Part shown: positions 1-64,000 of the stretch, piece by piece
How positions within the stretch are numbered: the stretch's first letter is position 1
Layout: each line of letters begins with the position of its first letter
Assembly (NCBI GenBank): GCA_963969365.1
Contig: OZ017750.1
Span: 2,356,001 to 2,420,000, forward strand
DNA: 64,000 bases
Reading direction: 5' to 3'
DNA from: Asterochloris sp. CNOR1
Lineage: Eukaryota; Chlorophyta; Trebouxiophyceae; Trebouxiales; Trebouxiaceae
Translations under genes and position numbers: made by a program
Notes under the pieces: generated by a model
Databases searched by the model: none
What the model was told of the DNA's origin: nothing
The model's input: the letters and a program-made list of their open reading frames with translations, nothing else

Positions 1-3000
1 ACCATCAGAGGCATTCTGAGCCTGCAGCTCTGTGATGGCCGCACCTGGACCTGCCCATCTCGCCGCTTGATCTCAAGAATGATCTCTGTGTACTCATCTT
101 CCGCTCCTTCACAGCCCTGCACATTGTTAGCCCAAGCTTGGTGTGTTAGTGTCATAGCACATCTGGCACTTGCTGAGCAGGGGAGGCCATACAGAGCTAA
201 GTCGTCTGCACACAATGGGGAGCTCTATCAGCAGGAGACACCCACCCGCACATCTCACAAACTTACTCTCTCATGCCCCAAGCCCAACCGGCGGCAGGTC
301 AAGGGTGGCATATCCTTCCCCAAAAGCAGCTACGTAGCTTGCCCATAATGCCATGCCCAAAGCCTAGTGAGCGAGCATGCATCTGCCCAAGGTGCTCCAG
401 TAGCCCCTCATGCAGTCTACCGCACACAATCATGGCTAGCTAGTACGGCCACACTGCCCCAACAAAGAGCCAGAGCCTGTCCCCAAGGCAGGCCCCTGCA
501 CACACCTGCCTACGCAGCAGCTTATACACCTTGCCACCTCTGCTCACAATCCTGGCTGTTGTAGCCAGCAGCCTGGCAGCCACTGACCAATGCAGCAGCT
601 CTGAGCCTGACCCCCTCAGCGCCTATCTCACAGTCCCTGTCATCCCTCTCAGGCTGGAGCAGCAAATCCTCAGCCCAAGCACTCCTGCGCCAGTCAAGCC
701 CCCACCTGCTCAGCAGTGCCCTGAGTTGGCCGAACAGAACTGCACAGGGAAAATCCACAGCGTCCCTGAACAGTTCAGTGGATCTGCTCAAGCATCCCAG
801 CAGCAGTCGCCCACCTCGGCCAGCAGCGTCCTGAGCATGTACGTCGCAGAGCCGTGCAGCAACGCGGAGGCCCAGCAGGCATTCAAGCAGACCCCAAAAC
901 ACTCCTTCAATGCCCCACCTGCCAGTCAACGCCTTGCAACCTTGGCTGGATGGCGCTCCTCCTGGCGCCAGCATGTGTCGCCAGCAGCTGGACACAACAA
1001 GCCCAGGCAGCACTGCCTGTTCAGTAGCATTGCCTGCCTAGCAGCATTGCCTGGCCCTGTCAGCAGCTTGCCCTCCCAAGGAGCCCACCGAAAGGAGCCC
1101 ACCCACCTGCACTCCCCTCAATTGGGCACCCTAACACTAAGGCGCCCCTCACAGCAGCCAACAGACTCCAGCATCGCCTCTGTCACCTCACCTGCCCAGT
1201 CAGTGCTCTGTCCACCTTGCTTGGATTCTCCTTCTCCTCGCGCGTGAACTTTCGCTTGACCTCCCGCCGCTCGCGCTCGCGCCCAGTCCATCCCCGCAGC
1301 TTCATGCGCGAGTTCAGGCGCTGAGTCACCAGCTGAAAGTTGGTGCCAAAGATCTGGAGGGCCTGCACAAGGAAAGGCAGCCTGTCAGGCAGGGGACGCA
1401 CTTCAGGCGCTGAGTCACGGGCTGTAAGATGTTGCCAGAGATCTGTCTGCGCAGGTGAAGGCGTGCTGTTGGGCAGGGCATGCACTTCAAACAGGCAGCA
1501 GCTGGACCATGGGTCTGGGACTACTGCTCAGGAGTAGCTGGGCTGCTTTGCGGGGCATGCGCTGTTCCAGGCACTGAATGGCCACCTGGAATTTTGGGGC
1601 CAAGGGCTGCAGGGTTGCCTGTCTTGCAGGGATGCGCTCCTGCTGCATGCTGTCTGCCTGACTCAAAGCAAGTCCAGGAGGGGCAAAGCACTGGGCGCAT
1701 GCTGGAGTCAGCTGCCACGCCTGCCAAGCCATGCCCGCAGCTTGAGAGGCAACAAGAGTTGTCTTCCTGTGGTGCCACCATGGCATCCTGGACATTTGCG
1801 GCCGGCTCAAGCTCTTTGCAGCCAGCCGCCAGAGCATCTGCCCTGTGCTGTCAGTCCATAGGGCCCAAGCAGCAGAGATGGAAGACCTGCACGCACCACC
1901 TGGCAGGCTGCATGCATCCCTGCCCATGGACTTGCAGATCAGCCCCCCCACACCCGCACTGCCACAAGCAATGCTGGCCTGCACTGCGGCTGGCCTCACA
2001 ACAGCAATTGGAGGTCCCCACCTCCTGCGATCAGCATTGGGGTCCCCAGCTTTGTAAATCAAGACAGGCACCGCCACAGCCAATGCTGGTCTACGCAGCA
2101 GCCAGGCTCACTGCATAAAACTCGCTGGTTTCCTCCTGTGACCAGCGTTGGGCCCCTGGGCGATTGCGGTAACTGTCCTGGGTCAAGATGGTCGTGTCGT
2201 CATTGGCCATGGTGTACGTCTGCACAGGGCAGGGGCAGTAAACCTTCAGCAGGCTGGGGCACAATGACCATGTTGACATGCAGCCCTGGCTGTGCAGTGC
2301 ACCTTTTGTGTGGGGCAGGAACCTGGATGATGTTTGAACGCAGGGCACAAATGCAGCATTGCAGGCCACCCCAGCACGCAGCCTTGCCTGTGCGCCCTTT
2401 GTGCAGGACATGCTCACTTGCAGGGCTGTATGCTGGGGCAAGGTGGCGACACCAGCAGCAGTGTGGCAGTGCAGTGCATTCTTTGTGAAGAGCACAAGCA
2501 TTTGAGGTGCTGCACGTTGACATGCAGCATCAGCGCTGCAGCTGGCAAGCTGTCCTGGCGGAGCCTGGTCCTCCAGTCCCAGCAGCTTTTGGCAGGCGTG
2601 CACCTGTAAGCTAAGGTGCGCCGGGCAGGGGCCAGTGCATGCAGGCGTGGCAGGCACAAGTGCCGCATGTTCAAACCTTCAAGCGTGCCACTGTGAAGCA
2701 CATTCTTTGCAGCAGTGATCAGCAGCAGCTGTGTGCAGGGTGCTCAAAAGCTGGCTGCCCCGCCTCCCACCTCTGCTGCCTGTGCTTGGATGGTGGTCGT
2801 AGACTCGTCGACGATGATGTTGCCATCTGCATCAAAGGTGATGCCTGGGGCAGTCTGCACCTCGGGCGGCCGGGAGGGCTCTCGCCGTAGTGCGCCGTCC
2901 CTGCCCCTCACCTTCAGCTGCACGCAAGGGACAAGGTTAGCAAGTGCTTTTGCAAGCAGTCGTCCTGAGGAGGCTGGATTGTTGAATGTTGCATTGTACG

Positions 3001-4994
3001 ACAAACTTTGCTGCCGCAGGCAGGAAGAGCACTGCCTGCAGGGCGCAGGCAGAGCCTGGCGCCAGGCTTCAATCAATCATGATTGGGCAGGAGTGAAGGT
3101 GGGTGTAAAAAGAGGGGCACATGCTTGTCCAGCGCAGAGCTCCGCAGAAGGCAGGCCATTCCCATAACACAGCAGAAAGATTGGTTGAGCTTTTAACAGG
3201 CTGCGCAAGATGCAAGCATCAGGTTGGCCGCACAGCACAGTGAAGAGGGCAGGTGAGCTCTGGCAGCCAGCGCAGTCTGTAGCAGGCCGGCACCTTCTCT
3301 GTGTGGTCTGTTCTCTTGTTGCTGCGGGCGTTTGCCACGCTGCAAATCCGCTTGAGACTCATGGTGTCCAGGTCAAGGGGCTGCTCTGCAAGGGCGGCAC
3401 CACGCTTGCGCTTCCCACCTGCCCTCCCTGTGCAGGTGGCAGCAGTCCAGCTTCAGCTTAGTGGGACGCCATTGCTGGTGAGCATCCAGGTGGCAGGTGC
3501 ACTGCGCTGCCAGGCTCCCCAGGCAGGCTGCAGGCTTTTGCTGGGGGTGCAGCGCTGCTGTCACATGCAGGGGGCAGCTGTGAGCAGCTCACAAGCAGCC
3601 ATGGCCCAGGACAGCAGCACGCCCAGCACATGCTGGCGGCGCCACCAGCCCTGACTGACTGGCTGCCTGCCTGTCCCTGCAGTGAGCCCTGGCTGTGCCC
3701 ACTGCTGCTGTGCACCGCAAGCATCCCCTGGAAGCAGGTCAGTGGTGACCCACCATCCCGCCGCGTCCCCACTGCTCCCTCCTGTGTGCCGTCTGGCTGC
3801 TCCTCAAACTGCTCGGCCACCACAAGGGCCAGCGCGTTGGCTTCCCCATCTGGCGAGTCTCCTGGGTGCAGACAGGCCGGCTGCTTGGCAGACAGGGCAG
3901 CTGTTTGGCTTTGGCGGCCGCATGCTGCTCACTTTCTTTCGCTGTCTCGACTCATCATGATGGCTTGATGCCACACATGCACAGCCGTCTAGTGCCATGC
4001 AATCAGCACATGCAGCAATCTGCAGCCATTTGCAAGACAAGTCCCACCTGCTGCTGCCGCTGCCTGTGCTGGGCGTCGAGGATGCTGTGGATTGGGCCTG
4101 AAACGCTGCATAGCAACAACATCGACATGTGGGGGCGTCAGACTGCAGGGGCCACCCTGCACGAGTCAAAATGCAACCCAACAGATTGCAGGGGTGACAA
4201 GGCAGTCCACAAAAGCATACACAAGCCCTCTGTCGCGGTGCTGCCAGGGCACGCAGATCACAAGAGCATGGAGATGCATGCGAGCCCTAATTGAAGCCAC
4301 TGTGCGGGCGGGCATGATGAACCTGCGGGTGCGCACCTTGTTCTTGGCCTGACTAGGACTGCTGGGGCCCGCCTCTGCTCCATCCGCTGTTGCCGCCTGG
4401 CCATCAACCTCCAGCGTGTCCTCCTGAGCGCCTTGGCTAGCAGACCTGCCGCTGGGCTTGGTGGGGGTGGCCCGCTGAGTCCCACCTCCTGCTTGATGCT
4501 GGCATGGAGATGCCTGCTGGGAGGGGTCAGCATTGGGCTGGCCGCCAGCAGTGGCTGCTCTGGTGTCTCCTGACGGCTGGCTGGGCTGTGAGGTGGGCAG
4601 CCCTGCACGTCACAGTCAAGCAGCCTCATAGCAGGACCCAGCAGCAGTGCAGAAGATCATGGGACCTTGATCGAGCCCTGCTCATGGGACACGTGATGTT
4701 CTGTCACAACAGTGGCTGAGAGGTCCCATCGTCCTCTCCTGCGACCAACTCACCTGCTTGCCCATCTGCCTGCACATTGCTTGGAGTGGCTGACCGTGGC
4801 CTCTGCACAGCAAGTCACCATTGTGGTGAGCTTGTCATACCAGAGACAGCCGTTGTGACCATGCTGCACAGCATCTGCCTTGTATCACTGGCACTGTCAA
4901 AGAAGCCCATGATCACCGGACGAGCTCTGGGCCTGAGGCCTGCTGTTTTCAAAGCCGGCTGCCCAGCATTTGGAGTGAGGAAGTCAAATTCCAT
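1..4994 (-). CDS. BDP1: TFIIIB component Bdp1 (B''), 3' end cut by the window edge
   Basis: Bdp1 is the SANT-domain subunit of TFIIIB, which recruits RNA polymerase III to tRNA, 5S and U6 genes. Exons that keep one frame through every junction (minus strand): 4917-4994, 4754-4769, 4337-4602, 4048-4084, 3754-3861, 3294-3418, 2771-2917, 2112-2219, 1192-1362, and one starting at 116. The protein begins MEFDFLTPNAG and soon has the AGLRPRARP segment typical of Bdp1 N-termini. Exon 2771-2917 carries ITFDADGNIIVDES, matching the DG-I-DE motif just before the SANT domain. Exons 2112-2219 and 1192-1362 encode the extended SANT domain (QRWSQEETSEFYA, then ALQIFGTNFQLV and KRKFTREEKENPSKVDRAL). The loop between the last SANT helices looks about 8 residues longer than usual. 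The 16-nt second exon rests on splice phase alone. The last exon's end is unresolved because the window stops. Family identification is secure. Confidence 0.9.
1192..1613 (-). repeat. Two degenerate copies of the Bdp1 SANT-exon start in the preceding intron
   Basis: The true exon edge lies near 1313-1370. Similar segments recur at about 1401-1455 and 1566-1613, in the same orientation. They keep the order of the acceptor, the IFG-coding stretch and the QRL-coding stretch but are diverged. Seen by eye only. Confidence 0.6.
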
Positions 4995-5593
4995 GTCTGA
5001 TGCGCATGTGAAGTAAATGCGGAAATCATAGAAGGGTTTTTTAAGGGGGGATCAGTCATCCAATTTGGCCAGTATATCCTGTTACCTCAAGCAACCTGCT
5101 CTTTGTTTTGCCAATAGAATCTATCCCCCCTTGTCTGGCTTATTTCAAGCCTTGCGAGGTGTTCATGTAGAGGCTGCTTCATAAGGTGAGTGTCTGAGAT
5201 AATCAAAAGCAGACTAAGCTTGAAATGCAGGTCATCTGGCAAATGGAAGGATCAATGTCTGTGCGAAACCTCCTTGGCTCAAAAGCCGCTCAATGTCTGC
5301 GTCAAGCCTGTTGCCTTCTCCATGTACAGGTACCCAGCGCCTCTGCCCTCAGCTGCTGCCTGGCTGCTCCTCTTGAGTTGCGCTGTGTGCTGGTCCCAAT
5401 ACCTGCGCAAGCAGCAGCTCCCAGATGCTGCCTTCCCCACCCCTACTTCCGCTCCCACTCCCACTCCAAGGACCACACTGCATGTGGAAGGCACCAGACA
5501 CAGTATCAGCAGCTGGCAGGGCGCAGCACAAAGACAGCTGGCTTTCCATTGCTTGCCAGGGGGTCATCCTGTGTGCCTGCCACGCACCCTGCT
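4995..5593. other. Intergenic: Bdp1 upstream region and MoaE downstream region
   Basis: About 600 bp between the Bdp1 start and the MoaE stop, both genes being on the minus strand. It should hold the Bdp1 promoter and the MoaE 3' UTR. It is more AT-rich than the genes around it near 5020-5160. I see no credible coding exon or structured RNA. Confidence 0.5.
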
Positions 5594-6320
5594 TCACACT
5601 TTTCTTCCTGGAGTCAGGCGCTCTGTGGACTCTGCATTCTCCTTCCAGACAGAGCCATCCTCATACACCTCACGCTTCCAGATTGGGACTGTTGCCTTGA
5701 GCTCGTCAATTGCCCAGGCACAAGCCTGCAGGGAATCATCAGGCAGCTGGATGCATGCATGGGCTGCATGCGGGCATGATTTGCATCGCTGACAGCATCA
5801 GGCCACCTTGCAAGGCTGAAACAGCAGCTCGCTGTTTGTTTGAGTGCAGACGAGCATCTTTGCTACAGTGGCTTTCAGCAATGCTGCCTCACCTCAAGGG
5901 CATCCTTGCGGTGCGCAGAGGACATGGCAATGATCACGCTGGCCTCTCCAATTGGGCAAACCCCAGTCCTGTGTGCAACAGCCGTGCGCTTGACCTGCCA
6001 GCGCTTCATGGCGGTCTGGCAGAGCTCCTACACAGCCAGCACAGGGAGTGTAACAGTAGCTGATGCAGAGGCATTGGGACTGGCATGCAAGAAGCACGCA
6101 AGAACCATCCAAGCTTCACCTTTAGCTTTGCCTCTGCCATAGGGGCATAGGCCTCATACTCCAGCCTCACAACCTTCTTGCCCAGGAAGCTGTCCCTGGT
6201 GGTTCCAGAGAAGGTGGCCACTGCCCCTGCCTCTGGATCTTGCACAAATGCTGACAATTCCCCAAGCTCCAAAACGTCCGAGGTGACTCTGATGGACATC
6301 TGGGAGTCATCGGCTGCCAT
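5594..6320 (-). CDS. CNX6: Molybdopterin synthase catalytic (large) subunit, MoaE/MOCS2B/CNX6
   Basis: Transfers sulfur from the thiocarboxylated small subunit to cyclic pyranopterin monophosphate, making molybdopterin in the cytosol. Three exons (6120-6320, 5893-6027, 5594-5725) give a 155-residue protein with all junctions in phase; bacterial MoaE is about 150 residues. Visible family signatures: [12 protein letters not shown] near residue 33, [11 protein letters not shown] near 53, [14 protein letters not shown] near 85, [12 protein letters not shown] near 102, and the active-site segment [15 protein letters not shown] near 124, which contains the conserved lysine. The start at 6320 places the MoaE domain directly after a short leader. 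The open frame continues upstream, so a start about 17 codons earlier is possible, but no targeting signal is obvious. No small subunit (MoaD) lies nearby. High confidence. Confidence 0.95.
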
Positions 6321-6902
6321 GTTGAGACAAGAACGTGGGGAAGAGGGGGGTGACGACCCCATGTAGCCCATGTCACAGATTGCAGCCCACTCTCACTCTG
6401 CTAGAATGTCTTACAAGTCGTGAGAAACAGGACGTCTTCATGACGAGCTGCAGTGCATTTAGGCAACAAGCAGAAAACGGGCAACATCAAGATCCAGAAA
6501 AGCTGATTTCACTGGCTTTGCAAACTATACTGTAGCAGCGCCTGCCGCAGGTGGGGCAGCAAGGTGGTGGGCCTCGGCTGCTCCATGAGAAGGCGCCGTC
6601 CAGAGTTGTTGTTGTTTGCGTATCTGCAGGCGTGGCATGAGGCTCGGGCTGACTTGTGCTGGATGTTGCTTCACATGCGAGGAGTCCTCAAGGGCTGAGA
6701 CCGCAGCTGATCTTCTGAAGGGTCACTGAGCGTGGGCACGGCATCAGAGGGAAGTCTGAGCAACATGTGCGCCTGGAGCCATGGCTCTGTAAGCTGTAAC
6801 TGAAAGGGCAGCTGAGGCCCAGGGAGTGGTTGCTGCCATCTCGTGCGAGCAGCGGGCAGCCGTGGGACGCTGGGACTAGTGGTGGGTGGCTGCCGCGGCG
6901 TC
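6321..6902. other. Intergenic: syntaxin 3' UTR and MoaE promoter
   Basis: Lies between two minus-strand genes. TTACA at 6411-6415 reads TGTAA on the minus strand, the chlorophyte poly(A) signal, and could end the syntaxin transcript about 490 nt after its stop. No coding exon seen. Confidence 0.35.
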
Positions 6903-9900
6903 TCACCTCCATGGGCGGATGGCAACCACCACAATGACGGCAATGATGATGAGCAGAACGACGAGGGCGCAGCACATCCACTTGCGCGTGGACTTCTGCA
7001 GCTTCTTGGCCTTGATCAGCTCGCCCACGCCGCTCTCGACGTGATCGCGAGCTTTGGATACCTGCAGGGCAGAAGGGGCGTGGGTGAGTGCCAGCTCATG
7101 CTGCCTGGAGTGCTGGGAGCACAGGCAACGGGCCACCTGCTCAGGACTCCCCTGCCAACTTGCCAGCTGCAGCCTTTCCAGTGGCGGCCTGGTGCCAAGG
7201 GAACATGGTCTGCTGAGCAGCAGCTTGCAGCACCTCATCTCAGACCTCAACACGAGCTAAGCTACTCCTTGGCAGCCGCAGGACCAGAGCCGCAGATGAC
7301 ACGCCAGGCAGCACTGTTGACGATCCCCAACATGTCAAGGTCCCCCACTTGCTGCACCAATGCTGTCCAGCACCCTCTGTTGTGCTGTGACTGCAGGAGG
7401 CTTGCCGCAGTTTTGTCAGAGGTAGTACTGCGGGCTGGGCTGCGCATGCCAGAACGATGCCCCACCTGCTGCTCAATGTTGTCCAGCATCTCCCCCTGGG
7501 CCTCCACGAGCACAGCCATGTCTAGGAAGACCTGGTGCAGCTCCATTAGGCTCTTCTCCAGCTCCTTAACAGCCTCATGGCGCTCTTGCACCTCCGCCAG
7601 GGTGTCCAGCACCTGCCCAGCAGATGACAGCATTGTCTGAGAGGAATGTCTGAGAGGTGGGTGTGTATCAGCAGGGGGCAGGAAAGATGCTCACAGAATA
7701 TGATTTAGAGGCTTGCCAGTGCCTACAGAGCAGTTGCCAATGGGGTTGAGCAGAATGCTGGGGCTCCTGCAGCTCTGTCAGCTGGAGAGTGTCTAGCACA
7801 TGCGCAAGCAGCCAGCCAAGAGTCTGAGTGAAGATGCTAATGGCCTGCATGTTGAACAAAGCTGGTGGCCAGCAATTCGGTCGTCCGGCCATGTCTGCAC
7901 GGCATGGCCAGTCAGGTATTGACAGAATGCTGCGAGAGGGGCAAGAGCGCAGCGTAGCTGTTTGCCATTGCTGTACAACATAGGCTGGGAAATTTCCCAA
8001 GCCAGATGCTCAAGCCTTGCAGGTGGAAGCAGTCTGCCTTCCAGGCTGAAGCAGATCTGGAGCAGTGTTGCAGGTCTCAACAATGAAGTGAGCCAGCGCA
8101 GCCACGGAGTTGCATACAAGGCTGGACACTGCTGCCCAAGGTGATTGTATGTGTCACAGCAGCAGTCCTGGTGACGCACAGCCTAGACTCACATGTCCCC
8201 TGCCCTGCTCCATGATGGCTTTCTGGAAGATGGTCTCGCTCTCCCCGCTGTCAATCATCTGATCAATCTCCTCCTCTGTGGCCTTGTTGCCAGTGACAGT
8301 CACCACCCGTCGTTGCACTGTATCCCTGAAGGCACGCGGCCATTCTCAGACTGGGCAGCAGTCGCTTGCTAAGCAGCCGACCCTTGCTTTCTGCAGCTGC
8401 ACAATCATTCCCATGCAGGCATGCAGCTGGTCACTGAGCTGCTGCAAGCGTCTGTCCCTCTGCCAGGACGGTCTGCAGCTGTATGGGCGCCTGGCATGTG
8501 GGGTCAAGAATCACGCTGGCTTGCCTGCTGCTGTGAAGTGCAAGCACCCTGCAAAGGTCACTTCTGCCACCTGCAGCTGCCTGCATGCTCAGCAGGCTGG
8601 CTGATAATCCTCTACCAGTCCCTGTGTATGTAGAGAGCACAGCTGCAACCGATTTGGGCATACAGGAGGGAAATGTAGCTCCCTGGCACTGCATGTGCTT
8701 ATGCAGCTTCTATGCTCCAGCAGGCCAGGCCCCAAGCCTCACAGCAGGGGCCAGCTATGCTCAATAACACACTACTGCCCCACCCCTGAGTGCAGCAGAG
8801 AACAATCCTGCTGCACCTGCAATGCCCGCCTGCTTCCGAAACCCGTGCGTGTGGCAAACACAATTGGAAGGAAGTTTGCAACAATTTCCAAGTGGAAGCA
8901 CGCAGCCCTGGAGGGTCCACCATCCTATGCACCTGCCGTAGACATGCACAACAGGTGGACAGTCTGTTGTGCGCCTGCGACTCAGTATACCCCAAACCAT
9001 CGGCTAAGGCACAGTACAATATCCATGAGTCAGACCCCATCTGTTGCCAGCTTGGCCTTGCAGCCTTGCGAATCTGTACCCTGCTGCCGGCCCACACCAT
9101 TGAGCTACCCCTGAGCGCAGCACAGAGCGATGCTGCCCACCTGTACTCCTGCTGCAGGCGCGCGCGCAGATTTTGGAAGTCGCCCATCAGGTCTTTCAGC
9201 TTCTTGGACAGTGCGGCCGTGATGGCCGTCCGCGTGCGCTCGCTGGAGGAGCCTGGCCCGCAGCCCTGCAAGGGACCAAGAAACATGAATGCACGACCCT
9301 TAGTTCATGTTAGGCTTGCTGTCCCAGCTTGGGGAGGGGACGTGCAGTGGCCAGACGCGGACGCGGGCACAGCCTATGCAGATGGGCTGCTACATTGCGC
9401 CACCAGACCCTGCTTGCATGAATGCCTCCGTCAAAGTGCAGGATGCTTCCAGACATGCTCTTGATAAAGGACAGTTATGTGGCAAGAAAAAAAGCTGCGC
9501 ACTAACAGGAGGGCAGAGGATGGTGCTCACCTTGCGATTGAGCGCGGCCTCATTCATTTTCATGAGCCTGTCTATCCTGTTCTTGCACTGGTGAGCTATT
9601 TTGTTGACTCCATCTATGTCGACCTGCAGCAGAAAGAGGCATTGGGGGAAAGACCTGAGCAGCACCACCATTGAAGCCACACTCTAGGGCAAAGGGCTCG
9701 ATGCCCCATCAAAATGAAAGATGTATAGCAAGTCATTGCATCAGCCATGCTGGTCAGCAGAAGCTCTGCCTGGACTGGGACCTGAAGCTGCCTGCAGAGC
9801 ACCATGCTCCTGGCCCCACCTGCATCTTTTCCCTCAGCTCCTTCATGTCTGCAGAGCGCGTGATGGTTTTCGAGCGCTCATGCATTTCCACGAGCTTGGT

Positions 9901-10965
9901 CTGGCTCTCCCGGATGGAGTTGAGCTGCACCTGCAGCCAGCCAGCAGATGAGATGAGACAAGAGGCTGGTCAGCAAACCTTAATGCCTGGCAGGGAGCAG
10001 CACGAAGCCAAAGACAGTGTAGGGAGGGTGGCAGTTGCGTGCGTGACATCTGTCGCCTTGCACATGTAATGTCATTCAGAAGGCTTTACAGCTTGGAGGT
10101 CGAGGGCTGCACACATGCCACTGACCTCCACCATGCGCCTGGAGCAGCAGTACCTGCCCAGACAGCATGCACTGCACCAGCCACACTAGGTGTGACTTCC
10201 TCAAGCAGCCTCTCAGCAGCTCAATCTTGAAGGCAGGGCAGACACTCACCTGGATGGGTATGAGAGCAGAGCACAGGCAGGCACTGCAGCCAGAGGGTAT
10301 GTCTGGCAGGCCACAACTTCACCTTGATGGCTGTGACCTCTTGGAAAAATTCTTCCATGTGCTTGTCCTGGGGGACCTCCTGCGCTGCAGCTGGCGCCTC
10401 CACATCCCCACCGGGGCCGCCTGGCCGTGTGGGGGCCTCTGCGCCCTGCAGGATGAAAAGGCAAAGTCATGGGCCAGGGGAGGCTGTGCTGCGCTGCCCC
10501 CCTGCACGACAAGGCTGTGGAGTGACCGCCTCTTGTGGTTGCGGCGTTCCTAGTGCAGCTGCCAGGTGCAGGAACATCCTGCGATGCTGATGGGACGGCC
10601 CTGCACGGCTGGGAGACTGGCTTCTCCAGACGATGAACAGCGAATCCAAGCTACATGCAGCGTTGTCAAGAAAGCCTCTGCGTTTGCTCAGGCGTGTGCG
10701 CACACTGCTGCAGCGACACAAGGGCCAACCAGAGCTGACCTGTGACATGGTCAGAAAGCAGCAGTGCTAGCACCATTTGGTCCATCAGGAAGCCTGACCT
10801 CATGTGCCATGTTCAGGCCAGCTAACTCTTGCAGGCAGCGCCAGTCAGGGCGCAGCCAGCCATGCGTCTGCCGGCACAGCTGACATGATGTTTCATCAAG
10901 CCATTCGTGAATGAAGCAGCAGCATGGCATGCTCTCACTTTCACGGATAGCAGCAGGTCATTCAT
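6903..10965 (-). CDS. SYP1: Plasma-membrane-type Qa-SNARE (syntaxin, SYP13-like)
   Basis: A t-SNARE that drives vesicle fusion, most likely at the plasma membrane. Eight exons (10939-10965, 10323-10445, 9820-9930, 9531-9623, 9141-9265, 8193-8325, 7466-7636, 6903-7061) splice in phase to 313 residues; plant SYP132 is of similar size. The start MNDLLLSVK matches the MNDLL opening of plant syntaxins. Next come a glycine/proline-rich spacer, the N-terminal Habc helices ([11 protein letters not shown] onward), and [19 protein letters not shown]. The SNARE motif ([20 protein letters not shown] onward) contains the zero-layer glutamine in [22 protein letters not shown]-terminal transmembrane anchor follows ([17 protein letters not shown]), ending RPWR before the stop. 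Assignment within SYP1 is by resemblance, not phylogeny. Confidence 0.95.
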
Positions 10966-11703
10966 CCTGCTGCAGCTCCCTCGGTGCTGTCCTCAGTCAG
11001 TGCTGAGAGACTGATCAAGGGGGATGACAGGTGTGCTTGAGGATCCTTTCCCCCTGGCTCGGACCCAGTCTGCCACCTCACTGATGTGGCTGGCAGCTTT
11101 CAGAGCTCGACAATGGATGGAGAAAGGTGTCACAAGCCGTAATCGAGCCGGTCAGGCGCTGGACAAGAGAGACGCCCCCACTGCCATGCCGGTTCCGGTG
11201 AGGATGGTGGAGGACCCCGACACAGCTTGAAAGATGGCCCTCGAGTGGAGGGTAAAGAAGCGCGACTTGCTTTGCTGTCTGCTGCATGCTGCTTCTTGGG
11301 AGGCAACTTGCTGCCTGCTTCATGCTGCTTCTCTGGGTGGCACCAGGCTGCCCGCTTTATGCTGTCTCTCCGGGGATAGCTCCTCTGCTATAAGCTGCAT
11401 AGGCACTCAAGGACCAACTGATGCAGAGCAAGGTGCAAGCCCTGCAGTTGCTGACTGTTGCCTCGCCAGCTACAGCTTTGAAGGCAAGCCTTGAGGCTGA
11501 GGCAGCGGGGCTCCAGTCCACAACCAGTAAAGGTGCAGCGGCTGCTTCTCAGCAGGACAGCGTCTTATGCTGCACCCTCTTCAAGAGTCCCACCTGGAAT
11601 GCCTCGTTCTGGCTGTACCTTTCACTGGCCAGAGAGCATGCATGACAGGCTGTGCACAGGGGAATGTTCCACCTGGGCCCCATGGTCCTTGCCAAAGCTC
11701 TAG
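10966..11703. promoter_or_regulatory. Probable shared upstream region of syntaxin and the armadillo-like gene
   Basis: Syntaxin begins at 10965 on the minus strand and the next gene is on the plus strand, so this stretch is the likely divergent promoter. The true first exon of the plus-strand gene may also lie here; candidates with donor-like ends are near 11150-11200 and 11234-11251. I found no clear core-promoter motif. Confidence 0.3.
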
Positions 11704-14700
11704 AGTCCGCCAAGCTCGTCAGCAGGAGATGTTTCTCTACAAGTCTGAGACAGGCAAAAGAGCCATCAAGACCTGGGGGCTGCCTCTTTTGTTCAGTCGA
11801 GAGAGCGTCATCCTTGAGTGTGTCAGGTGCACGTTTATGGCTATGATCTTTGGCACTTCTGGCATTGGCTGTCTACTGTCCGAACGGCCAGGCCCGCATG
11901 AAGCCCTCATTTAACCTGCCCCAGGTCAACGAGCCAGATCTGGCAGAGCTGTGGCCGCTTTGAAGCGTCGACTGCACCAACCAGTTCCGTTCACTGGGCT
12001 GGGCCACATGGCAGGTTTGGTTCCACCGCGCCCCGCATTCTGTGAAGAAACCTCACAGGCTCCGCTCAAAGCAGAGCGCAGGCAGCAGCTTGTGAGGCTG
12101 GACAGTGCGAGGTAAACTTTTGCCAGGGCTGCTCATTGCCCCGTGCCGTTAGCTTTGGATGCTTAATGAATGTCATTGCCAGTGCCAATGTATGGCTCAG
12201 GCTTCTGGCTGACATCTATATGTCCATCTCTTGGAGGAGAGCAGCTGCACATTGCAAAACCTCTCACCCCAGTCCTCTGACCCTGCACAGGGAAGAAGAT
12301 GCGTCGACCGGCGCCATCACAGCTGTAGCAACGCTGTTGCAGTTGCTGCACACCCAGGACCAGGAGGCAGTCCATGCTGCATCCAACACCCTCAAACAGC
12401 TCGCAGGTGGGGCTGCTGACGCTCAACCTGGCTCTGGCCGCACCCACGGGCACCTCTCTCAGCTGAGCTGTCCCATTGCTGCAGGGTTTGATGACTCTCG
12501 GAGCCTTGTGGCAGTCAGGCTGCAGGGCCTGCCCACCAGCACGATGCTCAACGGGAAAGATGCCCCTAACTGGCTGGCAGAGGGCGTAAATGCCTTTGTA
12601 GATCTCATTTTGCTTGGTAAGCGGCTATCAACGACCGGCAGAGTCTCATTCCTGCCAATGGTTGAACTCATGCACAGCAAAAGAGCTGCAGCTGAATACG
12701 TTTGCCCCGTGCATGTGCCCTTTCGTGCTGGCTAAGGCCCATGTCAACCCCTGCCCCTTCTGCTGCAGAGCCAGAGTCAGAGGGACTCAGTGCTGCAGCC
12801 ACGCGTTGCGTGCGCAGCCTAATGCTGTGGTGTGCCATTGGGCGAGGGGAGCCTGTCAGCCCGAGGTGAGCTTCTTGTCAGCATCAGGCGCCTGGTGTGG
12901 CTTCATTTAAGTGATCAATTGTAAGAAGCGGCCAGCTTGCTGAGACTCTGCCGGGCATACAAAAGGACGCCAAGAGCTTGGGGTGCCACTGCGCCGTGTA
13001 ATGACCGTCTGCTTGGGCTACCTCCTATGAGTGGCTCCGGCCTCAAACCTGGCGGTCCTGTCCCCAGCTGTAGAGGCCGCTTCGGTCGCTTTGACTTTTG
13101 CTGAGCACCCCCGCCAGGATCGCCGTAAGCAGTCCTGCTCTTGCGCATGTTAGACAGGGCAGCTCTGGGCAGCATGATTCTGAGTTCAGGGCAGATGAAC
13201 GGCCTGGAGAACTGGCTGCACTGTGATATTGGTGCAGCAGTGGGGGTATACACATCATTTGTACCCCAGGCAGGCTCCCTGAGTGTACTGCCTGACCTCT
13301 GAAGACAACGTACCCCGCTGCACAACCATAGGTAGCACTTTCAGTTACACTTAGTGGGAAGGCTGCCTGTATCGAGCAGGTTGGTGAGCAGGGCATTGCT
13401 GCTTCTTTGACCTGCTGCGGCCCCAAGGAGGTCCACTCAGCGTATCACCTGGTCCCCTGCAGGGATCTGGCCATCATTGCAGGCGATGTGGGCTACTGCT
13501 TGAGCGTGGAGAGTCAGGAGGCGGCGGTGAAGGCCATCCTGTGCGCGCTGGTGCTGCGCAGCCAGGTGCAGAACGAGGCGAGCAATGCCTACTACCCCTC
13601 CCGGGGGCGCAACAGCAGCGACTTGGGGTCCTACCGGGTGAGTCAGACAGCAGGGAGGGGAGGGGGGCTCAGCAGCATGGCTGCCCAGTACTGAATAGCT
13701 GTCCCCCTTCCAGAAGACTTGAAGCTTGAGTTCGCCACCTGTGGGGCGTGTGCTCATGCCGTCCATTGCTGCAGCCCGTGCACGATTTGGCAGCCATGGA
13801 GGGTTGGCCAACTCCTTTGCATGCCACTGGGTAATGTGAGTGTGCGAGCTGGTCTGATGCTACCCTCAAATCCTGTGGCCGAGCGGGGTGCTGACCCGGC
13901 AGGGGTGCTGAACAATGCTCACTGTCCTTTACATGGATGCAGAGCATCTTGGATTGGCAACAGCAGCAATTTTGCTGAGGAAGGCAGCCTCTGCATGGCC
14001 AGGCTAGCAGTGGCAGATGCAGCAGGTGCATGGATCCTGGGGTCAGACTGGGTGGACGTGTGGCATGCTGTGCTGGCTGCATCTGGGACACGTTCCTGCC
14101 AAGTGTGATGAGGCGCTCATCTGGGTGTGTGCAGGCACTGATGAAAGTGTCCAAGTCGCTGACCTGGCATGGGGAGCCCTCGCCTGCAGGGTCCCTCGCA
14201 CTGTGGGGGCTGGGCTTGCTGGCCTGCTGCGAGGGCCTTCAGGAGCAGCTTCTGCTGGCCGGTGAGCTGCAGCAGCAGGCCTGGCAGCCATGATCCAGGG
14301 GTTCAGCAGGCACAGATTTCTTGCGAGGCCAGCGGGCTGGTAGCAGGCAGCTGACCACAGCATCTCTGCCATGGTTACTGGTTGGGCCCAGGCAGCTGAG
14401 CACACACTGTCTGCCATGTGATCAGCTCCATGCTGCTCATTGGCAGCATGCCCCTTCTGCAGGAGCCCTCACACTGCTCGAAGGTCTGCAGGTAATCATC
14501 AAGGCTGCTGGAGAAAGGCCTCGAGCCTGCCTGCTGTGCTTTCCAACCTGACTCGCTACAACTCCCAACACTTGCTTGGAGGCTGTCCACTGCGGGGGTG
14601 AACCTCACCTACTGCTCTCGAGTCAGCACCCCTGCAGGCCATGCCCTCTACCTTGCCTGGAGGCTGCCTGTTGGGCACATACAGACAGACCTGACTGGAC

Positions 14701-17700
14701 CTGCAGGCGGCGCCCACAACCTGGTGAGCATCTTGGCGCGCCCCAGCCGCCAGATGCAGCAGGCGGCCGTGCACGCCCTGGCCTCCCTGGCGCACCGCTT
14801 TGCTGAGCCAGTGGCGCAGGTCATGCTGGAGCAGTCAGGTGAGGGACATGCAGCAGCTGCGCGTACATTACGTGCCCTGATAGGCACTGGCCCGCACAGT
14901 ACCTGGCATGCAATGCACCTGCAGGATGTAGGTCTCAGCCGGCAGCTGTTTGCAGGCAGCAGGCCATGTGACCGCACCAGAGCAGCCTTACATAGTAGAT
15001 GAGTGAATGTTCCCCCCATCTGCTGCTGCACACTGCCTGGGACTTATCAACCTCCTTTGGCCAGCAGTCTCCTTCTTGCCCACAACGGTGCTTGTCAAGA
15101 TGCTTGTGGTACATTGTTGTTCTACACACACAAGTCATAAACAGGGCCCGCAGCTCCTTCATCAGCTGCATGCAAGTGGCCGGGGCATGCAGCACAAGCC
15201 CCATCCTGAGCTGCCGCCCACTGGCTGTGCAGGCGTGGGCCCTCTCATCACAGCGGTGCGCATGATGCTGTCCCACCTGAATGATGCGCGGGAGACGCTG
15301 CTCCTCCTGCTGGCCCTCGGCCTGCTGCAGGAGCTCATGCAGACCCAGTCTGGCAAGGTGCGGCTGCCCCGCTGCAGAGGCTTGCTGTGCCAAGCTGTGG
15401 TGGAGTCTTGATGGAGGCTCTGCACCGCCCTGGTGCATGCAGCCTGGACGTATACGCCTGACATCGTTCCAAACAGGGCAGCACAGGATGCAAGGCAGAG
15501 CATTTTGTGCAGAGTTCACTGCACTGCTCAGTGGTGGCAACAGGAGCCAGTGTTGGGCAGCCAGGGCAAGTTTGTCTTGCACACAGAGCCCATTCTGAGC
15601 AATGAGCTGCTGCGACCGGTGCTGTGCAGGCCATTGCTAAGCTGGTGCGCCGCCACCGAGGTACCGCTCTGCTCATCGACTGCACCCACAGCCTGGTGCC
15701 AGAGATCCAGCTGCCTGCCCAGGACTGCCTCGCGCTGCTCATGCAGCTGCTGGAAGAGCAGGGGCTGCTGCTGTCAAGTGAGTCTCAGCTGTAAAAGTCA
15801 AGGTTCCTGAGAGAGTGTGCACCCAGACCCCTTTGGGACGGCACAGCTTTGAGCTCAGGCTGCTGTATAGCAATGCTGCTCAGCCTGCCTCATGAGACAC
15901 CGGGTGCATTGCGTGAGTCTTTGTCCTGCTGAGGTGTGGCTGATGCCAGCACTGTCTCAGAGCCACCCTGTGCTCCAGATCACCACCTGCCTGCCTGCAG
16001 ACGCCAGCGAAATCTTCACCACCCAGGGCAGCCTAACCAGCCTGCAGTGCGGGGGGCCTGAGTCTTTGGCAGCCCCGCCTGGTGCCCTGGACTCCCTGCT
16101 GCTCCCTGGCCCCGAGCAGCTGGCCGAAGACATCACCCTGTCCCCACAGCTGCTGGATAGCGAGAACGTGATTGAGCTGTTTGTGCCCCTGCCCCCGCCA
16201 GCACAGCACAGCCCCCTGGTGGAGGGTTTGCTCGACAGCCCTACACCCCCGGGGGGCGGGGCAGCCCTGGCCAAGGCCGTAGGCCTGCAGCTGAGCCAGG
16301 AGATGGGTGGCAGCGCACGCCTGGGCGGCAGGGTGCCCCCCGAGCAGATACAGACGAGCTCGGATGTGCACAGCAGCGAGGGAGTGCCCAATGCGATGAC
16401 TGAGGCTGGGGCGGCTGCTGCCCTGCTGCTGCGCAGCGGAGGGGCCTCCAGCATGCTCAACACGGGGGGATCCTTCTGGCGCACCACCATGGCTTTTGAG
16501 CAGGACATGCATGGCAGCAGCCGCGCCCAAGCGCCGGGCACCCCTGGGCAGACGGTGGAGCTGGCAGCTGCTGGGCAGGACGCCAAGGGCAAGGCTCCTG
16601 CGGTGGCAATGTCCACCGGCAGCAGCACCAACAGTGCTGCTGAGGCGGGCCCTGTTGCAGAGGCGCTGCCGCCTGCAGAGCCTGCTGCGCAGCCAGCTGC
16701 TGCTGCTGGTGCTGCGCCTGCAGAGCAGGTGGATTGGCACCTGCAGCAGGACGACCACCAGCAGCAGCAGCAGCAGGTGCCCTTCCCCCCGCCGCAGAAG
16801 CAGCAGCAAGGGCAGGCGGATGCCCTGCAGAAGGCTGCTCGCCAGGGGAAGCAGCCAGCACGCGCTGCCAGCCCTGCTTCGCCACAGCAGGAGCAGCAGC
16901 AGCAGAGTTTGAGATCTGTGCCGCCATGGCCTGTGCCAATGCCAAAGGTGGATGGCCCCGGCAGCAGCAGGGCCACCGGGACGGTGCCTTCCCTGCGCAC
17001 CAGGAGCCTGTCCAACTTTGGTGGCATGCCTGATGCTGCGATGGGACGCTCATTTGAGGCCAGCAGGCGGCTGGCAGCTGCCAGCGAGATGGCTGGCCCC
17101 CTGCAGGAGCAGGAAGCTGCTCCCCCGAAGTCATATGGGCAGAGGTCGGCGACTGGGCAGCACATGGCTTCTGGCGACGACAAGGTGGGTGGCCCTGCAG
17201 CATGCATTATACTGCAGCTCGTGAAAGGTCAAACAGTTTGCCCCTTATATAGAACACAGGTCTGCCAACACCCAGGCCAGGTTGCTGTGCCTGCCCAGTC
17301 CACAGGACTGCTACCTTCCAGAAGTTGTAATCAATGAGCACTGTCCTCCTGGTGTCCCCAATCAGAGCCGCACACAACTGCTGAAGTCCTGCTGCATGCT
17401 GCACTCTCCTGCTGGTGACCTTGGACCACCCTGCTGCTCAGTCAGAGGCCTCTTGTCATTCAGCCTCAGCCACCCCTGCTGCTGCCTGCAGGCTGGTCCC
17501 AGCAGCAGCCACGCATACAGCGCTGTCCCCAGCGCAGAACCCTTCGAGGTCATCACTGTCACCCCGCCGCAGGGCCCCCACATCACGCGCACCCAGAAGC
17601 TGTTCCTGCGCCACATCCGTCGCAACAGCACAGTCAGCACGGCTGGCAGTGCAGCTCAAACCCCGCGGGAGGTGAGCGGACTCAGCGAGATCCAGCCTGT

Positions 17701-18438
17701 CGTGGATCCCAGCGGAGGCAGCTTCAGCGTGGAGGTGGGTTCCTGCCACTGCACTTATACTCAATCAGTGCTTTGCACTGACAGCTCAGGCGAACAGGTG
17801 CAGCCTGCCCTGCCCCTGCAGTCACCAGAGTCAGTTCACCACTGAGGTGACTTCCTGTCACTGCCTGTACTGCATTACTGCATCCCTTACTTGCAGCATG
17901 CCCTCACGGCTGCGGCAGACAAGGGCAGCCTGTTCGATGTGCTCACGGCGTGCCACAACAATGGCCTGTGAAAGCCTGTTTGATGCGCTCACGGCGTGTC
18001 AAAACAATGGCCTGTACTGGTGAGAGGGAAGTGACCACCCGTGAGCCCTGCTTGGGGTGAAGCATCAAGCGGGACGAGTGTGCATAAAAGTTACTACAGG
18101 GCGGACCCCTGCAGCCAGTAGCATACTGGTCTCCTGTGCCGCTGCTCAGAAGCATCATCTGCATTGCATCCAGCACCTCACCCTCCAAGTCAAAAGTCAT
18201 GTTGACTCTTGTGCAGGTGGACTCGTCCACCGGCAGCGGCGTGCTGACCTCCAGCGCCAGCAGCCACAGGAAGAAGGTCAACATTCGCAAGGGTGCCCTG
18301 AAGCGGCTGAGGCAGGCCGGCACCTGGCTGGACAAGAAGTTGGCTGAGATAGAGCACATAGACGCCTCCAAATCACCCTACAGCAACACCAATGTAAGCA
18401 TCAACGAGTTTTTCCCAAGCGACTTTTACCGGCGGTGA
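11704..18438 (+). CDS. Large armadillo-like repeat protein of unknown function, 5' end unresolved
   Basis: In-phase exons: 11925-12111, 12291-12406, 12485-12616, 12769-12865, 13463-13637, 14135-14261, 14707-14838, 15233-15357, 15630-15777, 16001-17184, 17492-17734 and 18217-18438, giving at least 960 residues. An upstream exon at 11704-11826 also fits in phase but is less certain. The first half has armadillo-type helices, for example ITAVATLLQLLHTQ with EAVHAASNTLKQLA, and HNLVSILARPSRQMQQAAV with HALASLAHR. The 1184-nt exon encodes a low-complexity region rich in Gln, Ala, Pro and Ser (polyglutamine near 16750-16910). The C-terminus is basic, then ends SINEFFPSDFYRR. Such scaffolds bind partner proteins, but I recognise no named family. 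An exon at 17897-17971 would add a different C-terminus ending in a stop. Confidence 0.7.
17897..17971 (+). other. Possible alternative terminal exon of the armadillo-like gene
   Basis: After a CTTGCAG acceptor the frame encodes HALTAAADKGSLFDVL and then TACHNNGL before TGA at 17969-17971. It joins in phase to the exon ending at 17734. The next exon (18217-18438) also joins directly to 17734 in phase, so this may be a cassette or an alternative last exon. The stop lies at the junction of a 46-bp tandem duplication. Confidence 0.45.
17927..18018 (+). repeat. 46-bp tandem duplication across an exon edge
   Basis: Copies 17927-17972 and 17973-18018 differ at only about six or seven positions. 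The period is not a multiple of three. A donor-like GGTGAGAG follows the second copy. Confidence 0.85.
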
Positions 18439-18894
18439 CAATTCGTGCAATTCCCAGTGGGAGAGAGGTATTGTCGCTGCACCTTTAAAGCATTTTGGCC
18501 AGGCCCCTTGCATGCTGGCCCACCTGTGAAACTCATATGAGTCCTCATCCAACTGGTTGTCCCCATGGACCCTTGCGCTGCGGTACAAGGGTCTGTCAGT
18601 AACCAACAACCACCCCTTATATGTTCAAGTGAGCTATAGCTATGATGACCATCTCCAATCCCACTCTTCCTGAGACCCTCTTGCTCTGGTGCCAGCTCCA
18701 CAACTCACGCAGCAGTCCCTGCTGAGTTGGGACTGCACCCATATGAGGGCCCCGCTTTCTGCTGGCCCACTGCTGATGGGGCAGCGGAGCCCGGTGCAGT
18801 GCTTGCCAAGGGGTAACCTCTTTGTTGAACTTTTGAGTCAGGACTGGGCTTCTGTTTTGTTGAATCATGCATCTGTAAAGGCGCCAAACAAGCG
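18439..18894. other. Convergent intergenic region between the armadillo-like gene and SLBP
   Basis: 3' UTR space of a plus-strand and a minus-strand gene. On the plus strand TGTAA occurs near 18873-18877, inside a sequence that recurs near 19013. No further exon seen. Confidence 0.35.
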
Positions 18895-18954
18895 TCACGC
18901 ATTGCCAAACTCATGTGCGTCACCAAAGATGTCATTGGCTAGCTGCTTGCCAAG
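18895..18954 (-). repeat. Second, diverged copy of the SLBP terminal exon
   Basis: On the minus strand this reads DIFGDAHEFGNA then TGA at 18895-18897, against DIFGDAHEFDDV then TGA in the exon used by the model. The similarity continues past the stop into the 3' flank (a GCATGATT segment in both). It may be an alternative last exon or a relic of duplication. Confidence 0.7.
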
Positions 18955-19033
18955 GGCTGACTCCTCCATGAAGTTTATTTTTTCACAACTCTGAATTTTT
19001 CAATCATGCATTTGTAAGCAACCTGAAACAGTG

Positions 19034-21848
19034 TCACACGTCGTCAAACTCATGTGCATCACCAAAGATGTCTTCTTGCTGCTGTTCCTGCAGGCAATTC
19101 TGCACAATTGAGGCTGGGTGCTTTGCAGAGCGCGGAGGTAGAGCAAAGTCTGCATGACTGAGACTTAGTGCTGTGTCAGAAGACAGAGCAAGCATGCATT
19201 GCTCACCTCATCCTGGCATGGCTCAGCGGCCGGCAGTGTGCCAGACCTCTGCTCTGCCTGCATCGCAAAGGCAGAAATCTGGTCGGCTGCTACCTGGGTG
19301 ATGGGTGGGCATGCTGAGAGTACTCACAGCCACAGGAGAGCTCAGGGCATGGCCCTGGCTGCCTTTGGAGGCCTGCTGTGCCCACACAGCAGCGGAATTG
19401 CTTCCGATTGGGGAGCTACAGCAGCATCAGGCACTCATCAGCCACCATGAGAGGGACTGCTGAAAGCTGCTGGGCTCCAAGAGAGGCCTCTCACTGGGCT
19501 TTTTCTGTGAGGTGCCTTCCTGAGGCATTGGGCACAGCAGATCTCTCAAAGCTCACAGACCACTTGCAGGCATCCTGCTGCAGGCGACCACCAGCTGTCA
19601 AATTCTCTTTCTGGGGAAGGGCAGTGGGAAGTGCTCAAAGCTGCTGAGCTCCTCCTGCAGTTGGCGTGTTGCCTTGCAGGCACCCATCTGCTGATGCTGT
19701 GCCTTCTTCAAAGGGGCAGGGGGGGGAATGGGGGATGAGAGTGCTCAAGGAGGCTTGGCTCCTAAATCTTCTGCACTCCTCCTGCAATGGCATGCAAGCG
19801 CCCACCTGCTGATGCCGCGCCCGCTTCAGGGGGGAGGGCAGATGGGAGTGCTCAAAGCTGCTGCCAAGCTCCTCCTCCTCGTCCCGCTTCTGCCTCTTCA
19901 GACCCTGGGGCAGGGGCGGCCGCAGGTGTGCTGCGGCCGGCGGTTGGTTCAGAGCCTCAGACAGCTGCGGACAACATAGGAGGCCTGGAGCGTGAATAGC
20001 ATCTGCCAGGGCATGTCTGGCAATCCTTCTGAGTGCAGCGGCGGGGGAGTCTGGGCCCCACATAGATGTAGATGCACAGGCTGTGTCAGCTAGAAGCAGG
20101 GGTTGAATGCCAATCCCAACTCTAGGGGCAGGTCTGCTGCGTGTGGCGGCTGGTGCTGCGCCTTAGACAGCTGTTGGTACTCAATGGATGCAGGAGCTAG
20201 CCTTGAGCTGAGTGCCAGTAGCCCCTTCCAGGGCACTTCTGGCGTGCCTCTGCTGCACATGCCAGCTTCTGGCGGTTCAGACAGCTGCATAAGCACAGTG
20301 AGGCTGCAGCAGTGGCGTGGTGCAGAAGGCATCGATTGCATCTTCTTGCAGTGACGGCAGCCTGCACAGACAAGCCAAAGCTTCTGTGCTTGGACACTGC
20401 GGTCGGCCCAACCAGAACTTGAATGTTGCCCTGTTACAGAGGGGCCTGGTGCTGAGCTTTGCAGATTTGCATGCACTGGGGTTGCAGCCATCAGACACAA
20501 GCAAATAAGTCAGCCTGTCACTGGGGCTGACTTCTTTTCAGCAAGGGTGATACACAGAGGTCTCAAGCTCATGCTGCAGGGGAGAAGAAGTCAATGTGCT
20601 GACACTGTGCTGTGAGCATGTGGACCTGTCCCCAGGTCTGAGGCACTGCCTTTGTCTGCAGAGGCGGCACAGCAAGCTGTGGTCTGCCCACCTCTGAATG
20701 CAACCACAACTCAGGCCCAGCCAGTAGACAGGGTACATCTGTTCACATCAACCTATGGCAAGCCCTCCGCATAGCCTGGCTGCACTGTTGCTCAGCCTGG
20801 CCTTGCACACAGGAGCTGCTCATGCCTCATTCCAGACTGTTCAGCTGCTTCCATTGGCACTCACCAGCACAGGCTCGTCAGGGTCCTCCCCGCCCTCCTC
20901 CCCGGTGGGGTCCCAGTAGTGCAGGTCGCGGCGCCACTTCCTGATCTGCCCATCAAAGCTGCGCTTGCTGCAGATCTGGCGGATGTCAGGGGTCGCAGGG
21001 TTGACCTTCAGGGGCCCAGGCGTGCAGTGCCGCATGTGCCTGTAATGTTTTAGGGATTGCTTGGGGCACTGCATGTGGTGAACCTTGAAGCAGCAGAAAG
21101 CCGGCTTACTTGGGGATCTGCTCCAGGTAGCATTGGTACCCCAGGGTATTCTTGCCAAAGTCTACTTGCTTCTGCCGCACCTGCAGCCTGCGTTTGTCTG
21201 TCTCCTCTAGCAGAGCCTTCTTCACTGGGCCTGCAGAGTGCACAGCAAGTCAGGTGGTGCATGGTTGGTGGCATGCTGCATTTGTGCTTGATCGGGCATT
21301 CACCTGCGTCCACCTTGAATTGCTCTGTGAAGCACCTTCCGGCCTGCCGCTGGCTTGATCGCTCTGCCTTGCCAAGTGAAGATGTCATGCCGATGCAGCT
21401 GCATTGATCAGCAGCGTCGCAAAGTCGTTTGACCATGATCCACAGTGTCCGCCGGCTCACGAGTGCCGCTTGCTGCTGCAACTGCCGTCCCAAACCCGCT
21501 CATCCTTTGGAGCATCATCTGCTGAGCTTCAGAAGTGGGCCCAACTGTTTCAGGATGTGCATTAATGTGCAGCTGGTCATGTTTTGCAGGAGTTTCGGGC
21601 TTTGTGCATGTCAGCAACAGAGAGCTGATGCTTCTACTCACCCAGCACACAGATCTTGTTCGTGATGCAGACCATCTCCCAGCTGTTCCTCGATATTGCT
21701 GGCAAGCTCATTGGTACCAGCGCCAAGAGGAGCAGACTTGCCAGATGCATATCAGGGGCTGGATGTCAGCATCACCTGAGTCTCTGTGACATGGCAGAGA
21801 AAAGGACCATGCTTACCAGCCCTTGACCTTTGCTGCAGAGCCTGCCAT
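19034..21848 (-). CDS. SLBP: Histone RNA hairpin-binding protein (stem-loop-binding protein, SLBP)
   Basis: Binds the 3' stem-loop of replication-dependent histone mRNAs and supports their 3' processing and translation. Six exons (21817-21848, 21304-21398, 21110-21230, 20865-21039, 19806-19964, 19034-19087) splice in phase to 211 residues. The RNA-binding domain spans roughly residues 52-125: RRLQVRQKQVDFGKNTLGY, then YLEQIPK, TPDIRQICSKRSFDGQIRKW and RRDLHYWDPTGEE. These match the conserved RQKQ-x-D-x-GKNT-x-GY, the K-x-S-x-R-S-[WF]-DGQ-x-RKWRR block and the LH-x-WDP end. The C-terminal part has basic patches (LKRQKRDEEEE, SPLKRARHQQ) and ends EDIFGDAHEFDDV. The first two exons are chosen by phase and are less certain; the RNA-binding domain is secure. 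Confidence 0.9.
19618..19880 (-). repeat. Degenerate copies of the SLBP exon-5 donor edge in the following intron
   Basis: The segment 19798-19880, covering the KRARHQQ end and donor, is echoed at about 19679-19790 and in part at 19618-19660. The copies share GTGCTCAAAGCTGCTG and the GCCC(A/C)CCTGCTGATGC-like blocks. Confidence 0.6.
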
Positions 21849-23582
21849 GAGCGAGGAGGACGAGCTCCGCACCTCAAGCTCAGGGAGGACGCAGCTCAGC
21901 AAACTGCCTTCTGGCAGATTTTCCTTGAGGAGCGTGACATCTGGAAGTGCCATGGGGTCAAAACATAAGTGCAGCGTGTGACCAAACCTGGAGGGCAATG
22001 AGGGCAGGGCACAGATCGCCCAGGTCAACATGCAGCTCAGCCATATGTGAGGCAGCACAGCGGGCAAGCAGGCAGCGTGGCTGTTCACTTTGCTCAGCTT
22101 TGAGGCCAAGCTTGCTGCTGCAGCTGGCGAGCAGGTGGGCTTGGTGAACACCATGTGGAACGATGATGAACAGGTGAGCCGCACATCAATCATTATAGTG
22201 GGATGTGTACATCAAAAATTCTGGCCTTGGTACCCTGGGTGTATGGCGTAATGGATAACGCATGGCTTCTCGCTCAGTTATGGTCGGTCTTCGGAACCGA
22301 AGAATCTGGTCTAGAGTTCGAGTTCGAACTCTGCCATTTTCGCGTTGTTCTCCACACTGGAGGATCCGAGGTTCGACCCCTGCTACACAAGAACACTGGT
22401 AGAATCAGAAAACCTCATTTTGGCTGGGGCGATGTGATGTGAGATTTCGAGGCGTTCTCGCTGTCAAGGCAACAACAGTGGGAGACGACACTTATGGTGA
22501 TCTGTCGTTTTTGCGCTTGCAGCCTGACTTGCAAGGAAAATCCCGTTCCAGGGGAGGGGAGGGGAGTTCTGGTGACAGATTCTGGCTTCACAGCAGAAAA
22601 GAGGCCAGAATGCAGTCCAGCAGTAGGACAGTAGTTTCAGACTGGCATTTCAGAGCTGAAGGGACAACAAGGGCATGACTCAAGGAGGCTATCATGGTGT
22701 GTGGGGATATATCTCCCTGTGAATGTGCAATCTGCTCAGAAGGGACGGCCAATTGAAGCTTAAACCCAAGTACCTCGCCTCATTTACGGAAGTGAGGAAG
22801 CTGACTTGCTAGTTGGTGCCTGGTGTCCAGCACTTTGTGTGCTGACAGTTCATAACATCCAACGGCTGGCTTTCTGATATGGTCTGGGAGGTGCCATGTG
22901 GTATTTTGACATTCCAGTATGTAACAAGTTCTTGCTACATACTGGACAAGTCAGTATACCACACTTTAGGTTGGGTTGTGCCCATCCAAAAGGAGTCCTG
23001 GGTTTACTCACGGAACTGTCCATTCAAAGGCCCTGAGCCATTGGGTGGCGCTTCAGCTGCGACTTAGACGGCAAAGGGACATGGCCCCTTCTTGGGAGCC
23101 TATGCTGTCACAAAGCATGTCCCTGCCTCCAGGGTATGCAGGCTACAATGCTCTAGTGAAGTTTTGCCATAGCAGCACAGGTCAATGGCAGGAATGCTGA
23201 GGAGTCCACTGGCAACCGGTCCTGCCTTGGGTCCGCAGTAGGCTTGTTCATCATGCCACAAGTGCAGGCTTCAATCATTTGGTTGCACTCAGCGCGAGGA
23301 GCCTGACCTGATCCATCTAGACTGGTGTCCCCGATTGGGGCTGTGTGACTGGTAGGGGTCCTATAGTACACTATCTGACTTAGGTCTGACCTGACCAATC
23401 TGACTCCCCTTCTGCTCAAACATAGGCAGAGCTCTTAGCTTAAAGACTATGATGTTGTAGGCCAGAGATTGGCAGATCACACGGTTGGGGCAGCAGACCC
23501 TGCAGGCCAGCCTCAACGGGACAGTCTTGGAGTCTGCACACAAGCCCAGGACCTGCTGAGGCCCTCTGCAGGGGCGGCTGCC
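21849..23582. other. Divergent intergenic region between SLBP and the Pol III largest subunit
   Basis: 1.7 kb holding the upstream regions of two genes that point away from each other. The only recognisable element is the tRNA-like sequence at 22237-22390. From 22400 to 23580 base composition is less GC-rich and no exon with good splice signals was found. Confidence 0.5.
22237..22390 (+). tRNA. tRNA-Arg(UCG)-like element, interrupted, probably a pseudogene or tRNA-derived repeat
   Basis: An acceptor-like GGGTGTA and then TGGCGTAATGGATAACGC give a good A box and a 4-bp D stem. At 22284-22300 a perfect 5-bp stem (TCGGT/ACCGA) closes a 7-nt loop CTTCGGA with anticodon TCG. A B-box-like GAGGTTCGACCCC and TACAC, which pairs with the 5' acceptor strand at 5 of 7 positions, follow at 22367-22388. 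However, about 22 nt separate the D arm from the anticodon arm, and about 60 nt containing a second T-arm-like palindrome (near 22315-22332) lie before the last T arm. These extra pieces do not fit a normal tRNA intron at position 37/38. Confidence 0.45.
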
Positions 23583-26500
23583 ATGGCTCAGCCTGCCATC
23601 AAACTGGAATGCACCAAGGAGCCTTACAAGGCGCCATGCCTGCCCCGCAGAATGTGAGCCACCATGCAGCTCTGCTCAGAGCTCACAGCCTGCTGGCAGC
23701 CAGCAACACCTTCTTACAGGGCATTTACCTTGCACATTGCTGGCGCCCATGCCTGCAGCGCAGATCTGGCATGCTGCTGTGGTTTGATGTCCTGCTCAGT
23801 GCTTGGTCCTGGCTGCCTGCAGCGAGAGCGTCCAGTTTCGGACCATGGGGCCCTCCGAGATGACCAGTGCAGGAGAGCTGCATGTGTTCCAGGGGAACCT
23901 GTACACTGCAAATGATGTGAGCTGCACAACATGGACAAGAGCTGCCCAACAGGACCACCTCTCCATGCACTGGTTTGCCTGCTGCACTGCACAGCGCAAG
24001 GGACCCCAAGCTGTGCTTCAAATTGTTGAATGCCTGCTGCATTGCACCTTATGGTTGACACCATCCACTAAGCTACACCGCAATTCAGGACTGCCACCTT
24101 TTACAGACCTGGCTGCTGCAGAGGGGTGATCGCATTCCGCTGGAAGGGGGCCCGCTGGATCAGCGCCTGGTGAGCCATGGCGCCAGCATTTGTGATAGCT
24201 CAGCAAGCCCAGCAGTTTCGTTCCATCTCTGTCTCCTTATGTGCAGCCCGCTCTCCTCTATCAGGCGCTGAGGGTCGCGTTCATGGCTGCAGGGCGTCAG
24301 CAACAAGAGGGCGGAATGCACGACCTGTGGGCAGAAGCTGGCGGAGTGCACCGGGCACTTTGGTGAGTGGCATTGTGTTGTCTTCTGACAGGGCAGTGCT
24401 GCCAGCCAGCCCAATTGCCCAGTGGGGAAGGACAGCTTGTCTGACGCCGCTTGTCAGCCATCTTGCCTGGCAATGACAGAGGCAAGTGCGTGCAGCACCA
24501 CACTGGCCCGCTGCAGTCAGACATGGTGCACTCAAGACCTGCCTGTCCATTGCTGCCTGGGCTAGAATAGCCACCTACCCTCTGGTGGCCTTGAGCAGGC
24601 TTCCTGCTCAAGTATGACCCACCTTGACGGTACCTCTGCCGCACAGCCTCACCTTGCACCAAGTGCATCAGGAGCTCTGCTGCCTCCTCGCAGTCTCCAT
24701 TCCTCACAGCCCGTTGTTGCCCTGCAGGCTACATCAAACTGGAGCTGCCCGTATTCCACATAGGCTACTTCCGGAACACAATTGCCATCCTGAACTGCAT
24801 CTGCAAGTCCTGCTCGCGGGTGATGCTGGAGGGGGAGGAGCACCGCAGGTTCTTCAAGTGAGTTTGAATGAGCCGTGGACCTGCAGACTTGGTCACAGAG
24901 TGCACCATGGGAAGATGGGCCATGCTCCATGGTGTGCCGTGGCTTTCGAGAGTGCTTGTGGGCCACCCACCACAGGCGCAGGGCCACACTGAGCTGGGGA
25001 CGTCAGAGCGTGTTGTTACCCTGACTGACTCTAAGCAGGAATGTAGCTGAGCTGTTGAGGTCTGACCCTGCAGGCGCATGTCCAATACCAAGTTGGAGCG
25101 GGCCCAGCGCCAGAGCAGCTTTGCTGCCATCCTGAAAGCGTGCAAAAAGGTCAAGATGTGCCCCTGGTGTGGCGAGACCAACGGAATGGTCAAGTGAGCC
25201 CAGGGCAGCACAGTCCAGCCCTCACCAGCACGGTGCCTTGACATGGTGCAGACCTCTGTGCACCTCAGCCACCTGAACAGTGTTCTGGCAGCATCTCATG
25301 CCTAGCATCAGGGGCTAGTGCGTTGGTGTCCCCAATGTAAGGAATCACAGCCAGCCTGTCCTGTGGTTGCCACTGCCAAACAGTGGGTGCAAGCCGGATT
25401 GAAGTATTGACGCATGCAGACTTGCAAGTGCTGCATCATTGGCCTCATAAGTGCTTGTGGGGAGCCCCTCCTCTCTATAGAGCACATGATTTTGACTTTG
25501 TCCCTCTACACATGTGGTGATGCAGCGCCAGCCCTTGGTGTTGCTTGCAGGAAGCTGCCGCATGCCTTGAAAATTCTGCACCTGAAGTTTGCAAAGGACA
25601 TCGTTGCCCTTGAGGCTTATATTGAGGAGCTGGAGTCAGCCATGAGGAGGAATGAGCACATCAAGCCCCAGCTGACAGGTCTTAAGGTGCGTACTCTGCT
25701 GCAGGCAGTTGTTGCCAAGCCAGACAGCACAGTGAGACATAGGAACTTTGCTTTAGGCCTGACTGCAATGCTGACGAGCTCTGCTTGCCAATGTTGCAAA
25801 TGAATTCCTGCACACCACTCCTGAACCGCGCTGGCTGTGGTCTACCAGCATCAGTGCGGCTCAATAGCATGCACACCCTGGTCACATCCAGCGCTAGCAG
25901 TCTGAGGGGGGGGCTGGGCTCACTTCAAGCGAGTGTTCACTGTCCTTGGTGCAGCACCTTGCCTGTGGAGGGCGCTGCTCATCTTGCCTACCTGCCTGCT
26001 GTCGCACTTTCTGCATGCCTGCCTGCCTGCCTGCCCTGCAGCTCGGGGTCGGCCCCTGACCCATGTGGCTGCTAGGTCTGCTTTCTGCTGACAAATCTGC
26101 TTTGAATGCCAGTTCTAGAAAAATGGAGACAGCAAGAAACCCACACAGGCGCTGCAGGTGACCATCTGCTCTGTTTACCCGCCCATGCAGATTGGCGATG
26201 ACCTGAGACCCACACGGGTGCTGGACCTGTTCAAGAAGATCACTGTGGAGGACTGCGTCCTGCTGGACGTGCGCGATCGCCCAGAGAACCTGCTGATGAC
26301 CCACGTGCCGGTGCCCCCTGTCGCCATTCGGCCCAGCGTGGAGATGGACTCAGGGCAGGGCAGCAACGAGGATGATATCACTGTCAAGATCAGGGTGGGT
26401 TGCTCCAGTGGGGTCCCTTTGCTGCTGCTGGCTGTGGCTTTGAAGGCAGAGCATGTGTGGCTCTGCTGTGGAAAGATGACTTGGCTGCAGCCTTAAGGGT

Positions 26501-29500
26501 GCTCCTGTGATGGCATGCAAGCTCTGTGCTGGCTGGCGCGCAGGTTCAGCCGCCTCCAGGCTCTGGATGCTGGTTTGAGAGGTTACTGGCTACCAGCACC
26601 AGCATGCTCCACAACAACACAGGGCGGCACTGCACGCTGATGCCTACTGCAGGTGCTGTCCGAGGCCTATCAACAGGTGTCATGCCCAGGTATAACGCCC
26701 ATATTGTAGTATTGGTCGTTTTGCTGCATCAACCTGCCCAGTTTCTTGCCTGCCTGCCTGCAGGACCTGATTCAGTACAACAATGCTATCCGGCAAGACC
26801 TGGCACGGGGAACTACAGACACGCACCTGCAGGAGCGCTGGGAGATGGTGCAGCAGTGCGCGGCCCAGATCATCAACAGCGACCTGCCCGGCATGCAGAC
26901 CGCAGGGCAGGCGCCTGTCAAGCCTATGAGGTGGGCTGCCCTGCTCAGCATGCCTGACACCTGGCGTCTGCAGGCTTGCTGGCTGCACCAGGTGGCCATC
27001 AATTCCCTGACGAGGTCTCTGTACACTTGACCCAGTTCAGAGCTCGTCTAAGTTGCTGGCAAGCCAGCTTGCCTGCTTGTGCAGCTGCATGGCAGACAGT
27101 GCTGTGAGCATCTTCAGGTAGTTGTGTCCCTCTGCAGCGCCTACATGCCACACAACACAAGTTCAGCTTTCCTTGAACAGGCCAGCGCCGGCAACGCAGA
27201 GGTGCAGGCTTAGAAGTGTCCTGCGCAGCCCCACCATGCGCCCTGTGTGCTGCGCTGCAGGGGCTTTGTGCAGCGGCTGAAGGGCAAGCAGGGGCGCTTC
27301 CGGGGCAACCTGTCGGGGAAGCGGGTGGACTTCAGTGGGCGCACAGTCATCTCCCCCGACCCCAACCTGGGGGTGCATGAGGTGGCTGTGCCCCTGCAGG
27401 TGGCGCGGCTGCTGACCTACCCTGAGAGGGTCACCGACCACAACATGGACAAGCTGCAGCAGTGTGTCCGCAATGGTGAGGTTGTGCAGGGCTGTGGGCA
27501 GCTGCCTGATCTGATGTGCCCTGTGGGCACGCTGCGGCAGGGCAGGCGCAGCGGTGATGCTGGAAGTACTACTGTGCCTGGATGCACAGCAGTGCGTGTG
27601 CAAGAGTAAGAATGCATGGGGCTGTTTGGGCCCTGGTGTTATCACAAACACACTGAAGCAGTGCGAGCGCTGAGGTGAGGCATTGAGGACCTGCCTGTCA
27701 AATTATTTGGCTGCTGGATCAGGTGCTGCACACTGTGTGCGATCATCCAGCTACTCTGCCTGGGGCACTGTGTCGCAGTTGACAAGGTCATGGCTGGCAA
27801 TGTGAGGCGCGCTGACAAGGTCATGGCTGGCAATGTGAGGCACGCCTGCTGCATAACAAGACCAGCTGGAGAGATGGAGGCTGGACTGCCTGCTACCAGT
27901 GCTGTGGGAAGTGCTTGCGTACACACAGCAGAGGGACTTGCCAACTTCAGCTCGACTCCTGGCTTGGTACTTGCAAGTGCACCCCCATGTATAGCAGCTG
28001 CGCTTCCCCGTATTCTGCAGACAGGATGCACTGGCCGAGCCGGGTGTCGCTACAGCTAGTGCTGCTGCCACATACCCAGTCTCAATCATTGCTCAGCAGG
28101 GAGTGGGCAGGGGTTCAAGCAGGTTGTGCACATCAGGCTGCGTGTTTGTGACAATTCCTGTGTCCGGCGGCAATACAGTTGTCCTGCAAGACGCACTGAC
28201 TGGTAGCGTTTCTGTGCAGTTGTGGTCACTTCTGTTGCGCCAAGTGCGCCCACAGACAGCTGCTGCGCCTTGCAGGCATGACACAGTGGCCAGGGGCCGT
28301 CTCAGTGCAGCTGCCCGATGGCAAGTTCAACCTCAAGTTTGCTGACCGCAATGCCATTGCCAAGGAGCTGAGGCCCGGGGACATTGTGGAGCGTCACTTG
28401 GAGAACGGGGACGTGGTGCTGTTCAACAGGCAGCCCTCGCTGCACAGAATGAGCATCATGGCGCACCGTGTACGCGTCATGCCTTGGAGGTGGGGGCAAA
28501 GCCACCTGCTTGTGGTAATAGAGATGAGGCCCTGATGTGCTCACATGTGCCTTAAGCACGGAGAGCCCTGGGCTGGTGTGGCACTGGGCCTGGCATTATT
28601 GTCAGAGCGCACCGCTGGTCATGTTATGGCAGTGAGTGCACACCAACTGCAGGCTGCAAGGGCTGATGGTCTGCTTGGCATGAGATCTCAAAGTGCCTAA
28701 CTGCATTTCAAGCCATGAGATCGGGCCAGGGTGACCATGGCTGACTAGCGTTGTGCTTGGCATAGCATACAAGGGAAGGCACACAGCAGAGGCCAAGCCA
28801 CTGTGCCTTTTGCGGGGAAGCAGCTGAGACGGCACACTCGGATTCTTGATCATTCATGGGCGGGTGTCTGCTGGCAAAGTCACCACTTCAGGTGTGAAGA
28901 CACAAAAACCATGGGCATCGTGACCAGGAGTGGCATTCACAGGCAGGAAGCCTTTCGCCACAGCTGTATAGCTGAATGAAGATTGACGTCTAGTCTGATT
29001 ACACCAAAAAGGTTGGGCAGCCAGTAATCGTGTTGTTGGGCCCCCTCTACAGCGGAGGGGGGGGGGGGGGGATCGGGGCAGCACCTGTGCTGCAACGCCC
29101 TTATGTGATCTTTCTGCAGGACGTTGCGCTTTAATGAATGCGTGTGCAGCCCCTACAACGCTGACTTTGACGGTGACGAGATGAATCTGCATGTGCCCCA
29201 GACGGAGGAGGCACGAACGGAGGCCATCCAGCTCATGGGCGTGGTCAACAACCTGTGCACGCCCAAGAATGGAGAGATCTTGATTGCAGCCACACAGGTG
29301 GGGCTGGGGCATGTGAGTATCGGCTGCAGCTTGCGCCGTTCCAGGGAGCTGCAGCTGCCTGGGCTTTCGGCTGCAGGCGGCATTGGGGCAGAGCCTGCAC
29401 TCTAGGCTGCTTTGCTGCATGAGATGGCACACTGGCTGCACTCTCAGATCAAGCAAGTATAGCAACATCCATGCAGCCACTGGCCGCCCCGTGCCTCCTG

Positions 29501-32500
29501 GCTCATCAGCTGTCAGCAAACTGATCAAGGTTCTGCTAGCCAGTGCGCCCTTACATGTGATGTGCAGAAGCCAATGGGCTTGCTGTCTGCACCAGGCTGA
29601 TTGCTCAAATTGCCTGCTGCCCTTTGTCCTGCAGGACTGACTGACCTCTGTTTTCCCGCCGGCAAGCAAAGTCAAGCTCTGCGCTTTGCTCTGAATGTGC
29701 TGATGCAGCCATCTGCCTGAAACAGGGCCATGCAGTTGCCTTACCTTGCCTGCAGGAACATTGACACCTGCATCTCTGCTGCCTGGATCAGGGGCTCCCA
29801 CAGCAAGCTGCCTTGCGTGCAGGGGCCAACTTCCAACTTCCTCCTGATGCCCCTCTTGCCTGCAGGACTTCCTGACCTCTGCCTTCCTGCTGACGAGCAA
29901 GGACAAGTTCTTCACACGCGCAGAGTTTGCACAGCTGTGCAGCTACATGGGGGATGCCAGGAGCCCAGTGGATCTGCCTACGCCCGCCCTGATCAAGCCC
30001 ATGGAGCTGTGGACGGGCAAGCAGCTGTTCAGCGTCATGGTCAGGCCAAACGCCCAAACCAGGTGCATACCGAGGTTACACTTTGCGACAGAGTGGGGCA
30101 GGGAGCCCGCCATTGGCTGCCAAGAATGTGGCTGTGAGCAAGACACTTTGTGCAAGATTACTGAGCGTGATCATTGGGACCGACACCCATCAGATCGGAA
30201 GCGCACTGAGGCCCCTGAGGTGTTGGCATTCAGAGCAGATGGGGCAGTGAGGGCTGCCTGTGGCTGCCAGGGATTGGTCAAGATGGCTGGGAGCTGCCAC
30301 TGAATGAGCTTTACCCTACATATCTGGGGCCTTACCAGAAGCCGTTGTGGCTGACTACCGTCACTTAAGTGCTGCAGGATCTATGTCAACCTGGAGACCA
30401 AGGAGAAGATTTACAAGCCCTGCAAAGACCCCTGCATGGATCCTGCAGACGGTTGGGTCATCTTTATGAACAGCCAGCTGATCTGCGGGCGACTGGGCAA
30501 GGCCACGCTGGGGGGCGGTAACAAGGCTGGCCTGTTTCAGGTGACAGGTTGCTCCAAGGCATTACCCGATGCATGGCCAGACCTGCACCTGCTGTGGTGC
30601 GGACAAAGTGCTCATGCAAGTCGGTCTCACGACATCCTGCTGTATCTCAACAGGAGCAGCAGGAAGCCTGATGCTGAGGCATTGCAAGAGATGACAGCAC
30701 ACTGACGCAATGCGCATGTGACTTTTATGAGAGCTGTGCGGTCTGAACCTTGTGTCAGCAGCACGGCTTGCATCGGCGGCAGGCTTTGAGCTGGTCACTA
30801 GGGCTTCTAAGCAGCTATTCTGAAGTGCCTAGCTGCCAAGTCACATATCTGGATGGTAGTGTACTTCAAGCCAAATTGTCACACCCTCTGCCTGCAGGTG
30901 CTGAACACAGACTTCTCAGCCAATGCAGCCGCGCAGTGCATGAACCGCCTGGCCAAGCTGTCTGCGCGCTGGATTGGCACACGAGGGTTCTCCATCGGCA
31001 TTGATGATGTCACCCCCAAGCCGGAGCTGGTGCAAAAGAAGCAGAGGGAGCTGGATGATGGCTATGCACAGGTGGGCTGCTGCGGCATTGAGCTGCATTG
31101 GCAGCATGGCTTTGCGGCCTGTCTGTGGAGGCTTGTCAAGTTGCACACAGGTGGGCTGCTGCGGTGCTATGCCAGGCTGCTTTGCCAAGTCAAGCTGTTG
31201 GTAGGCTGCTGAGGCATGCAGAGCCTGCGAAGACAGCAGAGGCGGGTCATGCCAGGGTTCCCCAGCACAGCAGGGTGAAAGCCAGCTAAGTGACGCAGTA
31301 ATGCACTGCTGTGCTACCTTTCACTCCACATCTGGGGGCCACTCCCAAATGCTCTTGGAACACCTGAACAGCAGGGGTCCATTGCATCAGCACATGCCAC
31401 GAAGGAAGGTCAGGTGAGGTGGTCATTCCAGATTGTCTTGTTGAGGAGTGTTGCGATGCTGGGTCTGCGGTCTGTTGCGCCTGCAGCGCACAGCACAGGG
31501 CTCCATGCTGGCCATTCCCACGCCTAAAGTCCCTTGGAACAACCTAGTTGAACAGCATGTGCATGGCATGACTGCAGGTGGATGATTTCATTCAGCAGGC
31601 CAAGGATCGCACGCTGGCCCTGCAGCCTGGCTGCGACATGAAGCAGAGCTTGGAAGAGCAGATCACCAAGACTCTCAATGGCATTCGCGAGAAGGTTGCA
31701 CAGGTCGGAGCAGGGGCGCGGTGTCAAGTCTTGCCCAGGTTGCATGTTCCCCTGACGTTTGTGAGGAGGATGCACAGGTGTGGAGCTGAGGCTAGGTTTG
31801 GACCTCCTGATAAACGGCCTGGCTGTATGGCCCTGGCAGCCCTGGCTGATCTTGTGGGATAGCCCTACCCATTGGGTTTGGGCAGGCCGAACAACTTCCA
31901 GGCTGAGCAGCTGCAGAGCCTTGACTGGCGGCATGCAAGCAGATGTGGGTCAGCGATGCAGTGCTGCCCTGCTGCTGGGCAACAAAAGTTGCCCTGATTT
32001 GGTCAGGGACCGAACTCCTGTTTCACTACAGGCACAGCACAGGATTCTGCTGCCCCTGCAGGTGTGCATGAACACACTGCACTACCACAACAGCCCTCTC
32101 AACATGAGTGAGTGCGGTAGCAAGGGGTCGCCCATCAACATTGCCCAGATGGTGGCCTGCGTGGGGCAGCAGTCAGTGGGTGGCAAGCGGGCGCCCAATG
32201 GGTTCAAGGTAAGCAGATGTCCTGCACAGAGGCAGACAGTGCTGGCAGCTCCCCCAGCATCTTTGCTCTGCAGGACCAGCCCTCATAGCTTTGCCACCAT
32301 TGACCAGGCTTCCAAAGCAGAGGGAGAGTTCTGCCAAAGTGCCGTGTTGGCCACACGCCCAGCTGTTTGTCTGGGCTGCATGTCGGGGGGGACAGAGGCT
32401 CTACTGACTTCTGGCTGGCGCCCACCCTGCAGGACCGCACGCTGCCCCACTTTCTGCGCGGCGACGTGACAGCTGAGGGCAAGGGTTTTGTGGCAAATTC

Positions 32501-35500
32501 GTTCTACAGCGGGCTGACCCCCACAGGTAAAGCCAATGCATGCCCTCAACTTTGCAGCTGCCGGCCAGCATCACGGCTGCTTTCTCTGCAGTCTCTGGGT
32601 GAGATTTGAGAGCCCCTAACACAAGATTCTGAGTGGAAAGTTGGCTTGGGCCTGCATCGATGACACTCCCATATTGTTGAGCCACGGAGCTTGCTGTCAA
32701 TGGTAGTGCCGCTTGTGATGCTGCAGAGTTCTTCTTCCACACCATGGGTGGTCGTGAGGGGCTGGTGGACACTGCCGTCAAGACAGCTGAGACTGGGTAC
32801 ATGAGTCGCCGCCTCATGAAGGCGCTGGAGGACTTATACACCCACTATGATGGCACGGTGAGTGCATGGGGTTTGGGAGGCTCTCTCATCAGTGGCGTGT
32901 GTGGCTGCATATGACTTGTGCGCCATCACAAACATGTGCAAAAAGCGGTCAGGCTGCTGACAGCCCTTTGCTTTCGTCGGCCAAGCAGGCCTGTCTCTCT
33001 CCGGACTGGCAGCTGTATGGTGTGCTGTAAACAAGTGCTCGCAGGACCTGACTGCCGCACTCTCCTCACTGTGCAGTGACTGCTCACCTGCCCAGCTTGG
33101 CGAGTGGCGCCTACAGCTGAGAGCATCATGCCACTCTTGCAGCATGCCAGCAGCGGCAGCCAATGCTGCCGTACCTTTCCCACCAGCCCCTTGAGGTCCT
33201 GTGCCCTTTCTGTCACAAGACTGAGCAGCCCTTGCCTACTACAGGTACGCAATGCAGCCAGCACCATCGTGCAGCTGACCTATGGAGATGACGGGCTGGA
33301 CCCTGTGCACATGGAGGGCAAGGACGGCAGCCCCATCGACCTTGGGCGTGCACTGTCCTTCATCCAGGCCACGCACCTCAGGCACGTGCCATGCCCCAGG
33401 CTCTGTGATGAGCACTTCAGGGGGGTGGCCGCACCATCGTGTACTTGTCTATGCTTCTTCTTGATCCGGGCTAGCTTGGGACAGATGTGTCCCTCATCAC
33501 GATCACCAATGAAAGGGAAGTCAACGAGGTGGCCGGGTGCTTAGATTGGTCCAACGATGCTGAGAGCATGATGGGGTGCTTGTCTGAGGGCGCCTGCTCT
33601 GCCCAAGGCCACCCACCACATGTATGTGCTGGGGGTCTTGTCATCGTTCTGGCCTGCGCGTCCCTGTGTGACTGATGCGCGCCACCCTCCCCCTGCACAT
33701 CTCCGTCCAGCCAGCTCCACAATGTGAGTCAGGGCTTAGTGGCACGCAGCTACAGCATGCTGACCTTGGCGCTGCCTGGTGCCTGCACCTAGTCTTGGCC
33801 ACAAAGGTCCAGGCACCTGCTGCTTGCAGGTCTGTCATTAGCGCCTGCAGCAGGGTGGCTGTCTTGTCAGGGTGCAGCCTCTTTGGTCTGCACGTAGCTT
33901 CATACCTGATCAGGTCTGCATGATGGGGCTGCAGCACACCACAGCTCATCATGCATCACCTGCAGCATCACCTGACACGGGACCTTGCAGCCCACCATTG
34001 TGCGCCACCTGCATGGCAGACACCTCAGCTGACAGCCACCTGCTGCCGCTGCTGCAGGGAGTCTGGGGACTCACCTGTGCCCCTGCCGAAGGAGCTCATG
34101 CGCCTGATGGGCGACAAGATCCGCTCAGGGCAGCTGGCATTGCGCCGAAAGCCTGCCCCACCTCTGAAGAGGGACCCCTCAGCCTCTGCCTCCCCCGAGC
34201 CACCGGTCAGGGCTGAGGCTGGGCCCCGCACCTCGACAGGCGTGCAGGGGGGCCCCGGCAGGGGCAAGCAGGCCGGGCGCAAGCGCATGGCTGACGAGAT
34301 GGCGGCTGGCAGCAGCACGGGTGGGGCTGCACAGCCAGCAGGACAAGGGGCTCTTGGCAAGCTGGCTCCGGCCAACTTCGCTTCACGCCACGCAGCAGGG
34401 AGTCCTGCCCCCTCCCTGGCAGGCGGCGCCGGCAGCAAGGCCGCCGATGAGGCTGCCACGGCCGCTGGCCTGGCTGAGAGGGTGGTGGATGTGGACACAG
34501 TGATGGCAGATGCCTGGCAGGGGGCTGAGAGAGGCGACGCCGCGCTGCGTGAAGCTGTGCTGGGGCGGAATGGCATTGAAGACGTCGTTGCCGATGAGGA
34601 TGAACAGTTTTGTACGCGGCGCTTTCGCTCCGACCTGTGGGACTTTGTTGCCACCGAGGTGTGTGCTGGGCAGCCTTTGAGCCTGCAGTGGTGCAGGGGC
34701 TTGAGGCTGCTCTTTGCTGCACACCATGCATCTGATCAGAGATGTAGGACTTTGTAGCCACTGCTGTGCGTGCTGGGGATTGTCTGCTGATGCCTGCAAA
34801 AGTGGATTGTGAGGCAGATGTTGGCTATGGAGGTATGCACCCTGCCAGATGTCCTTCACAGAGCAGGCAGGGTGGTGGCTTGGACTTGGTCCTCCAAGGT
34901 TACCAGCAACATCTTTTACCTGACCAGCCCACCATGCTTGCTTTCGTGGTTTCAATGCAGTAGGTGCTGCTGAAATCTGTGCTGGTCACAGCCACTGAAG
35001 GTGCTGCTGCATGCTTGCAGACAAGCTGGGCACAGTATGCAAGGACAGCTTGATGGTGACACTCCCTTGCATCATAGCTTGCTGCATACTTTGCATGTGT
35101 GCATCTACAGGTTGACAAGCTGCGCACAGTGCGCATGCGCAAGGGCCTGGAGGGAGACAAGCATGACATGCTGCCCAAGCCTGAGGGAGCTGCCACACCA
35201 GCTGGCAGCAAGGGGAATGAAAGGGAGGAAGTGGAAGTGATTGACCCCTCCCCCATGGGCAAGGACGCACGCATTTGCGCGCAGCTGGGCATCAGCACCA
35301 GCCAGCTGCAGGCGCTGGTGGCCCACTGCATTGAGCGTCTGGAGAGCAAGCGCATGGACCCAGGTGGGCACTGATGTGTGCATGCTTCACAGCAGGCAGC
35401 TGCACCAGCCAGCTGCAGGTGCTGGCCGGCCCATGGCATCTTGTGCCTCCACAAGCATGACTTGCAGGGTTGCCACCCTGCTTCAGCCCTGTCGTTCAGC

Positions 35501-38500
35501 TGTCGACTTTGCTTGTCTGCATGGGATCAGGTGGTGGCGGCATCGAGGCATGTTTGCACTTGATGCTGCCTCTGATGCACAGGGCCCTGCCCCCCACCTC
35601 ACAGCTGGGGCCGATGGTGCATGCCGTGTGACATGGACCCAGGTGGGGGTGCAGTCACACATAGCCCTCATTCAGCTGTGGCGTGCCTTTGCAGGAAGCT
35701 CACAGCACCAACAAGTGCTTCCCTGCCTGATCATACACTTGGTTGCGGGCCAGCACCAAACCCCTCAGTTGACTGAAATTGGCTTCGAGCAGCTTGGTGC
35801 TCTGCCCCTCCTTCTTGTGCAGCAAACGCCCCTGGCAATGCCACCTGCTGCCCAGCTGACAGCACTGCTCACCCCTGCAGGGTCCACAGTGGGAGCCTTT
35901 GGGGCGCAGAGCATCGGCGAGCCTGGGACACAGATGACCCTGAAGACGTTTCACTTCGCTGGTGTGGCCAGCATGAATGTCACGCTGGGGGTGCCCCGCA
36001 TCAAGGAGATCATCAACGCCTCAAAGACCATTTCCACACCCATTGTTGATGTGAGCTCCCATGCTGCGTGGCTGTGTGACCGGCAGCACGGCAGCAGGAG
36101 CTTGAGTGACCATGAAGTCCCTGCAAGACTTGGACAGGTTACAGGGGCATGTCTGGCGGGCATGTGCTGATGGCAGAGCCCTGACAATGGCTGTCGTCCC
36201 CTGAAAAGGGCTTGCATGGGATGCCGCCTGCCTGCTGAAGCTGTGAGCCAGGCAAGTATATGCCTGCCCATCAGCAGCCTGAGGTGAGTGAGTATGGGAC
36301 CTGGGCAGATCATGCTGTGAGTCACAGATCAACCCATCAATCCACCCTGACCATGGCCTGTCTCCAGGCTCCTGCATGCCAGACTGCGTTGCGCAGAACC
36401 CACCGCCCTCTGCTGGTCCAGCAACACCTGCCCCTCCTGCTGCACAGGATGAGCACCCTGCAAGTTGTGCTGCACCATGACAGGACACCTGCCCCGCCTT
36501 CTGTGCAGCATGACCACCCAGCCTGCGTGCATGACAGGGGGCCTGCTTCCCTGGCTGCACAGGCCCAGCGCCCTGCATGCCTGCCTGCAGGTCGTGTTGA
36601 GCAATGACAGGAGCGGGGAGCTGGCTCGAGGGGTCCAGGCTGCCATGGAGGCGACGCGCCTGCACCAGGTGGCCGAAACCATCAAGGCAGTCTTTGCCCC
36701 CAACGACGCCTTCCTGCTCATCAGGCTGGACACCGCGGTGAGCACTGCACGTTGCAGAGTGCTGGAACTGTGCACAGCGTCCCATCTGCCAGGCATGACT
36801 ATTGGCACTGCCCACTGTGGCTCGCACTGGGGCACACACTTGGGGCAGCCGCTCAGCACAGATAGAGGTAGCTGCCTCCAGGATGAGGCCTGCCTGCTCA
36901 TTGCCTGCAGGCCATCGAGAGGCTGCGGATGAAGATCCCGGTGGAGCGTGTGGCCATGATCCTGGAGAAGCACAGCAAGCTAAAGATGAAGGATGCCAAC
37001 ATCAAGTAAGCACCGTTGCATCAAGGCCACAGAGAACTATGACCCAGCCTGGAGTGCCTGGACCCAGGCTTGTCTTGTGGGCCTGGGCAATCAGCTCCTC
37101 ATTGTCAAGTGTCGGCAGGTTCCACTCACCACAGCCTGGCCTCTTGAGAACTGCACTCTCTTATTTTGAGGTATGCAGCCTCACTGTCTGCAATCAGCAC
37201 AGTAAAACACATTGCTGCAGGACTAATGGCAATGATGAGATTGAGGTCCACCCTCGACAAGATGGTGGCCAGAAGGGGTTGCTGCAGACGCTGCAGCAGT
37301 GGCTGATTGCTGTGCCAGAGGTCATTGTTCAGGTGCAGCTGCCATCCTTGTCTTGTGTTTAGCTTGCCCTTGCCTGCATGGGCTGCTGCAGACGCTGCAA
37401 CAGCTAATGATGGCACTTACTGTCTCAGCCGTTGTTCAGGGGCAGCTGTCCTCCTGCTGTTTGCTTGTTGGTGCCCTTTGGCTAACTCAGTGCATTCCCC
37501 ATGTGCAGCTGTCATGCCTGTGCTAGCCTCCCCGCTATGGTCCCCACATATCCTGACCTCTGTTGCCTAGGCTACTGTAGTTGTGCTGTGGCATGTGCTA
37601 CATCTGTGCAGCGCTCAGCCCTGACAGGGCATGCCTCAGCCGTGAGACCACACAGGGACAAGGGGCGCTGTGCGCCCTGAGAGATGACTAATGCTTGAGC
37701 CTCAACTGTGTGCAGGGCATCCCAACAGTGCAACGTGCAGTCATCAACAAAACACTGATAAAGGATGAGAAGGATTGGGCAGTTCCAGGCAACATCAACG
37801 CTAAGGATGATGACAAAAAGGAATTTACGTAAGCTTTGCAGAGCAAGCACTACCGTGCTAGCAGAAGCTGGCCCTGTGTTAGCTTCACAAGCCACCCGAT
37901 TGTGTATCTTGTCCCAGCCCTTAGATTTGCCATCAAAGCACAGCAAAGGTACATCAGGTGTGGCTGGCTAATGCAGCTTGCCAAACCTGCCATCAGCTGG
38001 TCAGCTGCAATTCATACCTGCATGCCCCTCAAGCTCCACAGACATATGCTCTGCCGACCTCTTTACCAGCACTCAAACTGCTGATGTGCAGGAACAAGCT
38101 GCTCAAGCTGCTGCCTGAGCTCACTGGCCTGCAGCATGAGTGCTGTGCACCTTATACCCCACCAATGATTTGCCCCTGATTGCCACAGGTACAAGCTGCT
38201 GAAGGGGCCCGCAGACTGTGGACTGTACATGCCTGCTACTTTGTTGTCCCAGTGCTGTGCTTTAGGTGCAAGCTGCTGTCTAAACTTCTTTAGCATGAAG
38301 TATGTTATTGCCACTACCCTGCCAAACATGGGCCACAGCCCGCTTGCCGTTGTATGCAACATGCTTAAGATGCCATCACAGGGCAGGGACCCAAGCATGC
38401 CCACCACTCTGTCTGTATGCTGAGGTTGCCTGCTACCCTGCCAGCACAAGCTGCTGCTGGAGGGCACTGGCCCACAGCACTTGATGGCCCATCAAGCTGC

Positions 38501-40229
38501 CATCATAGCCGATTGCTCATTTGCTCCCGTGCAAGGTAGGTACAGGCGTCTGCAAAGCACGTCTCATGCTACAGGTCTCCCAAGAACGCATCCGGCTCTA
38601 GCTCTCCGGCAAACCTCCTGCTTCCACCAATGTGCTGCAGGTACTAGCCTACAGATTGTGATGGCCCCTGCTTACTTAGGTCTTTGTGCCGCAGCTAAGA
38701 GCCGCTGCTGGAAGGCACTGGCCTGTTGAGCAGGCTAGACCTCAAGCTTGCCACTCTGCTGCTGTTCTCATGCTGCTCACCTGTTCCCTATGTGTCGCAG
38801 GTACAAGCTGCTGCTTGAGGGCACCGGCCTGCAAAACGTGATGGGGGCTGATGGCGTCAATGGGTACCAGACCTACACCAACAACATCATGGAGATCGAG
38901 AAGTGCCTGGGCATTGAGGCTGCACGCTCCAAGATCATCAGCGAGATCCAGGCAGTGATGGGCGCCTACGGCATGTCCATTGACTCGCGGCACACCATGC
39001 TGCTGGCCGACTGCATGACCTTCCGGGTGGGTGGCTCTTGCAGGATGCCTTGCTGGTGGGCCCAGTGCCACACCAGTGTAGACAGAGGATGCTGCTGGCT
39101 GGACTGCATGCCCGGTGCAGTCAGCAATGCCTGCTACTCAATGTGATGTGGCCCCACATGGTGGCGGCTTGCAGCATGTGCGTCATGCTACTGGCCAACT
39201 GCATGACCTCCAGCAGCACAGTCTAGGCGGCAAGCGGGAGTGCCCTCCTGCATCTTGCTGGGGCATGGTGCAGGCATACCCTGCTGCTGGCCACCTGCAT
39301 GACCTTGAGGGGAGACACCCTGCTGAGGTACCCTTGCTGGTGGTGTGCTGTCGTTACTGTGCGCAGCCTTGAGAGACGGTGTGCTGCTGGCCGACTGGGA
39401 GACCCTCTGTGTGGATGCCGTTTCTTGTGCCCTGCTGGAGGCTTGCTGTGCCCAGGCATCCGTCTGATGGGGGGCTGCTGTTCCCACTGGCAGGGAATGG
39501 ACATGGACAGCTTGCCTTCATGCTTGTTTAGGGAGTGGATGCGGACAGCTTGCGTTGATGCTTGTGCCCTTTGCGACAAAAGCTGCCCACAGGCACTCAT
39601 GACAGGCCCTCGGTACCTGAAGCAGAGCACTGTCCTAGCCTGTCTTGTTTGATGGCTAACAACTGCCTTTGCTGGGTGGGACCCTTAGTGGTCCAGCCTG
39701 CTGTGCAACCACAGATAGCTGCCGCTGCTGCTCAACTAAGGCTGTTGCTGTGCTGGGGTAAGATTTGCATGCCACCACCCACCTTGCACCTATGCTGCAA
39801 AGCACAGACTCTTCTTGGCTGCTCATGCTGTTAAAGGTGGGTGGTGGCATGCCTTGCCTGCTGCTGGCCATCCCTGTTGATGTTCACACCCTGGCCATCC
39901 CTGTTCATTTCATGATTGCCGTCTCTAAGTCTTCTCACCACATCCTGTAGGGTGAAGTGCTGGGCATCAACCGCTTCGGCATCTCACGCATGAAGGAGAG
40001 CGTGCTCATGCTGGCTTCCTTTGAGAAGACCACTGACCACCTGTTCGATGCCGCCCTGCACGGCCGCGAGGACCACATAAACGGCGTCAGCGAGTCCATC
40101 ATTATGGGCATCCCCATGCCCACCGGCACGGGGCTGTTCAAGCTGCAGCAGGCCACAGAGATAGTGGTTCCGCCTGTGCGCCCTCAACCCCTGCTCAGCG
40201 ATCCCTACTGGGATGACAATAGTCTCTGA
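23583..40229 (+). CDS. NRPC1: DNA-directed RNA polymerase III largest subunit (RPC1/NRPC1)
   Basis: Catalytic subunit of nuclear Pol III, about 1600 residues over some 30 exons; start [15 protein letters not shown] at 23583. Landmarks: zinc-binding [16 protein letters not shown] (24315-24362), second zinc segment with CPWCG (25160-25176), exon 27261-27475 with [20 protein letters not shown], active-site [10 protein letters not shown] with the Mg-binding aspartates (29157-29186), [19 protein letters not shown] (32740-32800), and trigger-loop region [20 protein letters not shown] (35909-35968). The C-terminal exon (39951-40229) has [19 protein letters not shown] and [16 protein letters not shown]. 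Exons include 23583-23653, 23823-23916, 24107-24169, 24293-24362, 26191-26394, 26653-26676 (24 nt), 28276-28489, 29120-29297, 29866-30062, 32727-32857, 35111-35363, 35881-36050, 37716-37828 and 38801-39026. The junction into exon 34060-34658 is unresolved. Confidence 0.95.
27781..27846 (+). repeat. 33-bp tandem duplication in a Pol III subunit intron
   Basis: Two nearly identical copies, 27781-27813 and 27814-27846, each starting GACAAGGTCATGGCTGGCAA, with one or two differences. Intronic, no splice site recognised inside. Confidence 0.9.
29057..29071 (+). repeat. Poly-G tract of about 15
   Basis: A homopolymer run in the intron upstream of the active-site exon. Such runs are prone to length error in assembly. 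Confidence 0.9.
29628..29671 (+). repeat. Degenerate copy of an RPC1 exon acceptor edge, 231 bp upstream
   Basis: The segment mirrors 29859-29902, which holds the true CCTGCAG acceptor and the start of the exon encoding [12 protein letters not shown]. It keeps CCTGCAGGACT and CTGACCTCTG and drifts after that. Confidence 0.7.
34060..34658 (+). other. Low-complexity insertion inside the Pol III largest subunit
   Basis: This exon of the RPC1 gene begins with a conserved-looking helix ([17 protein letters not shown]) and ends DLWDFVATE. In between are about 130 residues rich in Ala, Gly, Pro, Arg and Lys (for example [18 protein letters not shown]). Metazoan and yeast RPC1 have no comparable block here as far as I recall. 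The frame is open throughout, so it is translated if the exon is used as modelled. Confidence 0.6.
38091..38730 (+). repeat. Series of degenerate copies of the following exon's 5' edge
   Basis: The true edge at 38798 reads CAGGTACAAGCTGCTGCTTG. Related segments lie at about 38089, 38184, 38261, 38442, 38536, 38638 and 38691. The best, 38442-38487, matches over more than 40 bases, including GAGGGCACTGGCC and TTGATGG. Several keep a CAG or TAG in the acceptor position. Confidence 0.75.
39088..39415 (+). repeat. Tandem series of degenerate copies of the preceding exon's 3' edge
   Basis: The exon ends near 38997-39026 with ATGCTGCTGGCCGACTGCAT followed by a donor. Copies follow near 39088, 39184, 39278 and 39380, spaced 91-102 bp. 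Each keeps CTGCTGGC and most keep CTGCATGACC. Confidence 0.8.
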
Positions 40230-40617
40230 TGTCTGCAGGAGCAACTGAGCTCTGCAGTCGCGAGCTCTACAGACCCGGCCCCCGTTCATTTCAGCTTTAG
40301 GTAGCATTTCGGCATGTGTCCCCACCTCAGTGTGTAGTTGATTCATGGCCCATCGTTTCAACATTTCATGGCCTTCTGTCAGCGCAACAGGTGGTCAACA
40401 AAGTCTGTGAAGCTGCTGGCTATCAGCAGTGTGTTGAAGCCTGCTGGCACATGAGCCCTCTCAGCACGTTGTGCAATGCAAGGACAACATCAAGCACCAT
40501 GTTACAGGTAGCTCACCTACAGCAAGGTGAATGCGTCCATGCCTGCAGGGACAATGATAGAAATACAGATTCACGGATGCTCATTTGCTGCAGTCAGGCT
40601 TTGCGTAGGCAATCAAC
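40230..40617. other. Convergent intergenic region, RPC1 and F-box gene 3' ends
   Basis: About 390 bp between the RPC1 stop and the presumed stop of the minus-strand gene. No TGTAA signal, exon or structured RNA recognised. Confidence 0.4.
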
Positions 40618-41784
40618 TTACAGGTCGAAGGCAAATTGCCTCCTCCGGTCCAACACATCTGTGAAAGGATACAGATTGCAAAGAGCAGCAGGGCCAGCAG
40701 GTTGCCCACTGCTGTTGTCGGCTTGATGCTGCTGTGCCACTTGTTGCAGCTCTGTGGAGCTTTCAGGAATGGGCAGACTGTGTGCAATCTCTTGCAGGCC
40801 TGCATGCCAGCGATTCATCGTCATGTCAGAGGGGTTGCAGTGCATTCCTGTTACCTGTGTGAGCGCACAGCTATTGAGAAGCCATGTTGATGGCTGAGGG
40901 CTCAACGCCATGGCTCACTCAGCAGCCTTGCCCCATTTGCAAAGCCGACATACAGAAGATTTCCCTGCCCATTGTGCCTGCGGTAGAGCTCCCATAACTG
41001 CAGCAGCCAGGCAAGTGTCGCGCTAATACTATCTAAGCCTGTGCTGCAACCTGAAGCAGAGATGATCACCTGCCATGGCAACTTCAATTTCAGGATGTCT
41101 TCACATGTGGACAGCTCTGTTAGGGAAGCACCTGTGGGGCAAACATGTGGCTGCTGCTGAGGCTGTCTAACGCGCAGCAAAAGTCGGCACTGCTTCAAAG
41201 GGCACACCATGGTTGAAGGCCAGGTTGCTGCCTTGATCCAGGAAGCCACGCAGCCTTGTGAGGCTCTGCCTGCAATGCAGCACCAGAGGCTGGAAGCAAT
41301 CATTCCACCTCTGTTGCTCATAAGCAGCTGCAGCTCACCTGACCTGCCAGCGAATCAGCATGCGATGGCTGAATAGCTGCCACCAGTCCTGCTGATTGCA
41401 GTTGGGCAGAGCATTGCAGGGGGCTGAAGGATCACTGGCAGCTGTCACCCTGCAATGCAGCTAGCTGTGTCAGGTGACTACAGCAAATGGCAGCTGCACA
41501 GTGGCAGAGTCCAACCATCCAATCCGCACTGCCTGCTTGAACCACAGGGTATCAGCAGCCTTCATGGCTTGCAGCATGGCATGGCATGTCTGCTCTGCAT
41601 TCAAGACTCACATTGAGACAATGACGTCAAGCAAGTCTCATGATGGAGATGAAACGCAGCAAAGTTGTGCACGCACCATTGCCAGCCTAGCTACATCTCC
41701 AGCATTACCATTACTGTCAATGACAATCTCAAACAGACTGCCTAACAGGGAGTAGGGCAGATCAACTATGCTGACCCCTGCCAT
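40618..41784 (-). CDS. Probable F-box protein, splice structure partly resolved
   Basis: Exon 41677-41784 starts MAGVSIVDLPYSLLGSLFEI and continues VIDSNGNAGDVARLAM before a GTGCGT donor. The pattern of LP..LL..LFE and later A.LA is that of an F-box, which would bind Skp1 in an SCF ubiquitin ligase. Further open segments on the same strand look coding: AADTLWFKQAVRIGWLD near 41500-41560, QQDWWQLFSHRMLIRWQ near 41345-41395, GFLDQGSNLAFNHGVPFEA near 41200-41260, and LWELYRRHNGQGNLLYVGF near 40935-40995. The last resembles the YR-x-HNGQ core of SMI1/KNR4 domains, so a SKIP16-like F-box plus SMI1/KNR4 protein is possible. The stop at 40618 is provisional. Confidence 0.5.
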
Positions 41785-41859
41785 AGGGACACAAGATGCA
41801 GATAACAGAAATGCAAGCAGCAACTCAAGAAGGGGAGCAGAAAATCTATTGGCCCTCAC
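41785..41859. promoter_or_regulatory. 75-bp head-to-head interval (bidirectional promoter)
   Basis: Only 75 bp separate the presumed start codons of the F-box gene (minus) and KTI12 (plus). Both 5' UTRs and promoters must overlap here or extend into the partner. No TATA box seen. Confidence 0.5.
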
Positions 41860-42947
41860 ATGCCGTTGGTAATGCTCTGCGGGTTGCCCTGTGCAGGGAA
41901 GACAAGCGTTGCTACGATGCTGGCTAAACATCTGAAGGAGGCTGGCCAAGATGTTGTCTTGATTGATGACTCTGTGGCTAACCTCAGCAGAAACGAGGGC
42001 TACAAAGGTGGGGATGTGCCAGAGTGTCGTGCTCCAGTGCAAGTCTGTACAGCGTGCTGAATGCACTGGCCCCCCATCTGCAGATGGGCATGCTGAGAAG
42101 CAGGTGAGGGGTGCTCTCAAAGCAAATGTGGAGCGGGCTGTGTCCAAGCGTACCACAGTCCTGCTGGACTCCCTCAACAGCATTAAAGGCTACAGGTCAG
42201 GCTTGGCCTCCTCGACAGCTTGCAGCCCCACCAGCACTTAGCAGCACCTTGGACCTGTGCCGGAGGCGTTATGCGCACACGGGCACTGACAGGGCGGCAG
42301 CATGCGCTCAGCAAGACAAGTCCGCCTGCAGGTACGAGCTGTGGTGTGTGGCCAGGGCAGCAGCCACCCGGTACTGTGTGGTCCACTGCCACACCCCAGC
42401 AGATGTGGCGCAGCGCTGGAACGCAGCCAGGGCCCCAGACGCAGCCTACAGCAGCAAGGTCTTTGAGGACCTGGCGGGCCGCTTTGAGATGCCGGATTCG
42501 CGGAATCGCTGGGAGAAGCCGCTGCACACTGTGCACCTGGACCAGCCTGGCTGGGAGGATGCTGTGCAGGCCATTGCTGCCTCCCTGCGGGACACTAAGC
42601 CTGCACAGGCTGTCGCAGTGGCCTCAACAAATGCGGAGCTGCAGCCCACCAGTGCCACCAGCAATCCAGAGCTGCTGGGGACCAACCTGCTGCACAAAAT
42701 AGACGCTGCTGTGCAAGATGTTGTTGCTGCCATCATGGCTGCGCAGTCAGATGCGGCTGGGTGCCTCCACATCGACCTGCCTGGCTGTGCGGAGCCTTTG
42801 ACATTGCAGAGAAGGGTCACACTGCCAGAGCTGAGGAGCGCAAAGCGCCAGTTCATTAAGTCTGCCATGCACACAAGCAGCAGGCTGCAGGATGCAAGCT
42901 CTGCCAAGTGCATGTTCACTGATTTTCTGAGGGACAGCATAAATTGA
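41860..42947 (+). CDS. KTI12: Elongator cofactor KTI12 (P-loop, tRNA-binding ATPase family)
   Basis: KTI12 (DRL1/ELO4 in plants) assists the Elongator complex in wobble-uridine tRNA modification and belongs to a P-loop family with PSTK. Three exons (41860-42007, 42084-42195, 42332-42947) splice in phase to 291 residues. The N-terminus MPLVMLCGLPCAGKTSVATM carries the Walker A motif GLPCAGKTS near residue 8. Exon 2 has VLLDSLNSIKGYR and exon 3 opens YELWCVARAA, the family's ILDSLNYIKG..YELYC block. Further matches are FEMPDSRNRWEKPLHTV and the C-terminal LRSAKRQFIKSA. The length is typical of the family. It is divergent from the F-box gene and convergent with the HEATR5-like gene. Confidence 0.93.
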
Positions 42948-43160
42948 AATGAAATGTTGCTCTCCATTTCAGCAGCAGTCATGGGGATCGTGGGCTGTTT
43001 TGTGGGCTGTCCAGCTCTGCAAATGTGCCAGAGAAGGCACTCTCTCGCTGCGCTTTGGGCACTGCAATTGCAAAAGACTTCAGGGCAATGGTGGGCTTTT
43101 TCTGCTTGGCTGCATGCCGTCCTGCCGGTTGGCTGCTCTGCTGTGCAGCTGATGATAACT
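42948..43160. other. Convergent 3' interval between KTI12 and the HEATR5-like gene
   Basis: About 210 bp. Nothing recognised; the end of the minus-strand gene is itself approximate. Confidence 0.35.
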
Positions 43161-46100
43161 TCAGAGCTGCCTGCAGTCAGCCAAAGCAGGGTGTGGAGCA
43201 AACATCATCTGCCCTGGAACACGCTTGCAGCAAAGGCGACTAAGGGACAGCCGATCAGTGAATCTGCCAATCTGACACACCTGAAGGCGCCTCTTGCCCT
43301 CAACACTGAGAGCCCCCACTGCCACCTTGAATGCTGCAGCTGATGGCCCAGCAGCCAAGTGCATGATCAACTTGACAGCCGCGTCAACAAGGGCGGCATT
43401 GGGCTGCCCTGCTGGGCTGGCTGTCTCAATGAGCATGGGCAGGACGATGGCCATGAGACCATCCTCTGCAGATCTGCCCTGCTTGGCAGCCAGTAACATT
43501 GCCGCCATCAACAGTTTCAGAGTCTCTGCTACCACCTGCACTCACCACACACAACACTGCCGCCTGAAGGCTGCTGGAGGTGCGTGATGTTGGCATGGCA
43601 CGCCAGCTCATGAGCTGGCACGGGCCAAGGCAGGCATACTGCCTTCTGCAAGACCGCGGCAGGCAAAGGCACAACACAGCTGCTGAACGTGGCATGCATT
43701 CAAGGAGAATGACCACACACAACACGGCCGCCTGAAGGCTGCTGGAGGTGCATGATGTTGGCATGGCACGCCAGCTCATGAGCTGGCACGGGCCAAGGCA
43801 GGCATACTGCCTTCTGCAAAAGCGCGGCAGGCAAAGGCACAACACAGCTGCTGAACGTGGCATGCATTCAAGGAGAATGACTTGCAAAGCATGCACTTGG
43901 GACAGCGATGGAGGTGCATGATGTTGGCATGGCACGCCAGCTCATGAGCTGGCACGGGCCAAGGCAGGCATACTGCCTTCTGCAAAAGCGCGGCAGGCAA
44001 AGGCACAACACAGCTGCTGAACGTGGCATGCATTCAAGGAGAATGACTTGCAAAGCATGCACTTGGGACAGCGAAAGTGCAGGCAGCCCACCTGCACATC
44101 CTCAGTCCCGAGAGTGTGGCCAGCATTGGTGCTCATATGCATGTGCACCAGGGGTGCAACAGCAGGCAACACTGCTGACAGGCATCGGCCTGCCCAGACA
44201 TGCTGCGGGCTGCCAGCAGGCAGGGCAGCCGCAGCCTGCACTACAGGCCGCAGGGCCTGCAAGCAGCACAGCTGGGCAGCTGGGGCGCCTGCTGCTACCT
44301 GGCTCAGTACCTGCAGTACAGATGATATTCCAGTGGAGGCAACTTGCAATCAAGTGCTTTGTGCTAAAGCTGGCTCTTGTGCCATGGCCAGGAACACATC
44401 ACAGGCAGCTCTCTGGAGCCTACCAGCGCCAGGTGCCGGGCCTTTCAAGCACCCATCCACTTGTAGCTGTCAGAAGCACACTGTCCGGGCAGGCTGCCAG
44501 TGGAGGCCATACCTGCAGGCTTTCCTCGCAGACTGACTGCAGCAGCGGCGGGCTGGCGGCCGCCTGCATGGGCTCTGCATCAGCAGAGGCCTCCTGAACG
44601 TCGCCCCAGTCATCCCCACTGCCGCTGTCAGCAGCAGCGGAATGGGGGCTGGAGGTCTCAGCCTGCTGGGCATCCTCCCCTACACACAAAGCCTGGATCA
44701 CCAATCGGCTGGTCCTGACAGCAACTGCATGTTGTGTGCTGCTTGGTGCAGGCTACATGCCAGAGACAGCCTGCAGGCCACCTGCTGGCCCCACTTCTGC
44801 CTGCTAGACTCGTCAGATCGGCTACACAAAGCAGCCAGCACTTCATAGCCACCCTGTGGACCAGCCGCTCAGCGTGAGTGCGTGCCTCTGCCTCTTGTCA
44901 CAGCAGGAGCCAGGATGGCACACACCAACGTGTTGCAAGCAGAAAACGCAGAGGCTGCACTGTGGCTCAGGCAGGCGTGCACCTGCAGCCAACCCTCTGG
45001 ACTGGGCGGTCTCCTGTGAACCCCTGCCACATTGCGAGACACACATGAGCACGAGGCCTGCAGACTGCTGCTCAAACAGGGTCATACCTGCAGGTGCCTG
45101 TTTGGACTGAGCAGGCTCCTGCGGCGCGCCACCCTTAGGAACCCAAGCTGCTGCTGTTTCCCCCACAATCAGAACCAGGGGGACCAAGTGAACCAGCTGG
45201 CCATGTGAGTCGTCCTGGGCAGCGGAATCATGGCTGCTGGGGCTGTCAAAGTTGGCAAAGGCGTTGAAGCTGCCCTCTGCTGCCTGCACCTGTGCCTGCT
45301 GCTGTTGGTGGTGGCCGGCATTGCACTGCTCCAGGGCGCTGTGTGCCAGGGCGCAGACCTCGTGGGTGACCGAGGCCAGCAGGGGCACCTGCTGCTCAGG
45401 CTGGAAGCTGTGCTTGGCCAGGCCCCTCACGATATCGGCCAGAAAGCGCTGTGTGGCCGCTAAAGGGGGCTCTGCATGGCAGCCAGGAAGTCAACTCAGG
45501 CGTCTGAACCTGCAGGGTGATGGCTTGGAACCAGGATTCAGACTCCCACATGGGACTCTGCATGGCAGCAAATGCAGTGGCCAGCCTCTTCAAAGCTGCA
45601 TGATACCGGCCTGAGATCTGCCATTCCAGCAGCCAAGTTGTCAGGCGCCAGGAGTTGAGCAGATGCAGCACGATTGGGCGGGGCACGCTTGCAGCGCAAA
45701 CACCAGCCTGGAGCTATAGCAGCAATGCTGGGCCTGAAAGCAGCTCTCTAATGTTTGTCTCAACACTCAAGAGAGAAACACACATGCATGGCGCACCAGA
45801 CAGTGTCATTCAATGGTGCTCACCCCTGTGCAGGTGCTGCAGGAGGCTCAATCCCTGAGCAAGGAATGCAACCTGCACCTCCAGGCCTGCCTCGCCCTCA
45901 AGGGCCCCAGCAGCAGCAGCCAGCTGCCCTGCAGCTGACAGGGCAGTACCAAGCGCCTGGTCCAGCTGCTGTTGCTGCCCACGTTGCATGCCAGGTACGG
46001 AGCGCAGCACCAGCTGTGGTGGGACTGTCTTCTCTGGGCCTGCTGTGGCGCTCACCTCAGCTGCATCAGGCATGTCAGCATATTAAAGATCTTGAGCTCT

Positions 46101-49100
46101 GCTCAGGCACACTCACGTGTTGATGAGTGCAGCAACGCTCCACAGCAGAGGCAGACTACGCAGCAAGCTATCCTCAGGCAAGGCACAGCACATGCCATTG
46201 TCAATGTTCGCAGGGCATTTGCAGCGCACCAGTGCTGTCTGCAGGAGTCCAGCACTCCCGGCTGGCAGCTCTGCTGAAGTTCTTGGCAGACCGGGTGTGC
46301 AGGCAGGCTGCAGCCTGGATGGTCACCATGGCTGCCTCTGCTGAGGCAGCCATGTGTGGTGCCTGAGAAATGGGCCCAGCTGTCTGGGTTTGTGCCAGGG
46401 TTTGGGCTACCTGGCAGCACAGGCTGACGTAGTTCTCTGCAGCCACATCGGTGCTGTGGGAGGGTGGCAGGCTCAGGCTGAGCACAGGTAGCAGCACCTG
46501 CAGCCAAAGGCAACAAATAAACGCCAAATTCATGCTCTAATGCAATATGAAGAGAGGCTCATCAACAGGCTGGCAGACCCTGGCAATCTATGTTGTTGAA
46601 TGCCCACACCACATGCCCCCGTGCATGACTGCGCCCCTGGCGTGCCACTTTGAACAGCTTGTCTGCCAGTTGGGTGCTCCCCAGAGGTTGTACTCATGCA
46701 CCTGCTGCACCCAACAGCTGTTTATCTCTGAACATCTGCAGCTGCTTACAGCTCATGTTCTGCCCCTGCCGCCATAATGCCGTGGCGCAGCATTCTCACC
46801 TGCCGCACCAGCGAGCTGAGCATGACCATAACGTCCTGCAGCTGCTCTGCTTCCAGGCTGTAGCCCAATCCGCCCAGCAGCCGTCCCAGGGCACGGAGGC
46901 CCAAGCGTACCCCGCTGCAGCCCGTGGCAGCTCCGGCAGCTGCAGGCTGCTGCTGCTGCGGGGGCCCAGCTCCCGCCACCAGCTCAGCTGCGGCCGCGCT
47001 GGCTGAGCTGCGGATGGCTAGGTGGCACATGTCTTCCAAGAGGAGCCTTGCCTGCTCCAGGTCTGTAGCCTCCAGGGCAGCCTCACTGCCTGCAGGTGAT
47101 GCCAGAAGGCTTGGTACAGGCAGACTGACAGCTCTGCAGGTGTGGGGTCAACATGGGCTGTGCAACACAGAGGTGCTTGGGGATCAACAACTTGCAGGCA
47201 CACTGCGGACTCTGCCACATCAGGTACCAAGTCGGCATTCCATGTGCAAGACCAAACATGGTCAGCAGCATTGTACCATGCAGGCTGAAGGGCAAGCTGA
47301 TTCCTGGCGCACTGCCCGCTGCTGCCTGCACAGGACCTCTTGCAGGGCAAGGCAGCTGCTGGCTGTCTCAAGTCTGCTGGGTGTCTGAAGTGCGCTGCCC
47401 ACCTTGAGCGTCGCTGCTGGCCGCCACAACTGCTGAGGTGGCGTCCAGCACCACAGGCCAGGCATGAGCCAGGTAGCGCTGCACCCGTTGCACCACCGAC
47501 AGAGAGGGCACGGCAACCAGGCGTGGGCGGTAGCTTGCATGCACGCCTGACGGCTGCAGGCCCAGCACTGCGTGGTCCTGTAGCAGGGCTGTCCACAGCC
47601 GCAGCAGTTGCCTGCAAACAGCAAAGGGGACGAGATCTTCGACACAGAGCGATACTGTGTTGGCCAGGAGCAGCGCTATCCAATGAGCAGCCGCTGCCTG
47701 CAGAGAGACAGCAGCATAGAGGCACAGCATCACCCAATCAGAGCAGCTACATCCTTCACAGATAGCATGCACGCCTAGCGTAAATACAGGGGCTGGACCA
47801 GTCACATTTGTTGGCGCAGCAGGTGCAGGCCAAGCACTTGACAAGTCAGCCCCTGTGCTTTTGCATGAGGAAGCTCCACCTGCAGCAGCTAGCACAGGGC
47901 CCTTCTGCATACAGAGCTCAGCCTTGGTGAGGCACGCTTGCTCCAACCCCACGCTAGGGGGCGGCCAGATCAGCAGGGTCAACATGCAATGACCAGCATT
48001 GGAGGCTGCAGGCTTAGACAGTCTGACTTACCTTCAACACCCTGCAGCACTAGCCTCTGGTCTGCGTAAGTCTTGACCACGCACTGACAGGCAGCCAAGT
48101 CTGGCCCCTGCAAACCCCGTGAAGGGTGCGCATGACACCACCATAGTCCCCACCAGGTGGCGCAGCAGGTGTCGCAGGGCTGCACTGCACCGACAACTGG
48201 TGCAGCAACCACAGGACCTACCTCTGGTGCGGCGCCTGTGCTTTCACCACGCACTGACAGGCCGCTGAGTCTGTGGTGGCGCCCGCAAAGACGGCGCAGT
48301 GTGCGTGTGCCTCCAGCAGAGCCACAGTGGCCCTCACAGCCACCCACTCAGCATAGGCCGCTGCCTGAGCTGCCCCCGCGTCCTCAAGACGCGCTGTCAG
48401 CAGAGACATCAGGCGCCCCAATACGGCTGTGTCGCTCGTGGCCAGGCCCTGCTCCAGGAAGGCTGCTGCCAGGGACGCCCCTGCAGCACCCTCTGAGGGG
48501 GCAGCTGCTGGAGATAATGACGATCTGCAGGAAAAAGGACATCTGCACCACTTGCTGCGTTGGTCCTTCTAAGCACGTTGCTGGCAATCAGGCCACGCTT
48601 CGCACAGGCTGCTGCCAGTGAGGACCCTGTCCTCTTCAGTGGGCAACAGCAGGCGACACACGACAATGTGGCAAGGATGCTGTTGATCCGTGGTCAGTGC
48701 GAGAGGCGCCTGTGGAGTCCTTGGGAGGGCACACAGGGATGCTCAGTCTGTTTCAAAAAACTGCAATATGACAGCAGCATGGCAGCCCTGATAGTGTAGT
48801 GGTTGCGCCCGCGCAGGTCAACATAAGTATGGGCTGACCCTGCAGCCCAGCCTGCACGAGGATGGGGCACCTAGCTGCACTATTTGGCCAGCATACTTTG
48901 AATCAGTCAGGCGCACCTAAGAGCAGACACAAACTGGGCCTGGTGCTGCTCCAGCAGCAGATGGCCCTCCAGAAGAGGATCCTCAGCCTGCCCAAAGTGC
49001 TTCAGCACTGTCTGCACCAAAAGCAGGTGGTTCACCTTAGGTAAATGAGCCACTTTCTGCTGCACCTCATCGAAGATGAAGCACTGAAAGCACAAGTGAG

Positions 49101-52100
49101 CCTCATGCATGCTGTGCAGGGGGCACGCTGGAAAATGGGTATAAGTCACTGCTGTGCAGGCTTCACAGGTGCCAGCCGGCCTTGCAGCCAGATTTTGGGG
49201 ACACTGTTGTGGCCTACCGAGGTGTGACCTGGCGTTGCACTCAGGCAGGCAAGCTGCTGTTGCGGCTCACGTAGGCGCCCTGCAAAAATTGCAGTGCAAG
49301 AGTGCATTGATGCGGCCCACCTTGAGCAGTCGCAGCCCCATTGGCCGCAGAGCCTCCACCTGCCCCGTTGCCATCTTGAAGGCGATGTCGATCAGCATCT
49401 GGAGGCGCAGCACCAGCCAGTCTCCGCCTGACCCTGATGCTGCCTGCAGCAGTGCAGGCTCACATGCTGGACGGGGAACACTTACACTGCCTGAAGTGCG
49501 CGCAGCCATCATGTGCAGCTCTGGCTGAGAGTCGGTGTGGCTTTCCCTGCTCAGGGTTGTTGCCAAGTCCATCACTTGTTCCCCACGGGGGGACGACAGA
49601 GCCAGCTGCAGCTGCACTACTTTGCATACTGCACCACCTCCTGGCAAGGCCATACACATTCTCATGTCAGGCATGTGGATTGTGGTACAAACACAGGTGT
49701 AGGTGCAAGCAAGCGCCGCCTTAGACGGACTCAGGTCACCAGGACTGGGGACATCCATCACCTGAGCCTTCACGGCGTCAAAGTGACGAGGATCCCCCCC
49801 CGTGGCAGCTGGCAGGTCCAAGATGCAGCTGGCGGCAAAGAGGCGCGTCCGCAGGCGGGGCGTGGCAGCCAGGGCACGACCGCCTGGCAGGCTGAGGGCT
49901 GGCAGCACTCCACTGGCGTCTCCAGAAAGCGAGCCAGCTGTGCCTGAGTTGCCAGCACCTGCACAAGCGCCCAGGCAACGGGAGAGACACTGTCATTGCT
50001 TTTGCCAGGCTCAGCACATACCTGCTGCCATCGACAGGCCGAAATGGGTCCCCTGTGGCCGGAATAAAACATCACAGAAGCATGACGCAGGCAACCTTGC
50101 GGCAGTGATGCACATCCTGCATTCATGGGCCCTGCTGTGCGCATGTGATGCAGTTGACGCCCTGGCCTGTCTTGCTGGCACTACAGGCCCCTTGAAATTC
50201 AGAAGTCAAGCCGTAAGTAAGCACCCACCAGGCAGACCCATGATGCCAGAAGGTAACCCCTCAGGAACTGTCCCCCCTCAGGACCTGTGGCAGGCACATG
50301 CAGCAGCAAATGCCGATGGCACACATCAGGCAGGGCCCTCTAGGCAGCCCCATGTTGCTGTCACAAACAGCACACAAGCAGCGGCAGCAGCACCCACCTG
50401 GCACTCCCGGTGCATCGGCATGCTCCCTCGACAGCGATCGCTGCAGCCCATCCTCGCCGGCGCCACCCCCCTCATCCCCGCTGTCCTCGTCAGCTGACCC
50501 AGCATCCTCCTGGGCCAAGCCTCCGTCACTGGCAGGGCCGCTGCGACCAGTCCCCAGCTGCCCCCCACCGGCGGGCGCGGCGGCTGTGGCGGCCAGAACA
50601 ACATCACCTTGCACAGCACAGGTCGGTCGCATATGAGTTGGAGGTCTGGGGTCCAGCTTGCGAGTGCCAGTCCATACCCCTGAGAGTGCTGCCAGGCCGC
50701 TGTAGACAGTTGTCATTTGGCAGTTGCAACAGCTGTGCTGGGTAAAACAGATCCCAAGCAAAGCAGTGATTTGAGAGCATCCAATGTGCAGAAGTTCAGC
50801 AAATCCACATTCAAGACACCTTGACAGTGCTCAGTATGAGAAGCCACGGGAAACTGTCTGGTGCGCAGCACAGCTGCAGACAGAGCTGCCTTCCAGCAGG
50901 CTGTGTCCAAATGTGCCAAAGTGCCCTGATGTTTGGCGTGCCAGACTCCTGTTTGGAAGCGCCTTTCAGAAGGCATTGAGGGTACAGAGCTCACCACACA
51001 CGCTGAGCCAGTAGCCAGGTTCCTGCCCCGCGCCCGCGCCCAGCAGCGTTGCCAGGATGGCTTTCAGCTGGGCACTGCTGGCGCTGTCACTCTCGCCATC
51101 CAGCACTGCAAACAGGCGCCGCTCAATGCGGGCAGGCAGGATGGCCGCGGGGTCCTGCAGGTGGGCAGCAGCAGCAGCAGCAGTTGGTGACAAGGCAGCA
51201 TGGCAGACCAGCATATGTGTGTGCACGCAGGGTGGGGCGATGGGGTGGTGCAGGTAGCAGCAGGTCGGAAGGCAGCACGGCAGACAGGCAACGGCGTGCA
51301 CAGGCAGCCACTGGCAGCAGATGGTAAGAAGGCCACGTGGCGGACAGGCAATGCTCTGTGTGCGTCCTGCACATGAGCAGCAGCAGCAGCAGTAGCTGGT
51401 GTGGTCGATGAGCAGTGGGCATCAATGCCTCACCTGGGTAGCTGAGGCAAGCAGGTCGGGCAGCAGGCAAAAGGCTTACAGGCTGGGAGGAAGCAGCCTG
51501 TGGGCATCCTTCAACTAGTGGGTCGGTGGTACACAAATGGCCATGTGCTTGCATCTGCTTACCCACATGGTGCAGGATGGCCACAGCTGCTTGGCGCAGG
51601 AGATGCTGTTCTTTTGGGTCTTGCATCACCAGAACAAAGCATGAAGCTCATAACAAAATGTGACCCACCAGCCTCTCCCGGATTCCACGAGGTGGCTGCA
51701 CCTGCCTGGCCTGCTGGACGCAAGCAGACTTGACTCCCAAAGCTCCTGCACACCTGTTCTGCCAGGTGGCGAAGAGTGGCTGCAGCTGCTTGACGCAGAG
51801 CTGGCTGTCGTGAGGCCAGGTTCGCCAGCAGCAGGGGCAGGTGACTGGGCGCCGGCACCGCGTGCGGTGCAAACAGGATCAGCATCTGGGCATACAGGAC
51901 GGTCTCCAGCTCTGCGGCCGTGATGTCCCCTGGGCGCAGGGTGCTGCCTGCTACAGCATTGGAGGCCTGCGTCGCATGGCAGGTCATGCTTGTGTGGACA
52001 GGAAAGCAGGCAGGACAACATCAGACCAGTGGGCAGATCACAGCCAAGAAGAAGCATGCGGATTCCCGAGGGCAGCGAACGGCATCCAGAGAGTTGGAGA

Positions 52101-55100
52101 CATGCGCCATGTACATGATGCAGGTTTCACACCGCATGCTGACAATGCGGCCTTGGCAGTTGTCGTGCGCCCAGCTGCCACATGGTGGACGCCAAGTACC
52201 CACAGAAAGCAGTGCAGACCACACTCATATCTCACATTCCAGGCTGCTCAAGGATGGATGCACCCACCCATTGGCAGCACACCGTACCTGCATTTCGCGG
52301 ATGAGGCTTTTGCAGGTGTCATAGGCCATGCTGCCTGGAGACAGCTCGGGGCCCAGCAGGGCCACCATGGCATTGGCCAGGCGTCCCACAGCTGGCCGCA
52401 GCCCTGCCACGCTATAGGCCTCCTCTGACAGCAGCAGCTGCAGCCCCAGGCGCAGGCTTCCCTGCAGGCAGGTGCCCCCCCTCAGCTTGAGAGCAAGCTT
52501 GGGGGAAAAGACAGGCAGAGCCAGCGTTTGCAAGCCGTGCTGCGCATTGCGCAGTGGCAGGCAGGGTGGCAAAGAGTGACCTGCTGGCATTTGCGCCCAA
52601 TGCTGCACTGCCCAGACGCTGCCAGGCAACAGGCCATCTTGTCATGCTTACACAGCTGGGGCACCGGCTCACCCGGACGTGCGGCACAAAGGCCAGCCCA
52701 GCAGCGTTGGCTGTCAGCCACAGCCCGTGCAGCGCCCACAGCTGAAGGGTGCCGCGCCCCTGCTGGGCCACCGCGACGAGTGTGTCAGCGGTCGAGGCCA
52801 CTGCCCTCTGGAGGGCCATGCCCCCCTTGCTGCGGTAGATGCAGCCAGCCGCCAGCGCAAGGGCGGCACGCCTGCAGGCAATGGGTGCTGCTGACTCGAC
52901 CTCGACTGCTGCAATGCATCTTTGCTGCTCAGCTGTCTGCCACCAGACCAGTGCTCAAGAGGCAAGGCTGGCAGGTCAAAACTCAACCCCACAGTTGAAT
53001 AGTGGGAGCCAGGCAGCAGGAGGCGGAGGCTAGGAAAGGGCAACTTTTCATGAGGTTAATAGCCTGCCAAAGGCCAATCAAACAAGCAGCAGAATTTGAG
53101 CCATCATCTGGAACTCGGATACCAGGAACACTCACCCATGCACTGAGCTAGTCTGAGCCATGTCGGTGCAGATGGACCGCACAAGCTGCACAGCAAAGGC
53201 GTCGCTGCCAATGCAGGCTGCAAAGGCATACATCTCTGCAGAGGAGCGCATGAGAGCAGGATCCCCTGTCTGGGCAGCCTCCCCCAGTACAGCTGTGGCC
53301 AGGCCACGCGCCTTGTCACCCACAAAGTCGCGGCTATTGACCTCGCCTGCAGCCAGATGCAGCCTCAGGTGCTGTCCTGAGAATGCTGCGATTTGCACAG
53401 GTATGCACGCAGACTGCCATCATGACACCCAGCAAGCATCCATGCAACATTGTTTGATGAAAAAGGTAAGGCACCAGTTGTTCTCATGCAGGAGATAGGC
53501 TTTGCATCAAGCATGTGGCATCATCTCTGATCAGACGTACAAGCACGTCCAGTCAGGCAGAGTTCCAGAACAGACAGGGTTGATGACATGCAACCTGCAC
53601 AATGATGGCTCACCTCTGTATTTGTGGGCAAGCACGTCTAGGCCAGCCAAAGCTGCACAGCAGACAGATGTGACAATGGCGTGGCGCCGGGTGCCGTCTT
53701 TCTCTCGCTTGCGCCCCTGGCCGCCGTCTGCGGCGCTGATCAGAACCTCCAGGATCTGGAGCTGATTGGCCTCATTCACCTGCACACACGCACGGTGGCT
53801 GCAGCTGTCAGCATGGCCTGCCCAGGAGGCAGCAGGCTACACTCATGCCTCAGCAGGTACGGACCAAGCGTCAGGCAGGGCAGGTCCAGAGTAGGCAACC
53901 TGGCTTTGTGAGTGACAGAGCTGGCTGGCAGGGGTGCCTGCCGTGGCACGGCACTTGTAGCAGTGCATATGCAAGCCACCAACTGCCCCTCTAGATCCAC
54001 ATAAAGGCAAATCATGAAGTTTTTGCCAGATCTCAAAGCATCGGTGAATGGACTTGGGCCCTGCAGGCGCTCACCACGGCCAGCAGGTTCCCCAGCAGGA
54101 CCAGCTGCGCCTCCTGCAGAGCTGCTCCCAGCGACTTGGGCTGCGGAAAGGGCGAGTGGGTGCCCTTGATGTGGCTGTCACCTGCAGGCATATGATCCAT
54201 GCTGCATACAGCGCTTGTTCATCAGCAGCATGGCAGACTGCACCGTGCAGACCACCTTGACCTGGAGTTAGCAGGCCTCGGACATGCCACTGCAGGTCTG
54301 CCTGGCTGCCCTCACGCACCCCTGAATCCACTGCCAGGCCATGCAGCCATGGAGCTCACGGAGCCTGCAGGTATGTGGCAATCTGCCTCAGCCTTCATGC
54401 TAGGCCGGCACCTGCTCACTCACTGCTGCTCCTGGCGTTCAGCAGCCGGGGCCAGGCCTGGCTGAGACAGTGAACAGAGCGATCTGCCCTCAACACCTGC
54501 CTCGAGGTGGCAGTTGCAGAGCCTGTGTCTGCAGGGCCCTACAGCAGGGCAGCGACTGCATTGCTCATCCCTGCAGGCTCACCGCTGCTGCCAGCATACC
54601 CAGCAGCCAGAGCCAGGCCAGCCTCCCAGGGGTGGTGGGGCGGACCCCCAGCTGCGCCTGCAAAGGCTTCCAGTTGATCCTCCAGAGGATCCTGCCCCTG
54701 GCTTGAGGGCACCAAGACAGAGTCCTGGCTGTTGAGGAAGGACTGGACTGCTGTATTGGCAATGGCAGCGGCCGCCCCTGCACGCAGACAATGTAGGTAC
54801 AGCGCTGCCGTGGAAGCACAGGGACCAGGGCAGGCTGTTTGGGGCAGGACTGCACTGCGCTGTTGGTGACAACACCTGAACATGGTGCTGCAGTGGCAAC
54901 AAGGGTACTACTTGCTGGACAGACCGATGCACAGACAAGAGCCAACTGAAGATAGCTGCTGCGGAGCACCTGCACAGTCATTGCACAGGAATGTAAGGGC
55001 CGTCAAAGGGCTTGCTCGCCAGGCAGGGCATCCAAGAGGCGTCACAGGCGCACTCACAGAGGGGCAGCGCTCTTAATTAGCTCTGGACACCAGGCCGAGC

Positions 55101-58100
55101 GGCACGGAAGCAGCTTTTGCACACCTGCTGCAGCCACTGCAGGCGAAGACCCTCTGAGGGAGCGGGCGCACAGCTTGCTCAGGATCTCGTGCTCAGGGGC
55201 AAAGGCATTGGCGTTGGGCAGCTCCAGGTAGACCTCCAGCAGGCGCAGCTGCAGTACGCCTGCTGCCCCAGCAAAGAGGCTGCTAGGGCCAGCCCGGCTC
55301 CTGCTGGGGTCCTGCACGAGGAAGGCGGTGAGCTATGCTTAGTTCTTGGATAACATTATCAGGCCTCTGTTCGCTGCAATTTGGCTGCTGCCACCGCTGC
55401 GGCTCCTGCTAGGGTCCTGGAGGGCCCATCTCAGGGGTCGGGGGATCATAGGGACGCAGACTGTGACACAAGACCAGGCACATTCATAGGCCCCTGCCAA
55501 GTGGCAACCCTGTAGCATAGCTTGAGTGTAGGCTACGGATCATGATTAAAGTCACCATGAAGCAATCAATGTGAGTTCTGCAAGCAAGTCCCGACCAGGC
55601 CCGCTGAGGGGTCTCACCATGATGGCAGGTGCACTGCTGACGGCATCTAGTGTGGGCTGCAGGAGGGAGCCAATCGTCTTCTGCAGGCGCACGGACTCTG
55701 AGCGCCCAGCCTGCGCCAGGGGGCCCAGCACAAAGGCTCGAAGCGCCTCCAGGGCAGACCCCCGCCACCAGAGCTCGACAGCCATGGCAGCCTCATCAGT
55801 CTGCGGGGCATACAAAGGCATCAAATCGGCGTGGCACACATCATGACAGCTGAGTGCCAAGACAGCCTTGCCACCTCTGCACTGCATAGTGGGCATGCGA
55901 CACCACTGCACCTCTGTGCCGAGGCAGTCATCTGTCTGCAGGGAGATCACTGCTTTGCATGCAGGACAGCTTGCATCAACACAGCTCAGTGCCACAGCCC
56001 CCTTGTCAGACTCTGCCGTTGGCGTGCTGACACAAGCACAGGTCTGTGCTGGAGTGGCTTCATCAATTTGTTGAGTGCACTGGGGATGCTGAGACTCATG
56101 CACAAGATGCCATGTCGCTCTGTGTGCTGCCCAGCCCGATTGTCAGGTACGACTACGGGAGCAGCATTGAGTTTGTTGGTCTGGAGTGCTGACTGGCAGC
56201 AATGTGGCGTGCTGTGGGTGATGGCTGACACGCCAGCTGCTCCCGTCAAGCACGTCGCTGCATTCGCCCTGCGGAAAAACCCGAGGCGTGCCTGCACAGG
56301 GAGCGGTTGTGAGCAGCCACGCCGCACGTGACCACCCACCTGCCCAGAGTTCTGCTGCTTGGTCCCGCTGAGCTGCAGTGCCACCTCCGGAGCCAGAGCC
56401 GTCTGCCACAGCTCCAACAGCTGCACCCGCCGTTCCTGCATGGCAGTCCAACAATCAAGCCTTCCTTGCCCACAAGACCTGCCCCGCTGAGCATCAGCAC
56501 CCCTTGACTCCTGCCCAGGAGGGACTGCAGGCCGGGGTGCCCTGAGCCCTCCAAGCAGGCAGCACACACCAAGGCTCACATAGAAGCCCAATCAGAGCCC
56601 CTTGCAAGCCAAGCAGAGCTCCCACACACACCATTAGCACATCTGGGGGCAGGCTGAAGCAGAGGCCCCCCAGCAGGATGAAGCCTGCCTCCCGCTCCAC
56701 GCTGCGCCCCACAGGTGCCCGGCAGTCTGGGTGCTGTATCAGGCGTGCTGCCAGGTCCAGTGCTTCCAGCAGAAGGCGGGACGGCACCCCCAGAGGCATC
56801 CTGCACAGCCAAGCTCCACAATCAGATTGACAGGTAACATCTCCGGCAGCAGGCAGGATGGCCGCCCTGCAGACATGGCAACGCTTCACACAGACATGAC
56901 ATTGGCAGATGCAAGGGCCTCCAGCAGAAGGCGGGAAGGCCACAAAGACATCCTAGAGCCAGCGTTTTCTAGCCCTGACAATCCCATCAGGAATCTGGAT
57001 GGCATCTTCAGAGCATGAAGGCAGAGCCAAATTTACGGGCTTTCGGCAGCAGACAGAAGGGTGACCCCAGCTGCAGTCCGCAGGTGGAGCCAGACAATGC
57101 CAGCGCTGGTTTGCCAGTGCCGAGTCGTACTCTGTCTTGTAGATGGACACATCAGGTGTTGTGGGAAAGGAGGCCATCCCTCTGATGGGGCAAATTCAGG
57201 AGAGTATCTTACAGGCAGTGACTTGGTGAAGCCTGAAGGAATCAGATAACCAAATGCAAAGGCAGCGCACCTTTGTGAGGCCACCAGCAGTGCTGTTGCT
57301 CCCAGGGCCAGACCATTGACAGCATGCATGACTGCCTTGGCCTGGTCTTTCCCCTGAGGCCCCATTGCCCGGGGGGTGCCCGTCCCAAGGCCAGTGGGGG
57401 CCTCTGGGAGCACATTGCTGGCCCCAAACGGAGCCGTCAGGGATGCCAGCTGCTTCACGGCAGCCACCAGCCGCTCCAGAACCTCTTGCAGCATCGTTGC
57501 TGCTGATGAAGGCTCAGCCACTGCTAATGCTGCCAGAGCAGCTGCAGCCTGTAGACAAGCAGGGTGCACAGGTCAGGGTGTTGGGTGCCTGAAGGCTTCA
57601 GTTGGCATCGATGTCACCTGCAAGACATGCTGTCACCCGCATCCAACGCCAATGGGTGCAGTTCAAATAAAGATGTGCATCAGTACAGGTTTGACTGTGA
57701 CAAGGAGAAGCTGCTGCCTCCCAGCAGCCTCATTGCTTCTGTGTGGCAGCCAACGTTTGACAGCAAGAAGCACTATTGGCATGTTTGTAGCCATCTGCTG
57801 CTTCCAAAGATGTTGTGCAAACGTGGCTCTGTTGACCCTCTTCGACGTAGTGCTTGCAGGCTGCAGCAGCTTGCGTGTTATCTGTCCCACACTGGACATG
57901 TGCAAAGGCACAGCTGGGCTGCAGCCAACACGGAGAAAGCACTGGGAGCTGCAGCAGCGCCCATCAGGCAGCCCCCACACACTGCAGTGCGTGGAGGCTG
58001 CTTGCAGCCTGCACGTCACCCACTCTTGTGCAGTGCTGCCACCATGGGCTTGAGCCGCAGCAAGGCAGCCTCCAGTTACTGCTGTGCATGCAGATGAATT

Positions 58101-61100
58101 GCAGTCAGCATGCCACCCACCTGGGAGGCAGGCTGCAACTAGCTTGTCAGACATGCAGTCTGCCAAACTTCACCAGCACCCTTGATTTGCATGCAGCCCC
58201 GTTCCAGCCTTCCACTGACCTCTTCTGTTACCCAAACAGTATACAATCCGGGCTGAGGTTCCCGAGCAGGTGGCCTTCCTGCTGTGCCAACCCCACTGGC
58301 AACCTGCTTTGCGGCCATCCACGAACCTGGGTGCGAAGGCATAGCTGGGCTGCAGCCAGCTTGCCAAGCAGGGGCTCCCGGGTGGTGCCAGCTGCGTCGC
58401 TAGGGATCTCCCCCAGCACCTCCAGCAGCAGTGCCGTGGCCTGGAGCGCAACAGCGCCCACAGGAACATGTGCGCCCAGCACGCTGGCCAGGATGAGGGC
58501 CAGCTTGTCCAGCATTGCACGCTGCAAGGCAGGGCAGTTAGTTGGTTGGGCAGGACAAAGTACTGCTGCAGCGCAGGGCAGATGCAGGGCCACTGGGCCT
58601 GAGCATGATCCAGCGCAGGGCAGGCTCAGCAACACTGGGGGTAGAGTCTCTGGGACAGTGCAAGCCAACTTGTGGGCTGTGGGCAAACAGGTGCTGGCGC
58701 AGAATGAGGGCCAGCTTTTCAAGCATGGCGTGCTGCAGCTCGGCCAACCCTTGGTCGAGGCAGTGATGATCACGACTTGCCTGTAGCAAGGGCCATCACT
58801 GTGGCTCCTAGTCAGCAGCTGGGGCCTTCATGGTTTTTGGAGCAGTGACCCACCTGCCCAGCCTCGCTGAGCTGCTCAATCACTGCTACGCGGAGGACAT
58901 AGATTATGCTGGCCTCAGCATGGGGCAGCTCTCCAGATGCGAGGGCACTGCCAATGTCAGGGTCCCCAGGCCCTGAGCCTGCACTGCCTGAGCGCACTGC
59001 CAGGCTGGCAGTTGAGGCTGTGCTGAGCGCCTCCAGAAGGCGATTGGTGAAAGAGATGAGCTGCTGCTCGTCTGCACCTGCCTTGGCCTGCAGAGCATGG
59101 AGCAGCACATCCCAGATGAGCAGCAAAATACATAAGCTCAACGAATGACATGAACTGCTGCCCATCTGTGCCTGCTGTGGCCTGCACAGCGTGGTGCCGG
59201 CTCATCAGGCATTCTCTGCTGCTTGACTCAGATGTCTCACAGACTCAGGCCAGGTGTTGCTCACCAGGGCACTCATGCATGTAGGGGCTGACGGCTTCTG
59301 TTCATTCAGTGTGCTGCTTAGTGTCAGACATTTTGGCCTAGGTCGCCTGGCGCACCTTAGGCCAAGCTTGTGGAGCAGGCATTCAAATCAGCTTGCACAC
59401 CTGAACAGTGGCAATGTAGGTGGTCCACGAGTGAGCCAGGCTGCTCAGTGCATTCCTGTCCTCAGCCGCAGCGGCGCGCTCAAAGGGGCCGCTCAAACAG
59501 GTGCCGGTGGCGGTGCCCAGCAGCCGCTCCAGGTGAGCTTTCCTGGAGGCCTTCTTCTCGAGCCCCTTGACCTGTAGCAAGGGGCCATGTGGATTTTGCT
59601 TCAAAAGAGGTGGCTGGACTGAAGCCCTCTTGAGGGACACTTGACCTGCAATGGGCTGCACAGCAGGGGCCTGCGAACGCCCCTGCGCCCTTATTGCAGA
59701 GCTGAGGTTGTGCTCATGGCAACCGGTCAAGGTGGGCTCTTCATGAAGGCCTAATCTTGGCCCCTCGACCTGCGCTGGGATGAAGTGCAGGGTCTCACAA
59801 AGGCCTACCATCTGTGAAAGGCGCTCAGCCCAGCATTGCACTTCACATGAGGTGTCACAAGCCACTCTGCCACGTCAACAGGCTGCACAAGCCCCTGCTA
59901 TGTGCTGAAGTGAACCAAGCCTGCACGGTCCCCGCTTTGTGGGCACTCAGAGAAGTGACATGCAACCAGTCGTCAAGCTCAAGCTCATGTGTGGTCAGCG
60001 ATGCAAACAGCGCCTCAACACTCACCGCCTCCTGGGTGCTGGTGGATCTGGCCACACCGCAGCTATGTTTCCCCATGCTGCTGCTCTGTGTGACTGAATG
60101 CATTATGAATCACTGCACACAGACCGTGCGCACTCACCGCCTCCTGGGCACTGGTGGAGACTGCCGCCGCAGCCATGTCCCCCAGGGCTGCTGCAAAGGC
60201 ATCGCGCACAGCCCGCGCCGAACTGCCCAGCGCTGTGCAGCACACGCGCACAGCGTCCTCATACCCAGCCCCAGCATTGGCCCACAGCCCCGCGCCGCCG
60301 GCCTGCGCCACGGCCCTGACCACGCCGGCTGCCGCCACACGCAGGGCATCAGGGGCTGCCCCATCTCGACTGTACCTGCATGGACAGCAAGGCTGCTCCA
60401 CGATTGCTGTCTCAGCAGCCTGTCCAGCAACAGGGGACTCTGGCCCAGCTTCCTGACTCACAAGGACTCCATCTGCATAACAAGAACGTCGCCTAGCCGC
60501 AGTAGTACCGGGAATGCTCCCCATTGCAGCTGCACTTGCAGATAAAGCAAGGAGGGAACTGATGCAGAACCCTGCTCTGGCCTGTCCCAGAAGGTTTTGG
60601 GTCCGTCCTTGAGCGCGCTGCAGCCTCAAGCAGGGCGTCTAAGGTTGCCCCAATACATCCACAGATATCTAGTGGACAGCAACAGGCTGGTCAGAGAGGC
60701 TGCATGCACAAGGCGTCTGGGGCTGGCCCATCTTGGCTACACCTGGAGACAGCTTCCCAACCCCTGCAGGCAGTTTTGAAGAGATGATGGCTTTGGAAGC
60801 ATATTCTGGCTTGCACAACAACACGTAGTATCACTGCCTTAACAACCAGCACCTTACCTGTCAGCAGCCCGAAGCGCGTCCTGCTGCACTGTCAGGCTGC
60901 TGCGGCCACCCTCCCCCAGGCCTGCAACCACTGCTGCCACCAAGCGCAAGGCCATGGCCTGGATACCCACCTCAGAGCCCCTGCAGGCGGAGAGCAGAGG
61001 TTTCGTGTCATACACCAACTGGCAAACTGCTGTTACACATCCCAAGCACTGTCCTCAAGGAGGCAAGCAAACCACTGCTGGATGCCCAGGACGCTGCAGA

Positions 61101-62485
61101 GTCCCCTGCGGCGGACGATACCAGCGTGTGGCGGCTCCTGCGCACATCACATGAGCCGCAGGGACACATGGGCTGCCTGCACTTTGAATGGTGGCAGATG
61201 CAGCGCTGGGCACAAGATACAGCCCTCCACGTCAAGATGCAGCCATCCACATCATGATGCACTGCCCGCTGCTGCCAGCTAGCAGCATCAAGCTCCCACC
61301 TGCCGGCATGCCGCACAGCAGCCGCCATGCTGTCGGGCATGCTGGCTCCCAGGAGTTGCCCATGAGCCCCACACAGCGCCGCTAGGCACTCGAGTGCCCC
61401 CAGGCGCACTGATTCAGGGCTGCCCCGGGGGGCAGCCTCCTTGCTGGTCAGGAACTGCTGCAGCGCGCTGACACGAGAATACAGGGGGAGGCTGTCCCCC
61501 AAGGCATACATCTTCACCAGGCAGGCGGCCACCAGGCGCCGAACCTGCAACACAGGAGCAGTGCACAGTTTTGACAGTGCTGGAGGCGTTCAGAGCCAGC
61601 ATGCCGCAGCCACAATATAGTCCCCTGTCAGCATCTTGCGCACGCTGAACTTCATGCTGCCTGTGCCAGCCCAGGCAGTCAAGAGGGCCACCACGCAGTG
61701 CACCTGCAGCCACATGCATGGCAGCCTGCACTTCACATGTGACGGGCAACGCATGCATGCGGCACAGGCAACATGGTCATCAGAGCAGCGGGGCCACCAG
61801 GTGGCATGTTTGCAGCATAACAGCATTCCAGTCCCTGTCTCAGAGGAGGAGCATAAGGCGGGGCTCTGATGCTGTGCTGCTCGCAACCAATTTCGGCACA
61901 GTGTGCGGCGCATGGTTTAAGCAAGTCCCCGAGGTCATGATTGTGACAACACAGGCCACCAGGGACACACTTCCCGCACAGCAAGATGGCCAGCATTGCT
62001 GGCGCAGTCGAATGCCAAAGCTCCCTGCTCTTTGCGGGAGACACCGCCTGTTTAGAGAGCAGACGAAAGATTCAAGGCATGCTGAATTGCGTTGGAGGCA
62101 GAGAGCCTTAGCAGCTCCCAGTCACCTGCCAAGCCCCCTATGCATGGTGCAGGATGAGCCAACTGAAGTTGCAGCTTGAGGGGCCTGCAAAACGCGCAGC
62201 AGACCTGAAGCTTATCCACAGCAAGCATGTCAGGACATCCACAGGACTCACCGGCGGCGCTGCCCCCTTGAACAAAATAGCCACTAGGCCCTCTTCGCAT
62301 TTGCGCTGGTAGTCCCTCAGGCGTCCTCGATCTGTGCCCTCAATGGTGGCGGACAGCCGCTGCAGCAGTTCGAAGCATTGCTGCTGGTCCAGCGGCCTGG
62401 TGCCACGTGCTGTGCCTACCAACAGCTCCAGCTCAGCCACCCAGACATTGAAGCCCACTGCATCCTCCTGGTCCACAAATGCCAT
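43161..62485 (-). CDS. HEATR5/Laa1/SWEETIE-type giant HEAT-repeat protein
   Basis: Orthologues (HEATR5A/B, yeast Laa1, Arabidopsis SWEETIE) are about 2000-residue HEAT-repeat proteins linked to AP-1/clathrin traffic at the trans-Golgi and endosomes. The first exon 62252-62485 starts MAFVDQEDAVGFNVW and encodes ATIEGTDRGRLRDYQRKCEE. Exons near 61703 and 61544 give VHCVVALLTAWAGTGSMKF and VRRLVAACLVKMYALGDSLP, then LGALECLAALCGAHGQLLG, close to the HEATR5 N-terminal block. HEAT-like exons continue leftward, for example 60378-60139, 59090-58855, 57550-57240, 55310-55060, 53400-53140, 52880-52660, 49440-49320, 47030-46790 and 43541-43290. An acidic segment near 44510-44660 has GSGDDWGDVQEA, resembling the DDW-D-F motifs of AP-1 accessory proteins, and FANFDS lies near 45250. 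Most exon borders and the stop were not fixed. Confidence 0.85.
43544..44074 (-). repeat. Minisatellite: three copies of a unit of about 137 bp plus spacers (period about 165-168)
   Basis: Core copies lie at about 43576-43711, 43744-43880 and 43909-44046, almost identical. Two kinds of about 30-bp spacer alternate (one with GCCGCCTGAAGGCTGCTGG, one with CATGCACTTGGGACAGCGA), giving the order A-core-A-core-C-core-C. Each core contains a perfect 16-bp palindrome CCAGCTCATGAGCTGG (first at 43603-43618) and a hairpin AAGGCAG-CTGCCTT. It lies in an intron before the last recognised HEATR5-like exon. The high identity points to recent expansion. Confidence 0.9.
56758..56960 (-). repeat. Echo of a HEATR5-like exon edge
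   Basis: CTTCCAGCAGAAGGCGGGA-type sequence at 56766 recurs as CCTCCAGCAGAAGGCGGGAA at about 56924, followed in both by a degenerate AGGCATCC/AGACATCC. Confidence 0.6.
58490..58745 (-). repeat. Echo of the HEATR5-like exon encoding MLDKLALILASVL
   Basis: The exon start near 58473-58527 recurs at about 58689-58743. The copy still reads MLEKLALILRQHLFA on the minus strand, so much of the reading frame survives. Confidence 0.65.
60018..60185 (-). repeat. Echo of a HEATR5-like exon donor edge
   Basis: The true donor edge near 60133-60182 (ACTCACCGCCTCCTGGGCAC) recurs at about 60020-60075 (ACTCACCGCCTCCTGGGTGC), including the GTGAGT-type donor, with drift after that. Confidence 0.7.
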
Positions 62486-62971
62486 TTGGGGCAGGCGGGG
62501 ACTTCAGTGCTGTGCCTGCAGCATATCGTGAAGCCTGTTGGAGGCCACTGCCACATGATGGTCCACAAGTGCGATTTGGGGCAGGAGGAGGTGCCTGCAG
62601 CTTGACAGCAGGGCTCTGTGTGGCTCGATTGCACAGGGGTGGTTGACCTCTGCCCCCTATCTTTGCTCATGCCAACAGATAAGAGGGACCTCAATCTGGA
62701 CCTAAAGCGATGTGCTGCAGCATCGTTGCAGACGGGGGCATCAGTTTGCTGCAGCAAATCTTCAAGCTCACCACCTGAGTTCCTAGTGAAACATGGCAAC
62801 AGGCGAAAGCACCTCCTTCAATCAACATCCTGAAATGTTTGCTGCAGCACATCGAATATCAGAAACACCATGAGGTAGATGCACAGATGGCCATTCTGCC
62901 ACAGCTGGGGCCCCACCGCCAGCTGAGCCCTCAACCATCGTGTGATGGAAACCTAAGCAAGCACACACAGC
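62486..62971. promoter_or_regulatory. Divergent region between the HEATR5-like gene and the small lysine-rich gene
   Basis: 486 bp between two outward-pointing starts. It holds a diverged copy (about 62558-62583) of the HEATR5-like start-codon segment (62466-62490). No TATA box or other core element was recognised. Confidence 0.4.
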
Positions 62972-63784
62972 ATGCCAGTCGGAGGCAAGTTGACCTTGAA
63001 AGGTGCGCAGCTGTGATGTGATAGAGCATACCAACCTTCAATGCTCAGCTGCCAGCTGCTGCCTGCAGGTGGTGTTCCCCTCGGCGGAGGAGTCAAAAAG
63101 AAGAAGTCCACGAAGAACAGAAAAGCTGCAGAAGATGCTGAGCAGCAGCAGGTGGTTGCAGATGCAGGTAGGACATGCAATTGCATCACATGCTCTGCAG
63201 CATACCCTGCCTGATGCAATTGCATGCCTGCCATTGGCCTCTACAGGAAAGCACAAGTCCAGCAAAACCCACATTCTGGCTGTAGTGCCTGCCAACGAGC
63301 TGCCAGCTAGCCTGAAGGCTGTGCTGAATGCTGACGAGAAGAAGGAGGCTCCCCTTGCTGTGGTGAGGAAGGAGGACCAAATCTATGAGAAAGAGTTCGA
63401 GATGGAAATGGAGCGTGCAAAGGTGCGCTTGCTGCTCACAGGCAAACAACTTGTGAACGATTGTCCTGGGGTGTGGCCAGCCCAGCCCATGTTGTGCTAC
63501 TTTGTGCTGATCACCATTGTGGCCTTCAAAAGCCATGGCTTTTTGCAGGTCAGACTCTCTTTGCCCATGTATGTGAAGCTGGCTCGCTGAGCACACTGCT
63601 GTACTCCTTGCAGACTGGCAGGAGCAAAACCACACCATGGGGCTCTGGCTATGGCAAGCTGCCAGAGGGGGGCACGCTACATGGTGCGTGCTGGGTCTTC
63701 AGATCTGCATCGACCTCAAGAAAGCAAGCAGGAGCTCACTTTGACACTATGATGCAGGCTATGCTGCACCTGTCAAGGGAGTAA
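62972..63784 (+). CDS. Small lysine-rich protein, family not recognised
   Basis: Four exons (62972-63002, 63069-63167, 63247-63422, 63614-63784) splice in phase to 158 residues. The start MPVGGKLTLKGGVPLGGGVK leads into KKKKSTKNRK, a GGKL-x-LKG...KKKK opening similar to FAM32A/DUF1754 proteins, but the rest does not follow that family. A charged helix (EDQIYEKEFEMEMERAK) and a TPWGSGYGKLPEGGTLHG segment come next. The lysine cluster suggests nucleolar or nuclear location, by inference only. TGTAA lies 51 nt after the stop. The final 35 or so residues are less convincing than the part before, so a missed splice near 63683 is possible. Confidence 0.6.
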
Positions 63785-63834
63785 CACCTTCTGAAAGGCT
63801 CGATTTGCGGGCAGCCATGAAAGCCGACAAATTT

Positions 63835-63839
63835 TGTAA
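63835..63839 (+). terminator. TGTAA polyadenylation signal
   Basis: TGTAA, the usual chlorophyte poly(A) signal, overlaps a GTAAATAAAG context about 50 nt after the stop of the lysine-rich gene. Confidence 0.6.
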
Positions 63840-64000
63840 ATAAAGGTGGGTCCTTCAAGCTGTGTTACTCTTGGGGAACCACTGGGATGCACTCAACAGC
63901 TTTCAGTTTAGTTCATTCATTGCTGTGCAGGGGTGACTGCAACGTGGGAGTGACTGCCTATGGCTGACCCTAGTTCAGACGACCACTCCTTGAGGCTTGC
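63840..64000. other. Downstream flank, nothing recognised
   Basis: Short tail after the poly(A) signal with no exon-like segment. Confidence 0.4.

Follow-up and report, generated by a model that had tools for sequence, protein, structure and literature searches.

Worn copies of exon edges in the introns of Asterochloris sp. CNOR1, probably remnants of old, repeated tandem duplications

Several introns in a 64,000-nt stretch of the Asterochloris sp. CNOR1 genome (OZ017750.1 of assembly GCA_963969365.1, positions 2,356,001-2,420,000 of the forward strand; the window) contain sequences that resemble the edge of the neighbouring exon. A first-pass annotation read them as diverged exon-edge copies left by intron growth, which raises the questions of whether such copies, here called echoes, are real and how they arose. 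Genes were modelled with a gene finder trained on RPC1-homology seeds, with an exon penalty added, giving 54 models with 576 predicted exons, 136 of which were left out before the counts on score or length. The 60-bp edge of each exon was compared with the intron beside it, and swapped introns provided the null. Introns below 70 bp were excluded (512 of 522 were retained for the edge test); edge queries were limited to exons of at least 45 bp and interior queries to exons of at least 140-150 bp. The distance profile and the protein-support and long-intron counts covered only introns long enough for a 220-bp target. The set of repeat pairs comprised 252 after removal of low-complexity and overlapping pairs. 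A search of the window with Rfam at gathering scores gave no match.

Worn copies of exon edges are present in introns in the same orientation as the exon, also outside the window. At p<=0.01 an echo was detected at 74 of the 791 scored edges, where swapped introns predict 7.9: 26 of 188 edges within the window were positive, as were 48 of the 603 edges in six 40-kb stretches taken without selection, the rate ranging from 4/105 to 26/188 between stretches. As the annotation had it, donors (38/395) and acceptors (36/396) alike have copies on their intron side, with about 4 expected in each case. Controls stayed near background for the reverse complement (2/791), the exon interior (7/424), the far edge (1/424) and, at p<=0.02, the intron on the wrong side (3/409; 1/230 and 2/179). 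Among window edges whose junction is supported within 9 bp by homologous RPC1 or HEATR5 proteins, 16 of 85 were positive. Local direct repeats with offsets of 15-300 and a score of at least 18 numbered 216, compared with 1 in dinucleotide shuffles. At coding borders without a splice site the excess was smaller (5/76 at p<=0.02), and in intergenic DNA it was almost absent (13/487 vs 2%). The introns and exon ends are rich in TGC/CTG and the splice consensus is strong (CTGCAG/G and CAG/GTGAG, the slash marking the junction), but an origin by chance or composition is contradicted by the swapped-intron, reverse-complement, far-edge and wrong-side controls and by a Ts/Tv ratio of 0.83 in echoes against 0.56 in chance alignments, and we consider it practically excluded.

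Gene models with positive edges in the window are those of Bdp1 (fused with MoaE), syntaxin, SLBP, RPC1 and HEATR5. Four of the five genes named in the annotation, Bdp1, SLBP, RPC1 and HEATR5, are thereby confirmed; in the fifth, an armadillo-like gene, none of the splice edges is echoed at p<=0.01, the one signal being its stop-codon edge at 18438 (p=0.013). The gene finder joined Bdp1 to MoaE in a single model. The edges of RPC1 exon 38801-39026 were set by tblastn of the homologous proteins P0001/P0002. The copies are as follows.

1402..1445, minus strand: acceptor-edge echo of exon 1192-1362 (in the Bdp1 portion of the joined model), offset 89 (blastn)
1556..1614, minus strand: second acceptor-edge echo of Bdp1 exon 1192-1362, offset 253
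18895..18969, minus strand: copy, located downstream of SLBP, of the stop-codon edge of its final exon (19034-19087; blastn 18851-18947 / 18990-19083)
19613..19646, minus strand: donor-edge echo of SLBP exon 19806-19964, offset 217
19722-19755 (offset 107) and 19453-19472 (offset 391), minus strand: further donor-edge copies of that exon
20128..20170, minus strand: acceptor-edge echo of that exon, offset 206
29635..29680, plus strand: acceptor-edge echo of RPC1 exon 29866-30062, offset 231 (p=0.005; protein-supported junction)
31753..31777, plus strand: donor-edge echo of the RPC1 exon ending 31703, offset 74
34736..34761, plus strand: donor-edge echo of the RPC1 exon ending 34658, offset 107 (junction without protein support)
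35020..35041, plus strand: acceptor-edge echo of the RPC1 exon starting 35111, offset 94 (junction without protein support)
37380..37414, plus strand: donor-edge echo of RPC1 exon 37221-37332, offset 104
38801..39026, plus strand: exon of RPC1 (RNA polymerase III largest subunit), both edges echoed
38189..38201, plus strand: weak acceptor-edge echo of exon 38801-39026, offset 612 (another copy at 38104-38133)
38446..38487, plus strand: acceptor-edge echo of that exon, offset 357 (gapped similarity about 60-70 bp further into the intron)
38700..38725, plus strand: acceptor-edge echo of that exon, offset 106
39089..39099, plus strand: weak donor-edge echo of that exon, offset 92
39184..39209, plus strand: donor-edge echo of that exon, offset 188 (24/26 identical)
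39273..39306, plus strand: donor-edge echo of that exon, offset 284 (30/34 identical, 0.88)
39382..39407, plus strand: donor-edge echo of that exon, offset 384
48073..48103, minus strand: donor-edge echo of the HEATR5 exon ending 48222, offset 170
51563..51708, minus strand: donor-edge echoes of the HEATR5 exon ending 51754, offsets 84 and 199
54320..54463, minus strand: donor-edge echoes of the HEATR5 exon ending 54583, offsets 161 and 279
56842..57075, minus strand: four acceptor-edge echoes of HEATR5 exon 56632-56800, offsets 77, 155, 218 and 277
57900..58149, minus strand: donor-edge echoes of HEATR5 exon 58327-58521, offsets 217, 251 and 431
58700..58729, minus strand: acceptor-edge echo of that exon, offset 211
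62538..62588, minus strand: first-exon (start-codon) edge copy of HEATR5, upstream of the gene (blastn 62448-62498 / 62538-62588)

The best-preserved unit is the Bdp1 echo at 1402..1445, with a blastn alignment of 93 bp at 75% identity. At the RPC1 echo 39273..39306 gapped similarity runs on into the intron to 39343. The SLBP stop-codon-edge copy was called as a separate mini-ORF by the gene finder.

Three near-identical repeats, which the annotation had counted as 46-, 33- and 137-bp exon copies, turned out to lie inside introns (in the 137-bp case probably so).

17927-18015: near-identical repeat of 46 bp, no exon edge inside
27780-27845: near-identical repeat of 33 bp, no exon edge inside
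43544-44074: near-identical repeat with a 166-168-bp unit, probably the 137-bp case, no exon edge inside

Compared with 5, 6 and 5 nearby exons, respectively, they gave no match (smallest p 0.24). With these cases intron-internal and long young pairs too few, the continuum from near-identical to barely visible copies that had been described at exon edges is not supported. Intronic minisatellites and tandem repeats are arrays of short units, and the young 46-, 33- and 166-168-bp arrays of the window are of this kind; the edge arrays, unlike them, straddle splice borders and are strongly decayed.

The presence of echoes is associated with intron length. None was found in 82 introns under 150 bp, against 35 of 89 above 500 bp, with 5/107, 11/101 and 19/99 in the classes between, by rising length; at p<=0.02, 91 of 506 edges in introns of at least 240 bp were positive. 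With about 9% of edges positive at p<=0.01 and the shortest introns free of echoes, the description of introns as filled with copies was too strong. Edges commonly carry several copies: 41 of the 74 have at least two echo places (mean 1.82 vs 0.26 in swapped introns), and once the best echo was masked a second was still detected at 14 of 74 (p<=0.01; 0.7 expected). Offsets form series such as 92-188-284-384, 94-187, 96-191, 105-212 and 77-155-218-277, and a further copy with a score of at least 9 occupies half- or third-point positions in 13 of 55 cases, compared with 7.3% at random offsets. The offset mode is 80-120 bp (41 of 110 edges with an ungapped score of at least 12). In three overlapping sets of 71, 104 and 107 the best periods were 100, 96 and 128 bp (p=0.03, 0.09 and 0.03, respectively), so that a period of about 95 bp is suggestive only, one of the sets preferring 128 bp. 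A model of intron gain in which an exonic AGGT segment is tandemly duplicated, so that the intron in its entirety copies its flanks, would share the probable involvement of tandem duplication; however, its offset should equal the intron length, as it does (within 12 bp) in just 1 of 74 echoes, and we rule this model out as scarcely credible.

The echoes decay neutrally. Mismatch is nearly flat over codon positions 1, 2 and 3 (0.210, 0.219 and 0.242), 42 deletions and 41 insertions were counted, and the splice dinucleotides left near the junction (GT in 9/17, AG in 14/22) are close to the 0.6 or so expected from identity squared, as would follow if the exon copy is free to decay, which the annotation had proposed. 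The persistence of these dinucleotides might point to functional echoes, that is, alternative or decoy splice sites under selection. Yet their retention about equals the neutral expectation, the codon-position mismatches and GT/AG counts revealed neither coding-type constraint nor above-neutral splice-site retention, and offsets have no in-frame bias (20/74 divisible by 3); we regard functional echoes as very improbable. The third-position mismatch ratio of 1.13 falls between those simulated for exons evolving at 0.2 and 0.5 times the neutral rate, which together with the ordinary substitution spectrum makes it unnecessary to suppose that copies were born already mutated.

Most edge events appear to be old. 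Young tandem repeats yielded ten rows (nine arrays), and an exon edge lies in two of them, with units of 45 and 65 bp; few edge copies being young, the process looks old. Under a steady-state model, long, young pairs should be far more numerous than they are. The scarcity of young border-crossing units leads us to reject steady-state duplication and therefore to assume an old pulse.

The exon part copied is typically the last 40-60 bases of the neighbouring exon. Echo probability is highest at the junction (21-26% for the -40 and -20 queries), approaches background by 80-100 bp into the exon and is 8-10% just inside the intron. Similarity on the intron side is weak (median p 0.44-0.48), with 12/72 (80-bp flanks) and 11/72 (40-bp flanks) at p<=0.05 where 3.6 are expected, and 9/67 in a further count where 3.4 are expected; it is clear in a few cases, such as the gapped alignments at RPC1. 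In the subset with identity of at least 0.8 and a score of at least 18 it was found in 0 of 18 at p<=0.05, and on the exact diagonal outside the matched segments identity is at background.

The anchoring of repeats on exon edges is borne out in that echoes are edge-specific relative to the controls, but part of it is owed to survivorship: a position-blind duplication simulation gives junction, exon-only and intron pairs as 303:192:619, near the observed 64:41:98. Could local tandem duplications of 50-250 bp (unit equal to offset), of all ages and blind to position, suffice, with anchoring due only to purging from exons and slower decay of exon-echo pairs? Such a general model fits the category counts and fails on age and exon reach: it predicts an interior/edge ratio of 0.38-0.62 at any age, where 0.05 or less is observed, and 58% of intron pairs (offset of at least 75) at a score of at least 35, where 8% is observed. 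These results contradict it in this simple form, and it is very unlikely to be correct; single random duplications of 150-200 bp were likewise rejected by simulation. Units of about 97 bp iterated over the border and then left to neutral decay, with the coding copy spared, reproduced most, not all, of the profile, the fit being relative to the -40 bin rather than to the absolute rate. For exon sequence 80-40 bp from the junction this simulation gives a relative 0.34-0.36, compared with an observed 0.11 (14/333). Randomly placed breakpoints within the unit were not borne out, the exon part being shorter than predicted at -80; the over-prediction implies that units are more junction-centred than random breakpoints yield.

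This shortfall is among the observations that would suit a mechanism aimed at the border, in which junction-centred fragments of about 50-80 bp are copied into the intron without a contiguous tandem unit, for example by templated repair or by slippage, in connection with co-transcriptional splicing or R-loops. The peak of echo probability at the junction with near-background values 80-100 bp inside the exon, the lack of extension on the exact diagonal, the 0/18 on the intron side of the best-scoring subset and the near absence of repeats from intergenic DNA also agree with it. Against it, the several copies per edge in near-regular series and the intron-side similarity of the best-preserved cases fit contiguous units, start and stop codon borders are in some excess too, and coding constraint by itself makes exon edges conspicuous. 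We consider such a mechanism a minority possibility.

On balance, the echoes are probably decayed remnants of old, repeated short tandem duplications over exon-intron borders that lengthened the introns. A tandem unit, mostly of about 70-130 bp with a mode near 95, would arise in the DNA straddling the border and would often be re-duplicated into small arrays. The outer, original splice site would continue to be used, and with the transcript thus intact the inner copy would become intron and decay neutrally, the intron growing by one unit in each round. Echoes would look exon-anchored because selection removes units inside exons, because the near-constant coding partner keeps exon-echo pairs recognizable for longer than intron-intron pairs, and because units of about 95 bp cannot extend far into the exon. 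The near absence of an excess in intergenic DNA speaks against this reading, being unexpected for fully general duplication, though intergenic pairs also fade faster. Intron growth by repeated border-crossing tandem duplication, as first put forward, is partly supported, by the arrays, the long introns and the occurrence on both sides of exons; the simulation fit is incomplete. Tentatively, and with more doubt than conviction, borders may even be hot spots of junction-centred copying with a step near 95 bp, this lineage's introns having been assembled stepwise out of their exon edges during a past burst.

Introners and transposon-driven intron gain alter intron content genome-wide, a trait in common with the echoes, each of which, however, resembles its own exon more closely than swapped introns do. 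To our knowledge, intron lengthening without transposons is poorly known. In the ATP2A1 case of Hellsten 2011, as described in PMC3443670, in-gene tandem duplication of an exonic AGGT segment produced a new intron; duplication within the gene and right-copy splicing that keeps the protein intact are shared, whereas here existing introns appear to lengthen and copies recur at the border. The internal gene duplications of Gao and Lynch 2009, as cited in PMC3443670 and PMC4974935, are likewise segmental but include whole introns with flanking exon, unlike the 40-60 bp of exon edge found here. The potato RdRp duplication over an intron-exon boundary (intron 3' end and exon 5' end; PMC4974935) shares the geometry of our acceptor-edge units; as described there it is a single recent case giving a new intron and an exon insertion, whereas here many old, decayed copies lie in one longer intron.

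Intronic pseudo-exon ends can mislead gene finders and protein searches, as with the SLBP mini-gene and with the RPC1 echo matched by tblastn of homologous proteins at 39272-39322. If introns hold a dated record of their growth as worn edge copies, its rate, unit size and time could be read from single genomes, and how far duplicated splice sites are tolerated could be tested on a large natural sample.

Using a direct edge test, we compared 60 bp at the end or start of each good exon with up to 450 bp of its own adjacent intron, taking 200 swapped intron pieces as the null (lowest reachable p per edge, 0.005). At p<=0.01, 74 of 791 edges carry an echo, that is, a diverged copy of the exon edge inside the intron, vs 7.9 expected, in counts where edges of one gene are not fully independent. 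This bears out the first-pass annotation, which had proposed same-orientation copies at both kinds of border: 38/395 donors and 36/396 acceptors are positive, and the reverse-complement control recovers 2/791 edges. Exon sequence 60-120 bp inward was positive in 7/424 queries, and the far-edge control in 1/424. When matched at p<=0.02 with the intron on the wrong side of the exon, donor edges gave 1/230 positives and acceptor edges 2/179.

The sample comprised 304 kb, or 0.54% of one genome (56.4 Mb, 21 contigs, introns present): the window (G000:C5:2356001-2420000, on contig C5 of the host genome G000; 59% GC) and six 40-kb stretches picked blind from contigs 1, 2, 3, 4, 6 and 9. Positives number 26/188 in the window and 4/105, 6/103, 11/88, 5/94, 12/120 and 10/93 in the others. 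Beyond the window, 48/603 edges were positive, with 1/603 for the reverse complement and 5/646 for interior and far edge together. At least one echo occurs in 25 of 51 gene models. Elsewhere in the genome, a recent segmental duplication may account for two helicase-domain matches of equal score (G000:C8:740464-740625 and 751032-751193), which are separated by 10,568 bp. Contig C19 (43,319 bp) carries, at locus L001, a 713-codon open frame whose kinase domain is almost complete and unbroken, unlike the other kinase matches, which run exon by exon; it is possibly organellar or foreign DNA.

The gene models are ab initio: RPC1 and kinase exons served as seeds for a hidden Markov gene finder, which was then self-trained. 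It placed 99% of RPC1 seed bases in the correct frame, these same bases being training data. The splice consensus is CAG/GTGAG for donors and CTGCAG/G for acceptors. The acceptor is unusually strong in window 1-64000 and the sampled loci (T 0.86, G 0.94, C 0.98 ahead of AG). The finder produced 576 exons, of which 440 were retained as good. Pfam supports the syntaxin, SLBP, KTI12 and RPC1 models, as well as MoaE and a Bdp1-type Myb domain, where the finder merged two genes; ARM repeats were weak and under the cut-off. HEATR5 was identified from homologues, the nearest in Botryococcus braunii (51%) and Coccomyxa elongata (50%). The nearest RPC1 relatives are trebouxiophyte green algae: Trebouxia sp. 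C0006 (71%), Myrmecia bisecta (72%) and Apatococcus fuscideae (72%), each over 43-44% of the joined query. Among window edges placed by a homologous protein within 9 bp, 16/85 are echo-positive, so the effect is not a product of the gene finder.

Local direct repeats (offset 15-300 bp, score >=18) number 216 in 304 kb vs 1 after dinucleotide shuffling of 500-bp blocks. With circular shifts of the annotation as the null, a junction-spanning copy is paired with an intron copy in 64 cases vs 23.8 expected, and for each half 0/200 shifts were as high. Intron-intron pairs (98 vs 92 expected) and pairs of exon interior with intron (41 vs 45.5) were also counted; exon-exon or exon-junction pairs fall below expectation.

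The shape of the echoes was assessed with 40-bp queries against a fixed 220-bp target, pooling donors and acceptors, for exons of at least 140 bp and introns long enough.

Query start; positives (~2% expected); observed relative detection; relative detection in the array simulation
-120; 5/333; -0.02; 0.01-0.05
-100; 11/333; 0.06; 0.17
-80; 14/333; 0.11; 0.34-0.36
-60; 47/333; 0.59; 0.57-0.65
-40; 73/324; 1; 1
-20; 72/299; 1.08; 0.76-0.93
0; 26/286; 0.35; 0.27-0.46
+20; 18/257; 0.24; 0.18-0.36

Queries deeper in the intron (+40 to +180) were positive in 74/912 cases. This profile indicates that the echo spans the last ~40-60 exon bases and crosses the splice site. In a second scheme, intron interiors gave 35/650, intergenic sequence 13/487 and long exons 4/127. 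Coding ends that lack a splice site can be echoed as well: the SLBP stop-codon end (IFGDAHEF...; window 18851-19087) has a downstream copy that carries a stop codon too.

Echo offsets have their mode at 80-120 bp (41/110 edges), with 4/110 below 70 bp. Many edges carry multiple echoes, some in near-regular steps, best seen at RPC1 exon 38801-39026: 92, 188, 284 and 384 bp on the donor side, and 106, 180, 357, 535, 612 and also 700 bp on the acceptor side. Echoes at least 150 bp away have an extra copy at half or third points in 13/55 cases vs 7.3% at random offsets. Formal tests for a period were weak, with an unstable optimum: 100 bp at p=0.03 in one set (n=71), 96 bp at p=0.09 in another (n=104) and 128 bp at p=0.03 in a third (n=107).

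Duplications were simulated on the actual gene structures. Random tandem duplication with exon purging and neutral decay gives category counts close to those observed, so much of the apparent edge anchoring is survivorship, the coding copy being nearly frozen. Arrays of ~97-bp units (up to 4 rounds, ages 0.15-0.5 or 0.3-0.5 substitutions per site) misfit at -80, which implies that real units lie nearer the junction than random breakpoints give. Similarity on the intron side is present yet faint: 12/72 and 9/67 cases at p<=0.05, and 0/18 in the subset with the best scores. The tandem reading is weakest here, which leaves some probability to a border-aimed process that copied junction-centred fragments without a contiguous unit; old simulated tandem arrays give 3/34 to 18/51, a span that includes the observed values. 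Single units as long as their offset were rejected (interior/edge ratio 0.38-0.62 predicted, <=0.05 observed), as were steady-state ages, under which long young pairs should abound (58% of intron pairs would score >=35, vs 8% observed).

The near-identical repeats of 46 and 33 bp, and the 137-bp case (probably the 166-168-bp array), were originally read as exon copies. They proved to be tandem repeats internal to introns, enclose no exon edge and match no nearby exon. The 166-168-bp array has three copies (window 43544-44074; adjoining copies 98-100% identical), and its start is 8 bp away from the acceptor at HEATR5 exon 43281-43535; it is a young intronic minisatellite, free of exon sequence. 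Only 2 of 10 young-tandem rows (nine arrays) in the 304 kb contain an exon edge, so the duplication process at edges looks mostly old.

Mismatch between exon and echo at codon positions 1, 2 and 3 is 0.210, 0.219 and 0.242, and the echoes carry 42 deletions and 41 insertions. Ts/Tv is 0.83 for exon-echo pairs, 0.85 for intron-intron pairs and 0.56 for chance alignments. Splice dinucleotides are retained at about the neutral-loss expectation (GT, 9/17; AG, 14/22). The echoes thus derive from the exon and drift freely. Search listings of the open-licence PMC full-text literature turned up no account of decayed exon-edge arrays on a genome-wide scale.

Among 313 sampled introns, 16 form a short class of 70-80 bp (those under 70 bp uncounted), apart from a broad hump at ~180-400 bp; the shortest spacing that is common among echoes, ~70 bp, comes near this class. 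Median intron length is 492.5 bp with an echo (n=70) vs 287.5 bp without (n=262), and echoes occur in 0/82 introns under 150 bp and 35/89 over 500 bp, a link that is partly one of power because longer introns offer more target up to 450 bp. We infer that the echoes record intron growth.
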